NCBI GenBank assembly: GCA_023078555.1
Contig: CM041198.1
Span: 3,023,354-3,087,353 of the forward strand
DNA: 64,000 nt
Reading direction: 5' to 3'
DNA from: Ulva prolifera
Lineage: Eukaryota > Chlorophyta > Ulvophyceae > Ulvales > Ulvaceae
Under the pieces are notes generated by a model. That model had not been told where the DNA came from. It did no database searches and saw nothing but the letters and a program-made list of their open reading frames with translations. Positions 1-64,000 of the stretch are shown piece by piece (positions within the stretch are counted from its first letter, which is position 1; every line of letters starts with the position of its first letter). The translations under genes were made by a program, and so were the position numbers.

Positions 1-379
1 AGGGGAACCGCACACCACGCAGCAAGCCACACGAAGCTCACACCAAAACACCCACGCAACGGCAGCACCCTCGCCGCGTGCGTGTGTGTGTGCGTGTGCG
101 TGTGCGTGTGTGCGTGTGCGTGCGTGTGCGTGCGTGTGCGTGCGTGCGTGCGCGTGTGCCGTATGAGCTAGCTGCGCAACTTGAGCTCCGTGTCGGTGAC
201 GTTGCGCGCTGGAGGCGGCGGCCGACTGGTACAACGCGGTGATATCTGGTCGAAACGTGTGTTTTGTACATGAAGCTCCCCCTGGTCCGGTACGACAACA
301 TCGACGCACCGTGGAGCAGCCGCGGCCGCGTCCGAAGTCCGCCACTGGCCGGCATCGACGGGGAACACACGTAGTTACA
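1..379. repeat. Left edge with (TG/CG)n microsatellite
   Basis: About 79-160 is a TG-rich microsatellite with CG interruptions. The rest up to 379 shows no recognisable gene. Open frames here are low-complexity products of the repeat (His/Thr/Arg strings) and are not supported as coding. Confidence 0.8.
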
Positions 380-2345
380 AAAGATGGCACTACGTGCCTA
401 GCCCACCGGGCGGGGCGTAGGGGACGCGGGGGTGGCGGGGTGCGGGGTGCCGGGTACGCGCGGGGTGTCGGGACATCGATGACTGTGATTTGGTTGCCGT
501 AGACGGGCTCGTCCACGGGGGCGGGGCTGCGGAGGTGGCATGTGGGGCCGAGGTGCTGAGGTGGTGGGAGCGTGGCACTGAGACAGCAGCAATGGCTGTT
601 CTGTATGTTGTAGGTAGTTGTGCATATGTGTATGTTCCGAAGAGGGCAGATGGCCGTGGTACGGGTGAGCATGCTTCGGAATTTGAAGCTAGTGTGAGTG
701 CATGTTTGTGGGTCCCTCGCAGTGGAAGGATAGTGGAAGGATAGTCTGGGCGTACAAGTGCAAGCTTCATTTGCATTTGTAGCAGCTTGTGCTGTGTTGC
801 TCCATGTTGTGGTGCCCATTGAGTTCCTAGCAAAGGACAGAGGTTGTAGGCGAGAGGGTGCAAGCTTCTGTTGCAATAACTTGTGTTCTTCTGTGATCAG
901 ATGACATGTGTCCATGTGCAGAGAATGCAGGCCTGAATGTGCATGCCTCAAGCACCGCAGTGCTGCCGCTTGTGTGACATTGTGTTGTCTGTTGCTATTC
1001 CATCGTTCCCTGCTTCGAGTGGTCTGCCTGCTTTGCCATCAGAAGGCCAGCGCCAATTGTGCTACCGAAACGACTGGCCAGATCTATGTCGTGAGGGGCT
1101 GCAGCAGGCTGTGGTGCTGAACAGACTGTATGAGCTGTCACGGAGCGGCTCAGTAAAACAGAGGGTTGTGGCCATCGACAGCCAGCGCATTCTGTGCGAT
1201 GCAGCAACATTTGCAGCCGAGAGGTTACTTGTCATGTGTCGAGAGCTTGTGCATCTGTGTGCGCAGCGGTCGTGCATCTTCGCAACAGCGACGGTACATG
1301 CCGCTGGAATAGCAACGCAGCATGGCACATCTCCAGCTATATGTCAGCAATAGAACGGTACATGTTTCGAGCGAACAATCGATGATGTTTTACCGTTGCA
1401 TCTGGCGTGCTTGGTAGCTGGTCGCTGGGACAGCGACGTCATGCTGCTGTGCAAGCAGCCGAGCACAGCAAACGCCATATTCCAATGCGGTGACATGAGC
1501 CTCGTTGCCTTTTTCCAGAGATCTGTGCGAGTGTCTAGACGGCGAAGCGGTGCACAGCAAAGGAGGGCAGCCAGGCGTCGCGGGCACTACAGAGCTGTTG
1601 CATCATTGACAGCTCTGCGTGGAACATACTGTTGTGACACTATACTCGATGCAGCATGGCCATACGATCGACAGGGCCGCACACAGCAAGAGTGTGATTT
1701 GTGACAGCATACCCGGACCATCACTCCGAAGATGGCTACCTTCATCGGGGCCAGACCGGGGCAGGCGGTCGCAGCATTTACAGCTGCTTGAGCAGATATC
1801 AATCCTCTGCAAGCTGTGCGCGGTGGGATTCGCACACAGCAGGCATTCAGCACGGCTCACAGCGCGCACAGAGCATCGTCGACTACAGAAACAGAGGATG
1901 CAGCCAGCGAAATGATCAACGGATGCAGCGGGAACGCCGTTTGTGAACTATAGAATGTCGGCAGCTGCATGTGCAGCTGCCAAGTTTGTCTGACCGGTGA
2001 AAGCAACCGTCCGTGCCAAGTCTGCTCGGCAGCCGGTACGCCGGGACATGAACGGGCTGCAGCGCTGGCCTGCTGGGACGGCATGAGTGAAGCATGCAGC
2101 AAAATTAATTGTATACCTCTTTCCGGCTGTGTCGCCGCACGTCCGCACGCTACAGGTGTCGCTCGGATCTGCGAAGGTCGGTGCCGGGACCATGCCGGAA
2201 CGATCGATCGAACATTCCGGAACAGTTGACCATGTACGCGGTCGACGCGGCGCCAGGGGGCGATCAATATACTAAACGCGTGGAATGCGTGGCGAGGGGG
2301 GCGATCCGACACGTGGGGAGGGGCGCGACGCTCTAAGGCCCGGTG
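380..2345. repeat. Tandem repeat unit A (about 1.96 kb)
   Basis: The block beginning AAAGATGGCACTACG near 380 and ending GGCCCGGTGGGCAAAGA near 2350 is repeated directly after itself with scattered substitutions and small indels. No recognisable protein is encoded and the frames are broken differently in the two units, so this is a non-coding duplication. At the unit junction GCCCGGTGGGC (2338-2348) and GCCCACCGGGC (about 2371-2381) form an inverted pair. Confidence 0.85.
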
Positions 2346-4525
2346 GGCAAAGATGGCACTACGTGCCTAGCCCACCGGGCGGGGCGTAGGGGACGCAGGG
2401 TGGCGAGGTGGCGGGGTGCGGGGTGCGCGCGGGGTGTTGGGACACTGCTGACTGTGATGTGGTTGCCGTAGACGGGCCTGTCCACGGGGGCGGGGCCGCG
2501 GAGGTGGCATGTGGGGCTGAGGTGCCGAGCTGGTGGGAGCGTGGCACTGAGACAGCAGCAATGGCTGTTCTGTATGTTGTAGGTAATTGTGAATGTGTGT
2601 ATGCTCCAAAGAGGGCAGATGGCCATTCATGTGCAGACAATGCAGGCCTGAATGTGCATGCCTCAAGCACCGCAGTGCTGCTGTTTGTGTTACAAGGACA
2701 AAGGCAGCAAAGCTGCTGCTTGTGTGACATTGCGTTGTCTGTTGTTATTCCATCGTTCCCTGCTTCGAGTGGTCTGGCTGCTTTGCCATCAGAAGGCCAG
2801 CGCCAATTGTGCTACCGAGGCGACTGGCCAAATCTATGTCGTGAGGGGCTGCAGCAGGATGTGGTGATAAACAGATTGTATGTGTTGTCACGGAGCGGCT
2901 CAGTGGAATAGCGGATTGTGGCCGTCGGCAGACAGTGCATGCTGTGCGATGCAGCAAAATTGGGAGTCGAGAGTTCATTTGTTGGTTGTCGAGGGCTTGT
3001 GCTGCTGTGTGCGCAGCGGTAGTGCATCTTCGCAACAGCGACGGTACATGCCGCTGGAATGGCAAGGCAGCATGTCGCTTCTCCAGCTATATGTCAGCAA
3101 CAGAACGGTGCATGTTTTGAGGGAACAATCGATGATGTGTTAACGTTGCATCCGGCGTGCTTGGTAGCTGGTACGCTGGGACAGCGACGTCATGCTGCTG
3201 TGCAAGCAGCCGAGCAGAGCAAACGCCATAGTCCAATGCGGTGACCTGAGCCTCGTGGCCTTTCTCCAGAAATCTCTGCGAGTGTGTAGACGGCGAAGCG
3301 GTGCACAGCAAAGGAGAGCAGCCAGGCGTCGCGGGCACTACAGAGCTGTTGCATCATTGACAGCTCTGCGTGGAACATGCCGTTGTGACACTATACTCGA
3401 TGCAGCATGGCCATACGATCGACAGGGCTGCACACACCAAGAGTGTGATTTGTGACAGCATACCCGGACCATCAGTCCGAAGATGGCTGCCAATCGAACT
3501 TCATCGGAGCCAGACCATGGCAGGCAGTCGCAGCATCTACAGCTGCTTGAGAAGATATCAATCCTCTGCAATCTGTGCGCGGTTGGAGTTCGCACACAGC
3601 ACGCATTCAGCACGGTCCACAGCGCGCACAGAGCATCGTCGACTACAGAAACAGAGGATGCAGCCACGCATGCAGCGGGAGCGCCGTTTGTGAACTATAG
3701 AAACTCGGCAGCTACATGTGCAGCTGCAAAGTTTGTCTGATCGGTGAAAGCAACCGTCCGTGTCGTGCACAGCAAAGGAGAGCATCCCGGCGTCGCGGGC
3801 ACTACAGAGCTGTTGCATCATTGACAGCTCTGGCGTGACACCATACTCGATGCAGCGCAGCTATACGATCAACAGGGCCGCACGCAGCAAGTATGTGATG
3901 TGTGGCAGCATACCCGGACCATCAGTCCGAAGATGGCTAACTTCATCGGAGCCAGACCAGGGCAGGCAGTCGCAGAATTTACAGCTGCTTGAGAAGATAT
4001 CAATCCGCTGCTATCTGTGCGCGGTTGGATTCGCACACAGCAGGCATTCAGCACAGCTTACAGCGCGCCCAGAGCATCGTCGACTACAGAAACAGAGGCT
4101 GCAGCCAGCGAAACGATCAGCGCATGCAGCGGGAGCGCCGTTTGTGTACTACAAAATATCGGGAGCTACATGTGTAGATGCAAAGTTTGTCTGATCGGTG
4201 AAAGCAACCGTCCGTTCCAAGTCTGCTCGGCGGCCGGTACGCCGGGACATGAACGGGCTGCACCGCCGTCCTGCTGGGACAGAATGTTGAAGCATGCAGC
4301 AAATTTAAGTGTGTCCCTGGTTCCGGCTGTGTCGCTGCACGTCCGCACGCTACAGGTGTCGCGCAGATCTGTCGAGGTCGGTGCCGGAACGATTCCGGAA
4401 CAGTGCACCATGTACGCGGTCGACGCGGCGCCAGGGGGCGATCAATATACTAAAAACGCGTGGAATGCGTGGCGAGGGGGGCGATCCGACACGTGGGGAG
4501 GGGCGCGACGCTCTAAGGCCCGGTG
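2346..4525. repeat. Tandem repeat unit B (about 2.18 kb, with nested duplication)
   Basis: This is the second copy of unit A, in the same orientation, ending with the same GACGCTCTAAGGCCCGGTG boundary. It is longer than unit A because an internal segment is itself duplicated (3301-3764 and 3765-4214). Unit B is followed at once by a retroposon 3' end. It is not a simple LTR pair: there is no internal region, no primer-binding site and no TG/CA termini. Confidence 0.85.
3301..4214. repeat. Nested 450-464 bp direct duplication inside unit B
   Basis: GTGCACAGCAAAGGAGAGCA at 3301 recurs at 3765. The segment end GTTTGTCTGATCGGTGAAAG occurs at 3731 and again at 4185. Unit A has only one copy of this stretch, starting near 1550, so the internal duplication arose after, or independently of, the unit duplication. 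Confidence 0.85.
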
Positions 4526-4526
4526 G

Positions 4527-4826
4527 GCAAAGAGGGAACGGGAGAAAACAAACACCGAAACCGAATCTCATCCGCATCAACATCAACCTACACTCACACA
4601 CATGCGAACACAACAACCGCACGCATAACTCAGTCCGGCAGGATCGCGTCCTCCAGGCCCGCATCATACCGCAACCCCTGCTCCCGAGAGATGACAAGCC
4701 CAGACTTCCGATACATATCCGCATTGCCACGCTGCAATGACACCGACAACACCCGCAGCGCCCACTCTTTTGTAATAGCGGTGCTACCTGCCTCTCCGGC
4801 TTTGCCCTTGTTACACACGGTCACAC
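4527..4826 (-). mobile_element. 5'-truncated LINE 3' end (C-terminal coding scrap plus 3' UTR)
   Basis: Read on the minus strand from about 4762 to 4630, the frame contains LSVSLQRGNADMYRKSG and ends AGLEDAILPD then stop. This is the usual C-terminal signature (LSVxLxRGN) of LINE-type reverse transcriptase polyproteins in algae and protists. The 3' UTR follows to 4527 and ends in TTTTCTCCCGTTCCCTCTTT. Only the last tens of codons remain, so it is a dead insertion. At its upstream side (4778-4818) lies another dispersed tail motif. Confidence 0.65.
4778..4818 (+). repeat. Short dispersed tail motif (CTCTCCGGCTTTG type)
   Basis: About 41 bp with the core GCTACCTGCCTCTCCGGC followed by TTTGCCCTTG and an ACAC end. 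Related copies on the same strand lie at 30678-30719, 31361-31394, 32140-32168, 33047-33088 and 58734-58768, and on the opposite strand at 17886-17912 and 58411-58452. The 3' side resembles the LINE tail GGCCTCTGTCCTTTGTAAC, so these are probably very short 5'-truncated retroposon ends. Confidence 0.6.
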
Positions 4827-4974
4827 TGTCTTGCAGAAGGCTGCACAGGCATAGACATATACAGCAAAGTCAAATGAATGGGAATAGGCAAACACAACAA
4901 AAGGAAGTCTTCACAGTCAACAGTCACACGCTCCCCGCATATGCATCATCGGCGGAGTCGACGTCGACACGTGC

Positions 4975-5050
4975 ACGTGCACCGTGTAGGTTGATGTTGA
5001 TGCGGATGAGATTGGGTTTCGGTGTTTGTTTTCTCCCGTTCACTCTTTTG
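4975..5050 (+). mobile_element. LINE 3' UTR end, opposite orientation
   Basis: GTAGGTTGATGTTGATGCGG (about 4986) through TTTTCTCCCGTTCACTCTTT (about 5049) is the inverted counterpart of 4527-4594. The two make a roughly 65-bp inverted pair about 390 bp apart. I read it as two independent 3' ends of one LINE family in opposite orientation, not as a TIR transposon. A further short TTTTCTCCCGTTCACTCTTG tail is at about 5780-5800. Confidence 0.6.
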
Positions 5051-5968
5051 TAAACAACCAAAACACGTGCACCGATCGCGAATCACAAGCTTTAGGCCGG
5101 CCTGCGCCACACTATGATGTATACAACTATCCACTATTCTTTCAACATACGAGCTTGCGCTGATGAATCCACGGAGGACATGCGTGGCCACACACCCGCC
5201 CTACAGGACTAGCCGGCAAGCGAAGGATCGGGTCAGCAGGAAAGAAACACACAAAAAACCACACTTATGTGCGCTAGGCACTGACTCACTTCGAGGTACC
5301 TGCTGATGATGCTGCGTTGCAGCGTGTTCGGGCGCATGTATATACCATATGGTGTGATGGAAGAGTAAACGCACGTGAATTCACGCCCGCGCATGCATGT
5401 GCTACAGAAGAGATATTCGCTCCGTATCTAGCGCAAGCGGCAGCTGTAGCTGTCTCCAGCAGCCTCAGGAGGCACAGGCGAGCGCAGATATCTCGGGGAC
5501 CGCACGTGCGCAAGGCAAAGCGCTTACGGCAAGCGGCAATAATACGAAGAGTATTACAGCGGCATTAATATTGGGCACAAACCTTCACTCGGAGCTCTGG
5601 TCGAATTCTTAAGACTCGGAATCGATGGAGACGTTCAGCACCGATGCATGCAGCTGATCCTAGACACACTGGGTGACAGTGCTGTTTATATACGCCTCCC
5701 CGGGCCAGGGTAGAGGTTTGGCACTAGCTGCTGCTTCACGGCGGCAAATTGCGCCTGCCTGCCAGCACCATGCACTTCGTTTTCTCCCGTTCACTCTTGT
5801 AAGCACCATATGCATGCACTTCGCTTCCGAAGAGTTTCGGGCGCATGCATGCGCATGCATGTGCTGCATCAGACTTGCGCCTTTGCCGCAAGCCTGCCTG
5901 CACGTTCACGTCCGTTCACGTCCGGCCGCCGGGGCCCAATACGCTGCGTGGGTTCGCAGCCACTCCCC

Positions 5969-5999
<31 letters not shown>

Positions 6000-6050
6000 A
6001 TGCATACATGTACAGCTCCAGTCCCACCCCTAGGTGGCGGGCGTGCAGGC
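5051..6050. other. Gene-free stretch with a 30-bp C tract
   Basis: No recognisable gene. It holds a LINE-like tail near 5780-5800, several GCATGC-rich patches near 5840-5870, and an uninterrupted C run at about 5970-5999. Proline-rich frames across the C run are artefacts of the homopolymer. Confidence 0.6.
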
Positions 6051-6191
6051 TAGCATTCGGTCACCTTGCAGCAGTTTCAGGGCTGCCATCCAGAATTTTT
6101 ACCTGAGACTTTGGGAGCGAGAAACCCCGAAATGTGTGTTCAAATTTGTTTAAACATGGAATTCCGATCACGGCCCGCCGGCCCAACACTG
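6051..6191 (-). mobile_element. Divergent member of the hAT-like miniature element family
   Basis: Read on the minus strand it begins CAGTGTTGGGCCGGCGGGCC and continues through an ATTCC core to GGATGGCAGCCCTGAAACTGCTGCAAGGTGACC. This parallels the intact copies at 22664, 22997, 52588 and 57145. It is about 141 bp, roughly 40 bp longer in the middle, and its flanks (GTGCAGGC and GCCATGGT) do not match, so the target duplication has decayed or the ends are misplaced. Confidence 0.6.
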
Positions 6192-8900
6192 GCCATGGTG
6201 CAGCCTCCGCTCACTCTCCCCAGGCTGCAGGGCGCGACCAATATTAATGATCCAAACAGATGTCGGGGTATATGTCGGGTATATGTTTACACAAATGAGC
6301 ATGACAAGAAGCTTGCTAGCATGCCGCCATGGCTTGGAGGAGGAGATTTCCGCCCCCTGCACGAGCGCATACGAGGGCCCGGCTCCATCACGCGGCGAGG
6401 CTACACCGAGCACAACGCACTGATCCCAGGTCAAGCAGCCGCGGAGCCTGACGCGGGCCGGGCAGAGTCTGACACCCGCACGGCGCAGACCGATGGCACA
6501 TGGCGACAGGAGGGCAGGGACGGGTGGTCTACAATGCAGGCCTGGTGGCTACAGGCCAATGCGCTACATCGAGATTCATTCTAGAATGGGCGGGGAGATT
6601 GTGCTGCGTGTGCTTCAAGGCTGTGCTGTGTGTGCTTCAAGGCCAAGGACCACGTGGCAGCCAGAGAATCACAGGGTCACGAGCAACGGTCCAGCCCAAT
6701 GCACCCATGCCGCAGCCGGAGACTGTTCTATGTGTGGGAGCAATACTCGTGCTGGCATGGGGACCAGTGGCGCCCACCGGGCCAGTGGGCTGCGGGGCGT
6801 GCACGTGGCGACTGTATCGAACTTTGCAATTGAATGCTCTCAGTCAGATATTCCCACACAGGATTGGGCTTCACGAGTGGCTTCACGGGTGGGCGGGCGG
6901 GCGGTGGGCACATGGCTGGCAGGATACTCGCATCGCAGGATATATTCTGGGGGGGGGGCCGGTGTGGGTGCAATAGATTGACTTTGCAGAGTGAACTATC
7001 AACTAGATAGTGTTATCCATTATCTCATTAGATAATGCATGGATATAGACTCCACAGGAAGCTGAGAGAAATCCGGGGAAGCATGCTCGAGCCTGTTGCC
7101 CTTCTGCCGCATTGGCATGAGATCTGTTCACTGGCCTGTAGCAACTCGGGCGCCAGCAGCCTGACGAGTGGCTTGAACGAACGAACGAACCGTGAGTGCC
7201 AGAGGTGCACCAGTGATGGTGTGCGTGCGTCGAGCGCGAGCGCGATTGTCTTGGCCCATGATTAATGGGCACAAGCTTGACACCCGCCTGAGCATAGCAT
7301 CTAGTTGTCTGTGACTTTGCAGACAATGCTGGCGATGTCGTCTTTGGGGTGTCAATGGGGAGACATGTTCACCACCGTCGTCATCACCCGATTCCCAGGG
7401 TACCATGCATGTGCTGTCAATGTGTGTGCATAGTTGGCCTCTGGGAATGCGTTACAAGCATAGAGGCGACAAGGCGTGGGTGGGTCTCTGCGGATGCCAA
7501 TGTGCACTTAAGTTATGCTTAGTGAGCCATATCCTGATCCAGCTTGTTTTGGTTCCCCAACCTGTGTGCAGAATGATGCCCGACCCATGGCTGCCAGACT
7601 GCCACACGTAGGAGGTAGCTTTTGCACCACCCTTGACACCATCCCATTAATTGCACAAGTGCCACAAGGAGCGCAGGTGCTCAGACATCACAAACAGGCA
7701 TCGCACATGCACATGTGCAGTATCAAAGTAATCAGTATGATGACAGTAATCACAAGAAGAAGTCATGCAGCAGGTATCTGGCCTAGCCATGCCTACCCTG
7801 GTATCGGCCACAGACCCGAATACGACAAGGCTGACCACCTGTATCCTTCTAACACACCCGAAGGCTGACCGAACACACGAGGAATGAACTCTGAGCCCTG
7901 GGCAGTGTGCGTTGCAAGGTCCAATGCCAGAAGGTCCAATGCCAGGAACAGCAGCACAGAAAAGTGTGCAGTGAATGTGTGTTACCAGGATCAAGGTTGC
8001 AGGCAGAACCGAGAAATGTGTGTGCACATGGCCATGTGTGTGGGTGCTACTGCCTCTCTGTCATTGTAACCCATGAGTGCGAATATAAACATAGACACGC
8101 AGTGGATGGCAGTGCGGCCGAGTATGTTCTGCCTAGGTGGATGCGCACCTGCTTTTGTCATTTTAAGTCAATGCACTTGGGGATACTGTGTGTGTGGAGC
8201 TTGTTTTGCGAGAGGCTCCTGTGTGGTGTTTGTTCAAGTATCTGTCACACACATGGGGATGCCAGCATGGCGGGTATTGCGAGCAGCCTTTTGCAGATTA
8301 ACACATCCTTATCAGGTGCTACCCACCTTGTTGGCTGGGGCACTGAGATGCAAGCAGCCAACATGGAAGGACACATGCAGACAGACATTATTGCAACTGC
8401 TTCAGTCAGTTCAGCAGCCTCTGATCTTGCGGCAGGATTGACCAAATCCCTGAACCTGCCGGGACCATGCAACTCGTCTCAGCTGAGGCAGTCTTTCGAG
8501 TCTACAGACATCCATGGACCACAGGAATCCACGCGAGCCACCCATGCATGTGGTCTAGCTCGTTCAATGTTTCACAATACATATGTCTCACTGCTTGGTG
8601 GTCTACTGTTAGGGACATATGTGGCAATCCAACTTGAATGGCTTCAAGGCCACACCTCCAGGCAGGCACCACATGTGAGGAGGTAGACAAGATAATGCCC
8701 AATGGCATGGCAGTTGTGCTGCCTGAAACCCTGCACAGCGTACGCATACGCATACGCAGGGCACCCCCCAAACGTCGAGCCTGCAGTTCGCTCAAACCTG
8801 CAGACCATACTATGAAAACACTGAGCACGGAGAATGCACCGGGATCTAGCTGAGCCCACCACCAAGCAGATGATAGAACCTGCGGACTCAGCTGATGGAT
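6192..8900. other. Intergenic, no supported gene
   Basis: Several open frames of 120-260 codons exist (for example 7907-8686 plus), but they have no ATG start, no recognisable domain and no good splice context. I see no RNA gene. A GGGGGGGGG run lies at about 6950-6958 and a CGAACGAACGAAC run near 7184. Confidence 0.5.
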
Positions 8901-8901
8901 G

Positions 8902-9246
8902 GATGTAGTTACAAAGGACAGAGGCCGGGCAGTGAGCCGTTGGGCCGTATGTATGTAGTTACAAAGGACAGAGGCCGGGCAGCGAGCCGTTGCCAGGAAT
9001 ACACACGCAAATCCACTCACGCAGTCATGGCACTACGCCGGGCACGAGCACGTACCACAGCTCGGCCGGTGATGCCAGCCAAAGATTGAAGCCCCGTATG
9101 TATGTAGTTACAAAGGACAGAGGCCGGGCAGCGAGCCGTTGCCAGGAATACACACGCAAATCCACTCACGCAGTCATGGCACTAGGCCGGGCACGAGCAC
9201 GTACCACAGCTCGGCCGGTGATGCCAGCCAAAGATTGAAGCCCCGC
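8902..9246 (-). mobile_element. Stack of three LINE 3' ends in tandem
   Basis: A 47-bp tail fragment (8902-8948) is followed by a 149-bp 3' end (8949-9097) and an almost identical 149-bp copy (9098-9246) that is continuous with the larger LINE body to 9712. Each starts, on the plus strand, with GTAGTTACAAAGGACAGAGG; the tail reads CCTCTGTCCTTTGTAAC on the element's own strand. The coding remnant in each ends with an Arg/Ala-rich C-terminus. Confidence 0.7.
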
Positions 9247-9712
9247 ACGGAGCACAAGAGCATTCCCCTTGCACAACGCCACACTCAACCGGCGCAGAGC
9301 ATTCGTCACAAACAAAGCACGGTTCACCTTAACACACCGAGACGCAACCTCCGCCAGCCGATTCAAGTGATTCATGGCAGGCCGCCCCAAGCGACCATGC
9401 GTCTCATGCGACAACGGCACGAAACTATACGCATCAGGGTCGTACAAACGATAAGCAGTGCGTTTCTGCACGTCCCGCGTCTCCGCAGCACCCCCGTCCT
9501 CGCGGGCCGCACGGCCGCAATAGGAACCAGCACAGGGGTTCACAACCGACACATCTCCTATGCACAAAGGGTCGCCCGGCGGCATAAACATGATGTCCCC
9601 CAGTTTCTCCTGGGCCACTGCCCTGAACACCTCATCCAGCGCCGTTGCCTGCGCGGCAGCGGCCTGCTCCCCAGGCCCCGCTGGACCCTGACCACCCGGC
9701 GCCGCCGCCGTA
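9166..9712 (-). pseudogene. 5'-truncated LINE polyprotein C-terminus
   Basis: The minus-strand frame contains AYRLYDPDAYSFVPLSHE, then THGRLGRPAMNHLNRLAE, then a block with LRRLSVALCKGNALVLRAGL and a stop near 9166. This order (FVPxSxETxGRLG, then LSVALCRGN) is the conserved extreme C-terminus of LINE-type reverse transcriptase proteins; the polymerase domain is missing. The element stops abruptly near 9712 at a (GTAT)n run, as expected for 5' truncation. The 3' side continues into the stacked tails at 8902-9246. The family assignment is from motif memory, not a search. Confidence 0.7.
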
Positions 9713-9903
9713 TGTATGTATGTATGCACGAGTACATAGCCGCTGATTGGCCAAACGGGGCCCGGGTCTCGTGGCCGGGGTGTCGTGGCGCCACGCACCA
9801 ATTGGACTAGCTTCACTGCAACAGCTGCATGATGGGCACACATTGGACTAGGCTTGCTGCAACAGCTGCATGATGTGTGTGCGGCATGATGTGTGTGCGC
9901 AGT

Positions 9904-9953
9904 GTCAAGTAAAGTAAATCTGAATGTACTGAGCCGTATCCTGTTGGACATTG
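9904..9953 (+). repeat. GAGCCGTATCCTG repeat, copy 1
   Basis: A roughly 50-bp unit GTCAAGTAAAGTAAA...TACTGAGCCGTATCCTG...GGACATTGA. Other copies are at 16589-16633 (plus), 18074-18123 (plus), 30754-30816 (minus) and 32381-32439 (minus). No terminal inverted repeat or target duplication could be fixed, so its class is unknown. Confidence 0.65.
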
Positions 9954-12900
9954 AGTATGTATGGTGATATGATCACCAGATCCACAGGACCGGGCCCAAC
10001 ACGGGCCAGTCTTGACGTCCGACCTCTGACGATGCCCTGTACAGAGTACACATACATGCCAAACCAGTCTCAGTGACTCATCCAGTATCCCCTCGATCAG
10101 CAGCTTGTGGCACATGCATCCGGGCATCCGGCGATACCATATGGTGATCCGTGCTACCATAAAACTTACTTGAGAAGGGTGTTGAGAGATCTACTTGAGA
10201 GAATCACTTCGCTGGTACATTGCCACGCGAGCTGGCGCATTCAATCATGCATGGTGCCGCTGTCCAGGCTGAGCTGGCTCTTCAGTCATGCATGTACGCG
10301 CTGCAACGGCAATCGCTGTCTGGCTGATTGTTTGAGTACCATGGGTATATGTCTGCAGAGCCACCAGGCAACTAGTGTATCCAGAGCGATTCCATCGGTG
10401 TACGGAGTTCAATTGTGGCATGTCGGAAGGCATTGCTACACCAGACCACTCTGCCAGCGGCTGCTGCAAGCCTTTGCTGTTCCAGGCCAGAGACCTCCCA
10501 TCGTTTGGAGTCCGAGATCACAATGCCACAGCTACTGCGAAGCTCCAAAGAAACATAAACAAAACATCCACCTCCAGCACAAGGACGGACAGAGGCATCA
10601 GCACCTCATGTAGTGGTGAATGAACTGGGGGTTCATCCCTGCGCCAGGCGTACGCAGCTTGTAGCTGATGATCCTCGCTGGACAGTGACTGATTTGCTTC
10701 AGTCAGTCTGGGAGCTGGGTTCCTCTGCCAGGCTGTGCGCTCCATGCCTGGGCCGAGTCTCTCCTGAGGAGCGATGCCATGGCCTGATGCCCGTTGGTCA
10801 CCTCAGCAGGCACATGCCTGGCTTTTCTGCGCAAGCTCCTGAATCAAGCAGCTAGTGAATCAAGCATCACACTGACTCATGTGTGGCCGCTGCTTGCTGC
10901 TTGCTGGTTGCGCTGGTTTCGCGTTGCTGCTTCTTAGTTTCGCCTTCATCCTTGTAACACACGCGCATGTGTGGCCATGTAGCCCATTCTTTGAACGAAG
11001 GCTCGCACCTGATGGTCACCAGGCTCACACCTTGGTCGCCATTGGGCAACTGCCTTGTAGGCTCCAGGCAACTGCAGAGGTGCAGGCCCACCTGAGCACC
11101 GGCTTGAACTGACCAGCCACTGACGCTCATGCCGGCGTTGCTTTATGTACTGAGAAAATCGTTTGTGAACATTGAATAAATGCCGTCAACGACGGCACAA
11201 TGCACTGCGGTCACGACAAAGGCAGCGCGACGTCGACGCTTGATCTCCACTTCAACAGCAACGCGACCAGAAGCTCCAACGACCGTGCGGAAATGCACAC
11301 GAGAACGAACGCACACGATCAGCGCAAGTTCATTTGCGGCGTGATCCACGTGCATGACGCTGAGAACGGTGACGAGACGAGCACTGCATGGCCTTGTTTC
11401 ACCATAGTTTGACCAGGCTTTCGAGGTGACTGTAGCATGCTACTCGGAATCGCCCTGTGCAAGCAGCTTCAGAAAATTGGTCGAAGGATGCATGGCAACA
11501 TTGTGGAGGCGGCGGGGCGTACACGCCGGCAGGACAGCAGCGCGATACGGAGCCAGGTACCATGGCCAGCTAGCTCGTGACCGCATCTCTTGGCACCCCA
11601 GGAACAGAGCAACCATGCTTGATGATGCCTGCCTGCATCAGTTGGTCTCAGGGCGCACAGGCATGGTGGTCAGGTGCATGGGACAATGTGGCTCCCGGGC
11701 AGGTCAATTCGCACGCATCGGTCAACGCGACACCGTCCAAGCTAGCCAATAATCACAGACACTGGCGCATCGACATCATGCGAGTACCCTCATCTCCTAC
11801 CATGTGTTCTCAGAGCTCCACCGCCGACGTGCCGCGAGAGGTCGCGTTTTGCAGCTCAGTGGAGACATTCCACTCTTGTGTCGGGAGACCTCCCGCCAGA
11901 TACCCGATGGGGAGGTGTTACAGTCGAGCACCCCAGATCGTTTCTATGGACTGATTCATCTGTATCAATGATTCCATGTTGCGTCTTACATCCAATACAT
12001 AGATGAGTCTCATGATTCGACTGACGGTCGAGCTGCTCGTGTACCATGAGCAGATACTATAGTCACCAGAGATGCAGACGGATGTTTTTTTCCTGTCGGA
12101 TCTGTCAATTCGACAGGTCTGTCCTGCCACGAGCTCCGTACCGGCCAAGGTCTCTGTAGAAAGATGATTGACCCAAGGCCCATGACCTGGGCCAGGCCAT
12201 TGCTAGCTCTCAACAGCAGGCCCATGTGAATGTTAGTTCATTCACGGCCTGCAGATATCTTTACCTATCCGCCCAAAGCCCTAGAGATGGAGCCGTGGGC
12301 CTGCAGGGCGCTCCGGGCCATGGAGTTCTTACATTCAACCAGCAACAGGCAATCGGTCAACCTGCCACGCTCATCTTGATTTTGAAACCAGCTGAAATTC
12401 AGTCAGTAGAGTAAAGCTGAATTCGCTTAGCTGTAGGCTCAAGAGGACAGAGGGAGGAGATGGAGCGGAGGAACGCCGGGGCTTCCCGGACAGATGCGTG
12501 CAGCAGACGTGTTGCAGGAGACTTCAGGCAAACTTTGTGGCCGACTTGTGGCAAACGTTGTGGGCGCTGCAAGAATCTGCGAGACTGCAGGAGAGCAGGC
12601 TGTGTGCGGATACGGCCATGTGAGGGGGTGCAGTTTTTGGTCCCTGCTGCCTCTGAACAAACGGATGACTGCGCACCACTACCTTTCCAGCGGCCACACA
12701 ATTATTGCCTATCATGATCTTGTATTTGAAAGCTGAGCCGACACTGGAAAAGCGATTAAAACAAGCACCTGTTCATATGATTTTTGCGGGTGCTGTTGCG
12801 TTGCTGGAAAGGCAGGCTCGCCACCACCGAGGAGCTGCGAGTTGCCAGGATTACCCACAAACAACACAGCATCAGCAATCATGCATACATATGTTCTTAA

Positions 12901-14191
12901 TCTACAGCCACCCGGCCTGCGCTCCTATTCCGCAGGACACCGCACTGCACCATGACACACATGGACGTTGAGACCGCTGCCGGTGCTGTGGCAGCAGGTG
13001 CATGTTGGCAAGGCTACCGTGGCATAACCCCGCACACGAAGCGCCACTAAACCACACCACACGGCAATTTCCGGTCACCGATCATGACCTACTGCTGCCA
13101 TCTTCCAAAACCTCAGCAGCTGTGTGCATTGCGAGTATAGAAAAGAGGCACAATTATGATGCACACGGCAACAGCCGGCCAGCTCAACACCATGGGTGCA
13201 TGGAGGACAGTCCTGCTCCCACGCAACCCTTATTGATACTGTGCATTGAATCGCTGTTGAACAGATGTAGCGAACAATGTTTATCCAGTCATCGCATTGA
13301 GGAACCACACAGGCGCATCGCTGGTGCAGCTAGCTGCTTACAAAGTGTCGATGGATCAGTTTTGCAGCGGCGAGCCTGAGGCACCAGCGCCGTCACCGCT
13401 GCATGCGGTCACAAATGGCGGCCCCCGCCGCAGCAGCGACTGTCCCAAGCCCACATTTACATCACACACTCCAGTCGACTTTGCGCCTGTTTGAGCACCA
13501 TTTGCACTTCAACACGAGTCACGCGGGGTGGGGGGGGGGCCGGGGACGCAGGCGTGCCCAGCACTAGCCTTCGGCAGTGTGCGGGCCTCACCCGGCGGCG
13601 CCGTCCGCCCCATCCAAGTCCCCAAAAAACATTCTACAGACCTCATCCCGAGAACGCATGATATTCTCCACAAACGCCCGGACCCGCCAGATCCGGGCGG
13701 ACACGGTGGCGATGACCATGAAAAGTCGCACCGCCGTTAACAACACCCCCGCAGTTTGCAGGGGCCTTCTGCAGGCCCCCCCTCCACCAAGACCCCCTGT
13801 AGATCTAATATCCGTATTTCAGCTTGGCGACTTCAGTCACTCAAATGTTCTGTCTCCGCGATGGGCCCTTCCCCACTTCTTCATAAAACTACGTGGTTTC
13901 CTGGGCATCAGCTCCTGCGCCGCATTCATGCATGCAGCCGAGGCCCGGCAGATCCTGCCAGCACGCCGGCGCTTCACGGTGTGAACTCGCACACAGCCAC
14001 AAAAGATTCGCCTGACTCCGCGCCCACACAAAACCCCGGCGGGAGCCACTTCTACAGCAGCCCCAGCCCCCAAAATGCCGCCTGCGGCACGCGCTCTGCG
14101 TGCACCCATGCATGCCGCAGCCTCACACGACAGCCCCCGGCGCATCAGGAACCCTGACAGAGGATGCCGGTACGCCAGTAGCGGCGCCCCG
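9954..14191. other. Intergenic, downstream of the SAC1-like gene
   Basis: No gene was identified with confidence. Minus-strand frames near 13590-13740 contain a hydrophobic-basic stretch (LFMVIATVSARIWRVRAFVE) and near 13837-14110 a Cys/Arg-rich stretch, which might be retroelement scraps, but they are interrupted by stops. Nothing else recognisable was seen between about 10 and 13.5 kb. Confidence 0.45.
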
Positions 14192-17100
14192 CTAGGCCAG
14201 TTTCTTTGCGGGCTTGCTGGTGATCGGGGTCTTCTGGGGCGTGGACGGGAACGACGGGTGCGTCGCAAAGCCGCCGATGCGCGGCTGCGCTGGTAGCCAC
14301 GGCTGCACGAGGTCCGGCCGGAGGAGGGGCCGGCAGGTGACCTTGGTGCCGAAGAGGTTGACAACGAAGACGCAGCCGCCCGCGGCCGCGAGCAGCGGGA
14401 GCGTGACGTAGAGGAAGGAGATGCGGCGGCTGTACGGCGCCACGGCCGCGGAGGAGAGCGCGAGGAGGAGGAACGCGACGGCGGCGAGCAGCCACATCGC
14501 GCCGTTCGCGGGGGGCGGCGGCGGCGGCGGGTCCTGAATCGCATACGGGATGAACGCATAAGGCGCGCTGGATTCAACACGGGGATGCGGGCGGCACGGG
14601 CGGTGACCGCCGGGCCGCGCGGGAGCGTGGGAGGGTCTGGGGCAGGTGAGGGAAATGCGTTCGTGGCGGTTGTGTCCCCACATGCATGCACTGCATGCAT
14701 TTTGTGCAAGGAAATTCAGCCAGTGCATGCTACATCGGCGACTCCAACCACTCAACACGTTGAGCAGATGGCTTTTGGATGGCTGCAAACAACCGCATGC
14801 ACCGAAAGACGAGCGCCATGATCGAAATTGGGGGGGAGGGGCTGGGCGGCATGCTAGCCCATACGTCTCTGTGCATCATGCGTGTTTGCTTCTCTCTCTG
14901 CTCTCACAGTGCAGCGAGGGCAGGGCCCAGAGGCCACAGCAGTGTAACTATGCTACTGCAGCTACGGCAGCATCGGCGTACACAACCCGGGTGCATCGGC
15001 ATGCGCCATTGCATTTCACAGCACCACGACAGCGTCTACTACTTCAGTAATCACAGTCAGAGCAGGCAAACACATGGGGGAGGGGGGGGGGGGGGGGGGG
15101 GGTGGGGGGGGGGGGGGGGGAGCATACACGCCGGGGGCGGTAGGCCCCGGACACGAGGTCCAGGGCGTCCTGCTTGTGGCCGTCCTCGAAGTTGTTGAGG
15201 TAGTACCGAACGGCACTCTTCACGCCGTCGTCGAGGAGGCCGAGGGGGGTGCGCTTGCCGGTGCGTGTGAAGCCCGACTTGAGCGCGCCGGTGCCGGCGT
15301 ATTGCCAGCTCAGTGCGTCGCCATGGTCCGCCCAGAGGGTGCGGAATGGGCGCTCCAGCTGCATGTGTGCGTCGGCTGTTGCAGTGGGTGAAGTATCAAG
15401 GGACACAGATGTCATCATTGCTTGGCAGTGGCTGCCAAGCAATGATGACAGTCAGATTATTCTCTACCGGAACCGAACGTTCTAAAGCATTGGGCATCCT
15501 GTAGACACTGCAGGGCTGCAACAGGGGACCTCACTGGCCCACCCCTGAACTACACACAAGCATGTTACCCGGGTATAGCAAGTCATCCGGAGTTGTCAAG
15601 ACGTAATGAGGATATGGCTCAGTGAGGCAACATTCACTGTGCTTCATGGCAGTTGATCCACCGATCAGACAAGTGAGGGTGGATGATGCAGTGATTCAAC
15701 CGTAATGACATGACCACTAATCAGGCATCACCACTCATGGACCACTAATCAGGCATCACCACTCATGGACCATTGGAAGAGTGCGTGCATCTCAAACCTC
15801 AGCCCCGGGAAACGTAGCCATGGAACTGCCCTCCTCACCCATACCTGAGTCACTGCACAAGTGGATGCTAGCCACAGCTGTCTGTGGAAGGCACACTCAG
15901 GTTGTGTATGAGCAGGAACAATATGTGATAGAATAGGACCGATACGTGATAGAATAGGAGCAATATGTGATAGAATAGGACCAATATGTGATAGGATAGG
16001 ACAGGCTCTCCTGGCAGGGCAGCATCAAGCGGGACTCCGAAGAGCAAGGTCAGTGGCACAGATTGGTCCACTTTGTTCCAACAACGAGGTCCCGAGCATA
16101 GTCGAGAGGAGGTCGAGAGGAGGGCTAGATCGGGAACGCGCCTCACCAGACATAGCATCGGCTGCGGCCTGAGGCCCTGAGGGTCCTGTCCCTCAGGCGA
16201 CAGCGAAAACATAGACAGGGTCTAGCGACGGGCTGACAACGAGCACGGGGGGGAGGGAGCCCAGGGACTGCGGGCTGCAGACTTGATCATGCATGATCAA
16301 CACGACCGACTGATCATAGTGCTTGGATCACATTGCCCATCTTACAGGTCTTTGGGTCAATCGACTTTTTTACTGGATTCGCTGTGGGGGGTGACTTGTC
16401 CCACGTGGTGCTCGCATCCCGGTCACCATGTATCACACAGCTCCTCCAGATTTGTCAATGTCCGATCACAAAGTTGCGGCTCGTCGCTCATATCAAATAC
16501 TACATCAAACATTTCTACATTCGCATACCTGTACAAGAACACCGGTACATATGAATTTTGACGGGGGGGGGGGGGGGGGGGGGGAACAGTAAACTAGAAT
16601 TTACTCAGCCGGATCATTAAGAGGACATTGACAGGGGTGTGTGTGCTTCAACGGCTCAGGGTGGGGGCAAGCAGGGGCGCGCACGTCCGGGAGGGACGCC
16701 GCGAGGCTGCCGCCGGCGTCCAGCAGGAGGAGGTCGGAGAGCAGCGCCTCGAGGGCGCGGCGGCCGAGCAGCGCCTGCACGACGTTCGTGCGGTCGAGGC
16801 AGTCGATGCAGTTCGTGCGCACGACGCCGTTCTGCTTCGAGCGCACGCGGCCGAGCTCGCCGCGCGTGCGCAGGCTGCCGTGCGCCGCCACCGCCGGCGC
16901 GATCGCGGCCCACAGCTTGCTCAGGTTCCTGCACGCACCCCGCGGCGCAGTCGCACACGGCACACGGCACACGGCACACGGCACACGGCACGGCCCGGCG
17001 ACGCGTGGGCACACCAAAACACGGCGGCACACGACAGGCGAACGTCCGGGCCACATGTCTGCACAACTTGAAAGATCAACAGCGCTCAGCACGGAGGCGC

Positions 17101-20054
17101 ACTTGTAGTTCGTTGCGCCGCACTCCTTGTGGAAGTCAAAGGTGGTGATGGTGAAGGGGACCTCGGAGGGCAGCGCGGAGACGGCGGCGGCGAACGCCGC
17201 GCTGAGCTTGCCCTCCGTGCCGTGGCTGTTCACGAGGTTCACCGCGGCGACGGCGCCGTAGCGCGCGGTGATCAGGCGGGCGTGCGTGTAGAAGGGCGCG
17301 CGGGAGTACTTGTTCACGTTCGGCAGGTCCGTCGGGGGCTTGTACTTCGTGTTGGGCACCTGCGCACACCCCCCGCTTCGGCCCCTCCCGATGCCGTGCA
17401 CAAAGCGCCATGCCGACCACATGGGTGCGAGCGGAGATGGTGGCGGAGTGTGAGCATGCCTGCATGTGCACAGGCCGGCGGGCCCCAGACATCTGAGCGT
17501 CGATGTTCAGCTCTGGGGCGCCAGGCCGGCATGCTGGCGGGGGGGTGGCACGCTGGGGCGCCAGCGCCCGGCCGGGATGTGAAGCACGGCGCTGCGGAGG
17601 CGTCCCGGTCTGAGAGCATGAGGCCCGCGAACCGAGACAAGGGGACGTCGCCTGCGCCTCGGGGCAGATGTTGCAGCGTCATGATGGACGGGGAAAGGAA
17701 GGTACGTGGGTGTCTGAAAAAAAATAAAAAAAATCAGGAACTACGTGCCCCCCCCCCCCCCGAGGGCGCGATATGTGGGCTGGCCGAGTCGGCCGCGGCT
17801 GCAGGAAGCAGGGTGGAAGAGGGGCGAGGTGCATGCGCCGTCGGCGTCCTCTGCCGCAGCCGCTGGGGATTGGCTCGCTGCATGTGGTACAAGGGCAAAG
17901 CCGGCGAGGCTGTCCAGCTTATACATGCGGCAGCTGCGCTGTACCCACTGCGCGCAAGCAGCACTGTGCCACAGGTGGACCTGGGGCCACTGAGGGGGAG
18001 CAGCTGGGTAGCGATGATCCACAAGCACCCATGCACGGCATGCACCGGAGACGACCCCGCGCACCGCAAGCATGTCAAGTAAACTTGTATTTCCTTGAGC
18101 CAGATCCTGAAAGGACATTGACAACTCCGAATCAACGGGACCACATATGCCACACATGCATCTGAGATGCTGCTGTTCTGGCACATGGTGAAGGGAAACG
18201 CGCATGCGGGCGAGGTGCGGCGCACCTGCGACCACGCGAGCGGGATGCTCCCGCGGACCTGCACCATCGCCGCGACCTCCCCCGACGCCGTCTCGACGAT
18301 CTGCTCGGTCTCGACAAAGTTGGCGACGCTGCCGGCGGCGTCCGCGCCGCGGCGCCAGTGGCGCGTGCCGCAGCGGCGCACGGCGCGCCGCGCGATCAGG
18401 GTCACCGTCACGCGGTCCTTCTTCACGCCCGCCTGGATCGGGGCGTCCCTGATCTGTTTGACAAAGCCGAGGATGCAGGGCATGATGAAGCGGTGAGCCT
18501 CTGCGTCTGCAGGCGCCCACAGTCGATGGTGTCAGGTGGGACAGGGGCGCACGGGGCGGGTGGACTGAATGTGTGGCTACGGCGTATGCGCTCGTACGGC
18601 ACACGCATGGGTCTGACCTGCAAATGTGATGCTGCCACGGGTGTCTGGGACCGGTGGGTGGACTGGCTGTGGCAGCTGATGGTGTGACATGCTGAAGTGC
18701 GTTCAGACGTTCAGCCACAGAGCAGTCTGGTGCAGCCACAGAGTAGTCTGGTGCAGCTAGCTACTGCATGGCTGCCTCCGGGTGCATGCGTGCTGTCGCG
18801 TGGGTGGGTCGGGCTGCGCTCACTGAGACAGAGCTCGGAGACCGCTCAGGATGCAAGCGTGCATGTCAGTCTTGACGAGAAAGAGGTCAGCTGGCTTCGA
18901 AGCGGCGGACAGGAACTATGGACCACTGGCTTGCCCTGTATGTTTTGTACTGGGTTCGCGATTCTGTGTCGCCTGAATGAATTGCATAAGTGCACGCAAG
19001 ACGTGCAATGCAAGGGACCACTTCGAACACAAGAGGCCACCAGCGCGTGAACAGACGGTTTAACGAGGAGCTCGTACCACGGAGAGGAGAGCTGATTGCT
19101 CCGTTCCACCATAGTTCCTCTATCGAATTCTTCCAGAGTGCCTGATTGTGGTCCATGGCGAGGTGCTGTTGGACAGTTGTGGTGATGTTGGAGGTGTAGG
19201 AAAAGTACAGGCCGGCTGCTCCGGACAGCGGGTCCATGGCCTGTTGAAACAGCTTGAATAGCCTGCAGAAGGAAAGGCTGTTCGTGCCTTCGCGACCGAC
19301 ACAGAATGAACACGAACGTCAAGCAGAACATGTCGATCGAGTCTGGTAGAGAGCACTGCCGTGACAGACCTTACATCTCCAGCGTCAGTCGGAGCCTTCC
19401 CGTTTGAAGATAATACTGCTGTGCTCTTGACTTTGTAGATCGGCTCCCCGTTGAAAACAGCGGCCTCCTCGGCAGATGTGACAACAGCGACAACGGAGCA
19501 CGTCCGCAAGTCCTGGACGCCCAGAATCGCATGCACAGCCATATAGTCTGTGCTTAGGTCGATGGATTTGTCAGCCACTTTCACTGTTCCTGCACTCCAT
19601 CGCGGCGAATGCACGACACGAGTGTGTTGGCACTGCACCTGTGGGCGACATCAAACTAGAGAACGTAACGGCAGAAGGATCGCTCTGAGTACCTCCCTGT
19701 GGGCACGCTCGTATGACTGCATATATATCTCGCGGAAAGCTCTGCCTTGTATAGTGCACTACCGTGCATAAGTTGTGCAGCACAGTGACCAATCAGTGCC
19801 GCGATTCCCGATTGCTGGACATGTTCGTGACAAGCGAAGCCTTTGTCTGACAATTTTCAGCGTTGGGGCTTCCAAATCAACGTCACCGGTGTGAAAACTG
19901 GCAGTTCCGACGCACCGCGCTGAAGATCCACCAGCAGGCAATTTCCACTGCGGTACTTCATGTAATACGGCTGCGCAAGGAACATGCTGCCGTGTACACG
20001 TACACGAAGGCAGTTGTAGGGCAGGTTGGGATCATCTTGCAGCTTTGACCCCAT
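14192..20054 (-). CDS. SAC1: SAC1-like phosphoinositide phosphatase
   Basis: Eight exons join in one frame of about 632 codons: 20054-19916, 19589-19370, 19262-19078, 18506-18226, 17359-17103, 16928-16685, 15358-15128 and 14533-14192 (TAG). The family removes phosphate from phosphatidylinositol 4-phosphate at ER/Golgi membranes. The SAC domain is recognisable by [24 protein letters not shown] and the catalytic CX5R motif in [12 protein letters not shown] near residue 400, followed by [19 protein letters not shown]. The last exon carries two hydrophobic segments and ends KKLA, which fits a dilysine ER-retrieval signal. Length matches Sac1 proteins (about 590-620). Exon 2 has a stronger-looking donor (GTAAGG, 4 bp upstream), but only the GTCTGT donor keeps the frame into exon 3. 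The start at 20054 is the second in-frame Met (a GTG/ATG region lies upstream), so the N-terminus is uncertain. Exons 4-8 are much more GC-rich than exons 1-3. Confidence 0.9.
15082..15120. repeat. G tract (C tract in sense) next to the SAC1 intron 7 donor
   Basis: A 39-bp G run with one T (15103). On the sense strand of the SAC1-like gene it is a C tract that starts a few bases after the 5' splice site (GTATGCT at 15127). Confidence 0.85.
15410..15450. repeat. Perfect 18-bp hairpin in SAC1 intron 6
   Basis: TGTCATCATTGCTTGGCA (15410-15427) and its exact reverse complement (15433-15450) flank a 5-nt loop. It lies about 50 bp from the exon 7 acceptor. Confidence 0.85.
15710..15770. repeat. 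Two-copy direct repeat in SAC1 intron 6
   Basis: A unit of about 29 bp containing CCACTAATCAGGCATCACCA is repeated head to tail, followed by a partial GGACCATTGG start of a third. Confidence 0.75.
15917..16000. repeat. 21-bp minisatellite, four copies
   Basis: Four consecutive 21-bp units of the type CAATATGTGATAGAATAGG at 15917, 15938, 15959 and 15980, with a few substitutions, inside SAC1 intron 6. Confidence 0.9.
16563..16633. repeat. G tract plus GAGCC repeat copy 2 in SAC1 intron 6
   Basis: A 22-bp G run (16563-16584) directly adjoins a GTAAAC...TTACTCAGCCGGATCATTAAGAGGACATTGACA copy of the dispersed repeat (16589-16633, plus strand, thus antisense to the host gene). The repeat ends about 50 bp from the exon 6 donor. 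Confidence 0.7.
17748..17762. repeat. C run in SAC1 intron 4
   Basis: A run of about 15 C on the plus strand (G on the gene's sense strand) between exons 4 and 5. It is the one intronic homopolymer seen with opposite strand polarity. A short tail motif lies close by (17886-17912). Confidence 0.6.
18074..18123 (+). repeat. GAGCC repeat copy 3, in SAC1 intron 4
   Basis: GTCAAGTAAACTTG...TTGAGCCAGATCCTGAAAGGACATTGACA, antisense to the host gene, about 100 bp from the exon 4 donor. A short dispersed tail motif on the minus strand lies at 17886-17912 in the same intron. Confidence 0.65.
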
Positions 20055-20074
20055 GGTGCTGGTTCGGTTTGACG

Positions 20075-20266
20075 TTACTGCTTGCCGTCTCCGAACCAAA
20101 TCTGCCCAGTCGTCTGGCGAGTTTCTATATCTAGTTCTTCAACAGTAGATAGGGTGTCAGTAGGTGCCCGTCGAGATTTGGAAGCATGCCAATGCGCAAT
20201 TCCAGCTGCTGCTACTGCTGCACACGCCAGCCCAACGATCTGCAGTGACTTACTCCGAGAAGACAT
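20075..20266 (-). CDS. 63-codon ORF just upstream of the SAC1-like start, possible uORF
   Basis: An ATG-initiated frame of 63 codons ends 21 nt before the chosen SAC1-like ATG on the same strand. It has a basic N-terminus, a hydrophobic stretch (LQIVGLACAAVAAAGIAHW, about residues 8-26) and an acidic/polar tail. It resembles no family I know. It may be an upstream ORF in the SAC1 leader, a small membrane protein, or chance; a GTAAGT near its 5' end also allows a leader intron that would remove it. Confidence 0.25.
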   Translation of the reverse strand: MSSRSKSLQIVGLACAAVAAAGIAHWHASKSRRAPTDTLSTVEELDIETRQTTGQIWFGDGKQ

Positions 20267-22395
20267 GCCAAAGAAAAAATAGTTCTTTAGATATGCTTAC
20301 ATGAAGCCTGTGGTTTCAAACATGCCATGGCATGTCATATCTGGATATGCACCTGTCAGATTCACGAGCACGGGCCATGAAAGGTCCCCCCACGCCACCG
20401 TCGTCACGGAAGTAAATACCCTCTGGGTTTAACCCACGAAATGACACGAGACCTTCCGATGAATTCCGTAGCGGTCTGCATGAGGCCCGATGCAACCCTT
20501 CATCGAAGGATCCCTGCACCGCAGCACTTGAGATGCACTGGCGCACGGTAGCGTCACCTCACCGTGATCAACTGCCAACGATTTCCGCAATTTCAGGCGA
20601 TAGTGTGTTTCGATTGTATAAAATCACTGTCCGTCGATGGAGCGTACGTTCATGCATGAGCGAAGATTGGTTTGAGTGGCTGCCAGGCAACGCCATCTCT
20701 CGTCCGTTGCACCAGGTGTAGGGTACCCCTTCATCATGCCGGCCGCAGCGGTAGAGGAAGCAGTACAGACAGGTACAGATTGTCCTCGCGAACATGCAAG
20801 CGCACATGCCTTGCCTGACCTGATCAGAACACGGCTACATAGCATCTCTGCGTTCGTGCACGCGCTGTGTCTCTCAACGACCCGAAGAACGCAGGCGGGG
20901 ACGCTGCTCAGGAACACCTCTGGTAGCAGTTGCATCTGCGATGATAGAATTAGCCACTGCGACATCCATCACAGATCACCCATATGCTTCATTTTTGTTC
21001 GTGCCGTGGTGGAGGTGTATGGCACCACGCACACATTGACTGGATCCACATCGGCACAGCCAGAGCTTATGGCACACTCAGGCCCGCCAGCATTCATTCA
21101 TGGCTGGAGACATCCCTTCCGTCGTTATCAGAGCTGATAATTTGTAGCTAATCGCAGCTGTCACGATTCCCCATCCCATATTGCACTAAGGCCGTGTTAA
21201 CATCAGGCAATTGGCGAGCCTCTGACCAGTACAGCAGACTAGCCGGCTCACGGGCTTTTGGTCGATAGTCACTGCTGATTAGCTATCGGCGACTACAAGC
21301 TGACATGTGCGCCCCCATGCAGCTGGGGCAGTCATCGGGACAGTGGCGCTGACAGCAGCTGTGTTTGTCGGTGTCAGCTTTTTCGAGCTCAAGAAGTGCG
21401 CTTCCTCTTCCTCTGGCCACTTGCGCATGTGGAACACCACGTGCAGCCACATGAGTCTAGTCTTGTCGTGAGCCATCGTCCCAGGGCACTGTTTGTGTCT
21501 TTGTCTGTACGTGCCTGCTGCCTTGCTATCTGACTGACTCAACACGAGCCATCCTCTGGCAGCATTACCACAACCTCAACACTCCAGTTGCAATAGCAGC
21601 AGCTCAAGTCATCGGGGCTGCAATCGACCGAAAACCTGGCCAAACCCAAGGCACAGTCGGCCAACCTCTGGTTGGGTTTGCAGCAGCCTAGTTGACTGAT
21701 GCAGGCATGCAAGCAGTGTCCACGCCGTTGTTCTCGTGCCAGTGAGTCGTGCAGGACCATACAGCATGGTCAAGCAGTACAGCCAGGCTGATGCTGCCAC
21801 GTGTGCATCTCGACTGTCTGATGTTTACCTTCCATCGAACAGGTCTGCTATATTGAGGGCCTTCTCGTATCCGGCCATCCAAAGCTGTGACAGTCTCTCA
21901 GAAGAGGCAGTGGTTGTATCACACTGGGTGCCAAAGTGAATTCAGAGTTGCATTGAGTTGATCGGAGCATGCACATGCCTGGCCTGCTTAGGCAGCATGA
22001 GCAGCGCCTGAAGGCAGCTAGCCCACAAGTACAGTTTTGCAGCTGTGCATTTGTTTGTGGGTGCTCAGCCCGGTGCCGGCAGCAGCGCCCAGCCATGTCT
22101 CATTTCTGCTAGCTTCATCGCACCTCTAGTACCTCTAGTGATCTGCATCTCCGGTACCTCTAGTGATCTGCATCTCCGGTGACGTGCCAGTGATCTGTGC
22201 TGCTGCGAGGATGTCCTCGCAGCTTCAAAATTGCTCGGAGAGTGTCCTTGCAGCTGCCTGTCCCTGTGCCCTTGTTTATATCATCTGTATGCATGATTTA
22301 AATAGCCCTGCGTCCATGTCAGTAGTAACACAGCCACTGCAGCCATCCCGACAACCGCCATGTAACCATTCTGGTCAATCGGCTGCCAGCTGCAG
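20267..22395. other. Intergenic, weak coding hints at the right end
   Basis: Nothing recognisable between 20.3 and 21.5 kb. Around 21590-21920 plus-strand frames (for example VAIAAAQVIGAAIDRKPGQ, then RAGPYSMVKQYSQADAATC) look compositionally coding and could belong to the candidate gene that follows, but no splice set was established. A 25-bp direct repeat (unit GTACCTCTAGTGATCTGCAT plus CTCCG) occupies 22129-22178. Confidence 0.4.
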
Positions 22396-22492
22396 GAAGG
22401 TGGATGGGCAGCTGGAACGAGGAGAGGACCCATACCGCTTCCAGGTGGATAAGCCAGAGGATGAGATGACCAAGCCCACCCGCAGTGCAAAG
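22396..22492 (+). CDS. Candidate internal exon of an unidentified gene
   Basis: A 97-bp open stretch lies between a good acceptor (CTGCAG) and donor (AAG|GTGTGT). It encodes a charged sequence with QLERGEDPYRFQVDKPEDEM. The protein is not recognised. It may belong with the terminal exon at 23807-24058, but the intervening joins were not resolved; a WD-like stretch VPLWIATSTGSVHV lies in between at about 22558-22600. Confidence 0.3.
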
Positions 22493-22663
22493 GTGTGTGT
22501 CCTGAGCTGGAACTGGAGCTGTTCCTGAGCTGGAACACTGGAACAGCATGCAGTGAAGTGCCACTGTGGATTGCCACTTCCACTGGCTCAGTACATGTAG
22601 AATTACCTTGGTTCACTTACTGTGGCTCACTCATCGCTTGTCTGGGAGTTGAGCCGCCCTCCC

Positions 22664-22765
22664 CAGCGTCGGGTCATCGGGCCCGATCATATTGAACACA
22701 TCCGAATATTGAGGTCTGCAATGTGAATGGCAGCCTTGAACTCGCCGCAAAGGGACACGACTCTG
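22664..22765 (+). mobile_element. hAT-like miniature element, copy 1 (102 bp, degenerate)
   Basis: Begins CAGCGTCGGGTC and ends GACACGACTCTG. The flanks GCCCTCCC (22656-22663) and GCCCTTCC (22766-22773) match at 7 of 8 positions, as expected for an old 8-bp target duplication. The core CGGGCCCGAT...TCCGAATATTGAGGTCT matches the other copies. Confidence 0.85.
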
Positions 22766-22996
22766 GCCCTTCCTGCACAAATGCTCGGGTGGATTCAGAG
22801 TCAAGTCTACATCTGCTTGGCTGATCGGCGCGCGATCGAATCAGGCAGCAACCACTGCATTGCTTCGAGTACGTCTCGTACGTTACACTCGTACGTTACA
22901 CGAACGGACGACTGCTTAGGTGCTGTGAGTGGCTGGGCGAGTGATGCCTGTGCGAGTGATGCGTGCATGTTGCCTGCCTCTGTGGCAAGTATACAG

Positions 22997-23098
22997 CAGC
23001 ATTGGGTCATCTGGCCCAATCACATAGAATAATTCCGAATATTCAGGTCTAATATCTGGGTAGCAGTCCTGGAAATGCTGCAAAGTAACCCAACACTG
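22997..23098 (+). mobile_element. hAT-like miniature element, copy 2 (102 bp)
   Basis: Begins CAGCATTGGGTC and ends AACCCAACACTG. Flanks GTATACAG (22989-22996) and GTATACAA (23099-23106) match at 7 of 8 positions. It has the same length and core as the copies at 22664 and 52588. No coding capacity. Confidence 0.9.
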
Positions 23099-23290
23099 GT
23101 ATACAACCAGTATGCGGAGCGCTGGTTGAGGAGTGTCCACAGGAAGGTGTAGCCTACACGCAGACTTTGTTGGCACTTGTGTGTTTGTTTAGCGCGGTTG
23201 CAGCAAGTAATGGGGCCCATCTACTGAGCATGTTTCTGTTAAAAAAGCGTGTTTGTGTGTCCAGCGACCATGTCTGAGCACTGTGTGAGC

Positions 23291-23522
23291 GTGTATGTAC
23301 TTACAAAGGACAGAGGCCGGGCATGCCACCAGTTCTGTGTGTATGTATGTAGTTATAAAGGACAGAGGCCGGACATCGAGCCATTCCCCGGAATCGATTC
23401 GCAAATCCCCTTACTCGTTCATGGCACTAGGCCGGGCACGAGCACGTACCACAGCCCTGCCGATGATTCCAGCCAAAGATTGAAGCCCCGCACGGAGCAC
23501 AATAGCATTCCCTTTGCACAGC
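23291..23522 (-). mobile_element. Two stacked LINE 3' ends
   Basis: A roughly 47-bp tail fragment (23291-23338, GTACTTACAAAGGACAGAGG) is followed by a longer 3' end (23339-23522) homologous to 8949-9280, including the Arg/Ala-rich C-terminal coding scrap. The short-then-long order repeats the arrangement at 8902-9246. Confidence 0.7.
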
Positions 23523-23806
23523 GTATGTACGTATGCATATGAGTTCATGGCCACGTCCGTTGGGACATTGGTAATGTGTGCTGTCTCACGTTTCCTACCC
23601 GAGGCAAGTCGCAGCCAGCCAATGACAACGACCCTGCTTGGGCACGTTCTGCTTGCCCCTGGTTCCGTACCCTCTCTCCTGCCTCTGCAGCAACTGCGTT
23701 GTCCGAGTGGATACGTGCATTAGTGGAGACATATCCGCCCACTTGGACTCATGCTTACAGCTGGTCTTAAGTCCATCAAACAAACTCCATCCTGCATGGC
23801 TTGAGA

Positions 23807-24058
23807 TGGCCACAGGAGGAAGCCCACGCTTGTGCGCCCGGCTCAGTGTCCACCGCCATGTGCTTCCATTCGTTTGGAGCTGGCACGATCCTGTTCAGCA
23901 TATGGCTATCTAACGGCCATGTACTTGACGTGACCTTTCCTGCATTGACTGTGCAGGAAGCACGGAAGATACAGTCAGGAGCGAACATGCCTGGCTTCCG
24001 CCAGGGCTCAGCCAGCAGCGGCTCCAAGAAAAGGCGGCCCAAGAAGTCCAAGAAGTGA
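23807..24058 (+). CDS. Candidate terminal exon of an unidentified gene
   Basis: After an acceptor (GCCACAG) the frame runs 83 codons to a stop at 24056-24058, with STAMCFHSFGAGTILFSIWL, then SNGHVLDVTFPALTVQEARK, and a very basic end KKRRPKKSKK. It has no ATG of its own at the start, so it would have to be a 3' exon. No family is recognised. It is reported because the composition and splice context look coding. Confidence 0.3.
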   Translation, partial: WPQEEAHACAPGSVSTAMCFHSFGAGTILFSIWLSNGHVLDVTFPALTVQEARKIQSGANMPGFRQGSASSGSKKRRPKKSKK

Positions 24059-25583
24059 GGGGCTGCCACAGCAGCCACCACTAAAGACACTGCGACCACC
24101 AACACGGCGCAGCAGGCGATGCACTGCTGAGCTGGGCAGCAGCTGCTGAGCCTCTCACAGCCTCTGAGTCTTGGCTCTATCTACAGGCACATTGCATCAC
24201 AGCCTCAGACTGCCTTGCCTTGCGTCAGAGCTGCCTCATCTGTCTGCCTCGGGCCATGCTGAAGTCTGTGCTGGACCTTCACATGATGGCATGTGGTCGT
24301 ATTCTGAGGGAAGTCATGTGTCCGCACGGGGAACACGTGCCGCAGGGTAGATGGGGCACTCTGCTTGTGGGCAGATAGGAGATTGTGACCAACTTGCGAC
24401 GGATCTTGTGGTTGGGAGATAGGAGGCTCAACCAGCAGTCTGCTGTGGCTGAGTCCAGGTGGCTGTGTGGTCAGGCCTGGACAGATTCGATGGGGATCCT
24501 ACGTTGTTTCTGCCGATCATTGGTTTTTGCAGATCATTGGTTTGGTCGTGGTACAGCGCAGTCGAGTGTCGCTTTGGCGTGGGCGTGGTGAGACTTGCAG
24601 AGATGATGTCCGGGGTACAGAATGTTGGTGAACATTGATGTGTTTGATGTGCGGTGAGCGCTGCTGTGTTGCGGCAAGTGTCCGGCATATGTTTGAATGC
24701 TTGCTACAGCTGTTTGTGCTGCGATTCCTGACCTGGCAGCAACCGTGTTTTCAGCTGCCTACTATCGACTGGCAGCGGTCGAGGCGATGGATGATGTTGC
24801 AATGGAGGACATGCTGCCGCACATCTAATTGACATTTAAGCAGCGAATGCGATGCAGTATGTATGCGCCATGTTGCTGCCAAAACACAGATGCAAATGGA
24901 CGATTCGTCCCTGCTGTACTATAGTGGCCTTTCAGGTACATGGAGCAGCAGCTGATCAACAACCGTTCCCTCGTGGTATCCTAACGCATGCAGTGTTTCA
25001 ATGCAGTCGCCAAAAACCCGTCTAAGCGGAGCAGGGAACTTGATGGCGGGTGTCATTGATTCACAGGGCTGGCCACAGCGATGCATGACCGAGCACTATG
25101 GCTGAGACTGTGCTATGCACCCAGAAGCAATGTGGCAGAAGCAAATCACGCGTTTCTCAGGCATACTTTACATTGGCGGTGATTCAATTCTAGAGCCTGT
25201 TTTGCATCCGCAGGATTGTCTCTGTGGCCACTGGGATCCACCCGGCCCAACAGCTGGGTCGATGGCTTCGTGCCCGGGCGGTGTAGCGCTGCGAGTCAGA
25301 AACAAGCATGGCGATGATGCTTGGATATTTTCACGGTCCTTGCAGAGTGTAAGGCGATGTGTTGTACGTAGCCCACAGACGTCTCAAAATTGTGATTGTT
25401 TGAACCAATTTTCTCGAGCACACAGGTGGATGGCCATAGCGTGAGCGATCAGCGATCGATGAGAATCGCCATCACTTCGTAGCGACGTTGTCATGCAGTG
25501 TTGGCGCTGTGATGCCAGGTCTAGACCTGCGAATGCTCGATTCAGCGTCTGACTGTCGACAGCGACAGTGACTCCGACCTGCC
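24059..25583. other. Intergenic, upstream of RMD5
   Basis: No gene, RNA or repeat recognised. This segment must contain the RMD5-type promoter, but no TATA box or other motif could be assigned. Confidence 0.5.
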
Positions 25584-28500
25584 ATGTCATTTCCCGGGCA
25601 GCACCAGCTCAGCAACCTCCAGAAAGCGCAGAAGGGATGTCATCAAGTCACTGCAGATGTACTGGACGAAATGTCAAAGCTTGTCGAGACTGCTCTTGCG
25701 GATTTGCGAAGCGGCAAGGAGGACTCCGTCAAAGAGCTCTCCGCCCAACTGAAGAGCCGCAAGGTAGTGAAGCGGACGGCCAATGCAACAAGAGACTTCC
25801 ATTCGTCCATCAGGGAGTTTGGTGGGGTAAAGCTTTCCTTGTCCTTCGTATCAGGCTATCTGCAGCCCTCATGTTGAGCACGCACAGCAGGCGGGGCAGT
25901 GTAAGCACACAGGACTTGGTCCACCCACGACTCGAACGCTGCGTACCACAGACTCTAAACTCCAAAACTTTGCAGATTCTCGATGAAAGCTACGGCTTGG
26001 ATGTAAGCGAAGCTGCACGACCAGAGCGCCTGGATCCCTGGTATGTGAACCAGGTATGTCATTGCAGTCCATCTAATCGCACAAAAACGCACGCATACTA
26101 CGCCATCCCTCCATCTATGTCCCGACTATCAGTGCATTTGCATTTCGGCTTCGACCCATGCCAGGCCGACACCAAATTTGGCCCGGTTGCCCTGACACAC
26201 GATCCATTCAGGATCGACAAACGTGGCCTTGAGCAACGAACATCTGGTGGCTGCACCTTATCAGCTAGTGCATGCATCCTCCGCGCCTGCAACAGGCAGC
26301 ACATGGTCACAGGCAAGCCTGTTCCAAACGATCTCAGCATCACCAACCTCGCCATATCTGTCGTTCAAGGCTCCTTGCAAGGGACGATCATTGCACTCAC
26401 ACTCCAGCATACCGAACACTTGATAGTTCACGCATGCCGTCTGATCCTGACAAACAAGGCACCTACATGAACTGCTTGCGTGTGCATGCATACCTTCCGA
26501 TTCTCTTCGATTCTGATGCAACTTCTTCACGAAGGTAACTGTACATGCGTATGTAGGTGATCGTGAACCACCTGTACCGTGAGGGCCTGTTCGAGAGCGG
26601 AGACGCCCTGGTCGAGGAAGCAGGCCTGCCCGACGACACCGCAAAGGCGATGAAAGAGACGTTTGCCCAGATGCACGAGCACCTCTCTCAGGTGCACCCC
26701 CTCCAAGCGCAGATGCTTTCCATTTGCACTGGCCTGGCAGTGCCCTGCGGCCCCATGTTGGGATGAGTTCGGACGAATCGTCACACGCACCTCTGATGGC
26801 CTCTGAGGCTCTGGTGGTTGCTACACACCAGCGGTGCCATAACCTTGTGTGGGTCCTGTATGTATTTGTGCATGGCCACATAGCTTTGTCCATCTGGAGG
26901 TTGACGACTGCGACCATTTGGTTCGGATCCCTGCGCCCGATCGTCCTCGATGGAGTGTATGGAAGCCTGGTCAGGCTGGCACCTCTCTTTCTCTTTTCTT
27001 AAAGTGCCCATCATATGCATCAAGCCCAGCTGACCCTCCAGGCACCCTTGCGCTCGCTGCAAGGATGTCACACGAGGCATGGTGCCTGAACTCTGGAGGT
27101 TCTGCCCCCAGCTGGACTCGCGAAATCCCTCACAGGCGTGACAGGCAGTGCCACCCCAGATTTCCCCCTGTTCCATTCCAGTCGATGACCTGTCCTGCGG
27201 CAGCAAGCGAACAGCCTCACCATGTTCAGGGCATCACATTCATCTTCCCTGAATTGGACTGCTATCTTTCCTCTGCATATGTGGTCAACTGGGTCCACAA
27301 CATCATGCGGTGCAAGAGATCTGTGCGTTACATACACACACGGAGGCACTAGACCACACAGAAGGCGCAGGCGCACTGCAGCGGTGCGCGACTGACCAGC
27401 GTGGCTGCTGCAGATTCGAGCGGGGAAGCTGTGGGATGCCCTGGCGTGGGTGCGCAGCCACAGGAGCATGCTCAGCGAGGAGGGAGCCCCGACCGCCCTC
27501 GAGTTCAAGCTTCTCCGCCTCATCTTCCTCCAAACTCTGGAGCTCGACGGTGTGGCTCAGCCTCTCTCGCTGCGCCTGAACGTGACTCCTAAACAGCGCC
27601 ATTGCCAAGAAGAAAGAGCACCGTAGTATTGAGCAGACAGTGATGTCAAAGCAGAATCTGAAAATTCTGTTCTTTGTTGCATGGTCCATCTGATATGCGG
27701 TGAACTCTGTGCCTTGTCCTTTCTGCCCTGCTCTCTTCTGTGCAGCTCAATGTCCCGGCCTGCACCATGCCCTCCAGCAGATAGACATACCGATAAAATC
27801 CTCACTGCCTTCCGTCTGACGTGTGCCGGCATGCCTGCCCGGTTGCTACCGCCATCCGCTGCCACTGCACCCAGGGATGTCGCCCCACTGACCCTCCGAC
27901 CAAGTCCTCTGTCTTCACCTGACGTGCGACACGTAGCACCGTTGCAGGGCTTTGTACGCGTATATGACTTGAGGCATTTTTGTGAGTCCTTGCTGTGATC
28001 GCCTGACCCGGTCCACATCCCGCCACTGCCGATCAGTGATCAGGCAACAATTGTGGCACATATGTGATATGTGAAACATAGTACCCCACCCCCCCTTCAC
28101 GGAGGGTCACGCTAAGTGGTCCGTGGTATGGTGGACATATCATGGACTTGCGACCCCCACCCCCTGATTCCCCTGGTTCTCTGTTCCCCGGTCCCCAGGG
28201 CGCGCACCTGACAATCACACCCGACAAATGCAGCCTCGTTGCTCGCCCTCTGACCCGCCGTGGCGTTCCCGCACACTCGCATCCTCCATACACCACAGCC
28301 CACCCCGCTCGTGTGCACAGGCATCACGGCGGCGCTCGCGTTTGCAAAGGGCAACTTTGCGCCCTTCCAGCAGGACTTCTTTGCGGACATCAAGCGCCTC
28401 ATGGGCTGCCTCGTGTACTCTGGGCGGCCGCTGGCAGGCACGCCGTACCGCGACCTCGCGTCGGAGCGGCTGCTGCAGGAGGCCGCCTCCGACTTCGTCA

Positions 28501-31500
28501 AGGCCGCCTGCGGGACCCTCGGCCAGGTGAAGCCCCCCCCCTCCCCCCCTCCTTTCAGTCCCTGAGCTGCCCTTGTTGTCAGTGGTGCTGAGGGAAGCTT
28601 CCGCGCTGTCTCCCTCCTGCAGTTCCTGATCTGCCCTTGCTCTCAGTGATCAATCACAGAAGATCGGGCCTTTGTATGGCAGATCACAACCTAATCACCA
28701 ACACGTAGCCAACACAACATCACCTCGCAGCCGAGTCAGTGAGCCGGACCATACTGCCCTTGCTCTCAGTGGTGCTGAGAGCAGCTTCTGCCCTGTCTGT
28801 TTCTGTGTGATGGCCAGAGCATTGGTACCCTTGGAGACCCGCGTTGTCTGTGGGACTGCGGCTAGAAACGTGCGACTGCGGCAGCAGATGACTGAAAATG
28901 AAACTGCGACTGCGGCAGCAGCTGTTCTCTGTTCCCCGGTCACTGCAGTGTGAACCTCCCGAAGATGATCAGCTCCGATCGCTCCTTGTCTATCGGCTAC
29001 GTACATATGACCTGTGGTCCCGGAACTGCAGTGCCGTGGCGCTCAGATCTGCGCACACTCTGGCACAGCCATTCAGCTGCACATGGATAGATGTTCAACG
29101 ACAGCTATGCAGACTAAGGTGCACATGCAGCATAGCGCACCACAGCATGAACCTGTCCCGGATGGTCTGTTGATTTGTTATGAGGCTGCCACTCAAGTAG
29201 CACGACATGTGCATCCTATTCTCATCTGTTGACGATTGACCCTCCGGGGTTGGCGCTTTTCGCTCAACATGAAGCCATTCCCGCAGTCACGGCTTGAAGT
29301 GTTCATGCCCGATTGTCCCCGCATCAACTCGTGGTCAAGGCAGCGAGGCGCCCTGCCTAGTTTGTTTTGGACAGCTCTGGCTTCGCTGCTGACCCGGGCA
29401 GGAAAGCCTTTGCAAACGTACATACATTATTCACAAACATCAGAGGTATATATCACATGTGTGTGCTCATCGAGGCAGATTTCGGGCCACAATGGCAGCC
29501 ACGTCCTGAGGTTCCAGTCTCCAGCAGCTGCTGCACATTGCAATGCCACATCTGCACAATCGCATGTATCAAGACAGCTGCATGTATCCTGAGAACTTTT
29601 GCATCGCACTTGCATTCCATTTCGTGTTGCTGCTTTGCCAGTGCTGTCTGCGGACGCAGGTGTTCCGAGGCTTTGTGTGCCAATTCCATGTCACAAATTT
29701 CCATCTGTACTGTGCTAGACCTAGACCTATCGCACAGCAACCACGCAACGGTAACCGAGAGCCACAGAGTCGCAGCGGTCAAATAGAACAAGCCTGTTTG
29801 ATCCTTGTTCATTTGTGATCCAACCAGACGTGGATCAGGGCAGGCTCCGTTTTGAGCTGCTACTGAATCAACATCGCAGCTTGAAGCCCAGGCTTGCCCA
29901 GCCAGCTCAGGCACGCAACGCCACACTCGATGCTCCATTGTTCATGCTTCTGATCTATTGTTGCTGCTGTGGTCTTGTGTCTTTCTGATGCTCGCACGCC
30001 AGGGACCATCATTTGGGGCTTCTTTTTTTTTATATATATGAGAATGATATAAACAATGATTGCATCGTACATTCATTCGCCTCATCCATTGATTTCATGG
30101 CCGAGTATGGGCCCTGGTATGGTGTGTCGGAGCACAGCAGTCCCTTCGCCACTGCCCACCAGCGGCCACCTTCCCACCAGGCCATGTCTCAGACAGCAGG
30201 CCTGCCACACTGGCCATCCAATCGCGATTCAGTGGCCATCAAGGAGAAGGGAAGTCAGCACGAACAGCTGCCATAGCTTCATGACACCAGCTGCAACAGC
30301 AATGCTACGCAGCCCAACTCTTGGTGCACAAGGCTCAGCTACCAGCCAGGGCTACTGATGTGCTCACTGGACTCCCTGACAGGCTCCATGGCCTAGCACC
30401 GAACAGCGCAGACTTGTTTGCTTGTGCGACTGACAGTGCAAGCTTGGGCATGTGCAAGTTGTGTTGTCCTTACCGATTGCCCATTACAAAGCTCCCATTA
30501 CAGCCAGCCATGGCCTTGTGAGGATCATCTGCGGCTGTAGAAGCTGCGGTGTGATCAGGGTATCAATCAGTCAGAAGGCCTCGTTGAGCCGGCGATGGCG
30601 GTGCTGGGGTCAACAACATGCTGGTGGCACAAGCCACTTGTAGCGTAAGGGCACTTGTAGCCCCCTGGTCGTTGCCTGCGGTGCTGCCTGCCTTGCTTGC
30701 TTTGTCCTTGCAACACACAAGGCACTTGCAGCACAAGACAGAAATTCGGAGTAGTCAATGTCCTCTCAAGGAGACGGCTCAGTAAGCCCAGGTTTATCTT
30801 CACTTTATTTTACCCGCACCCACACCCACACCTTGGGTAGCACGACCATTACTCTGATTATTCTGTCCGAGACTAGATGTTCAAGGTCAGACCAGTGCAG
30901 CTCAAACTTGGCCACCTCAGTGCCCTGCCTGTGATGATGCCGACACTCAGTCATCCAACCTTGCTCCAAGACGCTGGAATGTCCACAGTATCAGGTCACC
31001 AGGTCACCACATGGTCCAGGACTCAGTGCTGTCCGCCGCGTTGTCCTACCAGCACATGCTCCAGGATTCCACCAGGACAGCTGGTCACACAGAGCCACTG
31101 CGTTGTGAGTCTTCGCTTCTTCGGGGCTGAGGTGGGCGGCCGAGGCGAGGTGGTGCGAGAATGTTCTTCATTTGGGGGCAGTTCTGAGCTCCCCCAGGTG
31201 AGTGAGTGGGTTGCTCTGAGCTGTCCTGTGCTGTGCGGTGCCCCCTAGGCGTGCACATGTAGTGCACGGTAGTGCTAGGCTGTGGCGATCCAGTGGTACA
31301 GCGGCCATACCACTGGATCGCCACACAGGCCCTACCTGCTGCTTCGCTTGACCCATGAGGCGCTGCCTACCTCTCCGACTTTGCCCTTCAAGGGCACAAT
31401 GCGAGCACATCACCAGTCTCCTGGGGGCTACGGCGACAGCCGCATCTCACGTGACACTGCGACTACAAGCACCATGGGCATCACAGAGGCAACACACACC

Positions 31501-33612
31501 ATCAGTCCATGCAACGCAATGCAACGCAGGCGTTGCCTAGTAGTGTGCTCTAGCACTCTGCCGTCCACGAGCCCGGACTGCTGTAATTACAACAGTCCGT
31601 AATCACAACAGCCCGTGTACTCACAACAGCCCGAGCTGTTGTGATCTGTTCTCCTGCAACTCAGTGCAACACGAGTCCTCTGATAGGCACCACAGGTCCT
31701 GCGAGTGGTACATGTGACTCACTAGTAATTCGCGCACCTGCACTCGGTAATGTGATGGATTTCGGGTGACTGTCTGAGCCCTGGCAGGAGAGACCACACC
31801 GGACTCTCCGGATCGGCTGGACCCCACGTTCCTGACAGAAATGCACCGTGTCGTTCAGGGTCATTGTATTCGCGTCATCAAATCTGTTTTGTTGTCCGTG
31901 GGTGCTTCTGGATCAAGCTACCGCTGGTGTGGCCATGGGTGTGTAACGGGGGCACGGCTGTGTGCCTGGGTGTGTGCCGTGAGGCCGCGCCATAGTGCCT
32001 GGAGTGGCTTCGCATCGTGCTACGTCTAGAGGCAAGGCTGACAACACATTGGGCTGCGCTGGGGTGCTGTGCGCTGGGGTGCTGTGCGCTGGGGTGCTGT
32101 GTGCTGGGGTGCTGTGCGCTGGGGTGCTGTGCGGTGCCCGCGGCGCTGCCTGCGTCTCTGGCTTTGCCATGACGTCGCCACGGCTGACGGCGTATCGCTG
32201 ACTGGGGACTCTACCTGGGAGTGGGCAGACAGCTTCAATCCCGCCTTCAATAACCGAACACCGGGCTGAATGCCTGTGTTGGTCTAGTGGCACTGCTCCG
32301 TCAAGATGAGTGAATGCGGAGAGTGTGTGTCGTGCGAGGCGTGCGGTACCTCACAGAACGGGGTCACAGGACCAGGTACCTTCAACGTCCTCTTCAGGAT
32401 ACGGCTCGGTAAATTCAGTTTCGCTTTACTTTACTTTGCCTGCCGGGGCACCGCGCCTGCCGGGCACACACGATGCAGCTCCGAAATTGCATTGAATCAA
32501 CCCACGCCTTCCTGTTCTCCACAGTACACCCGTCTCTCAGCGCGCTGCTGGCCACTCGATGAGCTTCCAGCAAAGCAGGCAGGGCGCCAGATCGACAAAG
32601 ACAGGGAGAGTGTGGTATGGGGCGCAGATCAAGGTGAATGAAGACACGGGCGTGCGTGTGTGGTGAGTGACAGGAAACGAGGAGCCGTTTGTGTTGGGAG
32701 TTAAGGTGTGGGGACAGGGGCGAGCAGGAAGGTAGCACGCCAGGACCGCCGGGTCATGGGGGAACAACAGCAGCTACACCGCATACATCCCCAAACCTCA
32801 GCAGGCGTCTCGTGCGGGACACGTAGCCCCTCACCACCGCCAGAAAAACTCAAACACTGCACGCTAGCCTGCGCCTGGCAAGTGTGAGAGACCTCGCCGC
32901 CACACCCGCCCGCAAAAACTCCAACACACGCGCGGCCCTTGCTTTGTTTCGTGCCGGTATCGGGCGGGTGCTTGTTCTGCGGGGGATGCTGGCTGGGACT
33001 CGCGTGTGTTGTGCTGAGTGATGACGTTGCTGCTGCGCTGCTCGCTGCGGTGCTACCTGCCTCTCCGGATTTGTCCTTGATACACACATCGCCCATTCGT
33101 CCTTCGTTTGTGGGTTTGCTGCACACATGTGTGACTGCTCAGTCTACGTTGAGACACGCTTGAGACACCCCCACGCAGGCCAGGCAAAGCGTGGCGCCCC
33201 ATAGAGACAGTACACTGATGTGGAGGTCTGTGCGCAGGCTAGCCGGAGTCCACTAGCAGTGACGGTGGCGGCAGGCTCCGTTGCCCTCCCCCAGCTGCTC
33301 AAGATGATCAAGGTCCACAAGATGTCGTCCATGTCAGGGCCACAGATCACCAGCCTCACCAACGAGGACACGATGCCGATAGAGCTCGAGCTGGGGCCAG
33401 GCTTCCAGTTCCATTCCATCTTTGCCTGCCCGGTTTCCAAGGAGCAGGCACTGCAAGACAATCCTCCCTACATGCTCCCATGCGGCCATGTCCTGTCTCT
33501 GCATACGATCGAGAACATGGCTGGCATCCGGCAGACATTTAAATGCCCTTACTGCCCGGAGGAGTCAGATCGAGACGGCTGCAGGCGGTTGTACTTTCCA
33601 GACATCACGTAG
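25584..33612 (+). CDS. RMD5: RMD5/RMND5-type RING E3 ubiquitin ligase subunit (GID/CTLH complex)
   Basis: Six exons join in frame to 391 codons including the stop, the usual size of the family: 25584-25826, 25976-26053, 26557-26691, 27414-27549, 28321-28526 and 33238-33612. The order is helical N-terminus, LisH-like segment (VNHLYREGLFESGDALVEEA, from about residue 108), CTLH/CRA (about 150-265, with LEFKLLRLIFLQTLEL), then the degenerate Gid-type RING with PIELELGPGFQFHSIFACPV, CGH at 348-350 and CPYC at 369-372. In yeast and animals this subunit pairs with Maea/Gid9 to ubiquitylate metabolic enzymes. ATG 25584 gives a complete N-terminus. The last intron is 4711 bp and carries repeats, a hairpin and a minisatellite. 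Exon 3 ends at GTGCAC, a weak donor, chosen because it keeps the frame. Confidence 0.92.
30754..30816 (-). repeat. GAGCC repeat copy 4, in RMD5 intron 5
   Basis: On the minus strand: GTAAAATAAAGTGAAGATAA...GGGCTTACTGAGCCGTCTCC...GAGGACATTGAC. Antisense to the host gene. Confidence 0.65.
31281..31325. repeat. Perfect 18-bp hairpin in RMD5 intron 5
   Basis: TGTGGCGATCCAGTGGTA (31281-31298) and its exact reverse complement (31308-31325) around a 9-nt loop. Both strands therefore encode the same short MAIQWY peptide, which is a palindrome artefact. Confidence 0.85.
32056..32130. repeat. 15-bp minisatellite, five copies
   Basis: Five units of GCGCTGGGGTGCTGT, the fourth with GTG in place of GCG, inside RMD5 intron 5. 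Confidence 0.9.
32381..32439 (-). repeat. GAGCC repeat copy 5, in RMD5 intron 5
   Basis: On the minus strand: AAAGTAAAGTAAAGCGAAAC...TTACCGAGCCGTATCCTGAAGAGGACGTTGAA. This is the longest copy at the AAAGTAAAG end. Antisense to the host gene. Confidence 0.65.
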
Positions 33613-36126
33613 ACATCAGCGTTGCCTGGTCAACCCGTGCAGCCGCTGCACGCTAGCCCAGGAGGCGATGGTTACTCGCTATAGCGCTAGCATAGTATGT
33701 GCTTATGTTGTGGCTTACAGTGCGCGGTCTGCTTGCGCGGTCTCCTTGCCTGGTCGCTGCGCTACAACGGTACCACGGCAGTGTCGATGCCATGGCGCCA
33801 GGTACGCATGGGACCTGGCCCTGATGGATGCTTCAGGCTGCTGTCATCTGTGCAGCCCATGTTAGGTACCACCTGACATGCTGCCGCGAGTCGCGCTGGA
33901 TGCTGAGGCTGATGCGAGATACCCCCTTCTCGCTGCAGCGCTGAAGCATGGCGGGCTTCGGTTGACTACGCTGCTGCGCTTACTGGTGACACGTCATCAG
34001 CTCGAGTTCTCCACAGGTGATAGCAGTCTGCCAGGCGGCCGAGGAGGAGCTCGAGTGCACTGACTTGACATGTGTGTGGACGACGGGCTGCTTGTGGCTC
34101 AGCGCGTGTCACCGCGGCGGGCAGGAGTGACCGCGGCACAAATGTTGCGGATCCTTTCAACACACTGCCATTGCCAGCGTCTGCGAGGGACATCGCACGC
34201 CGCGTCTCGATCTGCCCCAAAAGAGAGAGTTGGCTGTATAGACAGGCATACTCTTGTGTCTACACTTGTAAGAGCGCAGCGTGGGTCCGTGCTGACCAGC
34301 TGCCTAGGTTCCGAACAGTCTCGAATGTCCCAAGTTGGGCTGGTCAGCCCCTGCAGTTTGACACGCGTTGGCGAGGACCAGGCGCTCGCGCAAAGGTCGA
34401 GGCTTCCAGACGTGCACGTGACGATGTGTGACAATAGGGCGGTGTAAGGCAAGGAATGTGACAGCTGTCGTTGGTCAAAAGGCCCATCCACTTTGCCGCG
34501 TGCCCCCTCTGGTTTTCTGCCAAACTCGTTGTGTTCACATCCAGGTTTGGCATGACTCAGCAGAGTGAGGCCGAGCGAGCCCGCCATGCCAGCCCCCAAT
34601 TCCAGCAGCTTGCTGGCTTGCCTGGCACTTGTAGGAGTAGCACATGTAAATTATGTGGCAGGTGGGATCCATGTGTGGTGCTGTCCACCTCCAAATATGC
34701 CCCAAAACTGACTTTTTCAATTCTCAGTGCAAGGATGTTTGCGGCAGGCCACTGTGATACCCCAGAGTGCATTACCACTGATGTTGTGTTGTGAAAATTC
34801 GCAGCCTCAAGGCCAAACAACCAACATGCAGCTCGACCAGAATCCGCCCGATCAGCACTTCACATATACCTCAAGTGATCTCCTGTTCGAATCTGAGCCT
34901 CAATCCTTGCACACCAGCTCCAACAGCTATTCTGCGTGTGCTATCGAGCCCGACTATGCGTGTGCTTCACCATTTTCTGTGTTGAAAGTTGCTGTGCACT
35001 CAGTCTCACAAATCGAATGCATTCACCGGCAGCTTTTTTGCGTGCTTCGCGAATCTGCATTCCAGTTGTCAACACTGATCTCGTGGAGTGCATGGCGTGG
35101 CGGTGTGGTGAGTGGTGTCCCGTGACGCACGCCCCATGCGAGATTCCAACACCCCGAGTTTGGGTGAAAACCGGTGCCCCAGTGCATGGTGCCGGTGGTC
35201 GGCTTGCCGGCAAGGAGCCTTGGCGGCGCGAACTACCAATATATGCATGCGCCTCAGTCTGCCAGCCGCCAGGGGCGCTCAGCGCCACGTGCATGTTTGT
35301 GCTCGCATCAGCGCCGCTAGTTCCCCCCTGAACGTGTCACGCTGACGGGGGCTCGTGTGCATGCATTACCGCTTATTCAATGTGGCTTGAGGGTGTACCA
35401 CACTTGATGTGCACACGGTACGCTACAGCAAGTTGTGACACCATAAAAACAACATGCTCGGGTCTAGATGGCCTGAATGTGGCGATGATTACCAGTAGAT
35501 GCCAGCATTGAGGCGTTCGAAACTCCCTGCAATTTCTTCGACCTCTTAACTCGTATACTTGAGCGGAGTCGGCAACACTTGAAACAGTCTCATCCGCGGC
35601 TCTACGTCTACATTCGGGCACACGGCGAACTCTGCAAGCTCAGAGCGTGCTGCAATCCCGCGTCTTCACGTCCACCAGGAGCCAAATAGTTTTGCCTGAC
35701 AGGCTTAGCGGACTTCAGCTGACCAGCTGAGAGCGCCAGCGGGATGAGCGGTGGGCAGGTGCGACGTCGCCGCTGCATGCATGCCGCCCGCGCGCAGCGC
35801 AACATGCACGGCCCAGAGCATCGATAATTCCCTTGCTATCTCGTCACACGTTCCCGGCAGACTTTTGTCGCAGCCGCTCAACATTGCATGCATGCGGCTA
35901 CCAAAAAGGCGCGGAGACTTGCAGTCTGGTCTTCGGAAGCGCGCAGCGCCAGCACACGGCCGCTGTCCGCTCCGAAACTCGCCCTCACATCAGCAGCGTG
36001 TTCAGGCACACGCACATACGGCCTGTTGTCATCGGGCATGCGGTAGGTATACGTAGCGTTTGGTCCGCAACAGCTCTTGAGCGTCACAGTCAGCGAGCGA
36101 CACAATCAGCACTGCTGCTACAGACT
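33613..36126. other. Intergenic between RMD5 and CLC
   Basis: No gene recognised. The short frames here lack starts, domains or splice context. The final few hundred bases should contain the CLC promoter and leader; no core promoter motif could be assigned. Confidence 0.5.
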
Positions 36127-37933
36127 ATGGCCGAGGACACGCCAGACACGGAAGTGCCTCTCATCGACTCGACTGCAGCGACGACCTCGAGCAATGGCCG
36201 GTCTTCCAAGCCAGCTGAGCGGCTGTCCATGTGGCTCGAGACTCCCGGGACGTTGCAGCTGCTTGTCGCGATGCTTATTATCGGCAGCAGCTGCGGCCTC
36301 GTCGCCTTCGCCTACGACACCATCCTTGACTTCTTCCTAGATTTCACATGGAAGTTCCTGCCGGAGCGGGTGGTGCAGCCGCTGTGGAAGCACATTGTGG
36401 CGGACGGCGAGATGGCGCCAGACAGCGCCTGGGCGCTCGGGCTATACATCCTCGCCATCTGCTCGTTCTACGGATTTCTCGTAGGAGCGTCGCAGAAGCT
36501 GCTGGGCTGCCCCGGCGATCTGCCGGAGACCATCGGTAGTTTCCATGCCCAAGGATGCGTGCTCTATTCACAGGTGCGATTGCTCCCCACGGCCCAGCGC
36601 TTGCTCATATGGTAGCGCAGTGCCCGGCGGAAGGTCCTGGTATTTGCTCACGAAGGTGTGCTGGTGTGTTAGAGGTAAGGCTGGCAGCAGATCGGGCGAG
36701 AGTGCACCTCGTGCGGCGTCACCTGTGCCACACGCGGCATGTCTGTCAACTTGTAGCCACCCTTGGTACTGAGCCTCCTCCGTGTAGACCTGCAAGCATT
36801 CGCCCCTGAATTGGTCATGTCCAAGGATATTTATAATGCTGGACTGCTCGCCCTCGGGGGGGCCCACCTGGAAGGCTCCATGTCACCTGTGGACCACACA
36901 TGTCCCTGGAGCATTCCGGTAGTCCATGTACCTAGCGACGTGTCGACTTGATCATGCACACATACGTATGTACACACGCGTCAAGTCCTCACCCGGTAGT
37001 TCTGTTCAATCTGCTCAACGTGCGCCTGCATCGCCCCACACCCGCGGATTCGGGCAGTGGCTGTAGAGCTCCATCGCGATCCCTAGCACCGGCATATCTG
37101 CCCATGTGGTGAAGCCGGTGCCGTCACGTGAGGTTCACATGCGTGCATGCATACCTGCACAAGCGGGCTCCTCTCGGCAGACTTGGTCGACGCTTGAGTG
37201 TGACTTCTGCTCGCAAATTCTGTCGCGCAAGTCAGAGTCTGCGGCGGCGTGTTGCTTGGATGCTTTCTTTCGGCCCCGGACCTTGTATTTGTCACGGCCC
37301 CGATGGACATGTAATCATGCATACACGATGCCCTGACCCCTGACCCTGCACGCCAGGCCATGCTGTGCTGTGGCACTCTGCGCATGCCACGGAATACCTG
37401 CCCGGACGCAGCATGCAGCGTGGCGGGGACTCATACGTGCACAATGTGTAGCCCGCTCAGGCGACCCTTCAGGCCTCCTCTGCTTGGTTTGCTCGCCAGT
37501 TCAGCTGCTTCTGTGCTGTTTGGTGGGCAGGTCTTGTGTCTGTATCGTGATACCGCAACTACCATGTCAAGGTGGGCTGTTTTGTACCTCTCGTTTCCGT
37601 ATGTCCGTACAACACGCAGCACATCTGTGTGTGCTGAGTGCAAGAGCCGCCGGCTGGGCACGCAAACCAGCGAGGGCCATGCATGCAAGCGCGCCATGCA
37701 TGCAGGCCCCCAGCATGCTCGTGTGCTCCCTCCTGAGCGTCACCGCCGGCGGCTCTCTTGGCCCGGAGGCCCCCCTGCTGTGCCTCTGCGCCTCAACCGT
37801 CGCGTACATCTTCCAGAAGATTCTGCCCGTCAGCCCGCGCATGCTGCGCTACTGCTCCATGATGGGCATGTGCGCCGGCCTCGCCGCTTTCTTCGGCGTC
37901 ACCATGGGCGGTACGTCACCCCCCCCCCCCCCC

Positions 37934-37965
<32 letters not shown>

Positions 37966-39089
37966 AGGAGGCGGCACCGAGCCGATGCGTGTGCGAGTCA
38001 TTCCTGATATACAGCCGCACATCTCACTGCGCACACGCCGCCCCCCTGCAGCGTCTCAGCTCCATTTTTGCCGGCCGTGCTGCGAGTGCTGTGCATCCTG
38101 TGACCCTCCATGTTCCCCCTGCAGGTGTCATGTTTGCGCTGGAGGTGCCGCACCGCATGGGCATAGAGTATTTCGAGGTCGCGACGCACGCGCTCGCGGC
38201 CGGCGTGCTGTGCCTCTCCGTCTTCCGCGCCTTCGGCCTCATCCCCTTTGGCGCGATCTGGGCGTTCCCGGCCGAGCTGCTCGAGGTCGACTCGCGCCAC
38301 ATCATGCTCGGCATCGCGATCGGCTTCTTCGCGGCGGGAATCGCGATCGTGTGGACATACTTCACGAAGTTCCTCAAGCGGCGCGTCGCCAAGATCGGCC
38401 TTGACGAGCACCTCACCCCTATCAAGGCCGGCACCATCGGCGGCGTCATCATCGGCGTCGTGTGCATGCTCCTCCCCCCGGTCATGTTCTGGGGAGAGTT
38501 TGAGCTCAAGAGTTTTGCCAACCCGACGATCCCACTGCCGCACATCTGGCCCGGCGGGGGGGTGTGGGGCGTCGATTCGTACCGCCTCGGCGACTGGGAC
38601 GCGACCACGTACCTCCTCATCGGGGTCACAAAGCTCTTCGCGATCACCGTCACGCTCCTCGCGGGCTTCCGCGGCGGCTTCATCTTCCCGCTGTTTGCGA
38701 CCGGCGCCGCGTTTGGGACGGCCGCGCGCCTCGCGATGTCCGCGTCGCCCCTCTTCGCGTGGCTGCCCGCGGAGGACTTTCCGGCCGTGCTGTTCGCGAT
38801 GTGCGTGGCCGCGGGCCTCAACACCTCGATCACCCGAACGCCCCTCGGCACAACAATCATCCTCACGACGCTCTGCGGCCAGGCCGGGGTTGCCGTGCCG
38901 GCCCTCGCGTCGGCGCTCGTCGCGCTCTACTGCACGAAAGAGGTGCCGTTCATCATGACGCAGAAGAGCCGTGACGACGCGCGGACGCTGCTGTCGTGCT
39001 CCAGCAAAGAGCCCGGCGACGCGGGGCCGTCCGGGCACAGCCACCCGGTCGCCAACGCGCTGGACATCCCCATCCACTACGCGGACTGA
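36127..39089 (+). CDS. CLC-family chloride channel/transporter (SLGPE type)
   Basis: Exons 36127-36573, 37706-37910 and 38125-39089 (TGA) join to 538 residues. CLC proteins are dimeric membrane anion channels or anion/proton exchangers. Two family signatures are clear: GGSLGPEAPLL, where GPEAP matches the GxEGP motif and keeps the gating glutamate with Ala for the second Gly, and GGFIFPLFATGAAFG, the GxFxP motif. The first signature (GSGIP) is replaced by GCPGDLPETIGSF. Multiple hydrophobic segments follow, and I see no C-terminal CBS pair, so it is closer to cyanobacterial/CLC-e,f-like proteins than to CBS-bearing CLCs. The N-terminus (about 40 residues) is Ser/Thr-rich and presumably cytosolic. 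Intron 2 starts GTACGTCA and runs straight into a 45-bp C tract. Exon 3 is strikingly GC-rich. Confidence 0.93.
37919..37963. repeat. C tract at the CLC intron 2 donor
   Basis: 45 bp of C with a single G at 37934, starting 8 bp after the 5' splice site at 37911. Proline-rich frames across it are not coding. Confidence 0.9.
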
Positions 39090-42000
39090 GGTGTTTCGCG
39101 AGCGTGAGGACCTCATGCTGCGCTGCGGACGGGTTGCCGCAAGCAGCCGGGTTGCCACATGCACCGGTAGGGCTGTGCTGTGCTGCGTGCTGTGCTGCGT
39201 GCTGTGCTGCGCACTGCGAGGGCGGGGGCCGCACGGCACTGTTGTTGTGGAGGCGGCAGGTCGCAGCACAGCGCACAGCGCAGCACAGCATGGGACGTCC
39301 GAGGTGTCCAGGGTCTCGACGCAGATCTCATACCGCGGCTCGTCAGTTGTGGTGGCCCACGGGCATGGGGAATGTGAGGAGCCACGTGCGAGCCTCTCGG
39401 TGTGTGTGGCCAGCCACCTGCTTCGCGACCCCGCATCTTGCGCAGCCTTGCTTCACCTGCAGATTGCCACAGACTGTGTAGTCACACAGGTGCCGCTGTC
39501 CGCACGGTGCGCAGCACGCACAGCGCGCATTGACGGGGGGAGCGCGCAGGGGCCTCACGGCAAGTGCGCCGGCGCCGCGGCTCGTGGCTCGAGTGGTGCG
39601 GGTTGATTCTGTGTGGACGTTTCGGGCGGTGTCGGCGGTCGTGCGGCGACGGCGCTCCCATGCATCTCTGAGGAGCGCCCTGGTCGTGCGGCGACGGCGC
39701 TCTCATGCATCTCTGAGGAGCGCCCCGGCAAACAGGGGTTTTGTATCTGAGCCGAGGGGGGGGCGGCTGAGTTTTGCAGCTTCCACCGCGGAGCCGTGTT
39801 TGCGGGTGTGCGCTGCTGAGTCCGCAGCATGACGTGGCTGTGGTGGTCTGAAGGGTGCAGTCAATGTGAGGTCGCCTGCTTTGCCAGAGCAGGGTTGTGT
39901 GGCTGCAGCGCATCATGCGGCAGCTGCACGTGCGGGCTGGTGGCGGATGTATCTCATGTCAGTACCTGTCGCTGTGTGCAGTCGCACTTTTGCGTTTCGT
40001 TTTGGAACTTTGGCGAGAATGGTGCGTGTAGATGACAGACAGGCGGAGTAGTGGTGGTGTGGTGTGCTGTGGTGTGCTGTGGTGTAGGTGCAGAGGTAGG
40101 GCGGGGCTACCGCGAAAGACGCTCCTCCAGCGTCGGTGTATCTAGTGAACCCGTGCATGCGGTTGCCACAACTTGATGTGGATGTGACGTGGCTGCAGCA
40201 GTCAAATAGAGTTTGTGATGTCGATACCTTGTCAATGTTGCATATTTGGCAGGACTGCAGCGTGGCAGCACTGCAGCGTGGCCCATTTGTTGGTTGCTGC
40301 CGGGCTTGGACTGCAGCGCTGTTCACCAGCTTCCAAGGCGAGGATGACGATGTGCGGCAAGGCATGCGGAAGCTGTGTGTCCCGGTGGTGTAGTGTTGTA
40401 ACTCCTAGTGTGACGACATGTTGCAGTCCGAAATGGCCAAATATGACATTAAAAAGTATATCGACAGGCTGAAGCGCTGCTGTGCTTGTTGGAACATGAT
40501 GGCAGATTTGAAGTTGCTGCAAGACAGGTTCGGCTGGACGAGACTCTTCATGAGGTATATAGAGGTGCATACTGAACACATAGATTGTCAACCGCCCAGT
40601 ACGCTGTGCATCTCGTCCTCCTGACTCACGTGTCCGTCATTGTGACTTGACATCTGCCGCAGTAACACGACTTTCGTGGTTTCGGAAGCCCAAAGGCGTT
40701 AACATGTCAAAATGAACCCGTGTGTATCGGTGTGAGCAGAATAGTACAGGTAATAAGCTGCCTGCCATGTGTGGTACAAGACTGAAGACAATTTGCAATA
40801 CGAGTATGATATCGACGACGGTAAGATGTTATTTACCACTGATCAAAATCCGATGACAGTACCGCTGTGCCCTAGCTAAATGCTGGACAGAGCTCCAGAG
40901 TATCACTCACTGCTACAACCGACTATGGCTGGAAGCCCCACCTAACGCGGGTCTACATAGTGCAGAGTGAATCGCATCAAAGAAATTGCCATGTGCGGTA
41001 CAAGACCTTGCCATGTGAAGCCTGGGGAGCCTTGCTCGGTTGAGAGTTGTACAACTGTGATGTGATGTGATGTGTTTCATGACAAAGGCCACGCCCGATT
41101 GTACCTGTTTGCACTTTCAGCACACTTTTTTTTCATTTGCGTGCTGAAAGAAACAGTTTTTTTTTACCCAATCTGCACTCACCTGCCAACAGCTGTAATT
41201 CGCGCTTGCTGGTGAGGTGTGTCAAGATGTGAGGTACAAGCACGCAGAGAAACTGACGAAGGGTAGTTACTGAGATATCGATCAGTGTAAGGCAGGGAGC
41301 CAGCCACTGGCGTTGGGCTAATCTGCTATATGTCAAAGACACGCATGGCCAGTCACTCTGACCACACTATACAGTGAGCTTTCTACCTCAGTAAACACTT
41401 TATTCCTGACAAGTGTTGGCACTGACACATCACCCCAGTGGTCATGCACCAGCTGCTTGCTGTTCAAGAATGTTCGTCACCAGCATAGTGCCAATGTGGC
41501 GAGTCAGACAATTCTGGCATTTTTGTATTTCGTGCACCAACTCGTCTGCCAATCGCCCATTTCACGTGTCTCCAGCTTGTGACTGTGCTGTGCCATGAAA
41601 CCAGTCGAGCCTGATGCCGTTCTCTGCAGCTGAATTGGATGAACATGTTGCCTTTGGTGACATGCGTCGTCCATCACAGCCTGGCGCTGCATGTTTTGCA
41701 TTCTGAGCACTACAGCTTGATAGAACTGGTCAGCTTGATAAGAGGTACTGCCACAAAGTAGGAACGACTATTGACTCAGCACATCAACTCATCGTCTCTT
41801 GTAAGCTTGGCTGCCAGATCCTGATTGCATCACTAGTGATTGCTAGTGATGCAATCAGGATCTGCAAGGCCACCTCTGTTTTCCAGCCAAGACACACGCT
41901 GCCTGCTTGAAGCAAATTCCAGCACTCAACACGGCCAAGTCAACCACTGCTTGGTGAATGGATTGGCAGATTCCTTTAGACTCTGACTGAGTTCATAATC

Positions 42001-43304
42001 GACCCACTCACAGCTTGCTCTGAGATCTCGCAAGGTTCAGACGTTGGTCAGGGCTCTTCATACTCATCTGAAGGCTGGCCCAGTGCTCTGTGGATTCCAT
42101 ATGATGGCAACTGTGATCCAGAGGCAAACAGGTTTTGAGATTGGGAGGAAGTCGCCCATAGTGGCCTCGCTGCAGCTTTCTGAGGGAGTGAACATTGGTT
42201 AACTGCTCGTGTTGATGTCGCCTTGGTTATGTCCCTGAGAATTTTTGGCAGAATGGGCCGTTGCAACGACCCGAGCTAATGAAATCTGTTCATGTATGTG
42301 GCAGTGAGCAGGTCTCAGGAAAAAAAAGTAATATATTCGATGTGATTCTTGCAAGTCAGACCTGAAGGGTGTCACGATGAGGTGCTTGCTGCACACATGA
42401 GAAAACATCACTTGCACTGCTCCTTTTGAACACAACACTATGACATCTTCAATCGCCATACCCTCCTACACTGATCATCCGTAATTCAGGCTAGAAGATG
42501 TAGCTCAGTTGATGCTTGACGTCGACGCTCAAGTGTGTGAGACTGCAAGGGCTAGTGTAGCGGCCTTGAAGGGGTCGTCCGCAATTCAGCAGCCCCAGGT
42601 CAGTTGAGCCTGAAGCATCACGCTTATCAGACACTGGATCAGCATACCTACGATGATGCCCACGTTCGCTTTTCTGACGCTGTGATGCGATATTATAACA
42701 AGACAACACTGCGCGATCTGAATGTTCCTTCAAATAACATGTTCCCTTGCACTCTCAGAGCCACACATCGCCAGTGGTCATGGTTACACACCATTCCATT
42801 CGTCCCTGCCGTTTGTGCAATGTCGTGTGAACGATGCCGGGCACACAGCGGCCTGATTCAACATCTTTCGATCGTGAGCCACACGACTGCTGCTGCATGC
42901 TGCCCCAAAGCCGATCACAGTGTCCAAATGCAAAGAGCATGCAGCAAGAGACCGCCCATATATCCACTGGTTTTTACACCCAGAACTGCCACATCTGACA
43001 TACCAAGTCATCTCTGTCCAGATCATATGACGGCAAAAGCATGCATGATAACACGCAGACCTGGCACGTTCCCGCATGTGATTTGCGGGCACGACTCCTC
43101 CGCCTTGCAGCCTACGCGGCTGTTTGTATGTGGAGCGCAGTCCACCAAACACAAAGCCTCATGCAAAGCAGCCGCCGGATTCACGCATGAGCGTGGATCT
43201 GCAGCGCAAAGGAGGGCGGCCATGCACAGCTGACACCACCATGAAGCATGCACTCGCGGGGGCAACATCGGCCTAGCCTCGGTCCGGCGGCCGTACGCTC
43301 ACAT
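39090..43304. other. Intergenic between CLC and CWC22 (convergent 3' ends)
   Basis: No gene recognised. It holds a TGCTGTGCTGCG microsatellite near 39175-39215, a 45-bp two-copy direct repeat (39636-39725, containing GTCGTGCGGCGACGGCGCTC), and a perfect 21-bp hairpin (41815-41862). From about 40.6 to 42.5 kb the DNA is AT-richer than the rest. A 209-codon frame at 42604-43233 has no ATG start and no recognised domain. Confidence 0.5.
41815..41862. repeat. Perfect 21-bp hairpin
   Basis: AGATCCTGATTGCATCACTA plus G (41815-41835) and its exact reverse complement (41842-41862) around the 6-nt loop TGATTG. Confidence 0.88.
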
Positions 43305-44555
43305 TCACGCTCTCACCTGCGGCCGCTCGCGGCTCTCGTGCCGCCCCCGGCTTGGCTGCCGCTCACGGCTGCGCCGCCGCTCCGCCGTGCCGCCTCCGCC
43401 GCTGCCCTCCCGCCGCCGCTGCCGCTGCCGCGGCGGCCCAGAGTCCGCCTCCGAGTCCGACCCGCCCCCGCGCTTCCCCGCCGGCCGCTTCCGCGGCTCA
43501 CTCCGGCCCCGCCCCCGCCGCTCTGCCGGGCTCGGGCTCCCGCTGTCCGAGCTGCTCGACCCGCTCGAGCCACTCGAGCCACTCGAGCCACTGCTGCTGC
43601 TCGACCCGCTGCCGGACGACGAGGAGTCGTCGTCGTCCGCCGACCCCCCGCCCGCGACCTGCGCCAGCGCGCGCTTGAGCTCCGTCTCGCGCATCTCCGC
43701 CTCCGCGGCCGCCAGCGCCGCGCGCAGGTCCACAGTGATTCCGCCGAGCCCGATCGCCGTGAAGAAGTTGATGCTGAAGCGCATGTTGGCCATCGAGTCG
43801 CGGGGGAACACGCCGCCGAGGTGCGGCGCGACGTCCGGGTCCCGGAGGATCTCGTTGAGCCGTGTCAGGCTGAGATTCTCCGCGAGGTCCTTGAAGAGGT
43901 ACTTGTAGAAGATGCGGGTGGCTGAGGTGGTGTCGGCCTCGGTGACGCGGACCTCCCGGAGGACCTCCCAGGAGAGGGCGCGGTGGCCAAGGAGGTGTGC
44001 GAAGAGCTTCGCGATGTTGCGCAGCTTGTTCGTCTCGAGGCGGTGGCAGAGCTTGAGGTTTCGGACGAAGCAGTCCTCAAAGGCGTGCCTGCAGCCAGTG
44101 TCGGGTCGCGCCGTAGCATTGACAGGGCTGGCATCCGTCAACTGCACCTACCTTTCTAACACTGTTCTACGTGGTCAGGGCCGCCGACCGGACACTGCCT
44201 GCAACGCGGAGGGGGGCGATTGCGCCGCGGCCACATGGGGTGTGCATGAGCACAGCACGCGAGCACCTGCAGCGGCCGGGTCTGCGAAGTGGGGCACGGC
44301 CGAGCATGGGCTGCATGCGCCGGCCGCCCTCCGCAAGGACGGCCCCGCAGCAGCATCGTCTCCTCGAGGTGTCACAGACCCCGATGAAGGCCGGGCAGGT
44401 GTGGCCCGCGCGAGCCTCAGACTGACAACGCCGACAGGCGCGCGGACGACGTGAGCGGGGGCCATTGCACGGCACCTCTCCGAGATAGACCGCATGGCAT
44501 CACAACCACAAACATCTGAATTCGAAGTCATCTGCGTGTAGATATTTGGAGAGAA

Positions 44556-44586
<31 letters not shown>

Positions 44587-47500
44587 GCACGCGTAAGCGA
44601 CCATGCGGCCGCAGAAGCGCTGCGCGAGGAGGCCGTAGAAGTTCATGTAGGTCTTCTCCTGGCCGCAGCACTCGAGGATGATCGCCGCGACCTCCGCCTC
44701 CTGGCCGGGGGGCAGCCGCAGCTTGAGCAGCTTGTGGCCGGCCTCCTCGAACGTCGCCGAGCTCATGATCGTGAGGTACAGCGTCCGCCGCAGGTTCACG
44801 AGGTCGGTTGACGTCATGTCCTGGATGTCCTGCACGCCGCGCGCACGCTATGCACAATGCATGAACGCCATGCATTCTTCGGTTTCAGCGTTGCTATGCA
44901 CAGGAATTGAGCAAATTTGACAGCATGCATGAGGCACATGCATACATTAATGGTGCTGGTGGAAGCATCACCATTTGGTGAACACATGTGGGGCGGTGCC
45001 GAGACGGGGTGTGCCGCTGGGGGCGTGGGGCGGACCTGCGTGGGCTTGTCGGGGGGCGGCGGTGCGTCGTCCTCACCGTCGCTGCCGCTCGAGTCGTCAT
45101 CGTCATCGTCACTACCGCTGCCGCTGCCGTCGTCGTCACCGGTGCCGAGCCACTGGTCAGCGAGCTTCTTCCACGCAGCCTCATTCGCCTCAAAGTCCGG
45201 GTCGAGCTTGAAGACATTGAGAGCCTTCTGCGCGTCGTGCTTCGCCGTGATGTCGATCTGCACAGCACGTGTGCTGGGGACAGCAGCAGCATCACATACA
45301 TGGTGGTGGGTCCAGAGCGCCATGCGCATGCATGGGTACGCTGCCTGCCGCACGATGCCGCAGGATGGTGGACGTGGCATCGGATGCGAATGCACATACG
45401 CCGTGCATCTTGTCGGCACAAGGAGATTCAACGCCGGCCAATGATTGAGCATGAGCTCCGCTGCCGCGCCCATGCATGACCGACGACCGCCGAAGCACGC
45501 GTGATCCGGATCATGCCTCGGCTGCGAGCGCACACGCACCCAGCACGGCCACAGCACACACAGCACACAGTATCGTCAGGTCGGAACACAGCCGTGATGC
45601 CGCGCCTGCAGCGCCGCTTGGGATGGTCAGGGGGCCCCGGGGATCAGAATCGCCGCAGCATGCACAACGCGCACCTGGTCGTGCGTGACCTTGTCGTCGT
45701 CCTCCACGAGGTCGAGCTCGGGCTTGAGGGCGGGGTGGCCGGAGGCCTCGAAGCCGGCCTTGCGGGTGGCCATGAGCGTCTCAATCTGGTACTGCGTGCG
45801 CTTCGGCACGCGGCCCTCCTGCAGGATGCGGCGGAGCTCGTAGAAGATGGCGTGCAGGACGTCCGGGGAGTCCTCCTCTAGACACGCGCCGACCGTCTGC
45901 ACCCCCCGCACACGCCGGTTTTGTCGAGCTACGAGCGCCGGTGTCATTGGGCTTATAGCGGCATTGTTGTTCAGTTGATCAGCCTATGTTGTCGAGCCAG
46001 AAGCACCAGCCCCGGAGGTTAATTGTCAACTGATGAGGATGCGGCGCATGTACAGTGCACTCAAGTGACACCCTTACACTCGTTCCTATCATGACGCCCT
46101 GACACCGCAGTGTGAGGTCTCAATTCACTGTGAGAGGTAAAAGGTGCACTGGCTGAGGCTGTTGCCGCGACGATCACGGACTGGCATCGCATGTCTCCAT
46201 GCGCACGCTGCAGGCCACACCACGTTTAACACAACAACCTGCGCGCTGCACGTGCCGGTGATAAAGCTCACGCAGGTACATGCCACGATGTCACTGGGTG
46301 GCCAGCTGCAAGCGAACAGACGGCCTTCCACACACATGGCCCCACCCATACATCGTGACAGCACACAGCGCAGTAGAGACACCATGCAGGGTTCAGCACC
46401 ACAGCCCCCGTGGTTCAGCACCACAGCGAACGGCTCCACAGAGCGTTCGGACGGACACCCCGACGCTAGCGCAGGCATACATGCATGGGGAGCATGCATT
46501 CCGGACCGACAGGCAAGCGCACCATCGTGAGGTCGACCGCGAGCTCGACCGAGTCCTCCGTCGGCTGGTCGAGCAGGATCTGCAGGATCTGCGTGATCGT
46601 AAAGTTCCCGAGCACACGCTGGTTCGTGAGGTGGGCGAGGAACGTGATCGCGGCCTTGCAGACGGGCTTGTCCATGCGGCGATACGCGCGCTGGTAAAGC
46701 ACGACGAGGCGCGCGAGCAGCAGCTCGGTGACGTACGGCACGCACTGGTTGACGACGGCGACGAGGGCGGCAAAGACGGGCGTGAACGTCGGGGAGGCGG
46801 CCTGCGCCTTGAGCAGCGACTGGCACAGCACGCCGCGGCCGCGCTGCAGGTTCTCGCGCAGCAGCTCCGCCGCGATCTCCTTCAGGTTGGACGCGTTGAC
46901 CTGCAGACATGCGGGGAGGGGCGTGAGGGGGATGCACCAAGGGGGGGGGGGGGGGGGGGAGGGCCCATGGGGGGTTGCCTGAGAAACATGTCGGGGCATG
47001 CACCGGAGGTGGGTGGGGGCGGCTGTGCCTGAGCGTATGTCGTGGAAGGTTGGCTTTGCCGGATCAGGTGAGAGCACGAGTGCACTGGAATACTGGTACA
47101 GCTGCTGATACAGGTTGCAATTGTCCCGGCATGGCGAAGGTTACCAGATCTGGCTGTGTTGAACTTATGCGATTCGACCACAAGATGGCTGCGGGGCAGG
47201 CATTCTGCGGAACGTCGACGGCAGGTACAGATGCACACAGGAGTCGAGTAAGCACGGCAGCATACACTGCGCATGAGGCAGCAGCAGCACAAGTTCCAGG
47301 ACAACGTGGGCTTGCACGCCCGCGTAACTACGGCCGCCTGCTGCATGTGTCCGTAGGTGGCGTGTTCAGGTCGCCCACGGTCCCACACGCAGAGGTAGCG
47401 GCTCGCCACAGTAGCGCACCCTGGCGTGTCCCCGCATCATGGAGAATCGCATCCTTGCCCTTGGAGAATGTGTGTGGTTACAAAAGACAGAGGCCGGGCA

Positions 47501-48642
47501 TGCAGCCGGTTCTGGAGCGTGCATGTATGCGCAGAACACGATGCATGGGTGCAACACAGTGGCGGTGGTGGAGGGGGAGGAAGCAGAGGCGGAGCACATG
47601 GTGTGCACACCTTGTTCACAATACCATTGAGGGTCTTCCGCAGTGCCTCCCACATCATGCGCTGATACTGCTCCGAGCTCTTGTCGGCCTCCGCCGCGGC
47701 CATCATCTGCTTCAGCCGGAACGGCGGGATGTACACACCGCCGCCGCGCGTCGCCTCTGGGGGCTTGCGCTGCCGAACCACCTCCGGGGCCGCCGCGGCG
47801 GTGCTCGGCCCGGCGCCAGCGTTCCCCCCTCCCGGCGCGCCATCGCGGTCGCCGCGGCCGGACGCAGCCCCGCGGCCACGGACGGCCCTGCGTTCGCCGG
47901 CATCGTCTGCGTCGGCGTGGCCGGGGGCGTCCCGCCCGCGGCCGTCGTGCCGGTCGTGCCGGTCGCGGCTGGTGCCGCGGTCGTAGCGGTCCGGACGCCG
48001 GGCACGATCGTGGGGGCGGGCGTACCTATCCCCACCACGGGCCGCGTCACGGCGGTCACCGTCGCGGCGGTCTGTGTCGTGCCGGTCCGCGTCGCGGCGG
48101 TCGCTGTCACGGTCACGCCCTCTGCGGTCGCTGTCGCGGCCGCCTCGCTCTCTGGAGCCGTCCCGCCTCGAGCTGCCGAACCTCTGCTCCCGGTCAGCCA
48201 CGCGGTCGGCCTGGCGGGGCTGCTCCCGTGGGGATGACCCCCGAGGGCGCTCCTTGTCCCAGTCTATATGCCGGGAATCCCGAGGTCTGTCCCCACGGCT
48301 GGGATCGCCTCTCCCGGAATCGTCCCGTCGGCGGTGGCTAGCGGTGTCGCGTTGGCCGTCCCGTCTGTCTCTTTGGGCAGGGCTGGTGGAGCGCTCCGGA
48401 CTGCTGCTGTGACGTCCGCGGCGAGCAGGGCTGCGATTTGGGCTGCGTTGTTCGCGCCGACGCGTGCGCGCTGGACTGGCGGAGCGAGACGAAGGTTGTT
48501 CGTTACGGCGGCCTGCGCTGTCGGGTGATCGCCCCCGTCTTCTGTCGTCGTCGTCAGGGCTGGCCTGCCGGGACTGAGGCCTAGCATCGGCATCGCGTTC
48601 GCCGCTGCGATCGCTCAACGGCGTTCCGCTGCGGTCCGACAT
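43305..48642 (-). CDS. CWC22: Pre-mRNA-splicing factor CWC22
   Basis: Six exons join to about 958 residues: 48642-47611, 46900-46523, 45896-45675, 45257-45036, 44829-44591 and 44088-43305. CWC22 belongs to the catalytic spliceosome and recruits eIF4A3 for exon-junction-complex assembly. Residues 1 to about 295 are an Arg/Asp/Ser-rich domain. GGVYIPPFRLKQMM leads into the MIF4G domain (about 325-560, with RGRGVLCQSLLKAQAASPTF and YRRMDKPVCKAAITFLAHL). An acidic Asp/Ser linker (about 590-640) precedes the MA3 domain, with CHRLETNKLRNIAKLFAHLL and MRFSINFFTAIGLGGITVDL. The C-terminus is Ser- and Arg-rich. Exon 5 ends at GC|GTGCGC followed by a long C tract; this donor keeps the frame and restores YAHAFEDCF. 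The final codons contain CAG|GTGAGA, so an extra short terminal exon is possible. Confidence 0.93.
44557..44585. repeat. G tract (sense C tract) at the CWC22 intron 5 donor
   Basis: 29 G on the plus strand. On the gene strand this is a C tract that begins 4 nt after the 5' splice site dinucleotide (GTGCGCCCC...). Confidence 0.9.
46941..46959. repeat. G tract (sense C tract) in CWC22 intron 1
   Basis: 19 G on the plus strand. On the sense strand it is a C tract about 40 nt upstream of the exon 2 acceptor, where it could act as a polypyrimidine tract. Confidence 0.85.
47471..47515 (-). mobile_element. LINE tail fragment in CWC22 intron 1
   Basis: On the plus strand: GTGTGGTTACAAAAGACAGA then GGCCGGGCATGCAGCCGG. 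It matches the 3' tails at 8902, 8949, 9098 and 23291 in the same orientation, about 45 bp long. Confidence 0.6.
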
Positions 48643-49753
48643 GGTCCGACTTGCCAGGTCAGCGACAGCTGCTGTAAAGTGTCCCCAGTGTTGATACTCA
48701 CAGCTGCGACGACCACTACGTCCTGTTTATCGACAGGCCCCGAACATACGAAAGGTGGAGCCAGCGGCGACCTGAGACTGTCAATCACACTCAACGTCCC
48801 CTAAATTCGATCTCTTGTCGCCATCTCAAGCCTGCACGTCGTGCAGCTGTTCCACTGCTTGCCAAGGCCGGATTGCCAGTGGCTGAAACACAGTTAACCA
48901 CGGCCTGCCTCGCAGGATGACTACTCCCATGAGCATACACTTCGATATCAGGTGAATGTTTCATTAGCTTGGTCTGTAGCCTGGAAGCATGCGTATCGAC
49001 AGGTCAAATTGAGCACACAAGCGACGGTGGTGTTGAGCCCGAGATTTCAATACAGAGATTCAACCCATCGCACCAACTGGGAGACTTGTATGATGAGCGA
49101 ATGCGTGCGCACCTGGATTATGTATTTGCTGCAGCAGAGCGACTGGCCACTTGTCTAAGAGCGTGCCTTCAAAATTCAATGATTCTATAACGATAGAAAA
49201 CCTGAAACTGCAAAAATGCGATCCAGTCTAGCGCTAAATTGCGTTAAACAAGCTCGTTTGCCATTTTGAGACATGTGTGGCATGTCGGCCCTGCAATTTT
49301 CGCAGCATGGCCTCATTCCCGGATGACAGTGCTTCCTTTGACCGTGATTTGTAAGCAGTACATCTGGCCAATGAAATCTCCCATTTCTACTCAGTGTCGT
49401 TCTACGTGTTGCCCATCGATCCACGCTGTTGTGGCGCTCGGGGTTGCTGCGCTTGCATGAGGCTGAATTCTCACCATCCCACGCATGCAGGTCTGCGATC
49501 ATAACAATACTACAACAATGTATGTTGTGGTATAAATACGCAATCGCTGGGATTGAACTGAGTGACCGCACTGCCCATGGACTCCAGCTCCAGATGTGAC
49601 GCTCGTGACCGGTTGTCGCAACGCAGGTGCTTGGTATAGTTATGTCATAAATAGCGTATGAATCATGGCATATATAGAGACAGCTGGTCGCGGATGTAGG
49701 ACTGATGTACACAAAAATCTCTCCTGTGTGAATTGCTTGCACAGCGTATAAGC
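48643..49753. other. Bidirectional upstream region, CWC22 and NIPA
   Basis: The two genes diverge from this 1.1 kb segment, so it must hold both promoters. TATAAATA occurs at 49531-49538, 216 bp upstream of the NIPA ATG, and could be a TATA-like element. No gene is recognised inside. Confidence 0.45.
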
Positions 49754-52177
49754 ATGGACACCACCGAACGAGAACGACTTGAGTTGGAGGTCGTCCAGCA
49801 CGATCCAAGTGTCAACGATCGTAATGTTGGAATTGCACTGGCAGTTTGCAGCAGCGTCTTCATTGGGGCGAGCTTCATTATTAAGAAGAAAGGCTTGCGG
49901 CTTGCTGGGAACAGCGGGCTACGAGCAGGTACAGCCTCGCTTCGATGAAGCACCATATACTGGCCTATCCCGAGCTGAGCCGGTGCAGCCCTTGAGAGCT
50001 TTGACTCGGCGGTGCCTCAGAGCGATCGGCCCATGCAGGAGCTGGGGGCCTCGGCTACCTGCGCCAGCCCATCTGGTGGTCAGGAATGATCAGCATGGCT
50101 GTTGGGGAGCTGGCAAACTTCGTCGCATACGCGTATGCGCCTGCAATCATCGTCACCCCCCTCGGAGCGCTCTCTGTGATCGTGGCAGCCATCCTCGCCC
50201 ACTACATGCTCAAGGAGCGCCTCAACACCTTCGGAGCGCTCGGGTGCTTCCTCTGCATCGTAGGCTCCATCAACATCGTGATACATGCTCCGCCAGACCA
50301 GCCATTCACATCCATCACGCAGGTGTGCGGACCTTCCCGACACCCACCCCACCTCACCACCTCCAACACAGCCACACAGCAGAAGATGCACTACGCAACT
50401 CAGCTGGGGTCCATATGTCCTCACACTCTCGCTGATGCATCTGGTGGCGCTTATCCGGCCTCACGTCACTGCAACTGGTGCCGTGTTTCACCACATACAG
50501 CAGGCCACGCTCTTTGCCTCTGCTCAATCAACTCTGCGGCGCACCTCCCCCCAGAACAGAATCCGCCCCTCTCCATTGCACGTGCACAAACACGTATCCG
50601 TGGAGCACATGCGGGCATGAACAGGCTTGCTGTCACCCGAAACATGCCACGCAACGGGGCGAGCTGCTGTGATTTGTCCACCCGCACCCAGCAGCTCCCC
50701 CCCGTCGACGTTGCTTGTATGTTCTCGGGCCGCCCAGCCCGGCTCGGCTTTGCGCTGTGAGCAACGCACACCGCGCATGCAGATCCGCGCGCTCGCGCTC
50801 CAGCCGCCGTTCCTGCTCACCGCAGCCGCGGCGGCGGCCGCCGTCACGTGGCTCATCGCCGTCGCGGCCCCCCGCGAGGGCACCGCCGGCAGCGTCCTCG
50901 TGTACGTCGCCATCTGCAGCCTCATCGGCGGCTTCACCGTCATCTCCTGCAAGGCCCTCGGCATCGCGCTCAAACTCACCGCGGCCGGCCACAACCAGCT
51001 CGCGCACCTGGACACGTACCTCGTTGCCGCGGTGCGTTGCGCGGGCCGCGTGCGCTGAGGTCGTGGCGCGTGCTACCCTCCCGCAGTGTTGAACTGCAGG
51101 GTGTGTGCGCATGTCAGCATGCATTGTGGCCACTGGCACTGCAGATTGTATCACGGGGGCCTGTGTGGGGCTGCGCCCGGCTCTGTGCGTGCTGTGGCCG
51201 TGCTGAGCGTGCTGTGGCCTTGCGGTGTGTGCTGGGTGGCCTTGCTGGCCTGCTGTGGCCGTGCCACATGCGGGGACGCGGATGTGCTGTGGTGCAAGGC
51301 GAGGAGGCAGGAGTTGCCACAGCAGCAGCATGCATGAGGCGCAGGAACAGGCACAGCTGTTGTGCTATTCTGTGCTGGGCTGTGGCGTGGGGTGGCGTGT
51401 GGCCGTCAGCGTGCGCGATCGAGCGGCGGGGCGCTCTTTGCAGTGATGCAGTTGAGCACGGGAGGTCGTGCGGGTGTGTTGATCGGCTGAAAGCGACAAC
51501 AGAGCGCAGATGCCCCTACCACCATCTTCGCCGGCCACTCCTGCCTCAGACGAATAGTAAGTAGTCTCCTTGGCCAGCCGGCCTAAATCGCTGGCCTAAA
51601 TCGCAAGCGGTGGGAACGCCCGTCCTTGTAGACACACGTCCACCGTGAGCGCCTTCGTGTAGGTCACGGCGGCGTGCCTCACGTCACAGATAACTCCACG
51701 TGAACTTTGCTTGACAGATGCGCATGCATGCAGGTCACGGCGGCGTGTATCACGACCCAGATGTACTACCTCAACCGCGCCCTCGACTCCTTTAACACTG
51801 CGATCGTTACCCCCCTCTACTACGTCATGTTCACCACGGCCACCCTCGTTGTCAGCGGCGTGCTCTTCCAGCCGCGGCAGGCGCCCGTCGCCGTCGCCGC
51901 GGAGGCGTGCGGCTTCGCCGTCATCGTCGCGGGCACCTTCCTGCTGCACACGACGAAGGACCTCGAGGGTGTCGGCGGCGGCGGCGGTGTGGGGAGTCCG
52001 ACAGCGGCGTCGGTGATTGCACTGGGGCTGCGCGGGGGGGAAGGCGGGGCCGCGGCGGGGGCAGGGGGGGACGTGGAGGAGGGCGCGGGGGGCCGGGCCG
52101 AGGCGGCGGTGCTGCTACGGTCGACGACGCGGCTGCTGGAGCGGGACACGTCGTCAGCGGCGGGGCGGGCGCGGTGA
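49754..52177 (+). CDS. NIPA-type magnesium transporter
   Basis: Exons 49754-49928, 50039-50322, 50783-51031 and 51734-52177 (TGA) join in frame to 383 residues, typical for NIPA proteins, which are multi-span membrane transporters of magnesium. Diagnostic stretches: GIALAVCSSVFIGASFIIKK, YLRQPIWWSGMISMAVGELA, YAPAIIVTPLGALSVIVAAI, ICSLIGGFTVISCKALGIAL, TTQMYYLNRALDSFNTAIVT and PLYYVMFTTATLV. The C-terminus after about residue 310 is a low-complexity Gly/Ala-rich tail. Exons 3 and 4 have much higher third-position GC than exons 1 and 2. The first 20 bp of exon 4 are duplicated 71 bp upstream behind another AG. The neighbour CWC22 is divergent. Confidence 0.93.
51663..51682 (+). repeat. Micro-duplication of the NIPA exon 4 start (decoy acceptor)
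   Basis: GTCACGGCGGCGTGCCTCAC directly follows TAG in intron 3 and copies the true exon 4 start at 51734 with two mismatches. Splicing here would read on into intron sequence, so it is probably a decoy or remnant. Confidence 0.7.
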
Positions 52178-52189
52178 CGGCGGGGTTGC

Positions 52190-52191
<2 letters not shown>

Positions 52192-52220
<29 letters not shown>
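52192..52220. repeat. 29-bp G tract 3' of NIPA
   Basis: An uninterrupted G run starting 15 bp after the NIPA stop codon. Confidence 0.9.
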
Positions 52221-52587
52221 CGTTGGTTTCGCGCATGGTTTCCGAAGAATGCATCGGGTGTGGCGTGCGAGCGGTGCGCCGGGGGGGCGAGCGCTACAGT
52301 GTGGCGCCCCGTCCATGACGGCCCTGTCTAGATTGCGATTGCAAGGCCGGAGGCGGGCTCTGCTGGTGAGCGCTACAGTGTGACGCCCCTGCAGACATGT
52401 CATATTGCAAATGGGCGGCCGGAGGCACGACTCTGCTGGGGTGGCCGTAGGCGCCTGAGCAAACATCGCTCTAGAGATAGGATGTAGACCAGCAAATAAT
52501 GGACTGTCATGCATGCGCGGTGCGCCAGAGGGCTCGCTCCGGTGAATCGGTCACTGCGGGAGTGACCCTGAATGTGTGTGTGCGGAG

Positions 52588-52689
52588 CGGTGTTGGGTCA
52601 TCGGGCCCGATCACATAGAGAAATTCCGAATATTCAGGTCTCATTTCTGGGTGGCAGCCCCGAAAATGCTGCAAAGCAACCCAACGCTG
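52588..52689 (+). mobile_element. hAT-like miniature element, copy 3 (102 bp)
   Basis: Begins CGGTGTTGGGTC and ends AACCCAACGCTG, flanked by a perfect 8-bp target duplication GTGCGGAG (52580-52587 and 52690-52697). The core TCGGGCCCGATCACATAGA then TTCCGAATATTCAGGTCT is shared with the other copies. Confidence 0.95.
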
Positions 52690-52697
52690 GTGCGGAG

Positions 52698-55244
52698 GGT
52701 GGCGGCTGACGCAGGAGTCCGGCGTGCTTGATTGACAGAGGGGTGGCGCGGGCGGGCGTGCAGTGCAGCCTGCTTTGCAGTGGCACCAGGCAGGCGCGGG
52801 TCGCTGCGCGGGTTGCTGCGATCACCATTTTCCAGTTTGTAGGCGGGCGGGGCGTGGGCTCCCGTTGCACTGATCAAAACACAATGTCGCGGGAAGGTTG
52901 CCACGAGCGAGTGTGTGGAGACCGCAGGAACTCCGTGTCGGCCCCAGCTGCCGGAGTGTTGATTGCCGTGGCGCGATGCCTGTGGACACACGTGGACACA
53001 TGCAGATACATGCATGCTTGTCAACTGGGTTCCTGGCAGTCCTCACCATTGGCTGCCCGCGGCACTCGTCAGCGGTGTATGGCTGCTGGTTGGAGGTGCT
53101 GGCTGTGTGTCGATGTCTTGTGGCGATGCTTGTGATGTAGTATGCTTGTCTTGGGTCGGCTTTGGACAATTCCCCCCCCCATTCTTTTTTCTGTCGGTGA
53201 CAGCATGCTGCTGATACGTATAAGGGCACCCCTAACAGGTATGAGAGCACCCGTCCTTCATTGATGTTCCACAGCGATCACCCAGGGCCGGTGGATCGCA
53301 GCGCTTCTTCACTGTAATGATGCAAAGCAAAAGAATGAGCTGCGACAGATTGCTGAGGTGGTGACAGGGGCAGACGAATAGCGGCTCGCTGCACGAGAAA
53401 CGAACCAGCAAGAAAGCGCAGACAGCGTGCTGAGCATGGAACAGACAAGTAGCGAACAGCCTGCACAATGCTGGGCTGACTTGCTGTACAGGCATGCTGT
53501 ATTCTCATTGATACAAGAGTTGACGGCTGTCAACCGTTCAAATAGGATCGCACCCGCCCGCCTCCCTGGCGATCACTAACGCTGGTTGGAGCAGCCGAAA
53601 CGGAGGGGGCCGGAGCTGTGGTTGCAGGGACAGCAGGCAGGACAGCCTCATCGTCACTGGAGCTTTCCAGGTCCGCCAGGCAGGTGGGGGCGGCAGGAGC
53701 CGCGCAGCCGGATCCATTCGAAGGAGCGGCCTGGAAGCCCCAAAGCACGGCAATTAAGACCAAGAGCGATGCACACCGGATGCAGCAAGCATGCAAGCAG
53801 AAGGCAGTAGTTTGTACTGCTGGGTTTGTGATTTACATGAGCGGTTTCGATTGGCGAGCTTGTTCACAGCTGCGGCGCCGCCGGCGTCATACTGGCCCTT
53901 CCCGCCCGCTGCCCGGGCAGTATGAGGGCAGGTCTGAACGTCAAACCGTGTAGACCCCGCTGACAGCAGGTTCATGCTTACGTTTCTAGCACATCTTCTC
54001 GTGAACAAGCCGTCACAATGCCGGCGCAGTGCAGTAACAATGTTAGGCACCTTACGCGAGGGCAATTGTAGTTCTCAGTTGAAATTTTAAAATTTCAAAA
54101 TTACCTGTACATCGACACCTGTTGCACCGTGGTGACATGGCCGAGGGTTGCTGTGCGGCGCACGAAAGGCAGGCCTGTCAGAGTGTGCAACACAGAGACG
54201 GCCTGCTCGCTGTTTTTGCAGCGCTGCTGCCTTGGTCCATGTAACACAGAGACAGCCTGCTCATCCTGCATGATGCATCCTTGCACCCCACAATGGGGCC
54301 AGGAGGGCCGAAGTATGGCGCAGCAGCTCTTGAAGGGGGGGCACCTCAGTTGGCCACAGCCGCCCGGGCGACGCCTGCGGGGGCCCACATCAGCGGCCCA
54401 GTGCCTGTCCACCGGCGAAGCAGCCTCCGCGGTGCCCTGCGTGCGTGCAACTCACCATAGAGCTGCAGCATGCAAGCTGCGAACTGCAGAGTCCTGGACT
54501 GCGCCGCATCATCCATCATACGACCACGGCATGGCGTGCACATGCATGGGATGGGCAGCAGACGTCAGCACGTATGCATGCACCGCACGGGAATCCGCGG
54601 GAGCGCGTGACCGGCATGACGTGGCTAGGGTGGATAGCGTAGCTGCATCGCAAATGCTGCGCGCCCGTGGCCACTGAGCAGCACAAGCTGGCACCACACG
54701 GCCTGCATGCGCAAGGTTGCAGCGCGAATCGGCACGTGGAAGCCGGTGTTTTCATGATTATAATTGAGTTGTGTTTCGCGCACGGGTCTGTCACCCATGT
54801 TACAGCTGTGGTGCCCATGCGTGCAGGCCTCGCACTGCAGCTACATCATGTTGCTCAGCCGTAGTGGAAACTGGGAAATAAGCGAAGATGATATCTGGAG
54901 ACAGGCGGCGGTTACTGGAGTACCAGGAAGCAGTCCATGAGTGCTGCGATGGCTGCACCGCAGGTACATGCTGCATGTGATGTCTAGCGCTGGTGCTTTG
55001 GGCACGCTTGTGGCTGCTTTCAAGGCAGAAACGAGAGGCGAGACCTCGAATCTGGGCGTGACTCTTGTTGTGCGCAACTTTTTACAGCAGAGTGACGGAT
55101 GCAATTGACCGTGGCCCGCATCGCGCGTCGCTCTAACTGAATATGTAGCACGTACCCGCGCCTTTGAAGCGCGCTGCCGGGAGAAACGTGTCTCTGCAGC
55201 TTCTCCTACGCACTGTGTGTGGCTGGAGATGCACAACGTGGTGT
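52698..55244. other. Intergenic between NIPA and the glycosyltransferase pair
   Basis: No supported gene. A minus-strand frame at 53530-53796 encodes a hydrophobic N-terminal stretch (CASLLVLIAVLWGFQAA) and a Ser/Pro/Ala tail, resembling a secreted-protein start, but it begins with TTG and no partner exon was found. Confidence 0.45.
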
Positions 55245-55552
55245 TAACACGCTGTTAGCTGCGACGCAGGCTGCGAAGCCATCTTGCGAAGTGCAAGCTC
55301 GACACGGGCACTGCTCACATAATCAAACTGGCACAGACTGCAGATGCAAAAAGTCATGTACCAAGGACCGTAGTCGCACGAAGTGAGTTTTCGATCCGTG
55401 CGCCTGCATCAGCGTCATCAGCCCGGCAGATGCAGTCCGCAAACATGCGAAACAAACGCACTGTGCACCATTCTGAAGTCACCTTCTCACCCTATTTTCA
55501 CACGACGTCCTGATCAGCTTCACCACTTGCTTCAAAAGCGATCTGATAATCT
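55245..55552 (+). promoter_or_regulatory. 5' flank of glycosyltransferase copy 1, duplicated at copy 2
   Basis: Blocks such as GCGAAGCCATC...TGCAAGCTCGACA...GACACTGCT and GATCAGCTTCACCACTTGCT recur before copy 2 (about 62700-63016). The tandem duplication therefore includes promoter and leader. No core promoter motif was assigned. Confidence 0.5.
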
Positions 55553-58500
55553 ATGGTTGGCTTCCGGAAGTCCAGTGTGGGCAAATATCTGCTGGTGTCG
55601 ATCGTGTGCATCGCACTGGGCCTGGCGCCATTGGCGTCGACTGCAGAGGCTGTGGAGCTCGAGACAGCTAGGCATGACTCCAACGCGCTACTCAGAGGAG
55701 ACCGCATGTCTTTGCACGAAAGTGGTACGACCTTGCATCCACAGTGTTGCGCGTAGTCCTCATGCAAAGTCCATGTGCGGAAGTGCTGCAGCTTGCTGCA
55801 GAGGAGCAACGTGTGCCGGAAAGCAAACTCCTGGTCATGAGCTCATGACCTGCGGTTGCGTGCGTTTGATTGCGCTTGCGTGCTGGCGATGACCGATCAG
55901 CATTGTCAAGCCACGCTGAGCTCCATGGATCGCGATGTAGGGGTATTCTTGCAGAATCATGACCGGATACAAATTTCCAAACGCATGAAGCACCTCAAAC
56001 TTGTTTTTGTAGCGCAACAGCCGACGCTGACTGGCATGGTTTTGCTAGCAGACCAATCAACCATCGCCTCGAGCACACTAGCTCCTGTAATCCCAAGTGC
56101 TAAACGAAAAGGACCTCATGCCCGCTCAATTGCCTTTTGGCTCTGGTGCAATGAACTCCAGGATGTCTCTGATGTCTGCGATGAGTATCAATCAGAAGGC
56201 TGGTGTAGTTTACTTGTTGCCCCGAGTAGTGTGTAGCCAGCACTCCACATGGTCACATTGGCAACCAGCACATACACACTTCCAAACTTGCTGAAACAAG
56301 CAGATACACACTTCCAAACTTGCTGAAACAAACCATGGAGTCAGTCCGCGTGAGCCAAAGACCGCACGTCAGACCGACGTCAGACCGAACACCGCACGTT
56401 CAATTGTGCTGCACCATCTGATATCATATGGCGCGTGTGCTGTATGTGTGCATGGTGTCGCTGTTGTGCTGCGACCTAGCACTACCAAGTCGGGATGCAT
56501 CCCCGTGCGAGTGGTGCATCCCATGCACGTCATCGCGTCCACGTCCGTGCGTATGTGTCCAACGTTGAAGCATACCCTGTGCCTATTCCTACCCTGCAGC
56601 AATTGAAGTCGGTCACTGGCACCTCGCAGCACCGGTAGACCTCTACAGAGGTGTTGATAACCTCTGGAGGTACATCTCAGATCTACAGGCGTGTTGTGTG
56701 GCTGACAGCCCATCCGTGTGGCCTGCGCACCGGATCGTGGTGAATGCGGACACATCTCGCGCAACCCACCCGATGCAGCGCGAACACATTGAGCGGCCCC
56801 TTACTTTACAAGCCCCTGTGCGGGCATCTGTGCGCGCCGCTGGGGGGTCCCCCACACCACCCAGCACCCTGGGTGCCCGCACAGAACCATGCATGCCATC
56901 AGATGCCTACGGAGGAGCCGCCTGCATGTTTCTCGGATGGGTGAGGCGGGGGGAAGGGGTCGGTGCAACCGTGTGGCTGCACCGACCTCATGCAGTGTAT
57001 TGAACAACATATCAATGTCGCAGCAAAGTATGTCAATCACTGAACTGCTCCATTCAAACACGTACATTCTATGATAAAAGGAGATTTGCGTTGACTACTT
57101 GCGGCTGGCCCAGGCCAGGTACTACCCCTACTAGTAGTGATGGCCAGTGTTGGGTCATCGGGCCCGATTACATAGAACCATTCCGAATATTCAGGTCTAC
57201 TTTTTGGGTGGCAAAGCGACCCAACACTGGTGATGGCATGGCCCGCTTTGAACTGGAGGCAGGGTGGCCTGGCACCACATCGGGCCTCTGCTGGGCGTCA
57301 GATATCGCCAGTGACGTGTGGTGAGAGTGTTTGCAAAGGTGGTGGCCCCAGAGATGAGGTGTATGGCACACTATTGGTGTGCACATGGGGGCCATGGGGC
57401 CGTTGCGACGCGGGCGAGGGCGAAACTGCACGCTTCGCAGTGCGCACTGCGGGGGAAGTTTGCGGGCATGCTAGTTCCGGGTGGTGCTGCGGTGTGTCAC
57501 TGTAACATGCTTTTTACAAGAACCGAGTCCAGGAGGCAGGTACTACTAGTACTAGTAGCAACGGCAGGATGAATTGTGTGGGGTGTCACTGTGTAGATGT
57601 TGGTTCTGTGGTTCGGGCGACGCGGTGCTTGCGGTGCTGCATGCATGGGCATCTGCCTCAACCCCGCAGCCTGCACGTCTCACACGCAGCAGGCAGGAGG
57701 AGGGGCGTGCGAACGGACTCACGATCCCTCGTGACGACCGCTCACTGGCCAGACAGCCAGTGAGCGCCGGGCCGCCCCTCTCCCCCCCGCCGGGCGATTC
57801 GTCCCCCCGGCCTCCACGGCCCGGCTGCTCAGCTTTCTCCGGAACGCGGCGGGCTTGCTTGGACGCTGCGGATGTGTGGCCTGTAGACGTGGTGCCAGGG
57901 CCACGGCCTTGCCGCAGGCGGCGGGCAGTGCAGGCTTTGGAGCAGGAGGGCTGCGCGACGGGCGGTGTTGAGTGTGCTGTGCACGGCAGATGTGTGTTGG
58001 ATGCATGCGGAGGGGCGGGGGCCAGGGGCGGGGGCCTCGGGCAACCAGGAGGGTCCCGTGGTCTTGTCCCAGAACAAACTAATTAACAACCGCTGCGCCT
58101 CGGGCACGGCGGTTTGCGCGTCGCCACCTCGGGCACAACTGTGGTAGGTCGTTCTTTGGGTGGGCCAGCTCGATCTCACGCTGTGTATACATGTGGCGGT
58201 GTTGATCGCGCGGAAGTCACGGTGATTTGCGTGGTTGTCGTGCTGGGCAGCTTTTTGATCTGCCTGGGGTGCTGGCTAGCTGTGGCTTGGGTGTTCTGTG
58301 TTGTTATTCATATTCCCGTCGTGTGTGCTGGCCTTGCCGTGCTATCTGCCCCCTCATGTTTGTTCTTGTCACTACGCCGCGGGTGCATGCGGGTGGGTGG
58401 GTATGTGCGGGTGTGTTGCAAGGATAAAAGCGGCGAGGCGGGCAGCACCGCGAAACCAGCAAGCACCGCGAAACCAGCAAGCAGTGCAAGACCACATTTG

Positions 58501-60199
58501 CGGGTGCGGGTGTGTGTGGCAGGCTGGCATGCACTGTTCGTGGACACGGTCAGCACCCAGACACTCATGCCACTGGTGGACACGGCCAGTACCCATACGC
58601 TCCTGCCACTGGACACGAGTGTCTGCGTGCTGTCACAGCACTGCTGTGGGGTGTAGACTCTACACTGTAGAGTGCCGGCGTTGCCTCGCGTGTGTGCGAT
58701 GCTCCTGTTCTCGTCGCTTCTGCGTGCTGCTGGCAGTGCTACCTGCATCTCTGACTTTGTCCTCAAACAAACGACACAGTTCACACACAGCACGTTCCTG
58801 CAAACAGCGCAACCTGCATGGCCGACACGCAAACCGCACCATCCTCGCCATCAGCGTCAGATGCATCTTGACAGGCGCTGCAGGGCAACTTGCGTTACAT
58901 GTTGGTCAAGCAGTGATTTGAACTCCAGTTCGATTCAGGCACACGAGCTTGACAATATGGTGAACGTCTTCACTTGAGAACACCGCCACAGAACAAGTCA
59001 GCACTGCACTTGAGAGTCAAGGATTTGCTCAGCTTAGCTCACGACCGCATCTCATACACTCTGCAGCTGTCATGCAATCTTCATGCGATGGTGCAGGCAC
59101 TGCGAAACACAGGTTGCTCTCCTTGGACTCCAGAAGGCGAGGCCGGGCCGCGGTGATTGTATTTCAACAAGATGAGGCAGACCTGATCTCCGACTGGATC
59201 CTGTACCACTCCAAGATCTTCGGCTTCGCCAACATCTATGTCATCGACCACAACAGCACTTCCCTCCCTGTGGTGCATTACCTGTCTTTTGCGGAGACGC
59301 TGGGGGTCACGGTCATTCGGTTTGATGGCAAGTTCATCATGAAGCATCAGGTGCTGACCGAGACGATGCACGAGATATTGAACGGGAGACTAGATGTTGA
59401 TTTCGTCATCCCCTTGGATGTCGATGAGTTCATCGTGGCGCGAGATGTAGATGCACCAGACGGTCAAACGTTTACGACGTCTCCGAGTATGATCACACAT
59501 CATCTGGGGGCCTTGCCACGCGACGGCTTCAAGTATAAGTTTGGTGCTATCCAAGCCGCAGCCTGCAGGGTGGATGACGTGTCGCTGGAGGAGCCCCGGC
59601 AGCGCCGCGTGCAAACGGCACTGTACTTTGCAAAGCCTACGTTTCACGAGAGGCACAAAACGTTCTATGGCCGGCAAGGCTTCATCAGCACCGACCAGGG
59701 GAACCATGTGGGCAACGTTGAGAACGATGTACTCTGCGAACGGCTCGCTGATCTGAAGAGGCGCTCAGACAATTTTGAAGATCATGTCAATGATGATGGT
59801 ATCGCCAGCACATTCGCGTTTGCCTCAGATGGCATGGAGTGCTTCCACAAGACTCCACTCGCGATAGTGCATTACGGAATTTATGCTCTGTCGTACGCTA
59901 TGTGGCAGAGAAAAATGTATCGGGGAGCCCTTGCGTATGGTTTCAGTGATACGGCTGAGTGTGGTAGCGGTTCGTTCTCCACTATCTCATCTTCTCCGCT
60001 CTCCGTTGTGTTTTCTCTCTTTCACCAGTGCGCTGATGCTATGTATCCTCTGTATCCTGAAGTTCCAGGCCTTGGGCGTGCCCACCCCAGCTGCATTTTT
60101 GCCGATGTGGGTGCTGCCGCTTGTTCGAGTGAATGCTTCAATCACATCCAGAGTGCTTGGCTGCCCTCGTTGCATAGTTTTCATGCAGGCAATGTTTGA
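55553..60199 (+). CDS. Secretory-pathway glycosyltransferase (GT92/DUF23-like fold), copy 1
   Basis: Exon 55553-55724 encodes an N-terminal signal/anchor (KYLLVSIVCIALGLAPLAS) and exon 59097-60199 the catalytic region, giving about 424 residues. The donor is GTACGA and the acceptor GTGCAG, phase 1. The catalytic exon shows DEADLISDWILYHSKIFGFA, YVIDHNSTS and PLDVDEFIV, the layout of the Glyco_tranf_2_4/DUF23 group; DVD is the likely metal and sugar-nucleotide motif. Substrate unknown. The intron is 3372 bp against 142 bp in copy 2 and contains a miniature transposon (57145-57229). The last 80 or so codons, after YRGALAYG, look less conserved and could include an unrecognised intron, so the true C-terminus is uncertain. 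Confidence 0.8.
55725..59096 (+). other. Inflated intron 1 of glycosyltransferase copy 1
   Basis: Both ends resemble the 142-bp intron of copy 2 (GTTGCGCG...ATGTGCGG on the left, TTAGCTCACGACCGCATC on the right). The roughly 3.2 kb between about 55785 and 59025 has no counterpart. It contains miniature element copy 4, two short tail motifs (58411-58452 minus, 58734-58768 plus) and a direct repeat with CTTCCAAACTTGCTGAAACA (about 56278-56332). No gene was recognised inside. Confidence 0.7.
57145..57229 (+). mobile_element. hAT-like miniature element, copy 4 (85 bp)
   Basis: Begins CAGTGTTGGGTC and ends GACCCAACACTG, a perfect 12-bp terminal inverted repeat, flanked by a perfect 8-bp target duplication GTGATGGC (57137-57144 and 57230-57237). 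It is shorter than the others by a 17-bp internal deletion in the right half. Located in the inflated intron. Confidence 0.97.
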
Positions 60200-61495
60200 T
60201 GAATGCTATCATTAGCACGCCAAAGTATGGCGGTCTATCGCAATCTAGAGCGTGCCACCAGCAAGCAATGACGTACGTGGGTACGCCTGCCAGTGCAGGG
60301 CTAGGCTCCTCGTACTGCAAGTCTGTCAACAAGATGCACGATGATCCGGAGGGAACAAGAATCGCCCTGGAGCGATCGCACTGCGATGGCGACCGGCACT
60401 ACAGCACGTTTGTCTCCGCAGCTTTAGTGGGAGTCACAAGAAGTATTGACTTCGCGAGTGCTCCTAAACTAGTTCTCGACTAGTGTGCAGTGGTTTCCAT
60501 CATGGGCAATCGAGTTGTCAACTCACTCGGCGCCAAGTGCCCTTGCCATCGGGAACAATGTGTGTGAGTGCGAAATGTCATAGATCGGACCTTGGTGTTG
60601 GGCAAAACACAGTGTCAGATATCGGGAGTCTCTGCAGAGGTTGAGACCCATCGGCCACCCTGAGGTGGTTGCTTGGTGAACCAAGACTCCGGGAGCACCG
60701 TTGGTGCTGATGTGGTGAAGAAAATGCTCATGATCCCGACTCTGGCTATGTAATCGTGCATACATGCATACGTGCCGGCTTTTGTCCACGTTATTATGGG
60801 ACGGCGCAACAAACCAGAGACTGACTTCAGAAGACATACTCGAGACTTGTTGCAACTCACGTCTGGCCTTACACCAACACGTACCTTATCGTTGTGCTGC
60901 AGATGATACGTCTTGTAGGCAGCATGCAGCAGTGCATCGAAGAGAAAACATTATCTTTCGAGGATCATGCCAAGTCGTGTGCACGCACCGTCGCCCGGCC
61001 AAGCATGGCCAGGCCCCGGGCCAGCTCGTAAGATACGCTGGTCAACGACGTCAGTGCCGTGTGGAGAGCACACTTTACAACACATGACGAGGAACGCAAC
61101 GACCGAATGTTACCAGCACGTACTTGTCTTGGCGTCCGCTGCAGCGCTTGATGTGTCGCAGCACGTAGAGCTCGGGAGTTGCAGCAAACAGTGCAACGGT
61201 TCACAGCGGCTTAGCTTCGAAATATGGCGTGACTGACGCACCGGGCGCTTGTGAAGACATCAGGTAGCTGTAACATATACACAGGCTACACTAGCTCAAA
61301 GGGCTTCACGCACAGTTGTGTGACAGTGCAGCGTACGCTTGCAAAGCTGCGGCGACGCCGCTGCCAGCACTTGATACGTCATAGGCAGCAGTCAGAGTGG
61401 ATGTGTCGGATACGTTCAGCCGTCCTGCTCGGGCTCGGGCTTGCCCGGCCGAGCTGCATGCATTGTGCTGCATTGCCCCCAGACAGCGAGGAGCA
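60200..61495. other. Between glycosyltransferase copy 1 and the TIR element
   Basis: No separate gene recognised. A frame at 60196-60483 (IISTPKYGGLSQSRACHQ...) could hold a 3' exon of copy 1 if the long terminal frame is interrupted by an intron, but this is speculative. Confidence 0.35.
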
Positions 61496-61503
61496 CAACA
61501 AGA

Positions 61504-62480
61504 CCCCCATGTTATTTTCCCTGACGGTTGTACACCACGCCACCCTCGCTGGCACGCAGTCTCGATAAAACTCCAAGCACGAGCATCAGGACAACAGCAA
61601 GAACACGACCAAACCTTATCTTTCCTTATAAAGCAACCTGAGTTGGCTCTGCAGCCAAAATGCGTGAAATACAATGGCGCCTTGGAATATCGCGTTGTGG
61701 ACCTGTCCATCCAGGTATGAGGCTCGTGACGCAAGTCTCGAACCTCATATCCTGAAGAATGAGTATCGTGTAATGTACTGCGCTGCCATCTTGATCGACG
61801 TAAGGGTGGTTGTCGTCGTTGATGATGTGAACGACATACTCGCGCTTTTCGTGCTCGACACGGAACAACCGGTACCATCAAGGATACACAGATTCCGCAG
61901 CGCAAATAACCTAAGCCAATTATATCTTCGATTGATGTGCGCTGTGCGACGTTGTTGGCTGTGAAGACAGCACCGTGAGATCTCAGTTGTGCCAGCCTGG
62001 ACTTTGATGCTGGCAGCAATGGTGGCCTGCCCCGCTCGCGACAGAAATGTGCTTCAGCAGATCATTCATCGTTCTCACTGTTCCGGACAGGCATAGCCAT
62101 TCTATCGTTTCCAAACACAATTATCACCGAAGTGCAGTTGTGTTTTTGCGTCGTGGCACGAAAGCCGACCCGCTGGAACGGAGAGGCTTCCGATCGGACG
62201 TAATGCCAAAAGCGCGGTCGATTACGAATTCGAAGTTGCTGTGTAAAAGTGCGACGGGATGCCGAGCAGTACAGTCGAGAAGCAGTCGCCAAGTGCTACA
62301 GCGACACTAAATGACAGCGCAAACTCGCCGTGAAAGCCATGCTGTACATGAAAATGACAAACTAAGAATGTCGCGTGTTTCTGCTGTTGTCCTGATGCCC
62401 GTGCTTGGAGTTTTATCGAGACTGCGTGCCAGCGAGGGTGGCGTGGTGTACAACCGTCAGGGAAAATAACATGGGGGGGG
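61504..62480. mobile_element. 977-bp DNA transposon with 95-bp terminal inverted repeats
   Basis: The left end CCCCCATGTTATTTTCCC (61504) and the right end, read in reverse complement with eight C instead of five, are inverted copies. They match through 61598 on the left and from 62383 on the right with one substitution plus the C-number difference. The flanks are a perfect 8-bp target duplication CAACAAGA (61496-61503 and 62481-62488). Eight-bp duplications occur in hAT, P and KDZ-type superfamilies; the long TIR does not decide between them. The roughly 780-bp interior has no intact transposase; a minus-strand frame (about 61865-61700, with KREYVVHIINDDNHPYVDQD) is open but unrecognised. 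Non-autonomous. Confidence 0.93.
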
Positions 62481-62488
62481 CAACAAGA

Positions 62489-63016
62489 GGCGAGTCCTCA
62501 ACGCTTTTGATGATGACTGACGTTGCGTATGAATTCGCAGCAGTATATAGGCTGCAACCAATTGTGACGCACATCAAGCGTTGCCCAGACTGAACATACA
62601 GGTTGTGTCTTCGTTTCTGTCACAGATTGCCGGAAGGTGTATGTGTACACGGCTTCTCCTGCGCATATTCGATCGGATATGCGCAGATTTAGGTTCTAGT
62701 GATGTTAGCTATGAGGCAGCGTGCGAAGCCATCACTGAAATTGCAAGCTCGACATAGACACTGCTGCCTCGCCCGATTCACTCGGTACGGACTGCAGCAG
62801 ATGCTCGAAGCCATTCACCGACGGACAGCATTCGCAGAAAATTAGGATTCAGATACTGACCAAGGTGCGTACCCTATCGCCATCGACCGACAGCTGCAGC
62901 CCGCAAACATTCGGTTCGAACGCACGGTTTATCACTCTAGACTCAATTGCGCACCACCGTGTCACAAGACGCCCTGATTGGCGTCATCACTTGCTTCAGG
63001 AGAATTTTGATACATT
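62489..63016 (+). promoter_or_regulatory. 5' flank of glycosyltransferase copy 2
   Basis: From about 62700 on, the sequence parallels 55245-55552 (GCGAAGCCATC, TGCAAGCTCGACATAGACAC, GGCGTCATCACTTGCTTCAG), marking the left part of the tandem duplication. Nothing was recognised between 62489 and 62700. Confidence 0.5.
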
Positions 63017-64000
63017 ATGGTCGGCTTCCGGACATCCAATGTGTGCAAACTCCTGTTCGCAGCCATCGCAATGGGCCTAGCACCATCGCCTTGGGCTGCG
63101 GAGGCTGGGGAGCGCGAGGCAGCCAGGCATGACTCAGACGCGCTATCTCGAAGTTCTTTCAGAGCAGGCCGCATTTCTTCGCACGACAGCGGTGTGGCCC
63201 CATGTTGTCTTGGCGTCCATCTTGTTGCGCGGTTTTAACATACAACCTGTCTCGAGACACGAATGTGCGGCCTAGCTCATGATCCTATACGCTGCAAAAC
63301 CAGCTGCCATATAATCACCGGTACATAGTGCAGGAATGCCAAAACATAAATTGCTGTCTGAGGACTCCACAAGCACAGGCAGGGCTGCGGTGGTTGCGTT
63401 TCAACAAAACGAGGAAGACTTGCTTGCCGACTGGATCTCGTACCATTCCAAAATCTTCGGCTTCGCCAACATTTATGTCATTGACCACAACAGTACTTCT
63501 CTCCCTATTGTGCATTTTCTGTCTTTTGCCGAGACGTTGGGAGTGACGGTTATTCGATTTGACGGCCCCTTCATCATGAAACATCAGTTGCTGACCGATA
63601 CGATGCACGGCATACTTGACAAGCACTCAGATGTTGATTTCGTCATCCCCCTGGATGTTGACGAATTCATTGTGGCGCGGGATGTGGCTGCCCCGAACGG
63701 AGAAACCTACACGACGTCGCCGAGCATGATCACACATCACCTGGGAGCTCTGCCACGCGACGGCTTTAAGTACAAATTTAGCGCTATTCAGGCAGCAGCC
63801 TGCAGGGCGGATGACGTGTCCTTGGAGGAGCCCAACCAGAGCAGGGTCCAAACTGCAATGTACTTTGCAAAGCCTACGTTTCAAAAGAGGCACAAAACGT
63901 TCTATGGCCGGCAAGGATTCGTCAACACTGACCAGGGCAACCACGTTGGCAAGGTGGAAAATGATGCACTCTGCGAAGGGCTTGCTGGTGTGAAGAGAAG
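63017..64000 (+). CDS. Secretory-pathway glycosyltransferase (GT92/DUF23-like), copy 2, cut by the window end
   Basis: Exon 63017-63191 gives the signal/anchor start (MVGFRTSNVCKLLFAAIAM) and exon 63334 onward the catalytic part, open to base 64000. The joins have the same phase as in copy 1 (G|GTGTGG donor, GTGCAG acceptor), with a 142-bp intron. The catalytic part has DLLADWISYHSKIFGFANIY, YVIDHNSTS and PLDVDEFIVARDV, and most residues match copy 1. Substitutions are spread over the protein, so the pair is not a recent identical duplicate, and both copies keep the motifs, which suggests both are functional. The C-terminus is not in the window. Confidence 0.82.

Follow-up and report, generated by a model that had tools for sequence, protein, structure and literature searches.

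A 102-bp hAT-like MITE family and a larger hAT family with nearly the same termini

Introduction

The window considered here, the whole stretch of 64,000 nucleotides that was analysed, carries several short segments that resemble one another, end in 12-bp inverted repeats and lie between near-identical 8-mers. Three questions follow, namely: whether these segments are insertions of a hAT transposon, how large a family they belong to, and where the enzyme that moved them is encoded. The ends of hAT elements are short inverted repeats starting CAG-N-G or similar (YARNG). Duplications of 8 bp do not by themselves separate hAT from the P, Merlin and Kyakuja-Dileera-Zisupton superfamilies. An earlier note, made from the window alone, had described four dated insertions of a non-autonomous, miniature, hAT-like family.

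MITE copies in the window

The four copies of the earlier note (copies 1 to 4 in Table 1) are present as described, with lengths of 102, 102, 102 and 85 bp, 12-bp inverted ends, a common core and the flanking 8-mers that had been given for each of them. Four insertions are nevertheless too few, as a profile search finds at least six copies in the window, including two older ones that had been missed, copies 5 (profile E 6.8e-10) and 6 (profile E 2.9e-10). The profile was built from 54 copies, window copies 1-4 among them, and it recovers these four at E 9.7e-32 to 3.1e-23; copies 5 and 6 lie outside the training set. The best match in the reversed window, used as a control, has an E of 2.5. 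Two random 8-mers are expected to match at 7/8 or better with a probability of about 0.0004, and five of the window copies reach this level; the flanks adjoining copy 6, which is decayed, match at only 3/8.

The copies also differ in their details. The CGG of copy 3 is a mutated first end, and copy 4 has a single 17-bp internal deletion, which is seen in this copy alone, as the alignments of all 39 other scored copies stop at or before query base 73. A subterminal palindrome, ATCGGGCCCGAT, occurs once per MITE; it is intact in copies 1, 3 and 4 and mutated in copy 2.

Neither RNA families (at gathering thresholds) nor tRNAs were found within the window. A structured RNA or hairpin was also considered for the MITE and rejected: DNA folding of the four copies gives z-scores of 0.19, -1.06, -1.72 and -2.82, the strongest being that of the 85-bp copy, in whose fold the inverted ends pair.

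Table 1. Positions of the MITE copies, the subterminal palindrome and the larger hAT loci. Positions without a contig name are those of the window.
Feature	Position	Position with flanks	Strand	Flanking 8-mers (agreement)	Remarks
MITE copy 1	22664-22765	22656..22773	+	GCCCTCCC / GCCCTTCC (7/8)	
MITE copy 2	22997-23098	22989..23106	+	GTATACAG / GTATACAA (7/8)	
MITE copy 3	52588-52689	52580..52697	+	GTGCGGAG each side (8/8)	
MITE copy 4	57145-57229	57137..57237	+	GTGATGGC each side (8/8)	85 bp
MITE copy 5	44096-44197	44088..44205	-	GTTGCAGG / GCTGCAGG, minus strand (7/8)	102 bp
MITE copy 6	6051..6191		-		141 bp
Palindrome, copy 4	57157..57168		+		MITE bases 13-24; common to the larger hAT family
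Palindrome, copy 1	22676-22687				intact
Palindrome, copy 3	52600-52611				intact
L068	C7:1535882-1539259				frame-broken; holds DUF659 (E 3.7e-36)
L077	C7:4103397-4106588			CTAGTTAG both sides	1100-bp internally deleted copy; left end CTAGGCTGGGTC
L059 hAT element	L059 3234-5830 = C4:10090233-10092829			(8/8)	2597 bp; ends CAGTGTTGGCAA/CAC; 489-aa ORF with DUF659 and hATC

Family size and structure

The genome searched is compact, GC-rich and eukaryotic, and amounts to 88.9 Mb in 44 contigs. Across it, there are 881 exact 12-bp MITE ends, where a reversed-pattern control has 11, paired exact ends (CAGTGTTGGGTC / GACCCAACACTG) 87-117 bp apart occur 192 times against 0, and the 19-base core at three mismatches or fewer occurs 849 times against 3. 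Pairs with both ends intact number 192 and single ends about 497 (881 less 2 x 192, some of them due to chance), from which we infer a family of about 1000 copies, if both ends decay independently. This figure is probably a lower bound, because five of the six window copies lack an exact end.

The element is exactly 102 bp long in 36 of 54 distinct copies, and two subfamily consensus sequences differ at seven positions; the family, 102 bp at full length, thus comprises at least two subfamilies. Its members are short and non-coding, carry inverted ends and are present in high and homogeneous copy number, as is characteristic of MITEs. Since a unit of 102 bp is too small to encode a transposase, the family is non-autonomous, and on this point, as on its miniature size and its status as a family, the earlier note is upheld.

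Target-site duplications

Flanks were compared in 54 distinct copies, nine rows with identical elements and one non-copy having been left out. One element left out as identical (L021) is really a second site: the same 102-bp sequence stands without a duplication in L014 and with an 8/8 duplication in L021. Among the 54 copies, the adjoining 8-mers agree at 8/8 in 27, at 7/8 in 15, at 6/8 in five and at less in seven, so that 12 fall below 7/8; five, including L006 and L014, stand at 4/8 or lower. One set in which copies were counted by element and flank has 33, of which 21 have 8/8 and 29 at least 7/8. The mean flank identity of the 54 copies is 0.868 for the adjoining 8-mers; with any other length or shift that was tried it is 0.15-0.32. 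Duplications of 8 bp, with homology that stops at the element's ends, are therefore found in most copies, which passes the refutation test that the earlier note had set.

The duplicated 8-mer has the palindromised consensus STGYRCAS. When measured against local composition, T at position 2 (30/42, p 6e-13) and A at position 7 (28/42, p 1e-11) are both strongly preferred, and sites of this kind therefore fit the hAT rule nTnnnnAn. The joined flanks of the 54 copies gave six spanning matches in the sequences compared, none of them an empty site, because each reads as a match of a site to itself or to one of its tandem copies.

Decay of the target sites with divergence

The window copies had been read earlier as an age series in which target-site decay tracks element divergence. 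The trend stands: the more diverged a copy is, the more mismatches there tend to be between its duplicated sites (Spearman 0.34, p 0.011, n=54), also among the 49 copies whose flanks match at 5/8 or better (Spearman 0.44, p 0.0014). The strict series does not, as decay tracks divergence weakly. Five of the window copies can be placed in order, namely: copy 5 (28.7% diverged, 7/8), copy 1 (22.5% from the subfamily A consensus, 7/8), copy 2 (12.7%, 7/8), copy 3 (8.8%, 8/8) and copy 4 (3.5% over 85 aligned bases, 8/8). The sixth, at 17-21% divergence, has flanks of 3/8. L006 and L014 run contrary to the trend, being little diverged with flanks that match at just 2/8. The decay with divergence is thus real but coarse; eight target-site positions make a coarse clock, and the sample favours young copies.

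Assignment to hAT

The ends of the 192 exact pairs have the form expected of hAT, and together with the 8-bp duplications and their nTnnnnAn composition they support the hAT-like reading of the earlier note; the copies are almost certainly a hAT MITE. Another superfamily that duplicates 8 bp, namely P, Merlin or Kyakuja-Dileera-Zisupton, could be proposed on the ground that the length of the duplication has no discriminating power. Such an origin is very improbable, as the site preference and the hAT-type ends speak against it, as do near-identical termini on larger elements (see below), one of which has coding sequence related to a protein with DUF659 and hATC. It could also be argued that the copies were spread by segmental or tandem duplication instead of transposition, and some were: L084 and L091 are a single copy duplicated, and three copies on contig C7 (1421946, 1436535 and 1451121; L029-L031) share their flanks at a spacing of 14.6 kb, as would be expected if a large unit were arrayed in tandem. 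As a general account, however, duplication is refuted by the 42 of 54 distinct copies that have an 8-bp duplication of their own, with many different 8-mers, and we give it practically no weight. The full explanation, a non-autonomous hAT MITE family moved by a hAT transposase encoded elsewhere, is very probable.

According to this explanation, the transposase would bind the 12-bp inverted ends and probably also the adjoining palindrome ATCGGGCCCGAT, a putative binding site. It would then excise the MITE and insert it at STGYRCAS-like sites, where the target would be cut with an 8-bp stagger; the 8-bp duplications would result from this joining.

A larger hAT family with similar termini

The earlier note had looked to a larger element with the same ends and a hAT transposase. 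Such an element exists as a sister family, which bears DUF659 and has nearly the same termini; its ends are not identical to those of the MITE, and no intact hATC transposase was found for it. The left end of these larger elements, CTGGGTTGGGTCATCGGGCCCGAT, matches that of the MITE at 22/24 bases, a match that would arise by chance near any of about 28 hAT loci with a probability of about 1.5e-6 (uniform bases). In L077, the last 14 bases of the right end, GCGACCCAACCCAG, match the MITE's GCGACCCAACACTG at 12/14. The terminal inverted repeat of this family, which begins with CTGGG, differs from that of the MITE at bases 2 and 4. The palindrome ATCGGGCCCGAT is found twice near the left end of L077 and once, with one mismatch, near its right end. 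Apart from the termini, no counterpart of the MITE interior was seen in the larger element.

L068 aligns with L077, another member of the CTGGG family, over 877 bp at 91% identity, and the alignment begins 5 bases left of CTGGGTTGGGTCATCGGGCCCGAT in L068. When the L068 stretch was used as query, 40 of 76 candidates were scored and yielded 59 match rows; 34 of the first 40 rows begin with the query's base 1, the point at which it had been cut. Four copies, L077 included, were read at both ends; three of them have 8/8 duplications, among these a simple ACACACAC, and the fourth has 7/8. The coding remnant of L068 matches, at 45% over 126 residues (E 1e-30), a transposase with both DUF659 and hATC, that of L059. 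We take DUF659 to be linked to hAT, the more so as the protein P0001 carries it together with hATC. Pfam lists DUF659 as of unknown function. No intact CTGGG-family transposase was seen, and none of the 17 hATC (PF05699) matches in the genome adjoins L068. P0001 has no PDB relatives at E 0.01, and the 26-base left end has no match in viral contigs.

The pattern CAGTGTTGGGTCATCGGGCCCGATGG at two mismatches or fewer has 143 places, 100 of which were listed. The matches listed form two groups, CAGTG...GATCA-like and CTGGG...GATGG, and none of them combines CAGTG with GATGG; bridging forms among them are a few CAGTG-type copies with GATGA and one CTGAG end.

Two further features of the L068 locus were noted. 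The 37 bp directly left of its hAT element (L068 753-789) recur with 92% identity at 1991-2027, directly after the transposase fragment, which places the copy in rearranged or tandemly duplicated DNA. At L068 2059-2139 there is a decayed MITE-like stretch (E 0.001).

Candidate sources of the transposase

Of the roughly 497 unpaired exact ends (68 on contig C1 among the first 100 places listed), 22 were read, namely: the 20 leftmost plus-strand ends on C1 and two that flank a 4.6-kb candidate. No long element with exact MITE ends was found among these 22, of which 21 are MITE copies (two of these arose by duplication of one copy); the remaining end, L099, is a 12-mer that occurs by chance. The 4.6-kb candidate itself (C1 10141502-10146147) was rejected, as both its exact ends belong to separate MITEs. 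Other hAT families delimited in the genome, all with 8-bp duplications, have the ends TAGGGATGGCAC, TAAGGTCCGCCA, TAGGGCTGGCCC, CAGAGTTGCATT and CAGTGTTGGCAA/CAC, the last being those of the L059 family.

Two of these larger families come into question as the source. The L059-type family begins with the same nine end bases as the MITE (CAGTGTTGG) and has an 8/8 duplication and an open transposase ORF; its left ends lie at 12 places (two mismatches or fewer), and five distinct derivatives, shortened by deletion to 0.79-0.91 kb, also have 8/8 duplications. Its likeness to the MITE ends after those nine bases, however, and its subterminal repeats are ATACGCGTAT-like as against ATCGGGCCCGAT in the MITE, whereas the CTGGG family agrees with the MITE at 22/24 left-end bases, palindrome included. 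We therefore regard the L059-type family as an unlikely source of the mobilisation, and the CTGGG family, or its immediate relatives, as a somewhat probable one. The likely source of the enzyme would be the hAT family with ends CTGGGTTGGGTCATCGGGCCCGAT ... GCGACCCAACCCAG, or else a close relative with CAGTG ends that may be extinct. Because neither a long element with exact ends nor an intact CTGGG transposase was seen in the searches above, the link between the MITE and the CTGGG family is limited to common recognition sequences, through which the enzyme would presumably have acted in trans.

The 102-bp unit may moreover be close to a minimal hAT substrate, consisting of the 12-bp ends and a single palindromic site ATCGGGCCCGAT. 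The transposase that raised it to about 1000 copies would then have ends of its own that depart from those of the MITE at 2/12 positions. Given that difference, the palindrome, and not the first four end bases, would carry recognition. We offer this proposal tentatively and consider it doubtful.

Comparison with known hAT systems

The relation of the MITE to its larger partner resembles that of maize Ds1 to Ac. Ds1 elements are likewise short and of high copy number, share with the transposase-bearing element just the TIRs and a few subterminal repeats, have a common filler of their own and make 8-bp duplications (PMC3260210). Ds1 is about 400 bp long, whereas the MITE has 102 bp, and Ds1 has the 11-bp ends of Ac, whereas the MITE has 10/12 end bases of the CTGGG family. 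The mobilisation of Ds by Ac is experimental, while that of the MITE is presumed.

Other short non-autonomous hAT derivatives are alike in kind: the rice elements nDart1 and dTok appear among the hAT MITEs (PMC12595863), the BniHAT families of Brassica nigra are described as high copy (PMC7385995), and of the 24 copies of BuT2 in Drosophila willistoni, some of which are MITE-like, most have TIRs and 14 have TSDs that are identical (PMC3942097). At 532-927 bp, BuT2 copies are far longer than the MITE (PMC3942097). For Hermes, the literature reports the same 8-bp target rule, nTnnnnAn (PMC10368747, PMC2803484), and a transposase whose BED domains bind subterminal repeats (PMC10368747). Hermes differs in being a complete element; the ORF pieces tested, from L059 and L068, gave no BED match in Pfam.

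The 12-bp MITE end, as a string, is absent from the literature searched, and the family may bear a name in repeat databases. As far as tested, it is new as a family and ordinary as a kind, and it leaves existing knowledge of hAT transposons unchanged. This hAT MITE family is clean and very short, its copies are diverged to different degrees, and a larger relative can be seen; it would be of help in annotating the genome. Its ends, paired with those of the CTGGG family, could be used to test the roles of subterminal repeats and outermost bases in hAT recognition.

Other repeats in the window

A 974-bp segment at 61504-62477 has 104-nt inverted ends that are 97% complementary and start CCCCCATGTTATTTTC. 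As CAACAAGA lies directly left of it and again 3 bases past the right arm, the segment probably represents a further DNA transposon that made a duplication of 8 or 9 bp. A second segment, of 520 bp at 4529-5048, has 65-nt inverted ends, also 97% complementary. Imperfect direct duplications with spacings of roughly 1.75 and 2.0-2.2 kb occupy 380-4600, and long poly-G/poly-C runs lie near 5970, 15090, 37930, 44560 and 52190.
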